Shown piece by piece: positions 1 to 64,000 of a stretch of 64,000 bases of DNA. Within the stretch, counting starts at the first letter, position 1. Every line of letters begins with the position of its first letter. The stretch comes from Pycnopodia helianthoides (Eukaryota > Echinodermata > Asteroidea > Forcipulatida > Asteriidae). The stretch lies in NCBI GenBank assembly GCA_032158295.1, contig JASTWB010000045.1, positions 42,240 to 106,239 of the forward strand, read 5' to 3'. The position numbers and the translations under genes are program-made. Under the pieces are notes generated by a model that was not told where the DNA came from, made no database searches, and saw only the letters and a program-made list of their open reading frames with translations.

Positions 1-1132
1 ATTGGACCGCTGCTTAACGGTAAGCAAATTGTCGTGCTTACTGTAGCAGAAACATTTGCTTAAGCGTAAGCGTATTTCACAGGTTAGCAAGAAAATTGGG
101 CAACCAGCCATTCACCATGGATTTGCATTGTTGCGCTATTCCTTTTTATACAGTAAGCACTGGAAGGTAAGCATGCCTTTTTGTTCGCTTATGGTTAGCA
201 GCGCTGTGAAATGGAAACTCACACAGTAAGCACAAAAACGCTGTTAAAGCAGCTCTATGAAATTGGGCCATGTAGAGTTCCTAAGTTTGATTTTGTTTCC
301 TTCACACATTAAAGCACACATGTGAGAACCAAAGGATCCCCAAACTGTTCAAATACATGCCAGACTTGTACAGTTTAGTAATTCTTTATACACCATGTAT
401 TTCTGTGTCATCATTGCTTTACTCCAACAGATGGATAATTATTGCTGATTTTTAACAAAAGTTTTTCCAATAATTTTTTTTTAGAAATCATAAACCAGCA
501 CAAAATGTATACCTGAAAGGATGGACAGTTTGTCATTGTGTATACACATGTATATTCAAACCAATCCCATATGTTTCATAAAACCTCACATATGACATGA
601 ATCAACCAGCTTGGGGGACTAGAGGACACCCAGACTTTACCAAAGCTAAACATTATTGTCTTAACAATCCGATTTTACTGAGACTGCCCGAGAGTAAATA
701 CAATTGTACTTGCGCATATTTTCTGTTATAGTGAGCACATCATTTTTGCTTGAATGCACTTGGACCTTGTCCCCAAATATTTTTGCTGAAAGAATATTAA
801 GCAGTACTCTCAGCAGCAGAATGTAATTTGGCTGTGGATTTGTCTAAACTCCTATTTCTTGACTCTAAGACACACCACATGGTTCCTCTCATCTCATACC
901 TGATTTCTTTGGTCTAGTTCATGCTCCAGCAGTGACTTCATCTGCTTCACTTTAGACTCACACACTCCTCATCCTCAAGACACAAACAAAACTTGAAATC
1001 TCCTTCTGTACAGAACAAAGATGAGAAACAGGAAGATAATGTGAAAGTGAAATCCAGTAGAATTCAAACCAATGATGATCCTTACACCATGTTCAGAATC
1101 TCATTCATGAGAACCATCTTCTGTCTGAGGAA
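1..1132. other. Gene-free left flank
   Basis: AT-rich sequence outside the palindrome with no convincing coding region. The first 240 bases repeat short gttagca/taagca motifs on both strands, including similar inverted stretches near 75-95 and 197-215, so this may be the edge of a decayed small inverted-repeat element. Otherwise I see nothing. Confidence 0.5.
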
Positions 1133-1496
1133 TGATTTTCTCCCTATGGCGTGTCATGACTGATCGGTCTAGTTTACCAGACCCAAGCTCTGTTGTTGTC
1201 AGCAGCAGAGTGTGGGTTCAAATCCCGGTCATTACACTTGTGACCTTGAGCAGGGCACTCAACCACAATTGCTTCATAAAAAGTTGGGAAGGTAGTGAAA
1301 ATCTGCTCTACCAGCCAGGCTCCTAGTGGATGATACCCATGCCTACATCCTTACAGACTGTGAAGAGGGTATATCCCTGTTTAAGCCCCAGGAGTAGGTG
1401 ACAATGTGCCCCTGGTGACAGATGATTTGGGTTGACAGCCCAAATCAGTCAAGTGTCGCCCTGTGAGATGGGCGATATCTCAATAATAATAAAAAA
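1133..1496 (+). repeat. tRNA-derived SINE
   Basis: It contains a good pol III B-box-like stretch (gggttcaaatccc near 1215-1227) in a degraded tRNA-like head, followed by an unrelated body. The end is an A-rich tail of aataataat and a-runs (about 1480-1507). No clear target-site duplication was found. It lies in the unique left flank, so it has no mirror copy. The tRNA head is too degenerate to be a functional tRNA gene. Confidence 0.6.
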
Positions 1497-1988
1497 AATA
1501 AAAAAAAGTCTCTGAGAGCACTGAGTGAACACAGCCCATACCACAGATGAATGAGAGTGGAAATAAAAAAAAAACATTATTCATTTTCACGCTACCATGG
1601 ACAGCACCATATCAATACTTCTCATCACTAACCCCTAGAAGGAATGAGCTGAAAAACAATGCTGATTGCTATAAAAAGTGACTGCTCTGCATGCTCGCTT
1701 GTTAAAAACAAATTGAGCGCTTAGTGCTTGTAGGGTGCTTAACATGTGTATGTCAAAATGGAAGTATTTTGACACACCCACTTCAATTGAATCATGCTTC
1801 TACATGGTCACCCTAAACTGCATACAGTTAGACATGGCACAAGATCAAAGCAGATCATGAGAGGGGACCAGTAGCTTTATGACTTCTTGCCTCTTTTGAT
1901 CGTGCTTTCTCCGTACGTCACGAACACAGATTGGATCAAACACAGGACTATTTACCATATCAAACTTTATTGGATATTTTAAAGTCAC
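1497..1988. other. Gene-free stretch
   Basis: AT-rich sequence between the SINE and the hAT-like element. No coding or structural signal that I can support. Confidence 0.5.
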
Positions 1989-2652
1989 ACCTCCAGTAAG
2001 CTTGGGCGGTACCACGATATTATCGAATATCACGATACTAGTTCTGAAACGATAACGATATCGGGTCAGGCTTTTTTTAATCGTGATATCAGTAAATCGC
2101 GATATCGATTAAGTATCGCGATGCATTTCCTAGCCAAGACGATCTTGCAACAATAAATCTCCTAGTCGAGACAATCTTGCTGCAACAAAGAGCTGCAAGT
2201 CACAGACCGAAACCGCAAGATTCCCCAACAGATCCGATCCGACGGGGTTCCTTCGAAAATATCAACATCAAAGCCTTAGTGATCAGGCGGTCTCACGCAG
2301 ACGGGTGTTATCACGTGTGTTATCAGGTGCGTGTTGCATACGTGCGAGTAGCGTGATCTAATTAGTTATGCACACATATAGAACAGACTGTCATGTGCAG
2401 TAGTTAACACACTAAATGTGTGTAAGTAATAGGCCCAGGTTTTCACCCCATAGGTTTAGAGTAAAACCCAAAGAATAGTTCATTGGAACCAAAGTAAAAA
2501 TTACAAGTCATCTGTATCTACAACATGCTCTGTGAGATTTGTAGAAGAATGATGTCATCACAAATTAATCGCGATAATATCGAATATTGCAATATAATGT
2601 CGAAGATACATCGTGGATGAAAAAAGCGATATCACCCAAGCTTAACCTCCAG
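1989..2652. mobile_element. hAT-like non-autonomous element (MITE) with 8 bp target duplication
   Basis: The element spans 1997-2644 (648 bp) and is bounded by the inverted ends taagcttggg and cccaagctta. It is flanked on both sides by the 8 bp duplication acctccag (1989-1996 and 2645-2652). Subterminal sequence is rich in gcgatatcg/cgatattatcg-type motifs in opposite orientations at the two ends. An 8 bp duplication is the hallmark of hAT transposases. No transposase reading frame is present, so it depends on an enzyme supplied elsewhere. It is outside the palindrome. Confidence 0.85.
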
Positions 2653-4689
2653 TGGTGCTTTTTGCCGGCATCAACCAATAACTGTTTCTGTCATTGGACA
2701 GTGATTAACCAATGGCCAATACAACCAAAACAGTTATTGATAAGGACTGCAAAACTTCACCCCTGGAGTTTTTGTCAAGCAAGGCAAACTGGGGAAGAAA
2801 TGGCGCAGCAAACAAATTGACAACTGCATATGACTTGCTGTTAATCTTAATTTAAATATTGTTTTCCCCCCTTTACTTTGTCTTGTTTAGTTAAGTTTCT
2901 TTGTGCTAAATCTTTTAAAAGACATTAATAAATGCTTTTCCCTTTAATTTCTCTTGTTTAGTTATGTTTCTTCATGTTAAATCTTTTAAAAGGCAATATT
3001 TCAAATGGTATTTTTGGGGGGTTAAAATGGCAATAATAAATGTGACGTGTGTTTATTAAAAATCTAGTCACTTTCAAATTTATAATTGGATTTGTTTTCA
3101 CTTCAAAAGAAGTTTGAACTTCTTCAAATCCATCAATTAACTTCAATAATTCCTACACATTTGCACAGTAAGGAAATACCTCTATACTCAGAGCAGTTTT
3201 TACAAAGTGACTGAGGGAGAGAAATAGTGGAATAAATCTTCACTTGACAGAAATAATTATAGAGAATGAATCATCTCCAGATTTATTGACAATGTCAAAA
3301 GTAGAGAATAAATTTTGCGTTAGGGACAGAGTAGCATTAATCAAGACAAGTCTACATGAGCAATAATCCACTGTAATGTCAATCTTGATTATATACAGAT
3401 CAAACTTACTCCAAAAACTCCCAATTAAACTACGCTTTATGTGTACTAACTACAGAAAAACAATCTTGGTTATCCAGTAAAATTTACAAACAGTATAGGT
3501 TAAACAGAAAACTCTACACAGTATTTTTATTTACATAACTTGACCATAATGTACACCTGTTCCTAAACATAAAAACAAAAATAGTTAGCCGGGAGAATCA
3601 TTAATACTACAAGTTTAATTGCAAATAAAGATGGAGGAAATGGTACCTTAATGCTTACAACAGTGTACATAGACCATTATGAAGTATGTCATCAGATATT
3701 TTATCAATTCTAAGAACAGTAGTGTTTACTGAATCAGAATCCAATGCTTTGTTAAACTTTTTCCAAACCTATTAATTGTACCGACAACGGCAAACCTATT
3801 CCACAGTTCCCCTGTGCTCCAAGAACTTAAACTCAAATCTGACCCATACTCAGGGTCACCCAGGAGTATTTAGAGTGCTTAGTATAAAGCCATCCAGCTT
3901 ACCAGGGTAGTTTGGGGGGAACTCCTTGTTTACTCATTCTCAGATAGTAAAGTCATTATGTTGGTACACAACTTCAGTTCCAAGGAGGATTTGAAACTTT
4001 GTATGTTGGAGCTACAATCTAGAAAGGTTTGCAGTACATAGAATATCTGTCTCCTTTTATTAGTCAACCGAAAGCGACAGATTAAAAACAATTCAAAATG
4101 TATTTTCAGTTGATGTCTGTTGCAAAGTTGACGACATTCACTTCAAAATTGGTTTAAGAAATGAACTTTTCATGCTCCTCACTTCACTCATCCACAATTG
4201 TTTTTACTCTTCAAAAACAAACATATAATACATTAACTAATAACAAGGTAAGATATTTCTTCTTTTACAATTAAACCATGATGTATATAAAACAATTTCA
4301 GCTCAACTAGCAGAGCATGTCATTTTTCTGATTACGAATCGTTAGAGTATACATGGTCAATCTTGAATATAAAAGGAACAACAATAAAGGGACCGCTTTG
4401 CTACCTTTTAGCAGTTTTTCCAGTGGTTGAAGAACCTCACACTACACATAAATGTTTCTACTTAGGAATGGACATACAGGCATATACCAACAATAATTGG
4501 AGTTGATTAGTTTTAAACTACACTCTATTTAAAAAATAAATGGAGAGAAAGGGCCGGTAATGTTTCTCACAGCCCTATAATAACAGCACAGACTAAACAA
4601 TTTTCAAACAATTAACAAAATTTAATTAGTCACTAATATAATGTACAGTTCGTTACAATTGAGTTTGATAAAGTAATGTGCGCTTTATT
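2653..4689. other. AT-rich gene-free stretch with a short tandem duplication
   Basis: No gene is supported. Bases about 2880-2997 contain an imperfect tandem duplication with a period near 68 bp; the clearest copies of the shared stretch are near 2886-2925 and 2955-2994. The rest is AT-rich noncoding sequence up to the edge of the palindrome. Confidence 0.5.
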
Positions 4690-5185
4690 TAAATTGTTGA
4701 TCAATTCAACTTAAAATGATTATTTAATTGTTGATTTGAAATTGATTATATTATGGTTTGAATGACAGAATGAAAAACAAACATCTTTTGGGACTGAATT
4801 CTAATTGAGAATTGACACATTGTGGTCGTTTCATGTCAATGCACTCATTGTACATGAACTTGCAGCATCTGTATCTTGACAAGACATATTAGATCTGTAC
4901 CATAAATATTGTTACAGCTCCAAAAAAAATAGAATTCTATGGCCTTGAGGGACCATATGTTAAGAAATATATTTAGGTTTGTGTTCAACCCCAAAACATA
5001 TTGCACGCTATTCACACCTAATTAAAATTCAAGAAGGATGGAGTAAGCAGGTGATTTTATAATCATAGGGACATTTAGGGTTTTAACAAAGGTCATGTAC
5101 AGGGTCAAGACAATGGACATTAAGTGTGTTAAATGTCATACAATTAACTCAATGTCTTAATTAATTAAGAATTTAGGCTGATTTG

Positions 5186-5191
5186 TTTATT
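5186..5191 (-). promoter_or_regulatory. Candidate polyadenylation signal of left TRIM-A
   Basis: An AATAAA on the minus strand about 130 bases past the stop codon of left TRIM-A. The same hexamer at the same distance is kept in the mirror copy (62656-62661). The cleavage site is not visible, so this is a plausible but unproven signal. Confidence 0.45.
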
Positions 5192-5320
5192 TTAACTGCT
5201 TTAGTGAACACAAAATACAACAATTTGCATAGTTTGGTGATTGAATTATATTAATTCATGTTGGTGGTCAGTTCAATCCATGAGATAGTATTTGACCAGT
5301 ATCATAATTATCAGATAACA

Positions 5321-7846
5321 TTACACCTTGTTATAAATCTTCACTGAGTTCCAGTCTGCCACTGCCAGCTTCTGCCCATCTGATGTCAATGAGATTCCAC
5401 GTGGGCGGAACAGACCCTGAGCAATACAGCTGAGAAATCTACCCTTAGTGTCATACTGATGAATATGACCAGTGTATGCGGACTCATTGCACACTGCAAT
5501 GTAGATAGCTGCACTGTCACAGCAAACACCTCTGCAGTATGTAACTTGCCTACCATCAATGGCTGGTTTAATGGTGAAGAGAGTTGCCCCGTTGTCATCA
5601 ACGATGTCTATTTTTTGTTGGCCCAAACCACTGACAATAACTCTATCCATGCTGTCAATGGCCAAGTACCAAGGTTGTGTCTCAACTGACACAGTGTCAA
5701 TGAGTGAACCATCACTGGAGCTGTGTTTAGTTATAACTGACCTCTTCACATCCCCCACAATGATTGTATCCTTCATGACTGCTACACTGCGGAGGCGTAT
5801 TGCTGTTTTGCCCACTTCACTATGAGGCACTGTGTAGAACTCCAATCCCTTTGTGCCATTCTTATAGTACATCTTGACAGAGTTGGTTCCATCTACAACC
5901 ACTAACTGATTCTGGAATGCAGCAACAGCCCGAGGGTCTGGAAAACAAATGAACAAATGGATACGACTCAATACTATCATCCTTCATTTGCAAATTACTT
6001 ACAACCTTTTGCATTTGTTCCTATGTTGTAAAAGCCATTTTTACTTTGCTCATAATTCACAGAGCACCTACATGTAACTACGACCTACAGTAGAACAATA
6101 ACATCACCCTGTTGATATTAGCAAGGTGACTACAATCAAGAGAAAGAGAAAACTGGTATTAGTTCATTCTTTTGAACTCTTATTTTCAGATTTTACCTAA
6201 ATCACATACATTGTTATTATTTAGTCGTTTAGTATTATAAACCTCTTTCGTGTTTGTTTTGATTCGAGGAATGTAAAAATCCTGAATGACAGCAGATAGA
6301 GTGGATTCAGTGATCATGCATGGATTAATGCAGCTCTAGCCTACAAGGTACAGTGGAATAGGAATAATCAATCATTTTCACGACTACATGTAAACCTTTC
6401 ATTGGTCTGATTTGTGAAAAACTACCTTTGAGAAAAATCTACTTTTTTATGGATTACCTTTTGACTGTCACCCTAATAACCAGTCATGAGTACTTTTTTT
6501 ACACTGTTTGAACTGAGATTTACAACAACATTAACACCTCTAAATAATGACTTTGTAAGGAACTTACTGTATGACAATTGGATAGTTCTCTTCTGGTGTC
6601 CCTTAGTGTCAAAGGTTACCACTCTTCTATTATTGCACTCTGCCACTGCCATCTCATTCCCAGGTACAGAGGCATCAATGTCCCAAGCCCCATTCAGTCC
6701 TTCAACACACTCCAAACCAAGCTCCCACCTTGGCTCTATCCTAATCAGCTTACCCAGGGTGATGTCACAAACCCCTGGATAGAAACTCAGAAAGGAAAGG
6801 GTAGAGTCTATCTTGGGTTGATTTTGATCTCTGAGTAAAGTCAAGTCCTTACTGATATTAGGATAGAGTGCAAGGAAGTCAAGAGCTGATGAATTGTTGC
6901 TGACATCTTTGGCAGTCTGCAGTGATTGCTGTATTTGATGTGAGTTTACACTCACTGTTTGCTCATATTCCTCTAATTTCTTGTTCTGATCTTTGTGGAT
7001 AGTTGTTATTTCATCCATGATGCGACTCTCTTGAGCTGTTACCTCAGCCCTGATCTCATCAGCTCTGTTCTTCACCTCTGCCATGGTTCTCTCAACTGCA
7101 ATGTCCAAGTTGTCTTTTATTGTTGAGACAGTTGCTTGAGATTGGTCAAGGTTCTTCAGGATTTCTTCAAGGGGAGTAATGAGTTGAGCCAATGACTGTT
7201 TATATGTGGATGAGGCTTGGTTGCAGTCAATATACTCATGTTGTGGATTACGGTGATCTATGAGAGTGCAATCTCTACAAATCATCACATCACATGTTGT
7301 ACAATAGAACCTCATCACTTCACCTTCATGAGTCTGGCATTCTGGTTGACGCTTTCGTTTTCTCGTTTTCATTGCAATCTTCCCATCACTAATGTCTTTC
7401 AAAGTAGCAACTGTGTGGCTTGACAATGCTGTAATTTTCTGGTGCATTTTGTAGCAATTTGCACAGATCATCATGGGGCAGTCACAACAGAAATGTGTTG
7501 CCTCATTTTCCTCCTTGCATAGTTTACAAATAAACTTGAAGTTTTGTGATGAGCTGACCTGCTCCAATTGATGTGCAAGACCAGTTAGATTAAAGTTAGT
7601 CTTCAGATCTTGAACACCCTCCCGAGGAAGTTGTGTCTCCTTTCGACACAGAGGACAAATAAGCATCTTAGCATCTTTGTAGTTGGTAGTCTTTTTTTTC
7701 AGCAAACAGTGTTCACAGAAGCTGTGAAGACAGTCCAGTAGTTTGGGTTCTGTGTATTGGTCAGTGCAAATACAGCACTTCAGATGATCCTGGATGATTT
7801 TCTCTAGAGCTGAAACCTTTACTGGGTTTGAAGATGCCATTTGTAT
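5321..7846 (-). CDS. TRIM-A left copy: RING / two B-box / coiled-coil / NHL-like protein, two coding exons, apparently intact
   Basis: Exon 1 runs 7846-6568 (ATG at 7840) and exon 2 runs 5937-5321. The intron starts GTAAGT, ends TTTCCAG and joins in phase, giving 629 residues. A ttatttccag acceptor just before the ATG implies an upstream 5' UTR exon that I could not locate. The RING ligands are C22, C25, C37, H39, C42, C45, C62 and C65. B-box 1 lies at about residues 106-146 and B-box 2 at about 166-205, followed by a Q/E/K-rich coiled coil to about 310. The C-terminal third has NHL-type beta-propeller repeats, mostly in exon 2. Proteins of this layout (TRIM2/3/56/71-like) are usually RING E3 ubiquitin ligases whose propeller binds protein or RNA; the substrate is unknown here. 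It is transcribed outward from the palindrome axis. The mirror copy at 60005-62526 is damaged. Confidence 0.85.
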
Positions 7847-8564
7847 CTGGAAATAAATACCAAAGAGTAAAATATTTCATTTATAAAAGGGCAAGCATTT
7901 AGTTCACAAAAATCACTTTCAGACTACATATTTTTAAACTAATTCATAATCATACTTTGAAATCCAAGTACTTGTATTGAGTGGTTGGAATCTCTACTTG
8001 GATTTTAAAGTGCTTGGGCATTGCATGCCTGTACTTGTACTCGATGTTCAAAGTATTTGTACTTCTTCGTGCTACTTGGTACCCGGCAACAAATCCCAAT
8101 TGCTTTAGTCTAATTATATTTCAAACATTTATTCAGGTCTAATAATTTTGGTTATCCATACACTGTATGCCATATGCTTTCTCAAGTCATGTAGAAAATA
8201 TCCACAGGCAACTTACTAGGGTTGAATTCCAATCCATGACCACCGGCATTCTAGAGCAGAACCACTAGAACACAGAGCATACCGAGTGATGAGAGGCTTG
8301 TTTGAATCCTGTAGTTAACAAACGCTTATCACACTGGTAAACACTAAAAAACTACTCATTAGAATGAACATTACATTGATGAAACACTCTCAAGTAAAGT
8401 ACACATTCATTCATGCATAGGTACAAAATGTTTATGTTTTTAGAGGTAGGAGTTATATTCTACATGTAGCTATGTGCAAGCAGACAATGCATATAGTTTA
8501 CTATACTTTAAATTTGTTTTTGAAAAGGTTTACATGAGCGTCCTCTACATTGACAAAATCTGCA
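7847..8564. other. Upstream flank of left TRIM-A
   Basis: AT-rich sequence that should contain the intron and promoter upstream of TRIM-A exon 1. I cannot place the 5' UTR exon or a promoter. It is mirrored at about 59290-60004. A patch near 7965-8085 repeats short tacttg/caagta motifs. Confidence 0.5.
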
Positions 8565-9947
8565 GAAATAATGTTGAGTTTCTAAATTCAAACAAGGAGT
8601 CCAGACAACACCCAGACATCGCCCTAACAATACACCATGACATGAGGCAAATGTAAACTGGAGATGAGGTTGAGTTTCTAAATTCAAACCAGGGAGTCTA
8701 CGAGACACACAGACCCCCCCCCCCCTCTGACCAACATCATGACATGAGGCACATCAAAACTGATGACGAGGTTGAGTTTCTAATTTCAAACCAGGGAGCC
8801 TACAAGACACCCAGGCACCCCTCTGACTAACATCATGACAAAACACAAATGTAAACTGAAGATGAGGTTGGGTTTCTAAATTCAAACCAGGGACCGTACA
8901 AGACGCCCAGACACCCCTCTGACTAACAGCATGACATGAGGCATATCTAAACGAAAGATGAGGTAAAGTTTCCAAATTCAAACCAGGGAGTTTACAAGAC
9001 ACCCAGAGACCCCTATGACTAACTTCATGACAAGAGGCACTGAAGGTGAAGTTGGGTTTCTATATTCAAACAGGGAGCCTACAAGACACCCTAACACCCC
9101 TCTGACTACCATCATGACAAAAGGCATATCCAAACTGAAGATGAAGTTGGGTTTCAAAATTCAAACAGGGATTCTACCAGACACCCAGGCACACTCTGGC
9201 CAACATCATGACATGGGGCACATGTAAGCTGAAATCGAGGTTGGGTTTCTAAATTCAAACCAGGGAGTCTAAAAGTCACCTACAATGTACACACCCTCTG
9301 TCTAACATCATGACATGAGGCAAATGTAAACTGAAGGTGAGGTTGGGATTCCTATTTCAAACCAGGGAACCTACAAGACACCAAGAGTAACGCCTATGAC
9401 TAACATCATGACATGAGGCATATCTAAACTGAAGATGAAGTTGGATTTATAAATTCAAACCAGGGAGTCTACAAGACACCAAGGACATTCCTATGACTAA
9501 CATAATGACATGAGGCACAAGTAAACTGAAGATGGGGTTGGGTTTCTAAATTCAAACCAGGGAGCCTACAAGTAACCCAGAGACCCCTCTGATTAACATC
9601 ATGACTAAAGCAAATGTAAACTGAAGATGAGGTTGGGTTTCTAAATTCAAACCAGGGAGCCTACAAGACACAAAGACATTCCTACGACTAACATCATGAC
9701 ATGAGATAAATTTATATTGAAGATGAGGTTGAGTTTCTAAATTCAAACGAGGGAGCCTACAAGACACCCAGACACCCCTCTGAATAACATTATGACTAGA
9801 GCAAATGTAAACTGAAGATGAGGTTGTCTTTCAAAATCCAAACCAGGGATTCTACAAGACACCAAGACATTCCTATGACTAACATAATGACATGAGGCAC
9901 ATGTAAACAGAAGATGACGTTGAGTTTCTTAATTCAAACATGGAGTC
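8565..9947. repeat. ~96 bp minisatellite, left outer array
   Basis: About 14 imperfect tandem copies of a unit near 96 bp. Recurring landmarks are gatgaggttgggtttctaaa, ttcaaaccagggag, tctacaagacaccc and catcatgacatgaggc. The open frames across it are by-products of the repeat. It is interrupted at 9948 by a TTAA element and resumes at 12093. It is mirrored at 57483-59290. Confidence 0.9.
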
Positions 9948-12092
9948 TTAACCCTTTCAGCCCCAAGTTCTTTTGACATAAACAACTGCTAGAGCCCACG
10001 TTCTTTGACCACTCAAGCGTGAACCACACTTCCTCACACAACAGGAAGCTAGTGTTCAAAGTTTGATTTTACAAACTGTACTATTTCCTTGAAGTTTTTA
10101 TTGAAAGGGCATAATGAGTAATAAAAATTGTCTTACTTAGTGGATTTCCTTTCATTTAATTCAAAAATTATTGGAATCAGCCAAAAAATGTTCAAGTTCT
10201 AGGTCTTTGTTTCCTCAGTGTGTTCTGAAAACCCAAACACTTTTTTGCACACAACTTAATGGCGCTCCATAGGTGTTTTGCATTTCGGATCTTTCTACCC
10301 TAATTTGAATCGATTGCAAAATAACAACCCTATTTTATTTTACTGTCGTTGGAAAGATCTTAACTTTTTCTTTCCAATGATTGTAAGCTTGGGTATGGAG
10401 GGTGAACATGGACAAAACTACAGCTTTTTAACAAATGACCTTTGTGCCCAGGCTTGAGTGCTTTGTTGTGTGTTATCTTGGGCGACTATAGTCGCCCTTG
10501 GGGCTGAAGCAGGGTAAAGTGCACAGTCGACTATAGTCGCCCTTGGGGTAGCCTTGATATCAAGGCTGTGTAGACAAGTACTCTAGCTAAACCCATAGAG
10601 CAAGGATACTAAAACCTCAGCCGCCCGAATGCAATACAACCCTAGTCCCCCGACTGACTCTAAAAAAAATAGCACAACGCACTCTCACCATGCACACACA
10701 CACACACCGCTATTCCATACACCGCTATCGCCCACAATCCTAGCCCGTGAGCCGTCAGGCTCACAGCCTTGATGATCTTGTAAACCGAGTTCTTATGTGT
10801 TTCATTGTTTTTCTTCGCAAATACGTGGAAAATGGGGGGGGGGGGTGAGTGGATATGCAAAGATTTATTTCATGAATAATACATCATTCCTAATAGCCAA
10901 TCAAACACCAGCGCGCCACTACGTTGAAAACAATCTCATTCGACCCTAGCGACGTGGACTGCTGATCGAAGCTCCACAATCAAAACCACTGTACATGTAC
11001 AAACGGACGCGTGTGTGTACATTTTTGTATGCACAGTGTTCACTATTTGAATTACAGTTGCTCTCCACTGCGGGCCGTCGAGACTGCTTGGACAAGTCCA
11101 TTTTATCAGAGGGTGTTGTTATCTTCAAATGTTGTAAATTCACAAAATCTTTACACCAGAAAACATTTGTAATTTTTTTTTTCGTTGCCAACTGCTTCAG
11201 TATTTTAACAATTTAATAAATAACATATATTTTAATGTAAACGACATGTATAACATATCTGTTTAAGATGTGACGTATGCTGCCTCAGAATTAAAATTAC
11301 CTGCAGAAAATGTTCCCGTCCGTCAACAGATATCGTTTGAACGCAAACTAAGCATCGGCAGAAACCATTCTCTCAAAAAACCCTTTTGAAAATCGTCAAA
11401 TATCTAGAGGATGTACAGATGGATTTTGTTTAAACTTTCAGGTATGAAAGATCTATTCCTAAGTATTACGTTAATGGAAAAAAAATCAGAGGATGAACAA
11501 TAATTTTTTTCATTATGTCGATATTTGTATATACGATATACACTGTTATGTTTTCAGTGCTGTTAAAGAGATAATTTTAACAGTATACATGGATTTCTTT
11601 TTGGTTTTTAATGGTCATCACCTCTTTTTAAAATGGAGTGTACCCAAACTGCGATCGCAAATGATTGCGCATTACCCCTTCCGCCCCCCCTGTGTATTAC
11701 TATTCATAATGTTTATTAAACATGACCACTTCCAATGGCCAATCAAGAGCCTTTTATTACAAGCAGAGCACACTCATTATCATAACCGCAAGACCCGCAA
11801 GTGTACAAGATCGTCAAGGCTGTGAGCCTGACGGCTCACGGGCTAGGATTGTGGGCGATAGCGGTGTGTGGAATAGCGGTGTGTGTGGGACTGTGGAAAC
11901 GAGCGTTTGTGTGCTTCCTTGGGTGAGAGCGTGGTGTGCTGTTTAAAGACAGTGGGGGGACCGGAACAGGAGTTGCATTGCATTCGGACATCGCATACGT
12001 GCGGCTGTGGTTAAGCACATTTTTAGCTTTATAGTAAGCAACCTATTACACAGCCTTGCAATCAAGGCTACCCTTGGGGCTGAAAGGGTTAA
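9948..12092. mobile_element. piggyBac-like TTAA element, left arm only
   Basis: The element spans 9952-12088 (2137 bp), flanked by TTAA on both sides (9948-9951 and 12089-12092). Its inverted ends are ccctttcagccccaag and cttggggctgaaaggg. The right arm carries the empty site, a single TTAA at 57917-57920 in otherwise matching minisatellite sequence. A TTAA target and CCY-type ends are typical of piggyBac. No transposase frame is seen. Inside, inverted arms at about 10548-10790 and 11812-12070 make it a foldback around a ~1 kb core. A second copy of the end motif near 10490-10515 suggests a smaller relative of about 570 bp lies nested at its left end. Confidence 0.85.
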
Positions 12093-12522
12093 ACAAACCC
12101 AGACAACCACGACTAACATCATGACATGAGGCTTATCTTAACTGAAGATGAAGCTGGGTTTCTAAATTCAAACCAAACTTACAAAAAACCAAGACAACCC
12201 TCTGTCTAAAATCATGACATGAGGCACATGTAAACTAAAGATGAACTTGGGTTTCCAAATTCAAAGCAGGGAGCCTACAAGACACCCAGGCACACTCTGA
12301 CTAACGTCATGACTTGAGGGAAATGTTAACTGAAGATAGGGTTGAGTTTAAAAGCTCAACCCAGAGAGTATACAAGACAACCAGGCACCCCTCTGAATAA
12401 ACATCTCAACATGAGGCAAATCAAAGCTGATGACGAGGTTGAGTTTCTAAATTCAAGCCAGGGAGTCTACAAGACACCCCTCTGACTAACTTCATAAGAT
12501 GAGGTACATGTAAACTGAAGAT
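12093..12522. repeat. ~96 bp minisatellite, continuation after the TTAA element
   Basis: Four to five more copies of the unit at 8565-9947. It is cut at 12523 by the foldback element. Confidence 0.85.
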
Positions 12523-14929
12523 GGTCATATCTTTGGATTCCGTGACCATCTTTTTGCTAGCTTTTTTTCTCGACGGATTTGACTTCAAGAATCATTTAAA
12601 AGGAAAATTAGCTTCTATGAACCTCTAAAATGTGATAGGAACTTTTTGATAGCGCATTATTCAAAATGGCCGACGGCGCCATCTTGAAAAACATAATTGA
12701 TAATATAGCTCTGGCACCAGATGACCTAGAAAGACAACAGAGATGTCATTTTCCACTATTTCTGGCATGACAAACCCACTCGAATGGTAATTGTAGAGTT
12801 TGGGGATCGTTCTGACCCCTTAATCCAAGATGGCTGCCGACGCCATCTTGAAAATTATGAAATGCAATAGCTCTGGCACCAGAAGAGCTATAAGTACAAG
12901 TAGTATGTCATTCTGCATATTATTTCTGGCATTACAAATCCACTGAAATGGTAATTGTAGATGTTGGGGATCATCCTGACCTCTAATCCAAGATGGTCGC
13001 CATCATCGCCATCTTAAAAATTATGAAATGTGATACCTCAGCACCAGAAAAGCTGTAAGTACAAATAGTGTGTAATTTTGCACTATTTCTTGCCTTACAG
13101 ATCCACTGAAATGGTAATTGTAGATGTTAGGGATCATCCTGACCTCTTCATCCAAGATGGCCGCCGTCACATACCATTTTGAGATATGGTGGACACAATG
13201 TTATAGGTTTGGGTAAATTTGTCTGCGTATGCCCAAACCAAACAGTCACTCCTTTAGTGTCCACCATATCTCAAAAAGGCTAACTGCCATCTTAAAAATT
13301 ATTCAATGTGATAGCTCGAAACCAGAAGATCTATGTACAAATAGTGTGTAATTTTGCACTATTTCTTGCGTTACAGATCCACTGAAATGGTAATTGTAGA
13401 TGTTAGGGATCATCCTGACCTCTTAATTCAAGATGGCTGCCGTCATTGCCATCTTGAAAATTATTATATGTGATAGCTATGGCACCAGATGACCCAAACT
13501 GAAAAAAGAGGTGTCAATTTCCACTATTTCTGGCATGAAAAATCTCCTGAAATGGTAATTGTAGATTTTGGGGATCATCCTGACCAATTAATCCAAGATG
13601 GTTGTCATCATCATCTTAACAAATATTGAAATGTGATATTTCTGGCACCAGAAGAGCTATAAGTACAAATAGTGTGTAATTTGGCACGATTTCTGGCATT
13701 ACAAATTAACTGGAAATGTAATTGAAGAGTTTTGGGATCATCCAGACCTCTCAATCCAAGATGACCTATATACAATTCTGGTTTACAATCGAATACTGGT
13801 TTACAATCGAGTATTATTATTACCAGTATAGAATCATCTATACCACCATTGCTGAACGAACCATTCACTTCCTTGAAAAGACCATTAATCACAGATGGTA
13901 AAATAATTCCACCATTTGAAATCCTCTTCAGTACAATAATTATCACCGGATACCCCAATGAAAACCATTTGCTACCAAGTGGTACCATTCTTTTGTTTTG
14001 ATGGGCTAAGAAAAACTAATAGGGTTACACTGTTTCTGGAATAACAAATCCTCTGAAATGGTAATTGTAGAGTTATGGGATTATCCTGAACTCTAAATAC
14101 AAGATGGCCGCGGTCATTGATTTCTTGAAATCTATGTCTTTGTCCAATGAATGAGGTATCGTCATCATCACCATCATCACCATCATCAACAACAGAAGCC
14201 TACTAATGCGGAGCACGGTCGCATTGTTCATCAAGACCAGCATTAAGTTTGGGCTACTTGCCCAAGATAAATACTCCAAAAATTGATTAAACATAACAAC
14301 GGTCAGGTCCTCTTGGATTAAGAGGTCAGGATGACCCCAAAAATCTACAATAATTATCCCAGTGGATTTTTCATGCTAGAAATAGTGGAAAATGACACCT
14401 CTTTTTTCCGTCCGGGCCATCTGGTGCCATAGCTATCACATTTCATAAATTTCAAGAATTTCAATTTTGATCTTCGATTAAGAGGTCAGGATGATCCTCG
14501 ACATCTACAATTACCATTCCCGTGGATTTGTAATGCCAGAAATAATGCAAAATGACATACTACTTGTACTTGTAGCTTTTCTGGTGCCAGACCTATCGCA
14601 TTTCATAATTTTCAAGATGGCGACAGTGGCCTTCTTGGATTTAGGGATCCCCAAACTCTACAATTACCACTCCAGTGGGTTTGTCATGCCAGAAATAATG
14701 GAAAATGACATCTCTGTTGTCTTTCTAGGTCATCTGGTGCCAGAGCTATTGCCATTTATGTTTTTCAAGATGGCGTCGGCGGCCATTTTGAATAATGCGC
14801 TATCAAAAAGTTCCTATCACATTTCAGAGGCTCATAGGAGCTAATTTTCCTTTTAAATGGTTCCTGAAGTCAAATCCATCAAGAAAAAAAAGAGCAAAAA
14901 AATGGTCAGGGAATCCAAAGATAATGACC
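12523..14929. mobile_element. Foldback element nested in the minisatellite, left copy
   Basis: About 2.4 kb whose two halves are inverted copies. The left end ggtcatatctttggattcc pairs with ggaatccaaagataatgacc at the right end, and pairing continues for roughly 1 kb. Each arm is built from tandem units of about 180 bp. Units contain a gene-poor landmark aatccaagatggccgcc...gccatcttgaaaattatgaaatg, then tctggcaccaga and atttctggcatnacaaatcc. No transposase frame. The mirrored copy at 54598-57482 has an extra internal block but lacks one unit. The architecture fits a Foldback-type element; the mobilising enzyme is unknown. Confidence 0.75.
13177..13276. repeat. ~100 bp hairpin MITE inside the foldback element
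   Basis: Perfect 20 bp inverted arms at 13177-13196 and 13257-13276 read as ttttgagatatggtggacac on opposite strands. An inner gtttggg/cccaaac stem lies between them. The right arm lacks the whole ~270 bp foldback unit that carries it, so absence there may reflect unit loss rather than a recent insertion. Confidence 0.65.
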
Positions 14930-15935
14930 GTACTAATTTTCTAAATTCAAACCAAGCCTACATGTGTACAAGTCACCCAGACACCCCTCCAACTTACATC
15001 ATCACAAAAGGCAAATGTAAACTGAAGATGAGGTTGAGATTCAAAACTCAAACCAGGAAATCTACAAGACACCCAGACATCCCTCCGACTAACATCATGA
15101 CATGAGGCACATGTAAACTGAAGATGAGGTTGAGTTTAAACCAGGGAGCCTACAAGACACCAAGAAACCCGTATGACTAACACCAGGACATGAGGCATAT
15201 GTAAACTAAAGATGAGGTTGATTTTCTAAATTCAAACCAAACGTACAAGACACCCAGACACCCCTCCGACTAACATCATGACAAAAGGCATATCTAAACT
15301 AAAGATAAGTTTGGTTTCTTAAATCAAACCAGGGAGTCTACAAGACCCCAAGGCACACTCTGACCAACGTCATGACTTGAGGCAAATGTTAACTGAAGAT
15401 GAGGTTGAGTTTCAAAACTCAAACCAAGAAGTCTATTAGACACCCAGGCACCCCTCTGAATAAACATCTCACCAAGAGGCAAACGTAAATTGAAGATTAG
15501 TTAGGGTTTCTAAATTCAAACAGGGAGTCTACAAGACACCCACACAACCCTATGACTAACATCATGTCATGGGGCACATGTAAACTAAAGTTGAGTTAGG
15601 GTTTCTAAATTCAAACCAGGGAGTCTACAAGACACCCACACAACCCTATGACTAACATCATGTCATGGGGCACATGTAAACTAAAGTTGAGTTAGGGTTG
15701 CTAAATTCAAACCAGGGAGTCTACAAGACACCCACACACCCCTCTGACTAACATCATAACATGAGGCATATGTTTACTGAAGATGAGGTAGAGTTTCTAA
15801 ATTCAAACCAGGGAGTCTACAAGACACCCAGACACCCCTCTGACCAACATCATGACATGAGGATTATCTTAACCGAATATGAAGTTAGGTTTCTAAATTC
15901 AAACCAAACTAACATGTACAAGACACCAAGACAAC
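14930..15935. repeat. ~96 bp minisatellite, left inner array
   Basis: About ten more copies of the 96 bp unit beyond the foldback element. The mirror is 50450-51425. The Penelope-like insertion in the right arm hit the equivalent of 14939-14947, which is intact here. Confidence 0.85.
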
Positions 15936-17461
15936 CCTTGACTTTTGACCTTTTCAACCAAAACAATCCCAACTTTACTTTCCCCAATGGCAACCCCCAC
16001 CCCAAGTTATCAGAACATGTACAAAGAACATACATCTAGTACAGCTGGGATAGATGAATGTGATATGGCCCAAAAAAATGTTTATAAAGCCTTGCACAGT
16101 TTCCGGACATCAGCATCATTTACCGGACCCTTTTGCATTTCTTAATGAAAATTTGGATCATAATTTGCAATAATTGTGTGACTAGTGGATCCTTCTGATG
16201 ATACAAAACGATGTGCTTCTTGAATTTGAAATGCTGTCCATGCTTTGCCTATTACAAATATACATAAACATGAACATGACTGAGTTGAGAATATTCATTA
16301 AATTGATTATTCTTCTGATTGGCTGCCAGGACTAAACCTTGTTTAAAACAAAAACACTTGTACAGCTCTCAAGGTCAGAATTCTCAGTTGCTGTTTTTTG
16401 TTACAAAAACATTTAACCCGTCTAATTTTGTTAGCTTGTGATGTTTGAAGATTTAAAAAAGGAACTCTTATCAAATTATTACCAACCGTACATTACAATC
16501 ATACGTAGAATGGGTTTCCTCATTACTGTAGTGCGTAGCACATTTTTCAATTTGAATAAAACTTGTTAACCGGCATTAGTGAAGAGTCCAGGCTTTATTG
16601 TTGGTGAAGTATCGCTTTTCACATATAAAGTCAGCGGGTTGTTTCATTAAATTCATCAAAGGTATTATGTCTCCTATCATTGTGATATTTGGAAGAGGGA
16701 TTTTCCAAAGGTTTGCAAAGCACTTTCCTCTGCAGTATTGAAGCTAAACCCGTGGATAACATGAACATATTAAACCCTACTGGAAATTTGATGTTTAACT
16801 TCCCAGCAGATGGACAAATTGTGATCTTTAAGGCTTTTATTTACAGAGTCTGGTATGCTCTATTGCGGACTGATCTGATTACTTTGAAGAAATGCACAGG
16901 TTGAGAGTAAGTTTGTGCTCAACACACATATTCAGGGAGCACTCTGCACAAAGCGCTGATAAACATGTATGGATGCCTAGACACAATAAAATATCTTACT
17001 CTTTTGAGGTTAAAATACATTCAATGTAATTTTTGTTTTTATAAAATGAAAATCTTTCAAAAGTTGAACAACATTTAAGGTAAAAAATAATTTATATAAA
17101 TGATACCATGGTACTTTGCCCAAAAATTTGAGACAAGTACCTTATAAAGCAAAATGCTGGTGATTATTTGATTGAAAAAAAATGATTTCAATCCTTTTAA
17201 AACTCATAAAATGTCAAAAGCCAAGAACAGTTAATACACTAAGGTTCTAATCTGTTTACATTATTTGAGAAACCATACAAGCATGTCAATTGTACAACAC
17301 TTTTACATGTAAACCAAAGATGAATCATTATCATCTTAGTTACAAACTTACAAATTATGAAACTTACAAAAATGAAGGAGTATTTGCATCATGTACGATA
17401 TTAGGCCTATCTCAAGATAAAGTGTTAAGCAAAGTAGATTTAGTTTGTGATCTGTACTCAC
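15936..17461. other. Noncoding stretch between minisatellite and exon U3
   Basis: AT-rich sequence without a coding region that is consistently open in both arms. Mirror is about 48837-50450. Short open frames near 16689-16904 change frame between arms and lack splice signals. Confidence 0.45.
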
Positions 17462-17610
17462 CTCAGCGCTATTAACCACTGTCAGCTGTCCTAAATATGT
17501 CTGCAGTACTGTCAGAATTGTCCCTTGTTTTATTGAACACGAAAAGAAGTCAAATTTCTTTCTGAATTCACAACAAAGAATTCTACACGTAACACCAGAG
17601 CTGGTCCCTC
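17462..17610 (-). CDS. Exon U3 of an unidentified gene, left copy
   Basis: This 149 bp segment is bounded on the minus strand by an acceptor (ccattttag) and a donor (gctgag|gtgagt). It is open for its whole length in one frame and encodes about 49 residues containing VTCRILCCEFRKKFDFFSC and then a leucine-rich stretch ending QLTVVNSAE. It needs one incoming base, which matches the outgoing phase of exon U1 at 22512-22680. The mirror copy (48689-48836) has a one-base deletion near its 3' end. I do not recognise the protein family. Confidence 0.5.
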
Positions 17611-17909
17611 CTAAAATGGCGCTGGGCACAAAATGTTACAAAACATTTACCAAGGTTGATTTCCTCCTGGAGTCACGCAGCAGGTACATGTACATGAATA
17701 CACCATGGCTGACTGATACAGGTAGGTACACTATACAAAGAATTCATTCAACCAAGTAGTGAATACTGAACTTGCGTGTCAAGCCACCATTGTTGTTTGT
17801 CTGTACTGTAAACACACATGTAGCTACATGTACCATTGTTGTCTGTCTGTCTGGTTGTATTGTATGGTGAATATTGAACTTGATATCAACTTTCAGTTAA
17901 GCAAGTTAC

Positions 17910-17967
17910 CATGAGTGCACCATAGACAGGTAACAATGCATTGTTACCTGTCTATGGTGCACTCATG
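17910..17967. repeat. 58 bp perfect palindrome, left arm only
   Basis: The sequence catgagtgcaccatagacag... reads identically on both strands from 17910 to 17967, centred between 17938 and 17939. The right arm (about 48361-48402) has only one half, running straight into flanking sequence. It therefore looks like a local fold-back duplication that arose in one arm. Confidence 0.9.
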
Positions 17968-19394
17968 AGTTCCAACACACATAGTTCATGTAAAGCAGTA
18001 TGCTTAAACTGTAGTTGAAGCAGCTAATAGGTTGCATTTTCTGATGTATTGGATTGTTTTACACGAAGTTCAAATTTCATTGTGTGGAGTAGAAACTAAA
18101 ATTGCCTTTAATATATTCAGACACTAAGCTGCAATGATTTACGCTAGATTTTTCAGTAAAATATTCTGTAGGAGTTCACACATGAACGTTCAACACTTAC
18201 ATGTATCTGTAACTAACTGTAAATGCAAGGAGGAGATTTTGACGCAATCTTCTGCACTTTTAAATTTATTTTACAAAGCAACATGTTGACGATCACGCAC
18301 AGAATTCTGTCCAGTTTGATCTGATCAGAAACTTGGGAACAACAACCATGAAAAGGCTCTTTAAAAAAACCTGTAATAGAGAAACATTCAGCCTAGAGAC
18401 CCCTTAAAGAGTCCACATACACAAAAATTGTTTTGGGTTTTTTTTTTTTGGGGGGGGTGTTCATTGTGTAGGGCTTTAATTCTTAATGTTCTCAAAATAG
18501 AAACACATGCAGAATGTTTGTTTTCATTACATTGACCAGTTATTGTATAATTTGAAAAATTATATAGTAAAAATACATAACATCTCCAAACTGATTAATA
18601 TACGTTAAAAAAATTATAACAAATAAAGCAATTCGTTCGCAAAATCGCAAAAGTTAACAGGTTAATAGAAAATATGACATCATCAATTATTTGTTACTTG
18701 ATGAATAAGTTGACTCGGGTACAAGACAACCTAAATGCGTTAATTTTTAAAGCCTTTACACAAACAGGTCCTTTAAATTTATCCTAGTTTAAAAAAAAAA
18801 ACAAGCAAAGAAATTAAACATTAACGGAAAATAGTTTTGTAGAAGAAATGTGCATGTTGGCTTGAAGAATAGCTTAGTTAATAGAAATAAAAAGTTTCTT
18901 ATTTTTGTTAAGGTTCGCCGATTTGAAAAGAGAAGAGCATTTTGATTTTGACTGCGTTATACCATACTAGCCAAGTTGAATGCAACAATTTCGTCCCCTT
19001 TAAAGTGTGCGGTGTCACCGTACCACATCACGTGCGTTGCTTGCTCCGGGAATGAGGTTGATCACTTCACGTGGCCGGCCGTAGAATCTTTTTTTTCGAT
19101 CATTCAGATAAATAATTACAAACATGGATCCAACCATGGAGGTAGAAACCTCCATGATCCAACAATGTCTGATTCTGTGGTCTTCATTATCTTTCTGTGT
19201 TATGAGTATGATTTAGCTGTCATAAGGAATATAGACGATGTCAACTTAATTGTAAAACTTAAAGAATTTTGGCGGCAACTGAGGAGAAAGAGAAAAATGT
19301 ATAGGACTACGTGCAATTCCCTCCAGGAGAAAAAAATACACAGCGCTGTAACATCAAGTTGAAATCATGTTTACAGCTAGCTAAGGTCAGTTAT
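17968..19394. other. Noncoding stretch
   Basis: AT-rich sequence with long T and A runs near 18430-18460 and 18790. A 128-codon open frame at 18976-19362 (+) is only partly open in the mirror (46968-47258), has no splice or domain signals I recognise, and is not annotated as a gene. A short hairpin cctccatg/catggagg lies near 19135-19156. Confidence 0.45.
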
Positions 19395-19604
19395 GTTCAC
19401 ACACAAAAAAAACACTGCCAATTTCCTTTCTCTGTGGCTAAAGTATCAAGTTTCACTGATAAGTTGAGCTGGCAGCGGAAATTTTAACTTCTAACTTTTG
19501 GAGTTAGCAGCGAAGTTAGCTAACTTTTGCGTTCAAACAGTCAAAGATTTGATGCTGTTCGCTAGCAGCGAAGTTGGCAGCAAAGTTAGCTACTTGTGTG
19601 AACG
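19395..19604. repeat. Candidate small MITE with gttcacaca ends
   Basis: The segment starts near gttcacacac and ends with tgtgtgaac in reverse complement. In between it repeats gttagcagcgaagttagc-like motifs. The same arrangement is present in the mirror copy (about 46728-46936). The target duplication is unclear, so the family is not assigned. Confidence 0.4.
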
Positions 19605-19980
19605 TACCAAACCAAATCGTTCATGGGTCAGTGAACCCTCAAAAGTGCTCATTCATTTAGCATTTCATAAATGAGCGATACTGAGCGATTGCCTGCGGGA
19701 CCAGGCAGGGGAGGCTGATTAAGGGTATCTCGTTCTCGCTTACTAAAAACTAGTTCTCGCTTGTTTAGCTAGCATTTTTTGTGGATAACTACCTTTGATC
19801 ATCACTGTGTATTCCCTGATTTGTAGACTTTCAAAGTCGAAAGTCTACAAACCATCGATTTCAAAACTAGTTTAACTTCAAGTGTGGTTATCTCAAAACT
19901 TTAAGGTTTGGTTCCAGGTAACTTTTTGGCAATTCGTGAAACGGTAATCATGTTCACAGCATTTCAAAAATAATTCTTAC

Positions 19981-20160
19981 CTCTCATTGTGAGCTTCCTG
20001 TTTGTTGTACATTTCCAACTCTCCCTGTAGTGTCTTCAGAGCTTCACTGGTAGAGTCTTCAGCATCTGCCCTGGGAGTCTGAGACTGACTAGGATCTTGT
20101 GGGTCTTGGGTTACCATGGTGATGGGCTTCCAAGATGCTGGTAGACATGAGGAGGGACAC
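19981..20160 (-). CDS. Exon U2 of an unidentified gene (candidate first coding exon), left copy
   Basis: This 180 bp minus-strand segment has an acceptor (tgatctcag) and a donor (gagag|gtaaga). An ATG at 20117 in strong Kozak context (catcaccATGG) opens a frame starting MVTQDPQDPSQSQTP, acidic and Ser/Gln-rich. It ends in a short helical stretch, LQGELEMYNKQEAHNE. The frame and both splice sites are intact in the mirror copy (46181-46360), where only a couple of codons differ. Its phase does not join directly to U1 or U3, so either exons are missing or it begins a separate transcript. Family not recognised. Confidence 0.5.
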
Positions 20161-22511
20161 CTGAGATCAATGAGAAATAAAGTAAAGCAGAACGAATCAA
20201 ATAAGGGATTCACAAAGATTGTTAAACTGTCTAAACCACAGGCTTTAGTCTGATTGGGCATGGCTAATGACTATGGGTTACTAATACAGGACTTACATGA
20301 AGATGAAATCGTTTTTACATCTATAACCAAAAATTATGTCTTCACTCTGTGATGAAATTAAGGGAAAACTAAAAGGCTTTAAAATCAAACAACTGCACAG
20401 TAAATATTGTATTCCTGTAAATAAAACAGTTTAAAAAACAGCTCTGGGATGTAATTTTAGAACCTGTTAAACAATTTTAATTGGTTGTTTGATGTGGCTA
20501 CCATTACTCCAGACTTTTCTCCAGTTAGCTGCACACAGCAGTACATCAATCATAAATGGGATTGTTCAATTCATAACGAACAATGAAAGTATGTATTGAT
20601 TAATTTCTTTAATTAAATCATAGGAAACAATTTCATTTACAAATGGTTTTATAATTTTCAATAAGATGCAATAGAATTTTGTCTGATTATTTATCAAGAT
20701 GATTGAAATATTTATAAAGTGTGGAAACAAACAGTTTTATTCAAAGATGACATCTGAAACATAAACCATGCTGGAAAGTATTCCAGTATGCTCCAGTGAA
20801 ATGTTCAACAACCTGTTTTTGATATGTTACTGAGTCACAGTAAGATGTGTGGGTTTGATACCAAGAATTTGAGGTCAATGTCATTCCAGTACATGTATGT
20901 CATGCACTCAATGCAGTAATCCTATGACATGTATAACAATACATCACAAAGCGTATAAATAGAAACGGGGATTTCCACAATGCAATAGTTTAACCATAGA
21001 GCTACATGTTTGTAACTCTATGGTAACAATATACAGAGTGGCACCATTTAGTGTGGTGTGCCAACATCTAACAGATCATTGCTGGAATTTACTCTAAAAC
21101 TACAAGATTTGTTGCTGTGTTTCATGCCATTTCCTTCCATCAAATACTGGTAAGTTATATTTGCAAAACGTTTTGTGTAATTTGCAAATTGTTTGTATTT
21201 ATAGCGGACAAGATTTTAATGTTTCATACTAGGAAATTACAACTACATGTAAACAGCCAAGACTCTGCTGGTCCTAAACGGCCATCTAAGACCAAATAAC
21301 AATTTCTTATTCTATTTACCAAGATTTTTTTTTTAAACACAACTAATACATCGAGGAAAATTTTTTCATTGATTTATCAATTCATGTTCAAGGGTCCTGT
21401 TTGGTTATGGCAACTTACAATACTGGATTGTGCATTCATAACCATGATAACCTTTCTATTTTTACAATGAAATTGAAGTGACTACAGGTATACATTACTC
21501 TTAATATAATGCCTAGATGCAAACATGATGTCCATACATGTAGATACACACAATGCTGTTTGGTGCCGAGTGGATGTTTTTAAAACTATGCAATGAGCGT
21601 CAATCTGTCTTGAAATGTGGGGGGGGGGCATCAGGGGTCATGGCACTTACAGCAAGGGGTCCATGGGCCCGCTTAAGGCAAAGCCCTTGGCAGGGGTTCA
21701 GAGCCCCTTAAAGCTGTTTGGTTCTAGCATGTCTGAATGGCCTAGAAAAACTCTCCTTGCTAAAAATATTTACATAACATATTGTTATAAAAATTAGACT
21801 TGGTTCAGAGCCAGAAAGAACGAGAGACACTAACAAAAGCCCAGCATACATGTACATGATATAGTTACCTCACTACAAGGTCATTTAGACACAGTACTAA
21901 AGTCGGTTGTACATGTAAGGCAGTTTTAACTCATTCAGGTTTAACTTTGTGAGTCTGAACGCTCTTAAAACTTAGCCGAATCGAGTTGCACTCGAATGAG
22001 TTAAATCGGTCGGCGAGGGTGGTTTAACGCTAAACCACTTGGTGCTTATCTTTTAGCACGGTGTGCGAACAGAATAAAGTTAACCACGTCCGGTTTTAAG
22101 TCCTCAACGGTGACCGGTGACCCAGGACGTGTTGCATACCACAACATAAATTATAAAAGCACGCATCTTTTGTACACGCTTGTGTATTTCAATGCAATGT
22201 TCAATGCAGGTTTTTTTGTAAATGTAGCGGAAGTTGTTGTGTTGGGTCTTGATGCTATTTGATCTCTTAAAACCGAAGTTTAACTTCAAGCTGTCTGAAC
22301 GCAAGGTACTTTTATTTATACGACCACCCCCCGCTGCTCGAAAGTTAAACCGGTTTGGGTCTAACTTTAGTATCCGCTGTCTAAACATGACCTATACTAT
22401 ATTTTAAATCACACAAACTTTTAATAAAACAGAGGTTTTCTTTAATATTTGCAAGATCCTCACAGAAAAGGATAAAAGGGGGTTAGAAGAGAAGGGAATG
22501 TTAGAACTTAC
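20161..22511. other. Noncoding stretch between exons U2 and U1
   Basis: Probably intronic if U1 and U2 share a transcript. Bases about 21925-22396 form a block of inverted motifs (taactcattc/gaatgagtta, gtggttta/taaaccac, gtctgaacgc repeated) that looks like a decayed inverted-repeat element. Mirror is 43837-46180. Confidence 0.4.
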
Positions 22512-22680
22512 CTGAAAGAACATTTTTAACCATTGCATATTGACTTTTCAAAATGCAGAGACCATTGTCTCCCACTAAAACAACATCCAAACAGTCATGG
22601 GATGGTTGACTACCAGAGACCATACAAAAGCCATAAGAAATAATTTCACAACACTTTTCTGGCAGTTTATTGTTCGCTGG
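22512..22680 (-). CDS. Exon U1 of an unidentified gene, left copy
   Basis: This 169 bp minus-strand segment has an acceptor (ttcctgcggtag) and a strong donor (tttcag|gtaagt). It is open in one frame encoding about 56 residues, including CCEIISYGFCMVSGSQPSHD followed by a beta-strand-like LDVVLVGDNGLCILKSQY. The VLVGDNGLC stretch resembles a propeller blade, but I cannot name the family. The mirror copy (43669-43836) has lost one base (ctgccgaaaag against ctgccagaaaag) and is frameshifted. Confidence 0.5.
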
Positions 22681-23229
22681 CTACCGCAGGAAACAGTTTC
22701 AAAATTCCTGCACTTCCATAAAGACATCGCTAATTCTCTAAAGATTAATCGGGCAGAACTTCAAGCATAATGCAAATGTTCAGTCTGACTGACTACCAAA
22801 TCAGTTTCCCTTGTGGTTCATTACCTGACATTTAAATTTTAAAAAAGTCGCATCCCCTCAGGGTGATCCCTTGGCTGCTGCTTCCCAGGTTGTATCGTAA
22901 ACTTGGGTGCGATCCCCCGGGTAAAATTTGATTTTTTTTTAAATAATTTTTTTAACTTTCTGCTTGCTTAAAAATTAGCCACAAGTGTACGTGGTGTCTT
23001 TTCCCCCAGCGGCAGGGTGGATTTCTTTTTCATCTTAAACCTATCAAATTTGTTTCTTTCTGCAAAAATGAATCTTTCATGATATGTCACTTGTTATTGC
23101 TTGGATTTGCACGATAACATAAGCGTTTGCAACCTGACGTGCCAAATTGTCCTGGATAAAATATATTTCATGCCTTTCTGGTAAAGACTACACTTAGCTT
23201 GAACTATATTTTTTGAATGAATGAATACG

Positions 23230-23815
23230 CATAAAACCAGATATTGCAGCGACCAGATCCAAGCGCGAGATTTGTGGGATTGAAATTTTCTTTGTGTAAA
23301 GTTTGGTATGGATCAGAAGTGCTTAAAAAGTGTGCCTATTTCTCGGTTTCAGGCACACCGAGGCTTGATATTTCACCCCTCAGAATGCTCAGAGCTAATC
23401 CCCCCCCCTCGGGGCCTCACCCCTGGACCACCACCATCGGTGTTAAGGAAATTTTCCAGTAAATTTAGAAGATTTATACGGATCTGATTTCCTATAAAAG
23501 TGTGTCGATCTATTTCTCTGTTTTAGGCACATGGAGGCTTGATTTTTCACCCCTCAAAAAAAGCCAAAAGCTCAGAGCTACCGGGGGCTTCGCCTCCTGG
23601 ACCCCCACCGGGGCTTCACCCCTGGACCTCCACAAATAATTTTACAGAAATTGTTCATGTAAATTTAGAAGATTTATATGGATCTGATTTCCTATAAAAG
23701 TGTGTCTATTTCTCTGTTTTAGGCACGTGGAGGCTTGAATTTTTATCCCACAGAACGCCAAAGGCTCAGAGCTTCAGGGGGCTTTGCCCCCTGAACCCCA
23801 CCCATTTTTTCTTAA
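23230..23815. repeat. ~200 bp GC-rich tandem repeat, left copy
   Basis: About three units share gatttcctataaaagtgtgt, tctctgttttaggcac, aggcttga and a GC hairpin of the type gggggctttgccccctg. The units at 23465 and 23665 are offset by 200 bp. Mirror is about 42545-43090. No coding potential. Confidence 0.7.
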
Positions 23816-24004
23816 CCCTCTAATACAAAATCCTGGTTCAGTTTTTTGTTTTGCCTTGTTCTTGTTGCACAGCTTGAAAAGCATTCTTAAATAAAAAACA
23901 GACACATTTATTGGGTATAAAGAGTTTATTGTTAAATAATAATTGCATGAGTTTGGCTTTGTGGTTTTTTCACCTCTGTGGACCCTGGTTTGAATCCCAT
24001 GTGG

Positions 24005-24368
24005 GGTGTTGTGGCCGAGTGGTTAAGAACACCGAACTCAAGTTCTGGTGCTTCTGTTCAGCAGAGTGTGGGTTCGAGTCCCGGTCGTGACACTTGTGTC
24101 CCTGAGCAAGACACTTTACTATAATTGCTTCTCTCCACCCAGGGGTAAAATGGGTACCTGTGAGGGCAGAGATGGTTCTTGTGATTGATTTAGCTTAGTA
24201 GCGCATTATTTGTTGCACAGGCTGTATACTCCCCAGGGAGCTGAGATGGTTTAAGGAATGAAACTAATGGCCCAGTGACCAGGGGTAATAAGTGTGAAGC
24301 GCTTTGAGATGCCCTCCGGGTGTGTAAAGCGCTATATAAAAACCGAAGATTATTATTATTATTATTAT
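24005..24368 (+). repeat. tRNA-derived SINE, left copy
   Basis: The head is tRNA-like: gtggccgagtggttaagaac resembles a Leu/Ser-type A box and gggttcgagtccc is a near-perfect B box (about 24070-24082). The body ends in aagcgctttgagatgcc and gcgctatataaa, then an att-trinucleotide tail at 24350-24367. This tail motif is common in SINEs of marine animals. The head lacks a foldable 3' acceptor, so it is not a tRNA gene. The mirror copy is at 41991-42354. Confidence 0.8.
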
Positions 24369-25064
24369 GTCGAACCAGAGCCTTGCATGTGGATTGGGTT
24401 TTCAGTCCCTACCTGATTGCATGGGTTTCATACATTTCTACTTGTTTCCTATTCATCCTGTTTTGAGGGCTAATTGTGCTGTTCGATGCGTAATAAATTA
24501 ACAAATTAAAATAAACAAATAAAATATATTAACAATATAATTTGGGGATATTTTTTTTTTGGGGGGGGGGGGCAAATATATATTTGAAGTTAAATGTGTA
24601 GCCTGGTGTCTAACCATACATACTGTCAAGGTTTCAACAAGGATGAAATTAAAGGGTAGAGGCACCTCTTTATGTCGGGTTTGGGCCCAAGTGAAAATAA
24701 GAGACACTCTCTGGCGCAATGGGAGGTAATTATACAGAGTGATATTATTAAAGATGTACTAAAAACATTGGACTTTATTACACCGTACACAGTTAATTTT
24801 GTGGCTGTGAAAGATCTCTTAAAGTATGATGCGAGCAAAATACATGTACTTGCTTTTATATTTCCATTTTCAATGTGATCTGATTAGTGTACACAGCCCC
24901 TGCTGCAATACTATCCTCAACAAACAAGATTTATATGGAAAATTTGTTTAACCGTAAATTTTAAATGAAAATCATCTTCATTATTTGCATTTCTAGAGTA
25001 TGAACACCTTCTAAATGTGTGTGTAATAGGGGAATGATAGGTTATGTAGGTACATGTTCATATA
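24369..25064. other. Noncoding stretch
   Basis: Contains a T/G homopolymer run at 24549-24572 that differs from the mirror. A 68-codon open frame at 24672-24878 (+) is kept in the mirror, but I see no domain, splice site or codon evidence that makes it a gene. Confidence 0.4.
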
Positions 25065-25462
25065 CAGGGCTCGAGTTTGGGGGGAAAATCCACAAGACCA
25101 CAGGACTTGTATCTCAAAATGTTTTCTGGACCAGAAATAATTTTACAAGACCAGATTCAAACTGAGAAAAGACTTCCTTGCACAGTTTAACTTGCATTTA
25201 ATTGAACAAGCACTCAGACATATAAAAGAGAAGATTTACCTCATTTTGTCTTTAAGGGTATTAACTATATTTCTAATCATTACTCAAAGTCACCATTTGA
25301 ACATAATTTGTTTCTGTTCCCAAGATATTATAGAGTGAGTTACATAAATTGTTATTGAATTGAAAACACAAGACCACCGGACTTGTTCGGTCATGAGTTT
25401 ACTGGCCCAGTACTAAAATCACTGGCCTGGGGCCTGCGGTCCAGTGTGAAATTCGAGCCCTG
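25065..25462. mobile_element. hAT-like MITE with cagggctcga ends, left copy
   Basis: A 398 bp segment starts cagggctcgagttt and ends aaattcgagccctg. Flanking 8-mers atgttcat and atgtgcat are similar, with three extra bases on one side, which is compatible with a decayed 8 bp hAT duplication. The interior repeats acaagacca and ggacttgt in both orientations. No coding sequence. The mirror copy is at 41005-41387. Confidence 0.6.
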
Positions 25463-26819
25463 ATGTGCATGTTTCTTAAGTTTCAGTCGGTTTGGTATAG
25501 ACTTTTGTGTTAGCTTCATTGAATCTTTTACCTTTGAAGATTGTCAAGTGAAGGTAGATGCTAGAAATATCCACAGGCTTCAAAAGTAAATTTGAAGGTA
25601 AGGTTACTTGATTCATTATGCTGATGAGACTCTGGAAATCTTACTCAGTACTATTATAAACGACAAGTACGTCGTCTCTATATCACCACCATGTTAGGAT
25701 GTGATCAGCTTTTTCAAGATTCTGGGCCTGAAAGTAATTGTCAGGGAATTAGAAGTCATTTCTTCCTTAAATCAGTTCCAGGAGTTTATGGATGTAGATT
25801 GAGGGTGGTTTTGTGATGGGAGTATGGATGGTGATTCCGATTGAGGGCAGTGCAACACCATTTATTCCCTCCAATTTGCAGTCATTTGTGTACATCGGAA
25901 TAACATTAAATACTTGCTATCAGAATATTAGGTGGAAATGGATATTCTTAAAGTTTCTGCAGTATTTTTGCTGTATCACCTACAGATGTGGGTTGGGTGG
26001 TAACTACTTGAAGAAGGAAGTGGTCCACACAATCAGATATTTTGGCTGCAGGGACTGAACATTCACTTAAATTATAGGTCTCCCTACAAAAGGTGTGCCC
26101 GCAGTACCAGATCAGTGGTTTGTGGTGCTATACCTTGGTAAAAAATTGTGTTGTGCTCAGATTCAAAAGGTTGATAACCTAATTCTAGATAACCATTACG
26201 GTTCATTATGCAAATGCCTCTTCTTTTATGGTAAGGTTTAGTAACGATGTCTGGATTGATTTTGAGTTTAGTTATGGCTGATAAGTCATAACTCTTGTCT
26301 TGTCATGTTTATGAGGGTTCATTATTATGTTTTGAGGGTTCCAAGTAGTTTGAGCCTTGGCAACTTTATTGTGTATTATGAAAGCAATTGTCCTTTTTCT
26401 TTGCAAGATAATGAAATCACTCATAAGCCGTTTTTTTATTTTGGGTTGAACAAAGAGCACTTACTTGAACCTGCTGCCTCCGGACTAATTTGTCAAGAAT
26501 GTTATCTTGTATAGTGAAAACAATTGGCTTTTTCATGGGAGCTGTAAGCTACGTTAACTAAATTTCTGATTAGTAAGTTTTAGGAGTATTTTATCTGAAT
26601 ATTCAGATCAGTTTTATTTGAGGAGACATAGTCAGAGATGCAAAGAAAAGTGGAAAAATCTACTCAAAAAAAATGCATCTGGATTTCGGCACTAGTCCAG
26701 AATTTAGGCAAGGCAACTGGAGAACGTATAAATGGGCAGAAATTGCTCTATGAAAAATTTATAAATTTATAACAACAGTAGTCGTACCTTATCTTAATAA
26801 TCTCACAATTACATAATCT
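25463..26819. other. Noncoding or decayed repeat sequence
   Basis: Open frames near 25580-26058 and 26305-26514 are broken by different indels in the two arms: a ~31 bp insertion near 25670-25700 here and a ~24 bp insertion near 40760-40783 in the mirror. This looks like dead repeat DNA, but I cannot assign a family. Confidence 0.4.
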
Positions 26820-27155
26820 TCACTCACTCCGCGGCAGTGCAGTTAATTACGAGAAGTCCCCCCCGATCCACAAGCTAAAGTAGTAGTCCAGGCCGATTTC
26901 CTACCTCCCGCCCAGGTAGTAGTTAATAAGCAGGACAGTTCTTTTCAGAACTGAGAAGTCTCCCGAATTCCGAAAAAACCTACTCCGCGGTAGTAGAATA
27001 AATAGCAAGACAAGTTCTCTAAAGAACAAATCTACACAGCAAGTAGATATTTTTTTTTTTACACATGGTGTTACCGCAAACTGATTATATACTGATACCT
27101 CACCATGCAATGCCTCAAAACCCATATACATAATCTTCAGAATAAGTAATCCAGT
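26820..27155. repeat. Dispersed repeat, left copy
   Basis: A block with gtagtagaataaatagcaag, agttctctaaagaac and, at its end, gcaatgcctcaaaaccc. It is mirrored at about 39325-39660. A third, diverged copy of its terminal part is found at 63950-64000, outside the palindrome, so it is a genuine dispersed family. Class unknown. Confidence 0.6.
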
Positions 27156-27532
27156 CATGCATCAGTTTGAAAATGTTGAAGTTTTTTCTTAACCTTTGTG
27201 ATAAGTGATCGTAAGTGTTGCCATCTGCTTGCCGTTGAAATTAGTTCTTCAATCCCTTTTCAGCATTTTCAAGATTATTTTGACAGTTTGCAAACTGTAG
27301 CATTTTGGAAAAATAAACAAAAAATAATGTGAGACTTATCGGTAACTGCAAACCTCAATGATCTTCCACACATGTGTGTTAGACACACATCTTCTCATTG
27401 TGTCTCACTGGTCATAGGACAACGTGTCAACTTATCTCCAGCTGTAAATAGTGCTTTTATGAGAATAAGTGAGTACTGACAAACCGATGGAAGAATTCAA
27501 CAATGCTTGATGTTGTGTCTTAATGTGTATGA

Positions 27533-28310
27533 AGGATCCTGTACACACAATCAGCTTGCTATAAATGCCAGGCCAATTATTACACACCAAGCATGACTTT
27601 GTATTGGAAAGGATCCTGCACACACAATCAACTTGCGATAAACGCCAGGCCAATTATTACAGACCAAGCTGGACTTTGTATTGGAAAGGATCCTGAACAC
27701 ACAATCAACCTGCTATAAACACCAGGCCAATTATTACAGACCAAGCATGACTTTGTATTGGAAAGGATCCTGAACACACAATCAACTTGCTATAAACACC
27801 AGGCCAATTATTACAGACCAAGCTGGACTTTGTATTGGAAAGGATCCTGAACACAAAATCAACTTGCTATAAACACCAGGCCAATTATTACAGACCAAGC
27901 TGGACTTTGTATTGGAAAGGATCCTGAACACACAATCAACTTGCTATAAACACCAGGCCAATTATTACACACCAAGCTGGACTTTGTATTGGAAAGGATC
28001 CTGAACATACAATCAACCTGCTATAACACCAGGCCAATTATTACAGACCAAGCATGACTTTGTATTGGAAAGGATCCTGAACACACAATCAACTTGCTAT
28101 AAACACCATGCCAATTATTACAGACCAAGCTGGACTTTGTATTGGAAAGGATCCTGAACACACAATCAACCTGCTATAAACACCAGGCCAATTATTACAC
28201 ACTAAGCATGATTTTGTATTGGAAAGGATTTTGAACACACAATCAACCTGCTATAAACACCAGGCCAATTATTACAGACCAAGCTGGACTTTGTATTGGA
28301 ATAGTTCAAA
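27533..28310. repeat. ~77 bp minisatellite, left array (about 10 copies)
   Basis: Tandem copies of a unit near 77 bp, with landmarks ggatcctgaacacacaatca, gctataaacaccaggccaat and gactttgtattggaa. The mirror array (38640-38950) has only about four copies. It lies just upstream of the Gypsy primer-site-like sequence and so may sit inside that element's LTR (inference). Confidence 0.9.
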
Positions 28311-28489
28311 CACAAACACAAGGGACATTTGTAGTTACCTACAGTGAGTTTCGTGTAAGCGTCCTCGGTTGACAAGTTGTGTTTAAGACATGTGCTGTAG
28401 TTAATGATGGCATCCATCTTTGTTGTTGTTAAGTAAAAAGTAAGAAGTATAACCCTTTTGATCAGACTGTCATATTGAAGTTATAACAT

Positions 28490-29465
28490 TTTGGCGACGA
28501 GGTTGGGGTCCTGCTAAACAGGGAGATCATCCAGAAGAAACTTCAGTATGAATACCTTTGGGCATATCGGGCAATTTCAACCTGAACAGGACACTGAAGC
28601 ATGGCCTATGTATGTGGAGCGATTGAAGCAGTTTTTTTTAAGCAAATGATGTAACGGATGCTGGTTAGCAGAGAGCTATTCTGTTCAGTGTGTGTGGTGC
28701 TTTGTGGTGCTGTATCAAGCCTTGTACATGTAGCACCAGCTAAGCCAGGTGATAAGACATTTGATGAGCTAATAGTGATTGCTAAGGATCATTTCAACCC
28801 ACTACCGTCAGTAATCATTCAACGATATAAGTTTAACACCGCATTTAGCAACAAGGGGAGAAAACTGCCGAATTTGTTGCTGAATAACGCCGGCTCGCAC
28901 GCCACTGTGAGTATGAGGCTAAACTAGAGGATATGTTGCGGGATCGCTTAGTATGTGGCATAAATGATAAGCATGTACAACGGAGACTGGTATCAGAGCC
29001 ATCCCTTAAATTCACGAAGGCATGGGAAATTGCACAAGCCATGGAGCTAGCCAAGAAGAATGCAAAAGACCTTCAAAGAAACTTTGACTCCGTGCCAGTG
29101 GCAGAAGACTAATGCAGCAAGCCAACAAAGTTGCAAGTACCTGCACCAGGGGGCCTAGCCAGACAAGGTCATATCCACACGCACAGCCCAACAAACAAGG
29201 TACACAATTCACTAAATGTTATCGATGTGACGCACAGATCACTCTGCCAATGATTGCAGGGCACGTTCTAATATTTAACTGTGGAAAACAGGGACATTTA
29301 GCCAAAGTTTGTCGGAATGGTAAATCGTCTTCCATTCCAGTAGAGTCAAAAGTCAACAAGGAGCATAAAGCGTACTGTATGGAACCGGACATCAAAACCT
29401 CCGTGAATGTATAAAACTTCAGCACAAACCAAGGAGCCACCATGTACTGATTAACAAATGTAAGG
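28490..29465 (+). pseudogene. Decayed Gypsy-type LTR retrotransposon: leader and gag, left copy
   Basis: A ttttggcgacgaggttggg leader follows aaca at about 28489, as in many Mag/Gypsy-type elements where it adjoins the 5' LTR. A gag-like frame starts near 28548 (MNTFGHIGQFQPEQDTEAWP). After a frameshift near 28648 it shows APAKPGDKTFDEL, then LEDMLRDRLVCGI near 28930. A zinc-knuckle region follows near 29215-29320 (CYRC..., FNCGKQGHLAKVCRNGK), with the first knuckle damaged. Several frameshifts make it non-functional. The mirror copy is at 37486-38455. Confidence 0.8.
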
Positions 29466-29961
29466 TATGAATAAGGGAATAAAAGGGTGGTGACGCGGTC
29501 TTAACCGGCCGTTTAAAACCGGCAGAGTCGTGGCCGTGGGATAATTTATCGCACGGCCACGGCCCTGCAAGGTTTTAAATGGCCGGTTAAGACCAAGTCA
29601 CTACTCTTTTATTCCCATTCATAAATGCCCTTTGTGTTAAAAAGCGTAATATTGTTGGAAAAATCTCAACTTTTCTGTTAACTTTCATTTCCTGTACGTC
29701 CTTGAGCCCTGTTTCGCGAAGGATATACACGCCACGCTCAACAGTTGTGCGTACGCGCGCGTCATAACACCAACATGTTTTTAGATTGAATACCAGTATG
29801 TGTTGATTGCGTTTCGCGTAAATTAGCGCCTGGGTGTAACCTTGCGCGCCACAGGTGTGTTTAAACACTTCTAGCTGTGTCTATATCATCCGTTTAAACA
29901 CCCCCACGTGACACGCTCTCCACCAATCAGAACGGATAAACTGTCCCAGGTATTTATGAAT
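29466..29961. mobile_element. Inverted-repeat element inserted in the Gypsy copy, left
   Basis: This splits gag from protease. tatgaat occurs at both borders (29466-29472 and 29955-29961), possibly a target duplication. Bases 29468-29632 fold back: gaataagggaataaaag with gcggtcttaaccggccgttt pairs with the reverse of these near 29578-29632. A cgtggccgtg/cacggccac stem lies at the tip. The loop at the tip is shorter here than in the mirror (36955-37468). No coding sequence. Confidence 0.65.
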
Positions 29962-30298
29962 GGAAATTGACACCGGTGCCTCTGTCTCCATCATAAGTGA
30001 GACCACTTATGATTCTGTATTTAAGCAAGAGAAACCTACACTTCATACGGGGAAACACGTCCGAGTTGCGAACTTATACAGGCCAGAAAATACCTGTGGT
30101 TGGTAGCTGTTCAGTCACGGTGGAACTCAATAACCAGGAGACTCAACTTCCACTTCTCATTGTGTCAGGTCAAGAACCAAATCTTCTTGGATGAGATTGG
30201 CTACGCCATCTAAAATTAGTTTGGCAAGAAATTCACCAAGTCAGGCACGCATTGTCGACTGCTGAGATTATGCTGTTGCTCCAATCAAGGAGATTAGA
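29962..30298 (+). pseudogene. Gypsy aspartic protease fragment, left copy
   Basis: Just after the insertion the frame reads EIDTGASVSIISE, the DTG active-site motif of retroviral-type aspartic proteases, and later LLIVSGQEPNLLG with a WLRHLK-type continuation. It is frameshifted. Reverse transcriptase, RNase H and integrase are missing; the element ends at a TTAA MITE. The mirror is at 36627-36954. Confidence 0.75.
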
Positions 30299-30651
30299 TT
30301 AAAGGCCCTGTTCACTATTGATAAGATAGAAAAACACAAATGTTCACAGATTCACACATAACTTACATGATTTAAAGTAAGTAATGGTAGAAAGGGTTCC
30401 TTAAAATATTTCTGTCTATAATGCTATCGTTTCTGAGAAATGAGTAAAACAACAGCTTTTATCACGCGTGATAAAAACTTGATGTTTGAAAAAACAGAAA
30501 ACACATGAGGTCACTTTTCACTATTTTCTTGTGACATCGATGACCAATTGAGCTCAAACTTTGACAGGGTTGTTTGTTCATGCATATGTTGAATCACACA
30601 AAATGTGGACACTGATTTTGAGCTGTTACCAAAAGTGTACAATACCTTTAA
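30299..30651. mobile_element. TTAA-flanked MITE, left copy
   Basis: A 353 bp segment with TTAA at both ends (30299-30302 and 30648-30651) and inverted termini aaaggccctgttcact and tgtacaatacctttaa. It contains tttatcacgcgtgataaaa, a near-perfect palindrome (about 30457-30477), and gaccaattgagctcaaa. It separates the Gypsy protease from the non-LTR fragment. TTAA targeting suggests piggyBac-type mobilisation. The mirror is at 36273-36626. Confidence 0.7.
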
Positions 30652-31298
30652 AGACCAGGACACAGCCATGGTTTAATCATGAGATTCTTAAAGATAGAAG
30701 TAAGACTACTCTTTATACAGCATATTGTCAAATCAAATATATGATCCAAAGGTATGTTATAGATCTGCTAAAGCTAACTATTTCAGTAATAAGATTGAGG
30801 AACCTAGAAATAATCCTAAAAATCTATGGCATCAGTTTAAATCACTTGGATACAGCAGTAAGACTAAGGGTCATGCTAGAGTAGTTCTCGAAGTTAATGG
30901 TGAGCTCTTTTTTGATTCAAATAAAGTGGTGAATTACATCAACAAGTTCTACACTATGGTTGCCACGGTATTGGTGGACAAACTGCCCCGTGGCAAAAAT
31001 ATTTTCGGTACCGAATCAAGGCGTTTCTCCTAATTGCTTTAAGCTTTCTGCTGTAACTACTGATTTCGTGCATAAAGAAGTACTCAAATTAAATGCTAAT
31101 AAGAGTACAGGTCCAGACAATATACCGGTTAAATTTCTCAAAGATGGTGCTCTTTGTACTAATTGGCCCTATTTCATTCATCATTAATTTGTCCATTTCC
31201 AATAATACTGTTCCCACTGAACTGAAGTTTGCTAGAGTTAGGCCACTGTTAAAAAAAATAGTAGGTCTGATGTTGGCAACAACAGACCTGTCAGTATA
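30652..31298 (+). pseudogene. Non-LTR retrotransposon reverse transcriptase fragment, left copy
   Basis: In shifting frames it shows QPWFNHEILKD, SAKANYFSNKIE, NPKNLWHQFKSLG and VVNYINKFYT. Then comes the RT landmark LNANKSTGPDNIPVKFLKDG, followed by RVRPLLKK and a (N)RPVSIL-type motif near 31275-31298. This order is typical of the linker to early RT of Jockey/CR1-like LINEs. The catalytic YxDD region is absent. It is truncated at both ends by TTAA MITEs. The mirror is at 35632-36272. Confidence 0.75.
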
Positions 31299-31547
31299 TT
31301 AACCCTTTCATGCACCATTTTGTTTTTAGTGATAAAGTCATCATATGGACACATTTATTGTTTACTCAATTTTTGAAAATCACAATCCCCCATGCTAAAA
31401 AAACTGGCCTCAATAGTGCCCTCGAGAGTCCTCTTTCCCTTTTTGAAAACTGTGTGGCCGTAGGATCTTTATTTTTCGTTTTACAACTATTTTTCTGCAG
31501 GGATTTTAACCGGTCGCTAGCGACCGGTCGGCGCATGAAAGAGTTAA
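31299..31547. mobile_element. TTAA-flanked MITE with a ccggtcgctagcgaccgg palindrome, left copy
   Basis: A 249 bp segment with TTAA at both ends (31299-31302 and 31544-31547) and ends aaccctttcatgc and gcatgaaagagtt. The perfect palindrome ccggtcgctagcgaccgg lies at about 31510-31527. Its first bases match those of the 2.1 kb element at 9952, so the two are probably related. It is present in both arms (35385-35631), so it predates their separation. Confidence 0.75.
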
Positions 31548-31644
31548 GTTCAATATCAATATGTAATCAAGTCTTCCATTGGTGAGAAAGCTACTGGTAT
31601 AAGACATTTAGCTAATTGAGTTAATTCTCTCTTTTAATTCACAG

Positions 31645-33194
31645 CTCAGCATTTCAGCAAGCTTCCAATCAGAATGGCATCAAATATAACAGCTCAGTCA
31701 ATGCTAGCAGAGATTAGTCAGGATCATCTGGAATGCCCAACTTGCAGTGAACGCTTCAAGCAACCCAAACTACTGGAATGTTCTCATTCATTTTGTTTTC
31801 AATGCCTTCAACAACTCAGACAGAATAGCCCAATTTCTACAAAACTTTCATGTCCAGTGTGTAGACAGGAAACATTACTTCAAGAAAATGGCATTGATGA
31901 TCTGAAAACAAATTTTATAGCCCTTTCTCTGATAGAGGCCATTGAAAAACAGGAAATCAAACTGAAACAACAGCAAGGAAAACAACTACCTGGTGAGGAG
32001 TATGTTTCTAAATGTAGCAAGCACAAGGGCAAGGATCTTAACATGTTTTGTAACAAATGCATGCAAGTGATATGCACAACTTGCATTGTAAGAGATCATC
32101 AATCCCATTCTCTAATGGAAATTAGTGAAGCTTCAGACAAATGCAAACAACATGCCACAGAACTTGTAGCAAACGTAAGACAGAGTATCAATACCTTCAA
32201 TATTGCTATTCAAGAAATAGACACATGCCGTAAAACGTTAGACTCTATGTTCACTGCAACTAAAGAGAAAATCTCCAAGAAGGCTGATGAGGAGATTGCC
32301 AAGGAGGTTGCCAGGATCAGAGAGGAGAAGCAGAAACTGATGCAAGAGGCAGAACAGATTTATAAAGACAGAGTCAAGACAATGGAAACTGCACGAGCTA
32401 CAAACAGCAAAGAGATGAACAAATCAGAGCTCACACAGGATGCAGTTAATCAGCTCCTGCATCAAGGGATCAAGATTGTACATCACATGGAACAACTCTT
32501 ACAAGACCTCAAAGAATACAGAGAGATGAAATCAACCAAAGTACCTGATGGGTTGACTTATATGGACTTTAAAGAAGGCCAGAAATCACTAGGGAGACTG
32601 GTGCTGAAAGATGAACAACAAGTAGAATCAGCAACTTCTGCTCAGGCTAAAATGGTGAAACAAATTAAATGGACTTTGAAATCAGAAATTAATATATACA
32701 AGAACATAAAAAAACAGATGGTGGAGTTTAATCCACGGGATGTTGCTGCATACTCCAATAGTGATATTGTTGTGTCAGAATGGTACAGTCACAACTTGTT
32801 TCAAATATCAGCAGAGAGCAATCCTCAATCCACTGATGACATTCCACAAGAGATATCAATCAAAGGTCTTACTAGACCAAGCAGAGTGACTGTGAACAAG
32901 AATGATGAGCTCATTGTTCTAGATAAAAGAACAGTCAAGATCTTCAACAGGAATTATCAGCTCCTTCATCAGTTCAATCCAGGCAGCAACCCATCATGTA
33001 TTGCAGTAGATGACAACAATGTGATAGTAGTGGGTTATCATAACAAGGCAGAGATCTCTCTACACAAACCAGATGGATCCCTCATCAGAACACTGCCTGC
33101 TCCAGGGATTGATGATTACTTGACTACCTACAAACAGATTATCATACATACTCATCAATTTGTTCTATACTATTATTATAACCAGTCTCATTGA
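31645..33194 (+). pseudogene. TRIM-B left copy: RING / B-box / coiled-coil / NHL-like, 3' end cut off at the palindrome core
   Basis: The exon begins after a cttttaattcacag acceptor at 31644, with ATG at 31674. The RING ligands are C21, C24, C36, H38, C41, C44, C60 and C63. One B-box (type 2) lies at about residues 113-150. A long coiled coil rich in E/K/Q follows at about 155-290, then NHL-type repeats. Homology to the right copy stops after codon 488 (33137). The frame then runs 18 foreign residues to a stop at 33194, so the last third of the propeller is missing. The RING to coiled coil is intact here, whereas the right copy is frameshifted in the RING. A truncated RING/B-box protein could still be made, but the substrate-binding propeller would be incomplete. 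Confidence 0.8.
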
Positions 33195-33796
33195 TGAACT
33201 GTTAGTTTTATGTTTGCTATGCCCAATGACAAAAATTTCAAATTCCAAGTTATTTACCAAATATAATTATCCTGACTATAGTTTATTACTTTAAAACATA
33301 CAAATTGTGTTTCATTTTCCACTGAAATCAGACTTTGTTAGATGACAGTTTTACAAGAAGTTCGTTTAGCTTCATATTGACCTAAAGTTGACCTTATTAG
33401 GGTACACCTTCTTGTGGTCTAGCATAATGTTTAATGCTGTCTTTACTCATGCTGATAGATTTGAACTGATCCTTTTGTAGCCATAACCAGATCACCAGCT
33501 GGTGTGACTGTGAGACTACGTGGGTTAACACAATCCATGATGATACATCCAATGTACTTGCCATCAGGACTGTAATGATGGATCTCACTTGATGGTGATG
33601 AATGCAGGCTGAGGTACATGTACGCAAGTTCGGTATTCCTTACAAAAGAATTATAGATGTTCCCATCTTTGTCACAACACACACCATAAGTCCTCCCATA
33701 CCTCCTAGATTGATGAATATCTACTAAGAATACCGTTTTACCATTGTAGTCTACTGATACTAACTTACTGCCAGCCCAGTCGGTGTAGATGAGTTG
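33138..33796. other. Unpaired core of the palindrome
   Basis: This is 659 bp present once. Bases 33443-33796 carry, on the minus strand, the last part of TRIM-B, which is absent from the left copy. Bases 33138-33442 are AT-rich and hold the 3' flank of right TRIM-B plus the sequence that ends the left copy after an 18-residue foreign tail. I see no transposon ends or direct repeats that explain the junction. Confidence 0.85.
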
Positions 33797-35287
33797 CTGT
33801 TTGTAGGTAGTCAAGTAATCATCAATCCCTGGAGCAGGCAGTGTTCTGATGAGGGATCCATCTGGTTTGTGTAGAGAGATCTCTGCCTTGTTATGATAAC
33901 CCACTACTATCACATTGTTGTCATCTACTGCAATACATGATGGGTTGCTGCCTGGATTGAACTGATGAAGGAGCTGATAATTCCTGTTGAAGATCTTGAC
34001 TGTTCTTTTATCTAGAACAATGAGCTCATCATTCTTGTTCACAGTCACTCTGCTTGGTCTAGTAAGACCTTTGATTGATATCTCTTGTGGAATGACAGTG
34101 GATTGAGGATTGCTCTCTGCTGATATTTGAAACAAGTTGTGACTGTACCATTCTGACACAACAATATCACTATTGGAGTATGCAGCAACATCCCGTGGAT
34201 TAAACTCCACCATCTGTTGTTTTATGTTCTTGTATATATTAATTTCTGATTTCAAAGTCCATTTAATTTGTTTCACCATTTTAGCCTGAGCAGAAGTTGC
34301 TGATTCTACTTGTTGTTCATCTTTCAGCACCAGTCTCCCTAGTGATTTCTGGCCTTCTTTAAAGTCCATATAAGTCAACCCATCAGGTACTTTGGTTGAT
34401 TTCATCTCTCTGTATTCTTTGAGGTCTTGTAAGAGTTGTTCCATGTGATGTACAATCTTGATCCCTTGATGCAGGAGCTGATTAACTGCATCCTGTGTGA
34501 GCTCTGATTTGTTCATCTCTTTGCTGTTTGTAGCTCGTGCAGTTTCCATTGTCTTGACTCTGTCTTTATAAATCTGTTCTGCCTCTTGCATCAGTTTCTG
34601 CTTCTCCTCTCTGATCCTGGCAACCTCCTTGGCAATCTCCTCATCAGCCTTCTTGGAGATTTTCTCTTTAGTTGCAGTGAACATAGAGTCTAACGTTTTA
34701 CGGCATGTGTCTATTTCTTGAATAGCAATATTGAAGGTATTGATACTCTGTCTTACGTTTGCTACAAGTTCTGTGGCATGTTGTTTGCATTTGTCTGAAG
34801 CTTCACTAATTTCCATTAGAGAATGGGATTGATGATCTCTTACAATGCAAGTTGTGCATATCACTTGCATGCATTTGTTACAAAACATGTTAAGATCCTT
34901 GCCCTTGTGCTTGCTACATTTAGAAACATACTCCTCACCAGGTAGTTGTTTTCCTTGCTGTTGTTTCAGTTTGATTTCCTGTTTTTCAATGGCCTCTATC
35001 AGAGAAAGGGCTATAAAATTTGTTTTCAGATCATCAATGCCATTTTCTTGAAGTAATGTTTCCTGTCTACACACTGGACATGAAAGTTTTGTAGAAGATT
35101 GGGCTATTCTGTCTGAGTTGTTGAAGGCATTGAAAACAAAATGAATGAGAACATTCCAGTAGTTTGGGTTGCTTGAAGCGTTCACTGCAAGTTGGGCATT
35201 CCAGATGATCCTGACTAATCTCTGCTAGCATTGACTGAGCTGTTATATTTGATGCCATTCTGATTGGAAGCTTGCTGAAATGCTGAG
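33443..35287 (-). pseudogene. TRIM-B right copy: full-length 3' end, one-base frameshift in the RING
   Basis: The exon starts at 35287 after the same acceptor, with ATG at 35258 and stop at 33443. Ignoring one extra base near 35094-35099 (aatcttctac against aatttctac) it would be 604 residues. With that base the frame opened at the ATG stops near 35067, within the RING. The remainder is a long open frame through B-box, coiled coil and a complete set of NHL-like repeats ending GSVQIYQHE. Against the left copy I see one substitution (KKQ/KQQ) and one in-frame codon difference (STDDIP/STVIP) over 488 codons. The extra base may be a real mutation or a sequencing error. TRIM-NHL proteins are typically E3 ubiquitin ligases; the role here is unknown. 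Confidence 0.8.
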
Positions 35288-35384
35288 CTGTGAATTAAAA
35301 GAGAGAATTAACTCAATTAGCTAAATGTCTTATACCAGTAGCTTTCTCACCAATGGAAGACTTGATTACATATTGATATTGAAC

Positions 35385-35631
35385 TTAACTCTTTCATGCG
35401 CCGACCGGTCGCTAGCGACCGGTTAAAATCCCTGCAGAAAAATAGTTGTAAAACGAAAAATAAAGATCCTACGCCACACAGTTTTCAAAAAGGGAAAGAG
35501 GACTCTCGAGGGCACTATTGAGGCCAGTTTTTTTAGGTGGGGGATTGTGATTTTCAAAAATTGAGTAAACAATAAATGTGTCCATATGATGACTTTATCA
35601 CTAAAAACAAAATGGTGCATGAAAGGGTTAA
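35385..35631. mobile_element. TTAA-flanked MITE, right copy of 31299-31547
   Basis: TTAA at 35385-35388 and 35628-35631, with the same ccggtcgctagcgaccgg palindrome. It lies between the TRIM-B 5' flank and the non-LTR fragment, exactly mirrored. Confidence 0.75.
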
Positions 35632-36272
35632 TATACTGACAGGTCTGTTGTTGCCAACATCAGACCTACTATTTTTTTAACAGTGGCCTAACTCTAGCAA
35701 ACTTCAGTTCAGTGGGAACAGTATTATTGGAAATGGACAAATTAATGATGAATGAAATAGGGCCAATTAGTAAAAAGAGCACCATCTTTGAGAAATTTAA
35801 CCGGTATATTGTCTGGACCTGTACTCTTATTAGCATTTAATTTGAGTACTTCTTTATGCACGAAATCAGTAGTTACAGCAGAAAGCTTAAAGCAATTAGG
35901 AGAAACGCCTTGATTCGGTACCGAAAATATTTTGCCACGGGGCAGTTTGTCCACCAATACCGTGGCAACCATAGTGTAGAACTTGTTGATGTAATTCACC
36001 ACTTTATTTGAATCAAAAAGAGCTCACCATTAACTTCGAGAACTACTCTAGCATGACCCTTAGTCTTACTGCTGTATCCAAGTGATTTAAACTGATGCCA
36101 TAGATTTTTAGGATTATTTCTGGTTCCTCAATCTTATTACTGAAATAGTTAGCTTTAGCAGATCTATAACATACCTTTGATCATATTCTGATTTGACAAT
36201 ATGCTGTATAAAGAGTAGTCTTACTTCTATCTTTAAGAATCTCATGATTAAACCATGGCTGTGTCCTGGTCT
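35632..36272 (-). pseudogene. Non-LTR reverse transcriptase fragment, right copy
   Basis: Mirror of 30652-31298 with the same landmarks (VVNYINKFYT, LNANKSTGPDNIPVKFLKDG). Its frameshifts only partly overlap those of the left copy. Confidence 0.7.
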
Positions 36273-36626
36273 TTAAAGGTATTGTACACTTTTGGTAACA
36301 GCTCAAAATCAGTGTCCACATTTGTGTGTGATTCAACATATGCATGAACAAACAACCCTGTCAAAGTTTGAGCTCAATTGGTCATCGATGTCACAAGAAA
36401 ATAGTGAAAAGAGACCTCATGTGTTTTCTGTTTTTTCAAACATCAAGTTTTTATCACGCGTGATAAAAGCTGTTGTTTTACTCATTTCTCAGAAACGATA
36501 GCATTATAGATAGAAATATTTTAAGGAACCCTTTCTACCATTACTTACTTTAAATCATGTAAGTTATGTGTGAATCTGTGAACATTTGTGTTTTTCTACC
36601 TTACCAATAGTGAACAGGGCCTTTAA
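36273..36626. mobile_element. TTAA-flanked MITE, right copy of 30299-30651
   Basis: TTAA at 36273-36276 and 36623-36626, with the tttatcacgcgtgataaaa palindrome conserved. Confidence 0.7.
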
Positions 36627-36954
36627 TCTAATCTCCTTGATTGGAGCAACAGCATAATCTCAGCAGTCGACAATGCGTGCCTGACTTGGTGAATTTCTTG
36701 CCAAACAATTTTAGATGGCGTAGCCAATCTCGTCCAAGAAGATTTGGTCCTTGACCTGACACAATGAGAAGTGGAAATGAGTCTTCTGGTTATTATCACC
36801 GTGACTGAACAGCTACCAACCACGGTATTTCTGGCCTGTATAAGTTCGCAACTCGGAGTGTTTCCCCGTATGAAGTGTAGGTTTCTCTTGCTTAATACAG
36901 AATCATAAGTGGTCTCACTTATGATGGAGACAGAGGCACCGGTGTCAATTTCCA
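36627..36954 (-). pseudogene. Gypsy protease fragment, right copy
   Basis: Mirror of 29962-30298. The frame contains MEIDTGASVSIISE and is then disrupted by indels distinct from those on the left. Confidence 0.75.
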
Positions 36955-37468
36955 TTCATAAATACCTGGGACAGTTTATCCATTCTGATTGGTGGAGAGC
37001 GTGTCACGTGGGGTGTTTTAAACAGATGATATAGACACGGCTAGAAGTGTTTAAACACACCTGTGGCGCGCAAGGTTACAAACAGGCGCTAATTTACGCG
37101 AAACGCAATCAACACATATTGGTATTCAATCTAAAAACATGTTGGTGTTATGACGCGCGCGTACGCACAACTGTTGAGCGTGGCGTGTATATCCTTCGCG
37201 AAACAGGGCTCAAGGACGTACAGGAAATGAAAGTTAACAGAAAAGTTGAGATTTTCCCAACAATATTACGCTTTTTAACACAAAGGGCATTTATGAATGG
37301 GAATAAAAGAGTAGTGACTTGGTCTTAACCGGCCATTTAAAACCTTGCAGGGCCGTGGCCGTGCGATAAAGACCTCGCCTTCGCTCGTCCTTATCACACG
37401 GCCACGACTCTGCCGGTTTTAAACGGCCGGTTAAGACCGCGTCACCACCCTTTCATTCCCTTATTCAT
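36955..37468. mobile_element. Inverted-repeat element inside the Gypsy copy, right
   Basis: Mirror of 29466-29961. The hairpin tip near 37365-37400 carries an extra segment (gacctcgccttcgctcgtcc) missing from the left copy, while the flanking cacggccacg stem is conserved. Confidence 0.65.
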
Positions 37469-37485
37469 ACCTTACATTTGTTAAT

Positions 37486-38455
37486 CAGTACATGGTGGCT
37501 CCTTGGTTTGTGCTGAAGTTTTATACATTCACGGAGGTTTTGATGTCCGGTTCCATACAGTACGCTTTATGCTCCTTGTTGACTTTTGACTCTACTGGAA
37601 TGGAAGACGATTTACCATTCCGACAAACTTTGGCTAAATGTCCCTGTTTTCCACAGTTAGACAAATATTAGAACGTACCCTGCAATCATTGGCAGAGTGA
37701 TCTGTGCGTCACATCGATAACATTTAGTGAATTGTGTACCTTGTTTGTTGGGCTGTGCGTGTGGATATGACCTTGTCTGGCTAGGCCCCCTGGTGCAGGT
37801 ACTTGCAACTTTGTTGGCTTGCTGCATTAGTCTTCTGCCACTGGCACGGAGTCAAAGTTTCTTTGAAGGTCTTTTGCATTCTTCTTGGCTAGCTCCATGG
37901 CTTGTGCAATTTCCCATGCCTTCGTGAATTTAAGGGATGGCTCTGATACCAGTCTCCGTTGTACACGCTTATCATTTATGCCACATACTAAGCAATCCCG
38001 CAACATATCCTCTAGTTTAGCCTCATACTCACAGTGGCGTGCGAGCCGGCGTTATTCAGCAACAAATTCGGCGGTTTTCTCCCCTTGTTGCTGAATGCGG
38101 TGTTAAACTTATATCGTTGAACGATTACTGACGGTAGTGGGTTGAAATGATCCTTAGCAATCACTATTAGTTCATCAAATGTCTAATCACCTGGCTTAGC
38201 TGGTGCTACATGTACAAGTCTTGATACAGCACCACACAGCACCACACACACTTAACAGAATAGCTCTCTGCTAACCAGCATCCGTTACATCATTTGCTTA
38301 AAAAAAAAACTGCTTCAATCGCTCCACATACGTAGGCCATGCTTCAGTGTCCTTTTCAGGTTGAAATTCACCGATATGCCCAAAGGTATTCATACTGAAG
38401 TTTCTTCTCGATGATCTCCCTGTTTAGCAGGATCCCAACCTCATCGCCAAAATGT
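37486..38455 (-). pseudogene. Decayed Gypsy gag and leader, right copy
   Basis: Mirror of 28490-29465. The gag start is at about 38393 and the zinc-knuckle region at about 37640-37745. It is frameshifted and non-functional. Confidence 0.75.
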
Positions 38456-38639
38456 TATAACTTCAATATGACAGTCTGATCCAAAGGGTTATACTTCTTA
38501 CTTTTTACTTAACAACAACAAGGATAGATGCCATCATTAACTACAGCACATGTCCTAAACACAACTTGTCAACCGAGTACGCTTACACGAAACTCACTGT
38601 AGGTAACTACAAATGTCCCTTGTGTTTGTGTTTGAACTA

Positions 38640-38950
38640 TTCCAATACAAAGTCCAGCTTGGTCTGTAATAATTGGCCTGGTGTTTATAGCAGGTTGATT
38701 GTGTGTTCAGGATCCTTTCCAATACAAAGTCCAGCTTGGTCTGTAACAATTGGCCTGGCGTTTATAACAAGTTGATTGTGTGTTCATGATCCTTTCCAAT
38801 ACAAAGTCCAGCTTGGTCTGTAATAATTGGCCTGGTGTTTATAGCAGGTTGATTGTGTGTTCAGGATCCTTTCCAATACAAAGTCCAGCTTAGTCTGTAA
38901 TAATTGGCCTGGTGTTTATAGCAGGTTGATTGTGTGTGCAGGATCCTTCA
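38640..38950. repeat. ~77 bp minisatellite, right array (about 4 copies)
   Basis: Same unit as 27533-28310, but about six copies fewer. This accounts for most of the roughly 0.56 kb shift in pairing between arms here. Confidence 0.9.
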
Positions 38951-39324
38951 TACACATTAAGACACAACATCAAGCATTGTTGAACTCTTCCATCGGTTTG
39001 TCAGTAACTCACTTATTCTCATAAAAGCACTATTTACAGCTGGAGATAAGTTGACACATTGCCCTATGACCAGTGAGACACAATGAGACGATGTGTGTCT
39101 AACACACATGTGTGGAAGATCATTAAGGTTTGCAGTTACCGATAAGTCTCACATTATTTTTTTGTTTATTTTTCCAAAATGCTACAGTTTGCAAACTGTC
39201 AAAAAAATCTGGAAAAAACTGAAAAGGGTTTGAAGAACTAATTTCAACGGCAAGCAGATGGCAACACTTACGATCACTTATCACAAAGGTTAAGAAAAAA
39301 CTTCAACATTTTCAAACTGATGCA

Positions 39325-39660
39325 TGACTGGATTACTTATTCTGAAGATTATGTGTATGGGTTTTGAGGCATTGCATGGTGAGGTATCAGTATATAATCG
39401 GTTTGCGGTAACACCATGTGTAAAAAAAAAAATATCTACTTGCTGTGTAGATTTGTTCTTTAGAGAACTTGTCTTGCTATTTATTCTACTACCGCGGAGT
39501 AGGTTTTTTCGGAATTCGGGAGACTTCTCAGTTCTGAAAAGAACTGTCCTGCTTATTAACTACTACCTGGGTGGGAGGTAGGAAATCGGCCTGGACTACT
39601 ACTTTAGCTTGTGGATCGGGGGGACTTCTCGTAATTAACTGCACTGCCGCGGAGTGAGTG
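39325..39660. repeat. Dispersed repeat, right copy
   Basis: Mirror of 26820-27155. Its first ~70 bases (gggttttgaggcattgcatg and following) reappear in diverged form at 63950-64000. Confidence 0.6.
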
Positions 39661-41004
39661 AAGATTATGTAATTGTGAGATTATTAAGATAAGGTACAAC
39701 TACTGTTGTTATAAATTTATCAATTTTTCATAGAGCAATTTCTGCCCATTTACACGCTCTCCAGTTGCCTTGCCTAAATTCTGGACTAGTGCCGAAATCC
39801 AGATATGCATTTTTTTCCACTTTTCTTTGCATCTCTGACTATGTCTCCTCAAATAAAACTGATCTGAATATTCAGATAAAATAGTCCTAAAACTTACTAA
39901 TCAGAAATTTAGTTAACGTAGCTTACAGCTCCCATGAAAAAGCCAATTGTTTTCACTATACAAGTGATAACATTCTTGACAAATTAGTCCGAGGCAGCAG
40001 GTTCAAGTAAGTGCTCTTTGTTCAACCCAAAATTAAAAAAAAACGGCTTATGAGTGATTTCATTATCTTGCAAAGAAAAAGGACAATTGCTTTCATATTA
40101 CACAATAAAGTTGCCAAGGCTCAAACTACTTGGAACCCTCAAAACATAATAATAAACCCTCATAAACATGACAAGACAAGAATTATGACTTATCAGCCAT
40201 AACTAAACTCAAAATCAATCCAGACATTGTTACTAAACCTTACCATAAAAGAAGAGGCATTTGCATAATGAACCGTAATGGTTATCTAGAATTAGGTTAT
40301 CAACCTTTTGAATCTGAGCACAACACAATTTTTTACCAAGGTATAGCACCACAAACCACTGATCTGGTACTGCGGGCACACCTTTTGTAGGGAGACCTAT
40401 AATTTAAGTGAATGTTCAGTCCCTGCAGCCAAAATATCTGATTGTGTGGACCACTTCCTTCTTCAAGTAGTTACCACCCAACCCACATCTGTAGGTGATA
40501 CAGCAAAAATACTGCAGAAACTTGAAGAATATCCATTTCCACCTAATATTCTGATAGCAAGTATTTAATGTTATTCCAATGTACAGAAATGTCTGCAAAT
40601 CGGAGGTAATAAATGGTGTTGCACTGCCCTCAATCGGAATCACCATCCATACTCCCATCACAAAACCACCCTCAATCTACATCCATAAACTCCTGGAACT
40701 GATTTGAGGAAGAAATGACTTCTAATTCCCTGACAATTACTTTCAGGCCCAGAATTTTGTGATTGGTTAAAAAACATATTCTTGAAAAGCTGATCGTACT
40801 TGTCGTTTATAATAGTACTGAGTAAGATTTCCAGAGTCTCATCAACATAATGAATCAAGTAAACCTTACCTTCAAATTTACTTTTGAAGCCTGTGGATAT
40901 TTCTAGCATCTACCTTCACTTGACAATCTTCAAAGGTGAAAGATTCAATGAAGCTAACACAAAAGTCTATACCAAACCGATTGAAACTTAAGAAACATGC
41001 ACAT
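39661..41004. other. Noncoding or decayed repeat sequence, right arm
   Basis: Mirror of 25463-26819. Open frames are broken at different places from those on the left. Nothing I can name. Confidence 0.4.
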
Positions 41005-41387
41005 CAGGGCTCGAATTTGACACTGGACCGCAGGCCCAAGGCCAGTGATTTTAGTAAACTCATGACCGAACAATCCGGCGGTCTTGTGTTTTCAATTCAA
41101 TAACAATTTATGTAACTCACTCTATAATATCTTGGGAACATAACAAATTATGTTCAAATGTTGACTTTGAGTAATGATTAGAAATATAGTTAATACCCAT
41201 AAAGACAAAATGAGGTAAATCTTCTCTTATATGTCTGAGTGCTTGTTCAATTAAATGCAAGTTAAACTGTGCAAGAAAGTCTTTTCTCAGTTTGAATCTG
41301 GTCTTGTAAAATTATTTCTGGTCCAGAAAACATTTTGAGATACAAGTCCTGTGGTCTTGTGGATTTTCCCCCCAAATTCGAGCCCTG
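41005..41387. mobile_element. hAT-like MITE, right copy
   Basis: Mirror of 25065-25462, 383 bp, with ends cagggctcgaatttg and ccaaattcgagccctg. Flanks atgcacat and atgaacat match a decayed 8 bp duplication. Confidence 0.6.
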
Positions 41388-41990
41388 TACATGAACATGT
41401 ACCTACATTTTCCATATAAATCTTGTTTGTTGAGGATAGTATTGCAGCAGGGGCTGTGTACACTAATCAGATCACATTGAAAATGGAAATATAAAAGCAA
41501 GTACATGTATTTTGCTCGCATCATACTTTAAGAGATCTTTCACAGCCACAAAATCAACTGTGTACGGTGTAATAAAGTCCAATGTTTTTAGTACATCTTT
41601 AATAATATCACTCTGTATAATTACCTCCCATTGCGCCAGAGAGTGTCTCTTATTTTCACTTGGGCCCAAACCCAACATAAAGAGGTGCCTCTACCCTTTA
41701 ATTTCATCCTTGCTGAAACCTTGACAGTATGCATGGTTAGACACCAGGCTACACATTTAACTTCAAAATATATTTCCCCCCCCCAAAAAAAAATCCCCAA
41801 ATTAAAATGTTAATATATTTTATTTGTTTATTTTAATTTGTTAATTTATTGGGCATCGAACAGCACAATTAGCCCTCAAAACAGGATGAATAGGAAACAA
41901 GTAGAAATGTTCACTTTTAGATGTGGGAGGAAACCCATGCAATCAGGTAGGGACTGAAAACCCAATCCACATGTAAGGCTCTGGTTCGAC

Positions 41991-42354
41991 ATAATAATAA
42001 TAATAATAATCTTCGGTTTTTATATAGCGCTTTACACACCTGAAGGGCTCTCAAAGCGCTTCACACTTATTACCCCTGGTCACTGGGCCATTAGTTTCAT
42101 TCCTTAAACCATCTCAGCTCCCTGGGAGTATACAGCCTATGCAACAAATAATGCGCTACTAAGCTAAATCAATCACAAGAACAATCTCTGCCCTCACAGG
42201 TACCCATTTTACCCCTGGGTGGAGAGAAGCAATTATAGTGAAGTGTCTTGCTCAGGGACACAAGTGTCACGACCGGGACTCGAACCCACACTCTGCTGAA
42301 CACAAACACCAGAGCTTGAGTTCGGTGTTCTTAACCACTCGGCCACAACACCCC
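41991..42354 (-). repeat. tRNA-derived SINE, right copy
   Basis: Mirror of 24005-24368. The trinucleotide tail is at 41991-42010 and the B box gggactcgaaccc (reverse strand) is near 42275-42288. Confidence 0.8.
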
Positions 42355-42544
42355 ACATGGGATTCAAACCAGGGTCCACAGAGGTGAAAGAACCACAAAG
42401 CCAAACTCATGCAATTATTATTTAACAATAAACTCTTTATACCCAATAAATGTGTCTGTTTTTTATTTAAGAATGCTTTTCAAGCTGTGCAACAAGAACA
42501 AGACAAAACAAAAAACTGAACCAGGATTTTGTATTAGAGGGTTA

Positions 42545-43090
42545 AGAAAAAATGGGTGGGGTTCAGGGGGCAAAGCCCCCTGAAGCTCTGAGCCTTTGGC
42601 GTTCTGCGGGGTAAAAATTCAAGCCTCCATGTGCCTAAAACAGAGAAATAGACACTTTTATAGGAAATCAGATCCATATAAATCTTCTAAATTTACATGA
42701 AAAATTTCTGTAACATCGATAGTGGAGGTCCAGGGGTGAAGCCCCGGTGGGGGTCCAGGGGGCGAAGCCCCCGGTAGCTCTGAGCTTTTGGCTTTTTTTG
42801 AGGGGTGAAAAATCAAGCCTCCATGTGCCTAAAACAGAGAAATAGACACACTTTCATAGGAAATCAGATCCATATAAATCTTCTAAATTTACTGGAAAAT
42901 TTCCTTAACACCGATGGTGGTGGTCCAGGGGTGAGGCTCCGAGGAGGGGGGGGATTAGCTCTGAGCATTTTGAGGGGTGAAATATCAAGCCTCGGTGTGC
43001 CTGAAACCGAGAAATAGGCACACTTTTTAAGCACTTCTGATCCATACCAAACTTTACACAAAGAAAATTTCAATCCCACAAATCTCGCGC
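42545..43090. repeat. ~200 bp GC-rich tandem repeat, right copy
   Basis: Mirror of 23230-23815, with the same gggggcaaagccccctg hairpin and three units. Confidence 0.7.
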
Positions 43091-43668
43091 TTGGATCTGG
43101 TCGCTGCAATATCTGGTTTTATGCGTATTCATTCATTCAAAAAATATAGTTCAAGCTAAGTGTAGTCTTTACCAGAAAGGCATGAAATATATTTTATCCA
43201 GGACAATTTGGCACGTCAGGTTGCAAACGCTTATGTTATCGTGCAAATCCAAGCAATAACAAGTGACATATCATGAAAGATTCATTTTTGCAGAAAGAAA
43301 CAAATTTGATAGGTTTAAGATGAAAAAGAAATCCACTCTGCCGCTGGGGGAAAAGACACCACGTACACTTGTGGCTAATTTTTAAGCAAGCAGAAAGTAA
43401 AAAAATGATTGAGAAAAATCAAATTTTACCCGGGGGATCACACCCAAGTTTACGATACAACCTGGGAAGCAGCAGCCAAGGGATCACCTTGAGGGGATGC
43501 GACTTTTTTAAATTTAAATGTCAGGTAATGAACCACAAGGGAAACTGATTTGGTAGTCAGTCAGACTGAACATTTGCATTATGCTTGAAGTTCTGCCCGA
43601 TTAATCTTTAGAGAATTAGCGATGTTTTTATGGAAGTGCAGGAATTTCGAAGCTGTTTCCTGCGGTAG

Positions 43669-43836
43669 CCAGCGAACAATAAACTGCCGAAAAGTGTTGT
43701 GAAATTATTTCTTATGGCTTTTGTATGGTCTCTGGTAGTCAACCATCCCATGACTGTTTGGATGTTGTTTTAGTGGGAGACAATGGTCTCTGCATTTTGA
43801 AAAATCAATATGCAATGGTTAAAAATGTTCTTTTAG
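43669..43836 (+). pseudogene. Exon U1 of an unidentified gene, right copy, frameshifted
   Basis: Mirror of 22512-22680. Acceptor and donor (ttttag|gtaagt) are kept, but one base is missing near 43683-43690, so the conserved frame breaks after four or five codons of the shared stretch. Either a true lesion or a sequencing error. Confidence 0.45.
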
Positions 43837-46180
43837 GTAAGTTCTAACATTCCCTTCTCTTCTAACCCCCTTTTATCCTTTTCTGTGAGGATCTTGCAAA
43901 TATTAAAGAAAACCTCTGTTTTATTAAAAGTTTGTGTGATTTAAAATATAGTATAGACAGCGGATGCTAAAGTTAGACCCAAACCGGTTTAACTTTCGAG
44001 CAGCGGGGGGTGGTTGTATAAATAAAAGTACCTTGCGTTCAGACAGCTTGAAGTTAAACTTCGGTTTTAAGAGATCAAATAGCATCAAGACCCAACACAA
44101 CAACTTCCGCTACATTTACAAAAAACCCTGCATTGAACATTGCATTGAAATACACAAGCGTGTACAAAAGATGCGTGCTTTCACAATTTATGTTGTGGTA
44201 TGCAACACGTCCTGGGTCACCGGTCACCGTTGAGGACTTAAAACCGGACGTGGTTAACTTTATTCTGTTCGCACACCGTGCTAAAAGATAAGCACCAAGT
44301 GGTTTAGCGTTAAACCACCCTCGCCGACCGATTTAACTCATTCGAGTGCAACTCGATTCGGCTAAGTTTTAAGAGCGTTCAGACTCACAAAGTTAAACCT
44401 GAATGAGTTAAAACTGCCTTACATGTACAACCGACTTTAGTACTGTGTCTAAATGACCTTGTAGTGAGGTTACTATATCATGTACATGTATGCTGGGCTT
44501 TTGTTAGTGTCTCTCGTTCTTTCTGGCTCTGAACCAAGTCTAAGTTTTATAACAATATGTTATGTAAATATTTTTAGCAAGGAGAGTTTTTCTAGGCCAT
44601 TCAGACATGCTAGAACCAAACAGCTTTAAGGGGCTCTGAACCCCTGCCAAGGGCTTTGTCTTAAGCGGGCCCATGGAGCCCTTGCTGTAAGTGCCATGAC
44701 CCCTGATGCCCCCTAACCCCACATTTCAAGACAGATTGACGCTCATTGCATAGTTTTAAAAACATCCACTCTGCACCAAACAGCATTGTGTGTATCTACA
44801 TGTATGGACATCATGTTTGCATCTAGGCATTATATTAAGAGTAATGTATACCTGTAGTCACTTCAATTTCATTGTACAAATAGAAAGGTTATCATGGTTA
44901 TAAATGCACAATCCAGTATTGTAAGTTGCCATAACCAAACAAGACCCTTGAACATGAATTGATAAATCAATGAAAACATTTTCCTCGATGTATTTAGTTG
45001 TGTTTAAAAAAAAAATCTTGGTAAATAGAATAAGAAATTGTTATTTGGTCTTAGATGGCCGTTTAGGACCAGCAGAGTCTTGGCTGTTTACATGTAGTTG
45101 TAATTTCCTAGTTATGAAACATTAAAATCTTGTCCGCTATAAATACAAACAATTTGCAAATTACACACAAACGTTTTGCAAATATAACTTACCAGTATTT
45201 GATGGAAGGAAATGGCATGAAACACAGCAACAAATCTTGTAGTTTTAGAGTAAATTCCAGCAATGATCTGTTAGATGTTGGCACACCACACTAAATGGTG
45301 CCACTCTGTATATTGTTACCATAGAGTTACAAACATGTAGCTCTATGGTTAAACTATTGCATTGTGGAAATCCCCGTTTCTATTTATACGCTTTGTGATG
45401 TATTGTTATACATGTCATAGGATTACTGCATTGAGTGCATGACATACATGTACTGGAATGACATTGACCTCAAATTCTTGGTATCAAACCCACACATCTT
45501 ACTGTGACTCAGTAACATATCAAAAACAGGTTGTTGAACATTTCACTGGAGCATACTGGAATACTTTCCAGCATGGTTTATGTTTCAGATGTCATCTTTG
45601 AATAAAACTGTTTGTTTCCACACTTTATAAATATTTCAATCATCTTGATAAATAATCAGACTAATTCTATTGCATCTTATTGAAAATTATAAAACCATTT
45701 GTAAATGAAATTGTTTCCTATGATTTAATTAAAGAAATTAATCAATACATACTTTCATTGTTCGTTATGAATTGAACAATCCCATTTATGATTGATGTAC
45801 TGCTGTGTGCAGCTAACTGGAGAAAAGTCTGGAGTAATGGTAGCCACATCAAACAACCAATTAAAATTGTTTAACAGGTTCTAAAAATACATCCCAGAGC
45901 TGTTTTTTAAACTGTTTTATTTACAGGAATACAATATTTACTGTGCAGTTGTTTGATTTTAAAGCCTTTTAGTTTTCCCTTAATTTCATCACAGAGTGAA
46001 GACATAATTTTTGGTTATAGATGTAAAAACGATTTCATCTTCATGTAAGTCCTGTATTAGTAACCCATAGTCATTAGCCATGCCCAATCAGACTAAAGCC
46101 TGTGGTTTAGACAGTTTAACAATCTTTGTGAATCCCTTATTTGATTCGTTCTGCTTTACTTTATTTCTCATTGATCTCAG
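43837..46180. other. Noncoding stretch between U1 and U2, right arm
   Basis: Mirror of 20161-22511, including the block of inverted gtttaac/gttaaac motifs near 43960-44430. No gene seen. Confidence 0.4.
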
Positions 46181-46360
46181 GTGTCCCTCCTCATGTCTAC
46201 CAGCATCTTGGAAGCCCATCACCATGGTAACCCAAGACCCACAAGATCCTAGTCAGTCTCAGACTCCCAAGACAGATGCTGAAGACTCTACCAGTGAAGC
46301 TCTGAAGACACTACAGGGAGAGTTGGAAATGTACAACAAACAGGAAGCTCACAATGAGAG
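46181..46360 (+). CDS. Exon U2 of an unidentified gene, right copy
   Basis: Mirror of 19981-20160 with acceptor tgatctcag and donor gagag|gtaaga. The ATG at 46224 has the same strong context (catcaccATGG), and the frame differs from the left copy only at TPRADAED against TPKTDAED. Of the three exon-like segments it is the only one open in both arms with intact splice sites. Confidence 0.5.
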
Positions 46361-48688
46361 GTAAGAATTATTTTTGAAATGCTGTGAACATGATTACCGT
46401 TTCACGAATTGCCAAAAAGTTACCTGGAACCAAACCTTAAAGTTTTGAGATAACCACACTTGAAGTTAAACTAGTTTTGAAATCGATGGTTTGTAGACTT
46501 TCGACTTTGAAAGTCTACAAATCAGTGATGATCAAAGGTAGTTATCCACAAAAAATGCTAGCTAAACAAGCGAGAACTAGTTTTTAGTAAGCGAGAACGA
46601 GATACCCTTAATCAGCCTCCCCTGCCTGGTCCCGCAGGCAATCGCTCAGTATCGCTCATTTATGAAATGCTAAATGAATGAGCACTTTTGAGGGTTCACT
46701 GACCCATGAACGATTTGGTTTGGTACGTTCACACAAGTAGCTAACTTTGCTGCCAACTTCGCTGCTAGCGAACAGCATCAAATCTTTGACTGTGTGAACG
46801 CAAAAGTTAGCTAACTTCGCTGCTAACTCCAAAAGTTAGAGGTTAAAATTTCCGCTGCCAGCTCAACTTATCAGTGAAACTTGATACTTTAGCCACAGAG
46901 AAAGGAAATTGGCAGTGTTTTTTTTGTGTGTGAACATAACTGACCTTAGCTAGCTGTAAACATGATTTCAACTTGATGTTACAGCGCTGTGTATTTTTTT
47001 CTCCTGGAGGGAATTGCACGTAGTCCTATACATTTTTCTCTTTCTCCTCAGTTGCCGCCAAAATTCTTTAAGTTTTACAATTAAGTTGACATCGTCTATA
47101 TTCCTTATGACAGCTAAATCATACTCATAACACAGAAAGATAATGAAGACCACAGAATCAGACATTGTTGGATCATGGAGGTTTCTACCTCCATGGTTGG
47201 ATCCATGTTTGTAATTATATATCTGAACGATCGAAAAAACGATTCTACGGCCGGCCACGTGAAGTGATCAACCTCATTCCCGGAGCAAGCAACGCACGTG
47301 ATGTGGTACGGTGACACCGCACACTAATGGGGACGAAATTGTTGCATTCAACTTGGCTAGTATGGTATAACGCACTCAAAATCAAAATGCTCTTCTCTTT
47401 TCAAATCGGCGAACCTTAACAAAAATAAGAAACTTTTTATTTGTATTAACTAAGCTATTCTTCAAGCCAACATGCACATTTCTTCTACAAAACTATTTTC
47501 CATTAATGTTTAATTTCTTTGCTTGTTTTTGTTTTTTAAACTAGGATAAATTTAAAGGACCTGTTTGTGTAAAGGCTTTAAAAATTAACGCATTTAGGTT
47601 GTCTTGTACCCGAGTCAACTTATTCATCAAGTAACAAATAATTGATGATGTCATATTTTCTGTTAACCTGTTAACTTTTGCGATTTTGCGAACGAATTGC
47701 TTTATTTGTTATAATTTTTTTAATGTATATTAATCAGTTTGGAGATGTTATGTATTTTTACTATATAATTTTTCAAATTATACAATAACTGGTCAATGTA
47801 ATGAAAACAAACATTCTGCATGTGTTTCTATTTTGAGAACATTAAGAATTAAAGCCCTACACAATGAACACCCCCCCCAAAAAAAAAAAACAACAACAAC
47901 AATTTTTGTGTATGTGGACTCTTTAAGGTGTCTCTAGGCTGAGTGTTTCTCTATTACAGGTTTTTTTAAAGAGCCTTTTCATGGTTGTTGTTCCCAAGTT
48001 TCTGATCAGATCAAACCGGACAGAATTCTGTGCGCGGATCGTCAACATGTTGCTTTGTAAAATACACTTAAAAGTGCAGAAAATTTCGTCAAAATCTCCT
48101 TCTTTTTTTTTACAGTAAGTTACAGATACATTTGTTGAACCTTTTGGTGTGAATTCTTACAGAATATTCTTTAAAAAAAATCTAGCGTAAATCATTGCAG
48201 CCTAATGTCTGAATATATTAAAGGCAATTTTAGTTTCTACTCCACACAATGAAATTTAAACTCCGAGTAAAACAATCCAATATATCAGAAAATGCAACCT
48301 ATTAGCTGCTTCAACTGCAGTTCAAGCATACTGCTTTACATGAACTATGTGTGTTGGAACTCATGAGTGCACCATAGACAGGTAACAATGGTAACTTGCT
48401 TAACTTAAAGTTGATATCAAGTTCAATATTCACCATACAATACAACCAGACAGACAGACAACAATGGTACATGTAGCTACATGTGTGTTTACAGTACAGA
48501 CAAACAACAATGGTAGCTTGACACACAAGTTCAGTATTCACTACTTGGTTGAATGAATTCTTTGCATGTTGTACCTACCTGTATCAGTCAGCCAACTTTG
48601 GGGTGTACTCATGTACATGTACCTGCTGCGTGACTCCAGGAGGAAATCAATCTTTTTGGTAAATGTTTTGTGCTTAGCGCCATTTTAG
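46361..48688. other. Noncoding stretch, right arm
   Basis: Mirror of 17611-19980. It contains the small gttcacaca MITE mirror (46728-46936) and only a single half of the 58 bp palindrome seen on the left (near 48361-48402). No gene is supported. Confidence 0.45.
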
Positions 48689-48836
48689 GACGGACCAGCT
48701 CTGGTGTTACATGTAGAATTCTTTGTTGTGAATTCAGAAAGAAATTTGATTTCTTTTCGTGTTCAATAAAACAAGGGACAATTCTGACAGTACTGCAGAC
48801 ATATTTAAGACAGCTGACAGTGGTAGCAGCGCTGAG
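48689..48836 (+). pseudogene. Exon U3 of an unidentified gene, right copy, one-base deletion near the 3' end
   Basis: Mirror of 17462-17610 with acceptor ccattttag and donor gag|gtaagt. It encodes the same VTCRILCCEFRKKFDFFSC stretch. gtggtagcagcgctgag replaces gtggttaatagcgctgag, shifting the last five codons and the exit phase. Confidence 0.45.
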
Positions 48837-50449
48837 GTAAGTACAGATCATAAACTAATTCTACTTTGCTTAACACTTTATCTTGAGATAGGCCTAATTT
48901 CGTACGTAGATGCAAATACTCCTTCATTTTTGTAAGTTTCATAATTTGTAAGTTTGTAACTTAGATGATAATGATTCATCTTTGGTCTACATGTAAAAGT
49001 GTTGTACAATTGACATGCTTGTATGGTTTCTCAAATAATGTAAACAGATTAGAACCTTAGTGTATTAACTGTTCTTGGCTTTTGACATTTTATGAGTTTT
49101 TAAAAGGGTTGAAATCATTTTTTTCTCAATCAAATAATCACCAGCATTTTGCTTTATAAGGTACTTGTCTCAAATTTTTGGGCAAAGTACCATGGTATCA
49201 TTTATATAAATTTTTTTTTACCTTAAATGTTGTTCAACTTTTGAAAGATTTTCATTTTATAAAAACAAAAATTACATTGAATGTATTTTAACCTCAAAAG
49301 AGTAAGATATTTTATTGTGTCCAGGCATCCATACATGTTTATCAGCGCTTTGTGCAGAGTGCTCCCTGAATATGTGTGTTGAGCACAAACTTACTCTCAA
49401 CCTGTGCATTTCTTCAAAGTAATCAGATCAGTCCGCAATAGAGCATACCAGACTCTGTAAATAAAAGCCTTAAAGATCACAATTTGTCCATCTGCTGGGA
49501 AGTTAAACATCAAATTTCCAGTAGGGTTTAATATGATCATGTTATCCACAGGTTTAGCTTCAATAGGCCTACTGTAGAGGAAAGTGCTTTACAAACCTTT
49601 GGAAAATCCCTCTTCCAAATATCACAATGATAGGAGCCATAACATTTTTGGTGAAATGAATGAAACAACCCGCTGACTTTATATGTGAAAAGCGATACTT
49701 CACCAACAATAAAGCCTGGACTCTTCACTAATGTCGGTTTAACAGGTTTTATTCAAATTGAAAAATGTGCTACGCACTTCAGTAATGGGGAAACCCATTC
49801 TACGTATTATTGTCATGTACGGTTGGTAATAATTTGATAAGAGTTCCTTTTTTAAATCTTCAAACATCACAAGCTAACAAAATTAGACGGGTTAAATGTT
49901 TTTGTAACAAAAAACAGCAACTGAGAATTCTGACATTGAGAGCTGTACAAGTGTTTTTGTTTTAAACAAGGTTTAGTCCTGGCAGCCAATCAGAAGAATA
50001 ATCAATTTAATGAATATTCTCAACTCTTGTGATCTCTTTGAGTCGGAACCAACACATGCTGTGTGTTTGTGTATCAGTCATGTTCATGTTTATGTATATT
50101 TGTAATAGGCAAAGCATGGACAGCATTTCAAATTCAAGAAGCACATATCGTTTTGTATCATCAGAAGGATCCACTAGTCACACAATTATTGCAAATTATG
50201 ATCCAAATTTTCATTAAGAAATGCAAAAAGGGTTTGGTAAATGACGCTGATGTCCGGAAACTGTGCAAGTCTTTATAAACATTTTTTGGGGCCATATCAC
50301 ATTCATCTATCCCAGCTGTACTAGATGTATGTTCTTTGTACATGTTCTGATAACTTGGGGTGGGGGTTGCCATTGGGGAAAGTAAAGTTGGGATTGTTTT
50401 GGTTGAAAAGGTCAAAAGTCAAGGGTTGTCTTGGTGTCTTGTACATGTA
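48837..50449. other. Noncoding stretch, right arm
   Basis: Mirror of 15936-17461. No convincing coding signal. Confidence 0.45.
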
Positions 50450-51425
50450 AGTTTGGTTTGAATTTAGAAACCTAACTTCATATTCGGTTAAGATAATCCT
50501 CATGTCATGATGTTAGTCAGAGGGGTGTGTGGGTGTCTTGTAGACTCCCTGGTTTGAATTTAGAAACCTAACTTCATATTCGGTTAAGATAATCCTCATG
50601 TCATGATGTTAGACAGAGGGGTGTCTGGGTGTCTTGTAGACTCCCTGGTTTGAATTTAGAAACCCTAACTCAACTTTAGTTTACATGTGCCCCATGACAT
50701 GATGTTAGTCATAGGGTTGTGTGGGTGTCTTGTAGACTCCCTGTTTGAATTTAGAAACCCTAACTCAACTTTAGTTTACATGTGCCCCATGACATGATGT
50801 TAGTCATAGGGTTGTGTGGGTGTCTTGTAGACTCCCTGGTTTGAATTTAGAAACCCTAACTAATCTTCAATTTACGTTTGCCTCGTGGTGAGATGTTTAT
50901 TCAGAGGGGTGCCTGGGTGTCTTATAGACTTCTTGGTTTGAGTTTTGAAACTCAACCTCATCTTCAGTTAACATTTGCCCCAAGTCATGACGTTGGTCAG
51001 AGTGTGCCTTGGGGTCTTGTAGACTCCCTGGTTTGATATAAGAAACCAAACTTATCTTTAGTTTAGATATGCCTTTTGTCATGATGTTAGTCAGAGGGGT
51101 CTCTGGGTGTCTTGTAGGTTTGGTTTGAATTTAGAAAATCAACCTCATCTTTAGTTTACATACAGTATGCCTCATGTCCTCGTGTTAGTCATACGGGTTT
51201 CTGGGTGTCTTGTAGGCTCCCTGGTTTCAATTTAAAAACTCAACCTCATCTTCAGTTTACATGTGCCTCATGTCATGATGTTAGTCGGAGGGATGTCTGG
51301 GTGTCTTGTAGACTCCCTGGTTTGAGTTTTGAAACTCAACCTCATCTTCAGTTTACATTTGCCTTTTGTCATGATGTAAGATGGAGGGGTGTCTGGGTGA
51401 CTTGTACACATGTAGGTTTGGTTTG
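50450..51425. repeat. ~96 bp minisatellite, right inner array
   Basis: Mirror of 14948-15935, about ten copies. It ends where the Penelope-like element has inserted. Confidence 0.85.
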
Positions 51426-51440
51426 AATTTAGAATTTTTT

Positions 51441-51922
51441 TGTGGATAAGGCGCATAAAGACCATTCAACCCCATGGTTTGAACATCCAAGAAGGAAATG
51501 ACTAATAACCCTTTGTCTTTGCCTTCTCCCTTTTCCCCCACAGATATCCATATTTTTAGTCTGCCCTATTAACTAATTATTTACTTTTCTTCCAACCTTC
51601 CATTTTGTCCTTTGTGTTTCCAACTTCTTGTGGTCTAGCCATCCCCTTCCCTCCAACCCCCCCCCTTTGTCTTCATAATTCCTGCTTACCCCCTGCTTTT
51701 TCTGAATGCTTCTTGCTTTTCTCTCTCCACTCACTCTATTCATGTTTTTCCACTTGACTGCTTTTGTCCCCCTTGTATGCATGTTATGTGTGTTGTCTTG
51801 TCATTTAGCCTTCGAGAAAGACTCTGCTAGGGTCGAAACGTCAGGCCAATAACTAATTTTTTGCATTTATACTACAGGTCCTTTTGGTTGGTAAGCAGTT
51901 TGCAACAGCTAATTCTTATTTC
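51441..51922 (+). repeat. Upstream pseudo-LTR of the Penelope-like element
   Basis: A direct repeat of 54335-54578. It starts at gtggataaggcgcataaag and ends at cagctaattcttatttc. This copy has about 240 extra bases (about 51590-51829) absent from the downstream copy, and it contains the hammerhead-like motif. Its first part encodes the same C-terminal endonuclease residues as the downstream repeat, as expected if it is the tail of a tandem copy. Confidence 0.85.
51807..51847 (+). ncRNA. Degenerate hammerhead-ribozyme-like motif
   Basis: In order: a stem strand gcct (51808-51811), stem II gactc (51820-51824) with loop tgcta and gggtc (51830-51834), the invariant GAAA (51835-51838), then C and GTC (51840-51842), and aggc (51843-51846), which pairs with gcct. 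This is the layout of the minimal type I hammerheads found in Penelope pseudo-LTRs, with cleavage expected after GTC. The CUGANGA core is not matched (tcgagaaa-like sequence occupies its place), so activity is doubtful. Confidence 0.5.
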
Positions 51923-52129
51923 TCATTTATATCATCTCTGTTGCAGCATCCCTTTGGTGATCCTCCTTACCTCCCTTGTTCTTTGTCATATTTTGTCTTG
52001 TTTGCTACAGGTTGTTTTTCAGTGTACATTTCCCATTTTGTTATAACCTTGTTTTCTCCCCCAGAGTATTTCTGACTTTGTTTATGTACAATTAACTCCA
52101 TAGTTTTTATCCACAGCTGTCTTTCATGT

Positions 52130-54331
52130 TTGTTTTTCTCTTTGACCATGTCTAACCAAAGATGTGTTCGCTTGTTTCAGGAACTTAGGAAACTTAAAGA
52201 GAAAGCACTGCGTTATTCGTATCATCGAGATAATTACAGGTTCTACACACTAACCCGTTTCATTCCCACAGGTTTACAGGTGAATTTTGACCCAGCCCTT
52301 GGGTCTCTGTCCACCCCACTTCGCACACAGTGGAACCACACACTCCATAGCACTTAGCTTAGTCTCATCCGTATTCTAACAGAACACTGTGAACTTTGTC
52401 TCAACAGCTTTAACCAAGATATATCCTGTCTTGAAACAGAACTTAGATCCAGCTGCTCACTTGCCTGTTTTGAGCAATTCACCAGTGAGATCGGTGCTGG
52501 TTTAACTAAACTTGAATCTGTTCTAATTTCTAGGAGAAATGGCAAGATTGGCCGCCTTCTGTCGAAACAGAAACATTACAGACAGAGACGATTCAAGCGC
52601 AACACAGCCCCTGAGGCTGAGCAGTCAGTCCCTCAATCCACAGTCATTAATCTCTCATCATCTACCCTTTCAGGTGCAGAACACAGCCTGCTCTCCAAGG
52701 GACTCAACTTCTGCCCCACTCCCCCCACAGTGAATCAGGTTGAGCTCAGTCAGGACCTCACTGACTACTACCGCAGAATTCGCCTCCGTGAATTCTTCCT
52801 TGACTCACCACCTATGGATCCTGAGCCATTTTACTGCAAGAGTAAATGGGTACCACCTAAGAACCGTGTGCCATCCCTTGAGACTTACATACAGGTTGTT
52901 AGTTCACAAATTAATCCCAGTGATCATTCCACCCACAGGACTCATGACAACCTCCCTAGAGAAGAACGTGAGGCCCTTAAGACTCTACGAGCAAGGAAGG
53001 ACATTATCGTCAAGCCAGCTGACAAGGGCTCTGCTGTTGTTGTCATGGGTCGTCAGCAATACATCGATGAAGCCATGAGACAGCTCAACAACCAAACTAA
53101 CTATAAACCCCTTGACATCGATCCAACAGGCACATTTTCAAAGGAGATTCAACAAACACTGGATGAGATGCATGACCGTGACCACCTCTCAAAGAAAGCT
53201 CACAATTTTCTCTCCCCGGTAGACTGTAGAACAGCAAGATTTTACCTTCTTCCCAAGGTACACAAGCCAGAAAACCCAGGGAGACCCATCATATCTGGCA
53301 ATGTTTCCCCACTGAGAATATATCTCTTTTTGTTGACAGTTTTCTCAAGCCGCTTATGCCACAGGTTCCATCATATATTCATGACACTCCAGATTTTCTT
53401 CGTAAAATCTCAGGTATTCAGAAGCAGGTCCCCAACACAGCTATCATCGGTACTTTTGATGTGTCCTCTTTGTACGCCAACATCCCCCAAGATGAAGGCA
53501 TTGCTGCCTGCTCCTCAGCCCTGTCTAAGAGTGGTCACGTGTCACCGCCAATTTCTGACATTGTATTCCTCATGCAACATGTTCTAACGAAAAAACAACT
53601 TTTCGTTCTTAGGTAAGAATTTCCTACAGGTACATGGCACTGCAATGGGTACACGTATGGCACCTTCAATGGCCTGCCTTTTCATGAGTCAACTTGAACA
53701 GCGCATGTTGTCGTCGGCCCCTTGCCGCCCCTGGGTCTGGTGGCGCTATATCGATAACATCTTTTTCATCTGGACTAGTGATGAAGCAAGCCTCATATCA
53801 TTCATTAACCACATTAATTCCTTCCACAGGACCATCAAATTCACGAATGAATACTCGACCAAGGACACCCATTTTCTGGATGTCAAAGTTATAAAGACGG
53901 AAGACGGCTTAACCACAGATCTCTTTGTTAAACCCACAGATAAACATCAATACCTCCACTCCACCAGCTGTCACCCCCGACACTGCAAAACCAGCATAGC
54001 CTACAGTCAGGCCCTCAGACTCCGTCGAATCTGTTCTAATGATTCTGATTTTTTCCACCACTCGCAGGAACTTAAGAAACACCTTGTTTCCAGGGGTCAT
54101 AGCTCCCTAGCAGTCCATCGAGCGATTCAGAAAGTCAAGGCTCGTTCTAGGGAGTCTGTACTCTCCAAAGGACCCAAGCAACAACGGAGTTCCAAGGGGA
54201 AAGTTCCCACAAGCTGGATACACCTGTAGGACACCACTTCAATCTTCCTAACCACTCCATTTTTGACATGAATTAACAGGGCATTGAGGCACTAGGTAAC
54301 TCCAGAGAGACTGTCCGTCTGAGTAGGGAGA
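52130..54331 (+). pseudogene. Penelope-like reverse transcriptase, broken, with most of the GIY-YIG endonuclease missing
   Basis: An N-terminal frame begins near 52148 (MSNQRCVRLFQEL) and hits an in-frame stop near 52356. The main frame then shows IVKPADKGSAVVVMGRQQY, ARFYLLPKVHKPENPGRPI and, after a frameshift near 53320, GTFDVSSLYANIP. A further frameshift near 53600 precedes GTAMGTRMAPSMACLFM and RYIDNIFFIW. The usual catalytic pair in this last motif is YIDD, so the second aspartate is an asparagine here. After about 54229 only the very end of the GIY-YIG endonuclease remains (GHHFNLPNHS ... WIRRIKTIQPHGLN). The endonuclease core is absent, implying an internal deletion. The copy cannot be autonomous. 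Confidence 0.88.
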
Positions 54332-54334
54332 AAT

Positions 54335-54578
54335 TGTGGATAAGGCGCATAAAGACCATTCAACCCCATGGTTTGAACATCCAAGAAGGAAATGACTTAA
54401 ACCCTTTGTCTTTGCCTTCTCCCTTTTCCCCCACAGATATCCATATTTTTAGTCTGCCCTATTAACTAATTATTTACTTTTCTAGGGTCGAAACGTCAGG
54501 CCAATAACTAATTTTTTGCATTTATACTACAGGTCCTTTTGGTTGGTAAGCAGTTTGCAACAGCTAATTCTTATTTCC
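54335..54578 (+). repeat. Downstream pseudo-LTR of the Penelope-like element
   Basis: Second copy of 51441-51922 with an internal gap of about 240 bp at tttacttttct|agggtcgaaac. Only the 3' half of the hammerhead-like motif (gggtcGAAAcgtcaggcc) remains. Confidence 0.85.
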
Positions 54579-54597
54579 CAATTTAGAAAATTAGTAC

Positions 54598-57482
54598 GGT
54601 CATTATCTTTGGATTCCCTGACCATTTTTTTGCTCTCTTTTTTTCTTGATGGATTTGACTTCAGGAACCATTTAAAAGGAAAATTAGCTCCTATGAGCCT
54701 CTGCAATGTGATAGGAACTTTTTTATAGCGCATTATTCAAAATGGCCGCCGACGCCATCTTGAAAAACATAAATGGCAATAGCTCTGGCACCAGATGACC
54801 TAGAAAGACAACAGAGATGTCATTTTCCATTATTTCTGGCATGACAAACCCACTGGAATGGTAATTGTAGAGTTTGGGGATCGTTCTGACCCCTTAATCC
54901 AAGATGGCCACCGTCGCCATCTTGAAAATTATGAAATGCGATAGGTCTGGCACCAGAAAAGCTACAAGTACAAGTAGTATGTCATTTTGCATTATTTCTG
55001 GCATTACAAATCCACGGAAATGGTAATTGTAGATGTCGAGGATCGTCCAGACCTCTTAATCGAAGATGGCCGCCGTAATCGCACTCTTGAAATTTATGAA
55101 ATGTGATAGCTATGGCACCAGATGACCCGGACGGAAAAAAGGTGTCATTTTCCACTATTTCTAGCATGAAAAATCCACTGGAATAATTATTGTAGATTTT
55201 TGGGGTCATCCTGACCTCTTAATCCAAGAGGACCTGACTGTTGTTATGTTCAAAATTATGAAATGTGATATCTCTGGCACCAGAAAAGCTATAAGAACAA
55301 ATAGGGTGTAATTTTGCAGTATTTGTAGCATTATAAATCCACTGGAATGATTATTGTACACTTTATGTATTGTCCTAACCTCTAAATCCAAGATGGCCGC
55401 CGTAACCATCTTGTAAGTTATGAAATGTGATAGGTCTATACCAATTAAAATACCATTATCATTGCCATTGTTATTACCATTTTATGTTATTAAATGGTGT
55501 TATCGGACATCTACCATTTGTGATTATGTGTGGTTTCTTAATGGTAACTTGAATGGTTTTCTATACATTTTAATTACCATTCAACCAATGGTGTTATCGG
55601 ACATGAATGGTAAATGAACTAGTGATATCTATGGTATACCATTGATCTTATCAATTATATACCATTCAAAAACATTCCATTGGCAAAATCAATGATAGTA
55701 TACCATTCAGTACCCATTGGTGATACCATTTAATACCATTAATCATATCAATGGTATACCCTTCACTGACACTGTTCTCCAAAGGTAGGCCTATACCATA
55801 AAAAAACATTGATAATATCAATGAACATTGTACCATTTAGCACCATGGAAACAGTTAGTGGTGTACCATTACCTTACACTGTATTACTGCGGCTATATAA
55901 GTTTAGTTTGCAAGGATGGTTTCAGGTAGTTTCACAGTAGGCTGAATGTTATCACAAGTTATAAATCGATTCAATAAAGACATTTTAAAACATGGTCACA
56001 CACAAAAATGGTACAACATCACAGGTTTAATCAATTTTTTGAGTATTTATTTTGGGCAAGTAGCCCAAACTTAATGCTGGTCTTGATGAACAATGCGACC
56101 GTGCTCCGCATTAGTAGGCTTCTGTTGTTGATGATGGTGATGATGACGATACCTCATTCATTGGACAAAGACATAGATTTCAAGAAATCAATGACCGCGG
56201 CCATCTTGTATTTAGAGGTCAGGATAATCCCATAACTCTACAATTACCATTTCAGAGGATTTGTTATTCCAGAAACAGTGTAAACCCTATTAGTTTTTCT
56301 TAGCCCATAAAAACAAAAGAATGGTACCACTTGGTAGCAAATGGTTTTCATTGGGGTATCCGATGGTAATTATTGTACTGAAGAGGATTTCAAATGGTGG
56401 AATTATTTTACCATCTGTGATTAATGGTCTTTTCAAGGAAGTGAATGGTTCGTTCGGCAATGGTGGTATAGATGATTCTATACTGGTAATAATAATACTC
56501 GATTGTAAACCAGTATTCGATTGTAAACCAGAATTGTATATAGGTCATCTTGGATTGAGAGGTCTGGATGATCCCCAAACTCTTCAATTACATTTCCAGT
56601 TAATTTGTAATGCCAGAAATTGTGCAAAATTACACACTATTTGTACTTATATCTCTTCTGGTGCCAGAAATTTGTTAAGATGATGATGACAGCCATCTTG
56701 GATTAATTGGTCAGGATGATCCCCAAAATCTACAATTACCATCCAGGGGATTTTTCATGCCAGAAATAGTGGAAATTGACACCTCTTTTTTCATTCTGGG
56801 TCATCTGGTGCCATAGCTATCACGTATAATAATTTTCAAGATGGCAATGACTGCAGCCATCTTGGATTAAGAGGTCAGGATGATCCCTAACATCTACAAT
56901 TACCATTTCAGTGGATCTGTAAGGCAAGAAATAGTGCAAAATTACACACTATTTGTACTTACAGCTTTTCTGGTGCTGAGGTATCACATTTTATAATTTT
57001 TAAGATGGCGATGATGGCGACCATGAGGTCAGGACGATCCCCAACATCTACAATTACCATTTCAGTGGATTTGTAATGGCAGAAATAATATGCAGAATGA
57101 CATACTACTTGTACTTATAGCTCTTCTGGTGCCAGAGCTATTGCATTTCATAATTTTCAAGATGGCGACGGTGGCCATCTTGGATTAAGGGGTCAGAACG
57201 ATCCCCAAACTCTACAATTACCATTCCAGTGGGTTTGTCATGCCAGAAATAATGGAAAATGACATCTCTGTTGTCTTCCTAGGTCATCTGGTGCCAGAGC
57301 TATTACCAATTTTTTTTTCAAGATGGCGTCGTTGGCCATTTTGAATAATGCGCTATAAAAAAGTTCCTATCACATTTTAGAGGTTCATAGAAGCTAATTT
57401 TCCTTTTAAATGATTCTTGAAGTCAAATCCGTCAAGAAAAAAAGCTAGCAAAAAAATGGTCACGGAATCCAAAGATATGACC
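54598..57482. mobile_element. Foldback element, right copy
   Basis: Mirror of 12523-14929, about 2.9 kb. It has the same ggtcat...tctttgg ends and ~180 bp units carrying aagatggccgcc/gccatcttg. Compared with the left it has an additional internal block at about 55250-56027, and it lacks the unit holding the 100 bp hairpin. Confidence 0.75.
55430..56010. repeat. taccatt/aatggta-rich block inside the right foldback element
   Basis: The block repeats ccatt and aatggt on both strands at irregular spacing (for example taccatt, atggtatacca, accattca). It is not a strict tandem array and has no open frame. Related sequence at 13790-13990 and 56310-56480 shows it is part of the element's centre. Absent from the left copy, probably by deletion. 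Confidence 0.6.
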
Positions 57483-59290
57483 ATCTTCAGTTTACATGTA
57501 CCTCATCTTATGATGTTAGTCAGAGGGGTGTCTTGTAGACTCTCTGGCTTGAATTTAGAAACTCAACCTCGTCATCAGTTTTGATTTGCCTCATGTTGAG
57601 ATGTATATTCAGAGGGGTGCCTGGTTGTCTTGTATACTCTCTGGGTTGAGCTTTTAAACTCAACCCTATCTTCAGTTAACATTTCCCTCAAGTCATGACG
57701 TTGGTCAGAGTGTGCCTGGGTATCTTGTAGGCTCCCTGCTTTGAATTTGGAAACCCAAGTTCATCTTTAGTTTACATGTGCCTCATGTCATTGTCATGAT
57801 TTTAGACAGAGGGTTGTCTTGGTGTCTTGTAAGTTTGGTTTGAATTTAGAAACCGGCTTCATCTCAGTTAAGATAAGCCTCATGTCATGATGTTAGTCAT
57901 GGTTGTCTGGGTTTCTTTAAGACTCCATGTTTGAATTAAGAAACTCAACGTCATCTTCTGTTTACATGTGCCTCATGTCATTATGTTAGTCATAGGAATG
58001 TCTTGGTGTCTTGTAGAATCCCTGGTTTGGATTTTGAAAGACAACCTCATCTCCAGTTTACATTTGCTCTAGTCATAATGTTATTCAGAGGGGTGTCTTG
58101 GTGTCTGGTAGACTCTGGTTTGAATTTAGAAACCCAACCTCATCTTCAATATAAATTATCTCATGTCATGATGTTAGTCGTAGGAATGTCTTTGTGTCTT
58201 GTAGGCTCCCTGGTTTGAATTTAGAAACCCAACCTCATCTTCAGTTTACATTTGCTTTAGTCATGATGTTAATCAGAGGGGTCTCTGGGTTACTTGTAGG
58301 CTCCCTGGTTTGAATTTAGAAACCCAACCCCATCTTCAGTTACTTGTGCCTCATGTCATTATGTTAGTCATAGGAATGTCCTTGGTGTCTTGTAGACTCC
58401 CTGGTTTGAATTTATAAATCCAACTTCATCTTCAGTTTAGATATGCCTCATGTCATGATGTTAGTCATAGGCGTTACTCTTGGTGTCTTGTAGGTTCCCT
58501 GGTTTGAAATAGGAATCCCAACCTCACCTTCAGTTTACATTTGCCTCATGTCATGATGTTAGAAAGAGGGTGTGTACATTGTAGGTGACTTTTAGACTCC
58601 CTGGTTTGAATTTAGAAACCCAACCTCAATTTCAGCTTACATGTGCCCCATGTCATGATGTTGGCCAGAGTGTGCCTGGGTGTCTGGTAGAATCCCTGTT
58701 TGAATTTTGAAACCCAACTTCATTTTCTGTTTGGATATGCCTCTTGTCATGATGGTAGTCCGAGGGGTGTTAGGGTGTCTTGTAGGCTCCCTGTTTAAAT
58801 ATAGAAACCAAACTTCACCTTCAGTGCCTCTTGTCATGAAGTTAGTCATAGGGGTCTCTGGGTGTCTTGTAAACTCCCTGGTTTGAATTTGGAAACTTTA
58901 CCTCATCTTCCATTGAGATATGCCTCATGTCATGCTGTTAGTTAGAGGGGTGTCTGGGCGTCTTGTACGGTCCCTGGTTTGAATTTAGAAACCCAACCTC
59001 ATCTTCAGTTTACATTTGTGTTTTGTCATGATGTTAGTCAGAGGGGTGCCTGGGTGTCTTGTAGGCTCCCTGGTTTGAAATTAGAAACTCAACCTCGTCA
59101 TCAGTTTTGATGTGCCTCATGTCATGATGTTGGTCAGAGGGGGGGGGGTCTGTGTGTCTTGTAGACTCCTGGTTTGAATTTAGAAACTCAACCTCATCTC
59201 CAGTTTACATTTGCCTCATGTCATGGTGTATTGTTAGGGCGATGTCTGGGTGTTGTCTGGACTCCTTGTTTGAACTTAGAAACTCAACAT
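57483..59290. repeat. ~96 bp minisatellite, right outer array, with an empty TTAA site
   Basis: Mirror of 8565-9947 plus 12093-12522, without interruption. The TTAA at 57917-57920 is the unoccupied counterpart of the left-arm piggyBac-like insertion. Confidence 0.9.
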
Positions 59291-60004
59291 TATTTTTGCA
59301 GATTTTGTCAATGAAGAGGACGCTCATGTAAACCTTTTCAAAAACAAATTTAAAGTATAGTAAACTATATGCATTGTCTGCTTGCACATAGCTACATGTA
59401 GAATATAACTCCTCCTCTAAAAACATAAACATTTTTTACCTAGGATAAATAATTGTGTATTTACTTGAGAGTGTTTCATCAATGTAATGTTAATTCTAAT
59501 GAGTAGTTTTTTAGTGTTTACCAGTGTGATAAGCGTTGTTTCATTCAAACAAGCCTCTCATCACTCGGTATGCTCTGTGTTCTAGTGGTTCTGCTCTAGA
59601 ATGCCGGTGGTCATAGGATTGGAATTCAACCCTAGTAAGTTGCCTGTGGATATTTTCTACATGACTTGAGAAAGCATTTGGCATACAGTGTATGGATAAC
59701 CAAAATTATTATACCTAAATAAATGTTTGAAATATAATTAGACTAAAGCAATTGGGATTTGTTGCCTGGTACCAAGTAGCACAAAGAAGTACAAATACTT
59801 TGAACATCAAGTACAAGTACAGGCATGCAATGCCCAAGCACTTTAAAATCCAAGTAGAGATTCCAACCACTCAAGACAAGTACTTGGATTTCAAAGTATG
59901 ATTATGAATTAGTTTTAAAATATGTAGTCTGAAAGTGATTTTTGTGAACTAAATGCTTGCCCTTTTTTAAATGAAATATTTTACTCTTTGGTATTTATTT
60001 CCAG
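59291..60004. other. Upstream flank of right TRIM-A
   Basis: Mirror of 7847-8564. It presumably holds the 5' UTR intron and promoter of TRIM-A, which I cannot delimit. Confidence 0.45.
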
Positions 60005-62526
60005 ATACAAATGGCATCTTCAAACCCAGTAAAGGTTTCAGCTCTAGAGAAAATCATCCAGGATCATCTGAAGTGCTGTATTTGCACTGACCAATACACA
60101 GAACCCAAACTACTGGACTGTCTTCACAGCTTCTGTGAACACTGTTTGCTGAAAAAAAAGACTACCAACTACAAAATGCTAAGATGCTTATTTGTCCTCT
60201 GTGTCGAAAGGAGACACAACTTCCTCGGGAGGGTGTTCAAGATCTGAAGACTAACTTTAATCTAACTGGTCTTGCACATCAATTGGAGCAGGTCAGCTCA
60301 TCACAAAACTTCAAGTTTATTTGTAAACTATGCAAGGAGGAAAATGAGGCAACACATTTCTGTTGTGACTGCCCCATGATGATCTGTGCAAATTGCAATG
60401 AAATGCACCAGAAAATTACAGCATTGTCAAGCCACACAGTTGCTACTTTGAAAGACATTAGTGATGGGAAGATTGCAATGAAAACGAGAAAACGAAAGCG
60501 TCAACCAGAATGCCAGACTCATGAAGGTGAAGTGATGAGGTTCTATTGTACAACATGTGATGTGATGATTTGTAGAGATTGCACTGTCATAGATCACCGT
60601 AATCCACAACATGAGTATATTGACTGCAACCAAGCCTCATCCACATATAAACAGTCATTGGCTCAACTCATTACTCCCCTTGAAGAAATCCTGAAGAACC
60701 TTGACCAATCTCAAGCAACTGTCTCAACAATAAAAGACAACTTAGACATTGCAGTTGAGAGAACCATGGCAGAGGTGAAGAACAGAGCTGATGAGATCAG
60801 GGCTGAGGTAACAGCTCAAGAGAGTCGCATCATGGATGAAATAACAACTATCCACAAAGATCAGAACAAGAAATTAGAGGAATATGAGCAAACAGTGAGT
60901 GTAAACTCACATCAAATACAGCAATCACTGCAGACTGCCAAAGATGTCAGCAACAATTCATCAGCTCTTGACTTCCTTGCACTCTATCCTAATATCAGTA
61001 AGGACTTGACTTTACTCAGAGATCAAAATCAACCCAAGATAGACTCTACCCTTTCCTTTCTGAGTTTCTATCCAGGGGTTTGTGACATCACCCTGGGTAA
61101 GCTGATTAGGATAGAGCCAAGGTGGGAGCTTGGTTTGGATTGTGTTGATGGACTGAATGGGGCTTGTGACATTGATGCCTCTGTACCTGGGAATGAGATG
61201 GCAGTGGCAGAGTGCAATAATAGAAGAGTGGTAACCTTTGACACTAAGGGACACCAGAAGAGAACTATCCAATTGTCATACAGTAAGTTCCTTACAAAGT
61301 CATTATTTAGAGGTGTTAATGTTGTTGTAAATCTCAGTTCAAACAGTGTAAAAAAAGTACTCGTGACTGGTTATTAGGGTGACAGTCAAAGGTAATCCAT
61401 AAAAAAGTAGATTTTTCTCAAAGGTAGTTTTTCACAAATCAGACCAATGAAAGGTTTACATGTAGTCGTGAAAATGATTGATTATTCCTATTTCACTGTA
61501 CCTTGTAGGCTAGAGCTGCATTAATCCATGCATGATCACTGAATCCACTCTATCTGCTGTCATTCAGGATTTTTACATTCCTCTAATCAAAACAAACACG
61601 AAAGAGGTTTATAATACTAAACGACTAAATAATAACAATGTATGTGATTTAGGTAAAACCTGAAAATAAGAGTTCAAAAGAATGAACTAATACCAGTTTT
61701 CTCTTTCTCTTGATTGTATACTATCACCTTGCTAATATCAACAGGGTGATGTTATTGTTCTACTGTAGGTCGTAGTTACACGTAGGTGCTCTGTAAATTA
61801 TGAGCAAAGTAAAAATGGCTTTTACAACATAGGAACAATTGCAAAAGGTTGTAAGTAATTTGCAAATGAAGGATGATAGTATTGAGTCCTATCCATTTGT
61901 TCATTTGTTTTCCAGACCCTCGGGCTGTTGCTGCATTCCAGAATCAGTTAGTGGTTGTAGATGGAACCAACTCTGTCAAGATGTACTATAAGAATGGCAC
62001 AAAGGAATTGGAGTTTTACACAGTGCCTCATAGTGAAGTGGGCAAAACAGCAATACGCCTCCGCAGTGTAGCAGTCATAAAGGATACAATCATTGTGGGG
62101 GATGTGGAGAGGTCAGTTATAACTAAACACAGCTCCAGTGATGGTTCACTCATTGACATTGTGTCAGTTGAGACACAACCTTGGTATTTGGCCATTGACA
62201 GCATGGATAGAGTTATTGTCAGTGGTTTGGGCCAACAAAAAATAGACATCGTTGATGACAACGGGGCAACCCTCTTCACCATTAAACCAGCATTGATGGA
62301 CAGCAAGTTACATACTGCACAGGTGTTTGCTGTGACAGTGCAGCTATCTACATTGCAGTGTGCAATGAGTCCGCATAGTCATATTCATCAGTATGACACT
62401 AAGGGTAGATTTCTCAGCTGTATTGCTCAGGGTCTGTTCCGCCCACGTGGAATCTCATTGACATCAGATGGGCAGAAGCTGGCAGTGACAGACTGGAACT
62501 CAGTGAAGATTTATAACAAGGTGTAA
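60005..62526 (+). pseudogene. TRIM-A right copy: RING / two B-box / coiled-coil / NHL-like, frameshifted
   Basis: Exon 1 is 60005-61282 (ATG 60011) and exon 2 is 61916-62526, with the same GTAAGT/TTTCCAG splice sites as the left copy. One base is missing near 60172-60176 (ctacaaaatgc against ctacaaagatgc), which breaks the RING between its sixth and seventh ligands. A second long frame from 60184 carries the rest. In exon 2 one base is lost near 62289 and five near 62373-62376; together they are in frame, so about 28 residues are replaced and the ending is restored. Other differences include W-to-C and E-to-D in the propeller start. It could encode an N-terminally truncated protein lacking most of the RING, but is probably a decaying copy or contains sequencing errors. 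Confidence 0.75.
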
Positions 62527-62655
62527 TGTTGTCTGATAATTATGATACTGGTCAAATACTATCTCATGGATTGAACTGACCACCAGCATGAATTAATATA
62601 ATTCAATCACAAACTATGCAAACTGTTGTATTATTTTGTTCACTCAATCAGTTAA

Positions 62656-62661
62656 AATAAA
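62656..62661 (+). promoter_or_regulatory. Candidate polyadenylation signal of right TRIM-A
   Basis: AATAAA about 130 bases after the stop codon, conserved with 5186-5191 in the left arm. Confidence 0.45.
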
Positions 62662-63135
62662 CAAATCAGCCTAAATTCTTAATTAGTTAAGACATTGAGT
62701 TAATTGTATGACATTTAACACACTTAATGTCCATTGTCTTGACCCTGTACATGACCTTTGTTAAAACCCTACATGGCCCTTTGATTATAAAATCACCTGC
62801 TTACTCCATCCTTCTTGAATTTTAAATAGGTGTGAATACCGTGCAATATGTTTTGGGGTTGAACACAAACCTAAACATATTTCTGAACATATGGGCCCCC
62901 AAGACCCTAGAATACTCTTTTTTTAAGCTGTAACAATAATTATGGTACAGATCTAATACTGTCTTGTCAAGATACAGATGCTGCAAGTTCATGTACAATG
63001 AGTACATTGACATGAAATGACCACAATGTGTAAATTCTCAATTAGAATCCAATCACAAAAGATGTGTGTTTATCATTCTGTCATTCATACAATAATCTAA
63101 TCCCTTTAAGTTTAGTTGATCAACAATTTCTCTAA
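62662..63135. other. Outer edge of the right arm
   Basis: Noncoding 3' flank of TRIM-A. It pairs with about 4690-5185, with divergence increasing toward 63135, where matching ends near gttgatcaac. Confidence 0.5.
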
Positions 63136-63949
63136 AATGGACTTTTTTTTCTTCAAAAATCAGAAAGATGAGGATGCATTTTGCTGACCATTGCTTTTTT
63201 GTAATACCTGAAACCACCCAAAGTGTTTGGACTTTTAAAAGGGACAGGGGGCTTTTACTGAAAATTTTTGAATTGATTCATTTGATTTTTTTTTTTAAAG
63301 ATTCTGAAATGCACATGTTTTCATGAAAAGATTTTCCCGGCCCTTCCCCCTCCATTTTTTTTTAAATTTTTTTAGAGTTTTTTTAAAATAATAACTCAAA
63401 TTTTTTTTTTGGTAAAAGCTTGCTGCTATTAAAGGCAAATACATTACCTTTTGGGTAAGACTCTGAAAATTAATTGAAAAACTTAATTGGGAAGAAGTAC
63501 GCAGCTTTGTTAGTAAAATGAATTTTAGAAAATTTTCTTTAAAGTGCTACGTTATGCAAAATATATCACTTTTCATTTTCCCCAAAAAAAAACCCCCCCT
63601 TTAAGACCCGGGATTCCTATGGGGAATATTCTTTCCCTGGGGAAAATTCGCTCCGGTTTTTCGATGATATCTCAAAAAAAGCGACCACCTTTTGAAGTGA
63701 AATTTTCACAGGTTAAATTTTATTGATGTACCTACATTTTATCATTAAATTAACACAATAAGTAGGCTCCAATTCCCAAAAATGTATGTGCCTCAACAAT
63801 AGAAACTTAATGATGGTTTAGGGGTTTTGCAACCCCTGGGAAAAACTGCTAATGGGACGTTTGAAAAGTGGGCCCTTATTGGGTTTTTTCCCGTGTTATT
63901 CACGTTGAATTGTAAAAAAAAAATATTTACCTTTTTATAGGTATTTGTT
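63136..63949. other. Homopolymer-rich right flank
   Basis: Not paired with the left side. Runs of t, a and c of 8-9 bases are frequent (for example 63285-63295, 63355-63365, 63585-63598). There is no supported gene. The texture suggests either degraded repeat or lower base accuracy than elsewhere. Confidence 0.5.
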
Positions 63950-64000
63950 TATGGTTTTGGAGGCATTTTATTGTGAGGTATCAATGTATAGTTGGTTTGC
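63950..64000. repeat. Third partial copy of a dispersed repeat
   Basis: tatggttttggaggcatttt and the bases to the window end are a diverged match to the stretch near 39355-39410 and its mirror near 27070-27125. It continues beyond the window. Confidence 0.6.

Follow-up and report, generated by a model that had tools for sequence, protein, structure and literature searches.

Is the giant inverted repeat at the end of one contig of the Pycnopodia helianthoides assembly a structure of the chromosome, or was it made during assembly? A first-pass annotation had left the choice between a true inverted duplication and two haplotypes misjoined by an assembler. The second is favoured by our analysis, on the basis of the one-sidedness of related core sequences elsewhere in the genome, a step in substitutions close to the turn, and the poor sequence at the end of the contig. 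Judging from the sequence, we believe, with a probability of roughly three in four, that the 58 kb palindrome is an assembly fold-back joining two alleles, and that it is probably no real chromosome structure.

We analysed a window of 64,000 bases, the right-hand 64 kb of contig C45 (bases 42240-106239 of 106,239). Window position 64000 is the end of the contig. The genome assembly has 742 contigs (479,350,823 bases), and the contig numbering, together with what the available parts of two reports say of relatives (PMC9270726, PMC10015122), points to a chromosome number of 22. Protein matches numbered 101, and all for which a source name was given were from sea stars (Asterias, Patiria, Acanthaster). 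The best identities were 70-72%, to Asterias rubens and A. amurensis, as would suit an animal akin to Asterias and probably distinct from both species. A search for COX1 had no match in this assembly, whereas 8 of 14 controls gave one.

The giant inverted repeat was present in the deposited sequence. The two arms (Table 1) matched each other at 94-98% BLAST identity, and the limits that had been annotated for the core were exact. A true palindrome is expected to have long inverted arms with a short spacer between them, and these are in the sequence. The annotated right limit, at 63.1 kb, is not a demonstrated arm end: matching pieces persisted to the contig end. In four long blocks of the arms there were 452 substitutions in 22,914 aligned columns (1.97%) and 100 gap events, the 77-base minisatellite at about 38.6-38.9 kb being counted in two of the four blocks.

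Table 1. Features of the 64,000-base window (window positions) and contigs carrying the array.
Feature	Position	Strand	Description
Left flank	1..4743		Native extension of the left arm; recurs in other array contigs as pieces of at least 1 kb at 86-95%
Left arm	4744..33137	-	Reverse complement of the right arm; array order is arm, then reverse-complement core
Second TRIM-NHL gene, left arm	5321..7876	-	Frames 6473-7876 and 5321-5983
2,137-base element	9952..12088		Left arm only; inverted ends of 16 bases; flanked by TTAA; empty site in the right arm
77-base minisatellite	27532..28301	+	Left arm, 10 copies; right-arm partner 38640-38948, 4 copies
Left-arm TRIM-NHL open frame	31638..33194	+	RING, B-box, NHL; truncated at 33137; remaining codons are core in the wrong sense
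Single new junction	33137..33138		Left-arm TRIM-NHL frame abuts the core's distal end (inverted orientation)
Core	33138..33796	+	659 bases; elsewhere ordinary sequence (TRIM-NHL 3' end and downstream) adjoining one arm
Right-arm TRIM-NHL copy	33443..35224	-	NHL end included; one frame break near the 5' end
Right arm	33797..64000	+	Aligns well to the left arm up to 63102, then poor-quality sequence
Inner zone	33797..36546	+	7 substitutions and 11 small indels in 2,748 columns; left-arm partner about 30380-33137
Reverse-transcriptase element, 3,145 bases	51435..54579	+	Right arm only; 9-base target duplication; empty site in the left arm
Second TRIM-NHL gene, right arm	60000..62526	+	Frame shifts relative to the left-arm frames
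Contig-end stretch	63103..64000		Poor-quality sequence; homopolymer load highest of 118 windows of C45
Array contigs			C23, C29, C44, C45, C51, C58, C63, C67, C77, C96, C138, C212 and others; C10 (end), C1 (start), C13, C14

The outer parts of the two arms came from different DNA molecules. The annotation had named clean transposon insertions, minisatellite copy number and scattered substitutions as differences between the arms, and all three were found: one private element per arm with an empty site in the other, 10 versus 4 copies of the 77-base repeat, and the 1.97% of substituted columns. The private insertions and the roughly 2% of outer substitutions rule out a single molecule read twice over the whole length. 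For the outer 26 kb the annotation was right to exclude a single molecule read twice; the innermost 2.75 kb, with hardly any substitutions, could be a single molecule folded back. Shared minisatellites do not explain the match of the arms, as the long blocks traverse genes and other sequence.

We take the element private to the right arm to be Penelope-like and the one private to the left arm to be of piggyBac type. Each arm has two blocks of one 96-base minisatellite family, of differing copy number (8573-9939, 14967-15906, 50454-51406 and 57482-59288). An ARAGORN call of tRNA-Thr at 51274-51347 is probably false, because it sits within a 96-base minisatellite. A search for RNA genes gave no Rfam match above the gathering score.

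The arms carry TRIM-NHL genes, and one of them is cut by the junction between the left arm and the core. The frame that reaches the junction had Pfam matches above the cut-off for RING, B-box and NHL, placing it in the TRIM-NHL family. Its sea star homologues are named tripartite motif-containing protein (70-71%), and a PDB sequence search with it yielded nothing beyond the TRIM, NHL and beta-propeller relatives to be expected. The cut adds a short foreign tail, to 33194. The TRIM-NHL genes of the right arm carry frame breaks that are absent from the left arm. In the copy next to the core the break is a single-base difference at about 35097; for the outer gene, left frames served as the reference, a comparison that favours the left arm. 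A literature search for papers treating TRIM-NHL expansion in echinoderms and starfish together found none.

In the other copies scored, the core was joined to a single arm. A genome search with positions 33000-33900 gave 88 matches. With 40 of 119 candidates scored, at least 39 places outside C45 carried the core, 27 nearly full length and 12 partial. (Nearly full-length copies, counted by hand, start at or before query base 176 and end at or after base 884, with identities of 73-87%.) In every one of the 39 scored copies, the end of the left arm (query 1-138) lay on the strand opposite the core and adjoined it; among these scored copies, C45 alone had that end on the core's own strand as well. 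When loci L002-L008 were read with 1.5 kb on each side, all seven had a single copy of the arm and none past the core. The core, annotated as the centre of a palindrome, is therefore present here as described and is not a palindrome spacer elsewhere, because at least 39 other scored places join it to one arm. A recurrent palindrome centre is ruled out, as no second arm lay beyond the core in any copy read with its flanks. The lack of an inverted second arm at the other scored cores, with one arm at 7 of 7 flanked loci, favours a fold-back.

Beyond the core, five of loci L002-L008 had a common sequence, which we call X. In a hand count, at least 23 of the 39 core copies had a match to X no more than about 2.5 kb beyond the core's far side (40 of 592 X candidates scored). 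Copies of X in L003, L005 and L006 were 95-98.5% identical pairwise (98.5% over 959 bases for L005-L006, 97.8% over 1,000 for L003-L005), and the adjoining core and arm differed by 4.4-5.1% (substitutions), which hints that array units are homogenised in patches.

The usual state of this sequence is a mostly head-to-tail TRIM-NHL array, of which the C45 region is one unit. In it the core occurs at least 40 times (12 partial copies included), on many small contigs and several of chromosome size. Within small contigs the copies had one orientation: six in C23 (320,703 bases, with nearly full-length cores 48-85 kb apart), two in C29 and two in C63. The chromosome-size contigs C13 and C14 had copies of the core probe in both orientations, about 1 Mb or more apart. 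With the probe 61500-64000, orientation in C14 flipped from + in the copy at 9367 to - in those that follow, over about 11-62 kb, possibly a real or false inversion inside the array. Among the matches listed, an inverted pair joined at a core was found in C45 only, and the best other matches of at least 1 kb had 92% identity for probe 44200-47200 and 90% for probe 61500-64000, with shorter pieces higher. Two stretches of other contigs, C106:19001-24000 and C240:9251-14250 (L034 and L035), were colinear and 96.3% identical over 4,323 columns, and are probably unpurged alleles of one unit.

Only one junction in the palindrome is abnormal. In the other copies the arm runs into the reverse complement of the core and there is no arm at the core's far side, indicating that the join at 33137|33138 is the one new junction. 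It was absent from those copies, which had the normal neighbour in its place, as a fold-back at this point would predict. Microhomology at the junction was at most two bases (AG, from visual inspection of the alignment). Contig C44 begins within X (C44:1-1344, L040), about 0.2 kb short of the expected core, and among the matches listed it was the only copy of X to meet a contig end in this way. C44 might conceivably be the true neighbour of the left arm; chance is possible too, as contig breaks are common in the array.

Substitutions between the arms all but disappeared next to the turn. There were 7 in the 2,748 inner columns (0.25%) and 445 in the remaining 20,166 (2.2%), and the change was a step, from 0.25% to 3-4% at position 36547 (8 and 9 substitutions per 250). 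The inner block was the lowest of 85 contiguous blocks (7 substitutions; 15 in the next lowest), and 100,000 random draws of 11 bins never reached so low a count, the block ranking being the fairer measure because random draws ignore autocorrelation. Patches of similarity are not confined to the turn: another stretch of few substitutions lies at about 45.2-47.2 kb. Arms of one age, or arms converted throughout, as expected of a true palindrome, would not differ by 0.25% in one part and 2.2% in the rest.

A constrained gene does not explain the inner identity, because paralogues diverge normally there. Compared with its paralogue in C58, the innermost 1,489 columns had 143 differences (9.6%) and two outer segments had 549 in 7,797 columns (7.0%). 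In the same innermost columns, private substitutions numbered none on the left, none on the right and one three-way, where the outer rate predicts about 29. In the core and inner arm, the 21 pairs of seven other copies differed by 2.8-7.6% (substitutions), and the two C45 arms by 0.13% over 1,582 columns. Near-zero inner substitutions where paralogues diverge normally favour a fold-back: one fold-back molecule at the turn, with a second allele outward, predicts such a step, and a duplication of a single age does not, unless conversion hit the centre.

Small indels did not follow the substitutions. The inner 2,748 columns contained 11 of them and the remaining 20,166 contained 89, so that near-identity at the turn followed by divergence was found for substitutions and not for small indels. 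The absence of an indel step counts against the fold-back reading. Ten of the 11 inner indels were single bases, and eight of these ten were missing from the right arm. We infer that the small indels are mostly consensus error, evenly spread.

The right arm ended in poor sequence at the end of the contig. In the last 898 bases of C45, 15.8% of the bases were in runs of at least five (median of the 118 windows, 3.7%; next highest, 12.9%). Pieces of this stretch matched the left flank in the same order at 67-76%, and also other array contigs at 69-88%, some on the opposite strand. The contig thus stops inside the right arm, in poor sequence that still matches the left flank, and there is no unique right flank; a true palindrome is expected to have unique, non-palindromic sequence beyond both arm ends, and here the right arm reaches the contig end. 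The left flank was colinear with contig C58, and the best other long match of probe 1-3000 among those listed in a genome search was 95%, in contig C29. Compared with C58 over the outer 7,797 columns, the right arm had 96 private substitutions and the left 55; small indels polarised in the same way leaned only slightly to the right (14 versus 10). The poor ending of the right arm, with its additional private substitutions and frame breaks, favours a fold-back, and the excess of changes could also be real decay.

Based on these results, we propose how the palindrome may have arisen. The real locus would be one array unit whose two alleles, or two very recent copies, are set apart by some 2% divergence and by transposon insertions. 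During library preparation the tip of a strand may have snapped onto itself, leaving a loop of 659 bases, and the resulting fold-back read would connect allele A with the complement of itself. Assembly of the reversed leg would then have gone on with reads of allele B until coverage ended, at the end of the contig. In the real locus the left arm would continue into the reverse complement of the core and then into X. Fold-back reads are described as a library artefact that makes up about 0.55-0.6% of ONT genomic reads (PMC12870357, in the part available).

The divergence of the arms and the length of the loop bear on this proposal in both directions. The arms resemble presumed allelic pairs (C106/C240, 96.3% identity; L002-L004, 2.8% substitutions; allelism presumed in both), which would favour the joining of alleles. 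Heterozygosity in Asterias amurensis is given as 0.96% in the accessible part of one report (PMC11090083), and an arm divergence about twice that value counts against an allelic reading. PacBio HiFi data are described as having virtually no fold-backs (PMC12870357, same part), which would also count against a fold-back if the reads here were of that type. That source calls fold-back reads with the turn within 200 bases; the 659-base loop lies outside this distance, a point against the proposal, though the distance is a default of the tool and no physical limit. In a true palindrome, the inner substitutions could also have been removed by gene conversion, and this too counts against the fold-back reading.

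The same anatomy might come from a true inverted duplication that folded back in vivo and whose inner 2.75 kb was recently cleared by arm-to-arm conversion, which we consider unlikely. By this route a broken end of the array would have been resected, snapped back with little homology around the 659-base loop, filled in and replicated, and the arms would later have aged, acquiring 2% substitutions and transposon insertions. Inverted arms, a single-copy spacer and near-zero homology at the junction are the anatomy of human fold-back duplications, as described in the available part of that work (PMC3907307), and array copies lie near the ends of chromosome-size contigs (about 83 kb from the end of C10, and at 2 kb in C1). 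With probe 44200-47200, moreover, the arms were 99% identical, and other matches of at least 1 kb reached at most 92% (95% in shorter pieces). However, arms made from one chromatid should share one age, and the step at 36547 then needs an additional conversion at the junction; the contig also ends inside an arm in poor sequence, and no breakpoint was seen on the far side. We are a little more doubtful still of the joint claim that C45 holds a genuine giant palindrome, its centre homogenised by conversion and its outer arms diverging, and that this is a natural stage between a head-to-tail array and a palindrome.

An assembly join might also have united two very recent tandem duplicates of one haplotype instead of two alleles. 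The region is a repetitive array in which the nearly full-length cores of C23 lie 48-85 kb apart, and the three close copies of X (L003, L005 and L006) cannot all be alleles of one locus, both of which speak for such duplicates. Yet those three loci differ by 4.4-5.1% (substitutions) over the core and inner arm, and only one of 21 pairs, L002-L004 at 2.8%, approaches the 2% of the arms, so we judge this origin quite improbable.

Read literally, C45 suggests an extreme palindrome together with a head-to-head pair of TRIM genes, the NHL domain of one being truncated. Once it is treated as a probable fold-back, spurious inverted duplications, spurious gene copies and a spurious gene fusion do not enter gene-family counts, and the test used here, in which substitutions vanish only beside the turn where paralogues nevertheless diverge, is applicable to other assemblies. 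A literature search on palindrome misassembly found nothing on this point. Were the structure real, it would be a large fold-back within a repetitive gene array.

The C45 structure shares features with three known systems, of which we compared what is described in the parts of the sources available. Palindromes of sex chromosomes (PMC8981503, PMC3723533) likewise have long inverted arms, a short spacer and possibly a conversion zone. Their arms are kept at >99% or >99.9% identity by gene conversion; those of C45, in contrast, are about 98% identical (substitutions) on average and near-identical only centrally, with undefined arm ends. With human fold-back inverted duplications that have a disomic spacer (PMC3907307), C45 shares inverted arms, a short single-copy spacer and little junction homology. 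Microhomology of 2-8 bp was reported at 13 human junctions, and the 21 sequenced spacers ranged from 766 to 70,466 bp (median 3,428), so that the 659-base spacer of C45 is slightly below the shortest. C45 also differs from these duplications in having no demonstrated terminal deletion or dosage change, and in a divergence that is stepped, not uniform. The third system is the fold-back read artefact (PMC12870357), which, like C45, turns onto its own complement and has near-perfect identity beside the turn. Unlike such reads, C45 has a loop of 659 bases in an assembled structure of 58 kb, and its outer arms are from different molecules.
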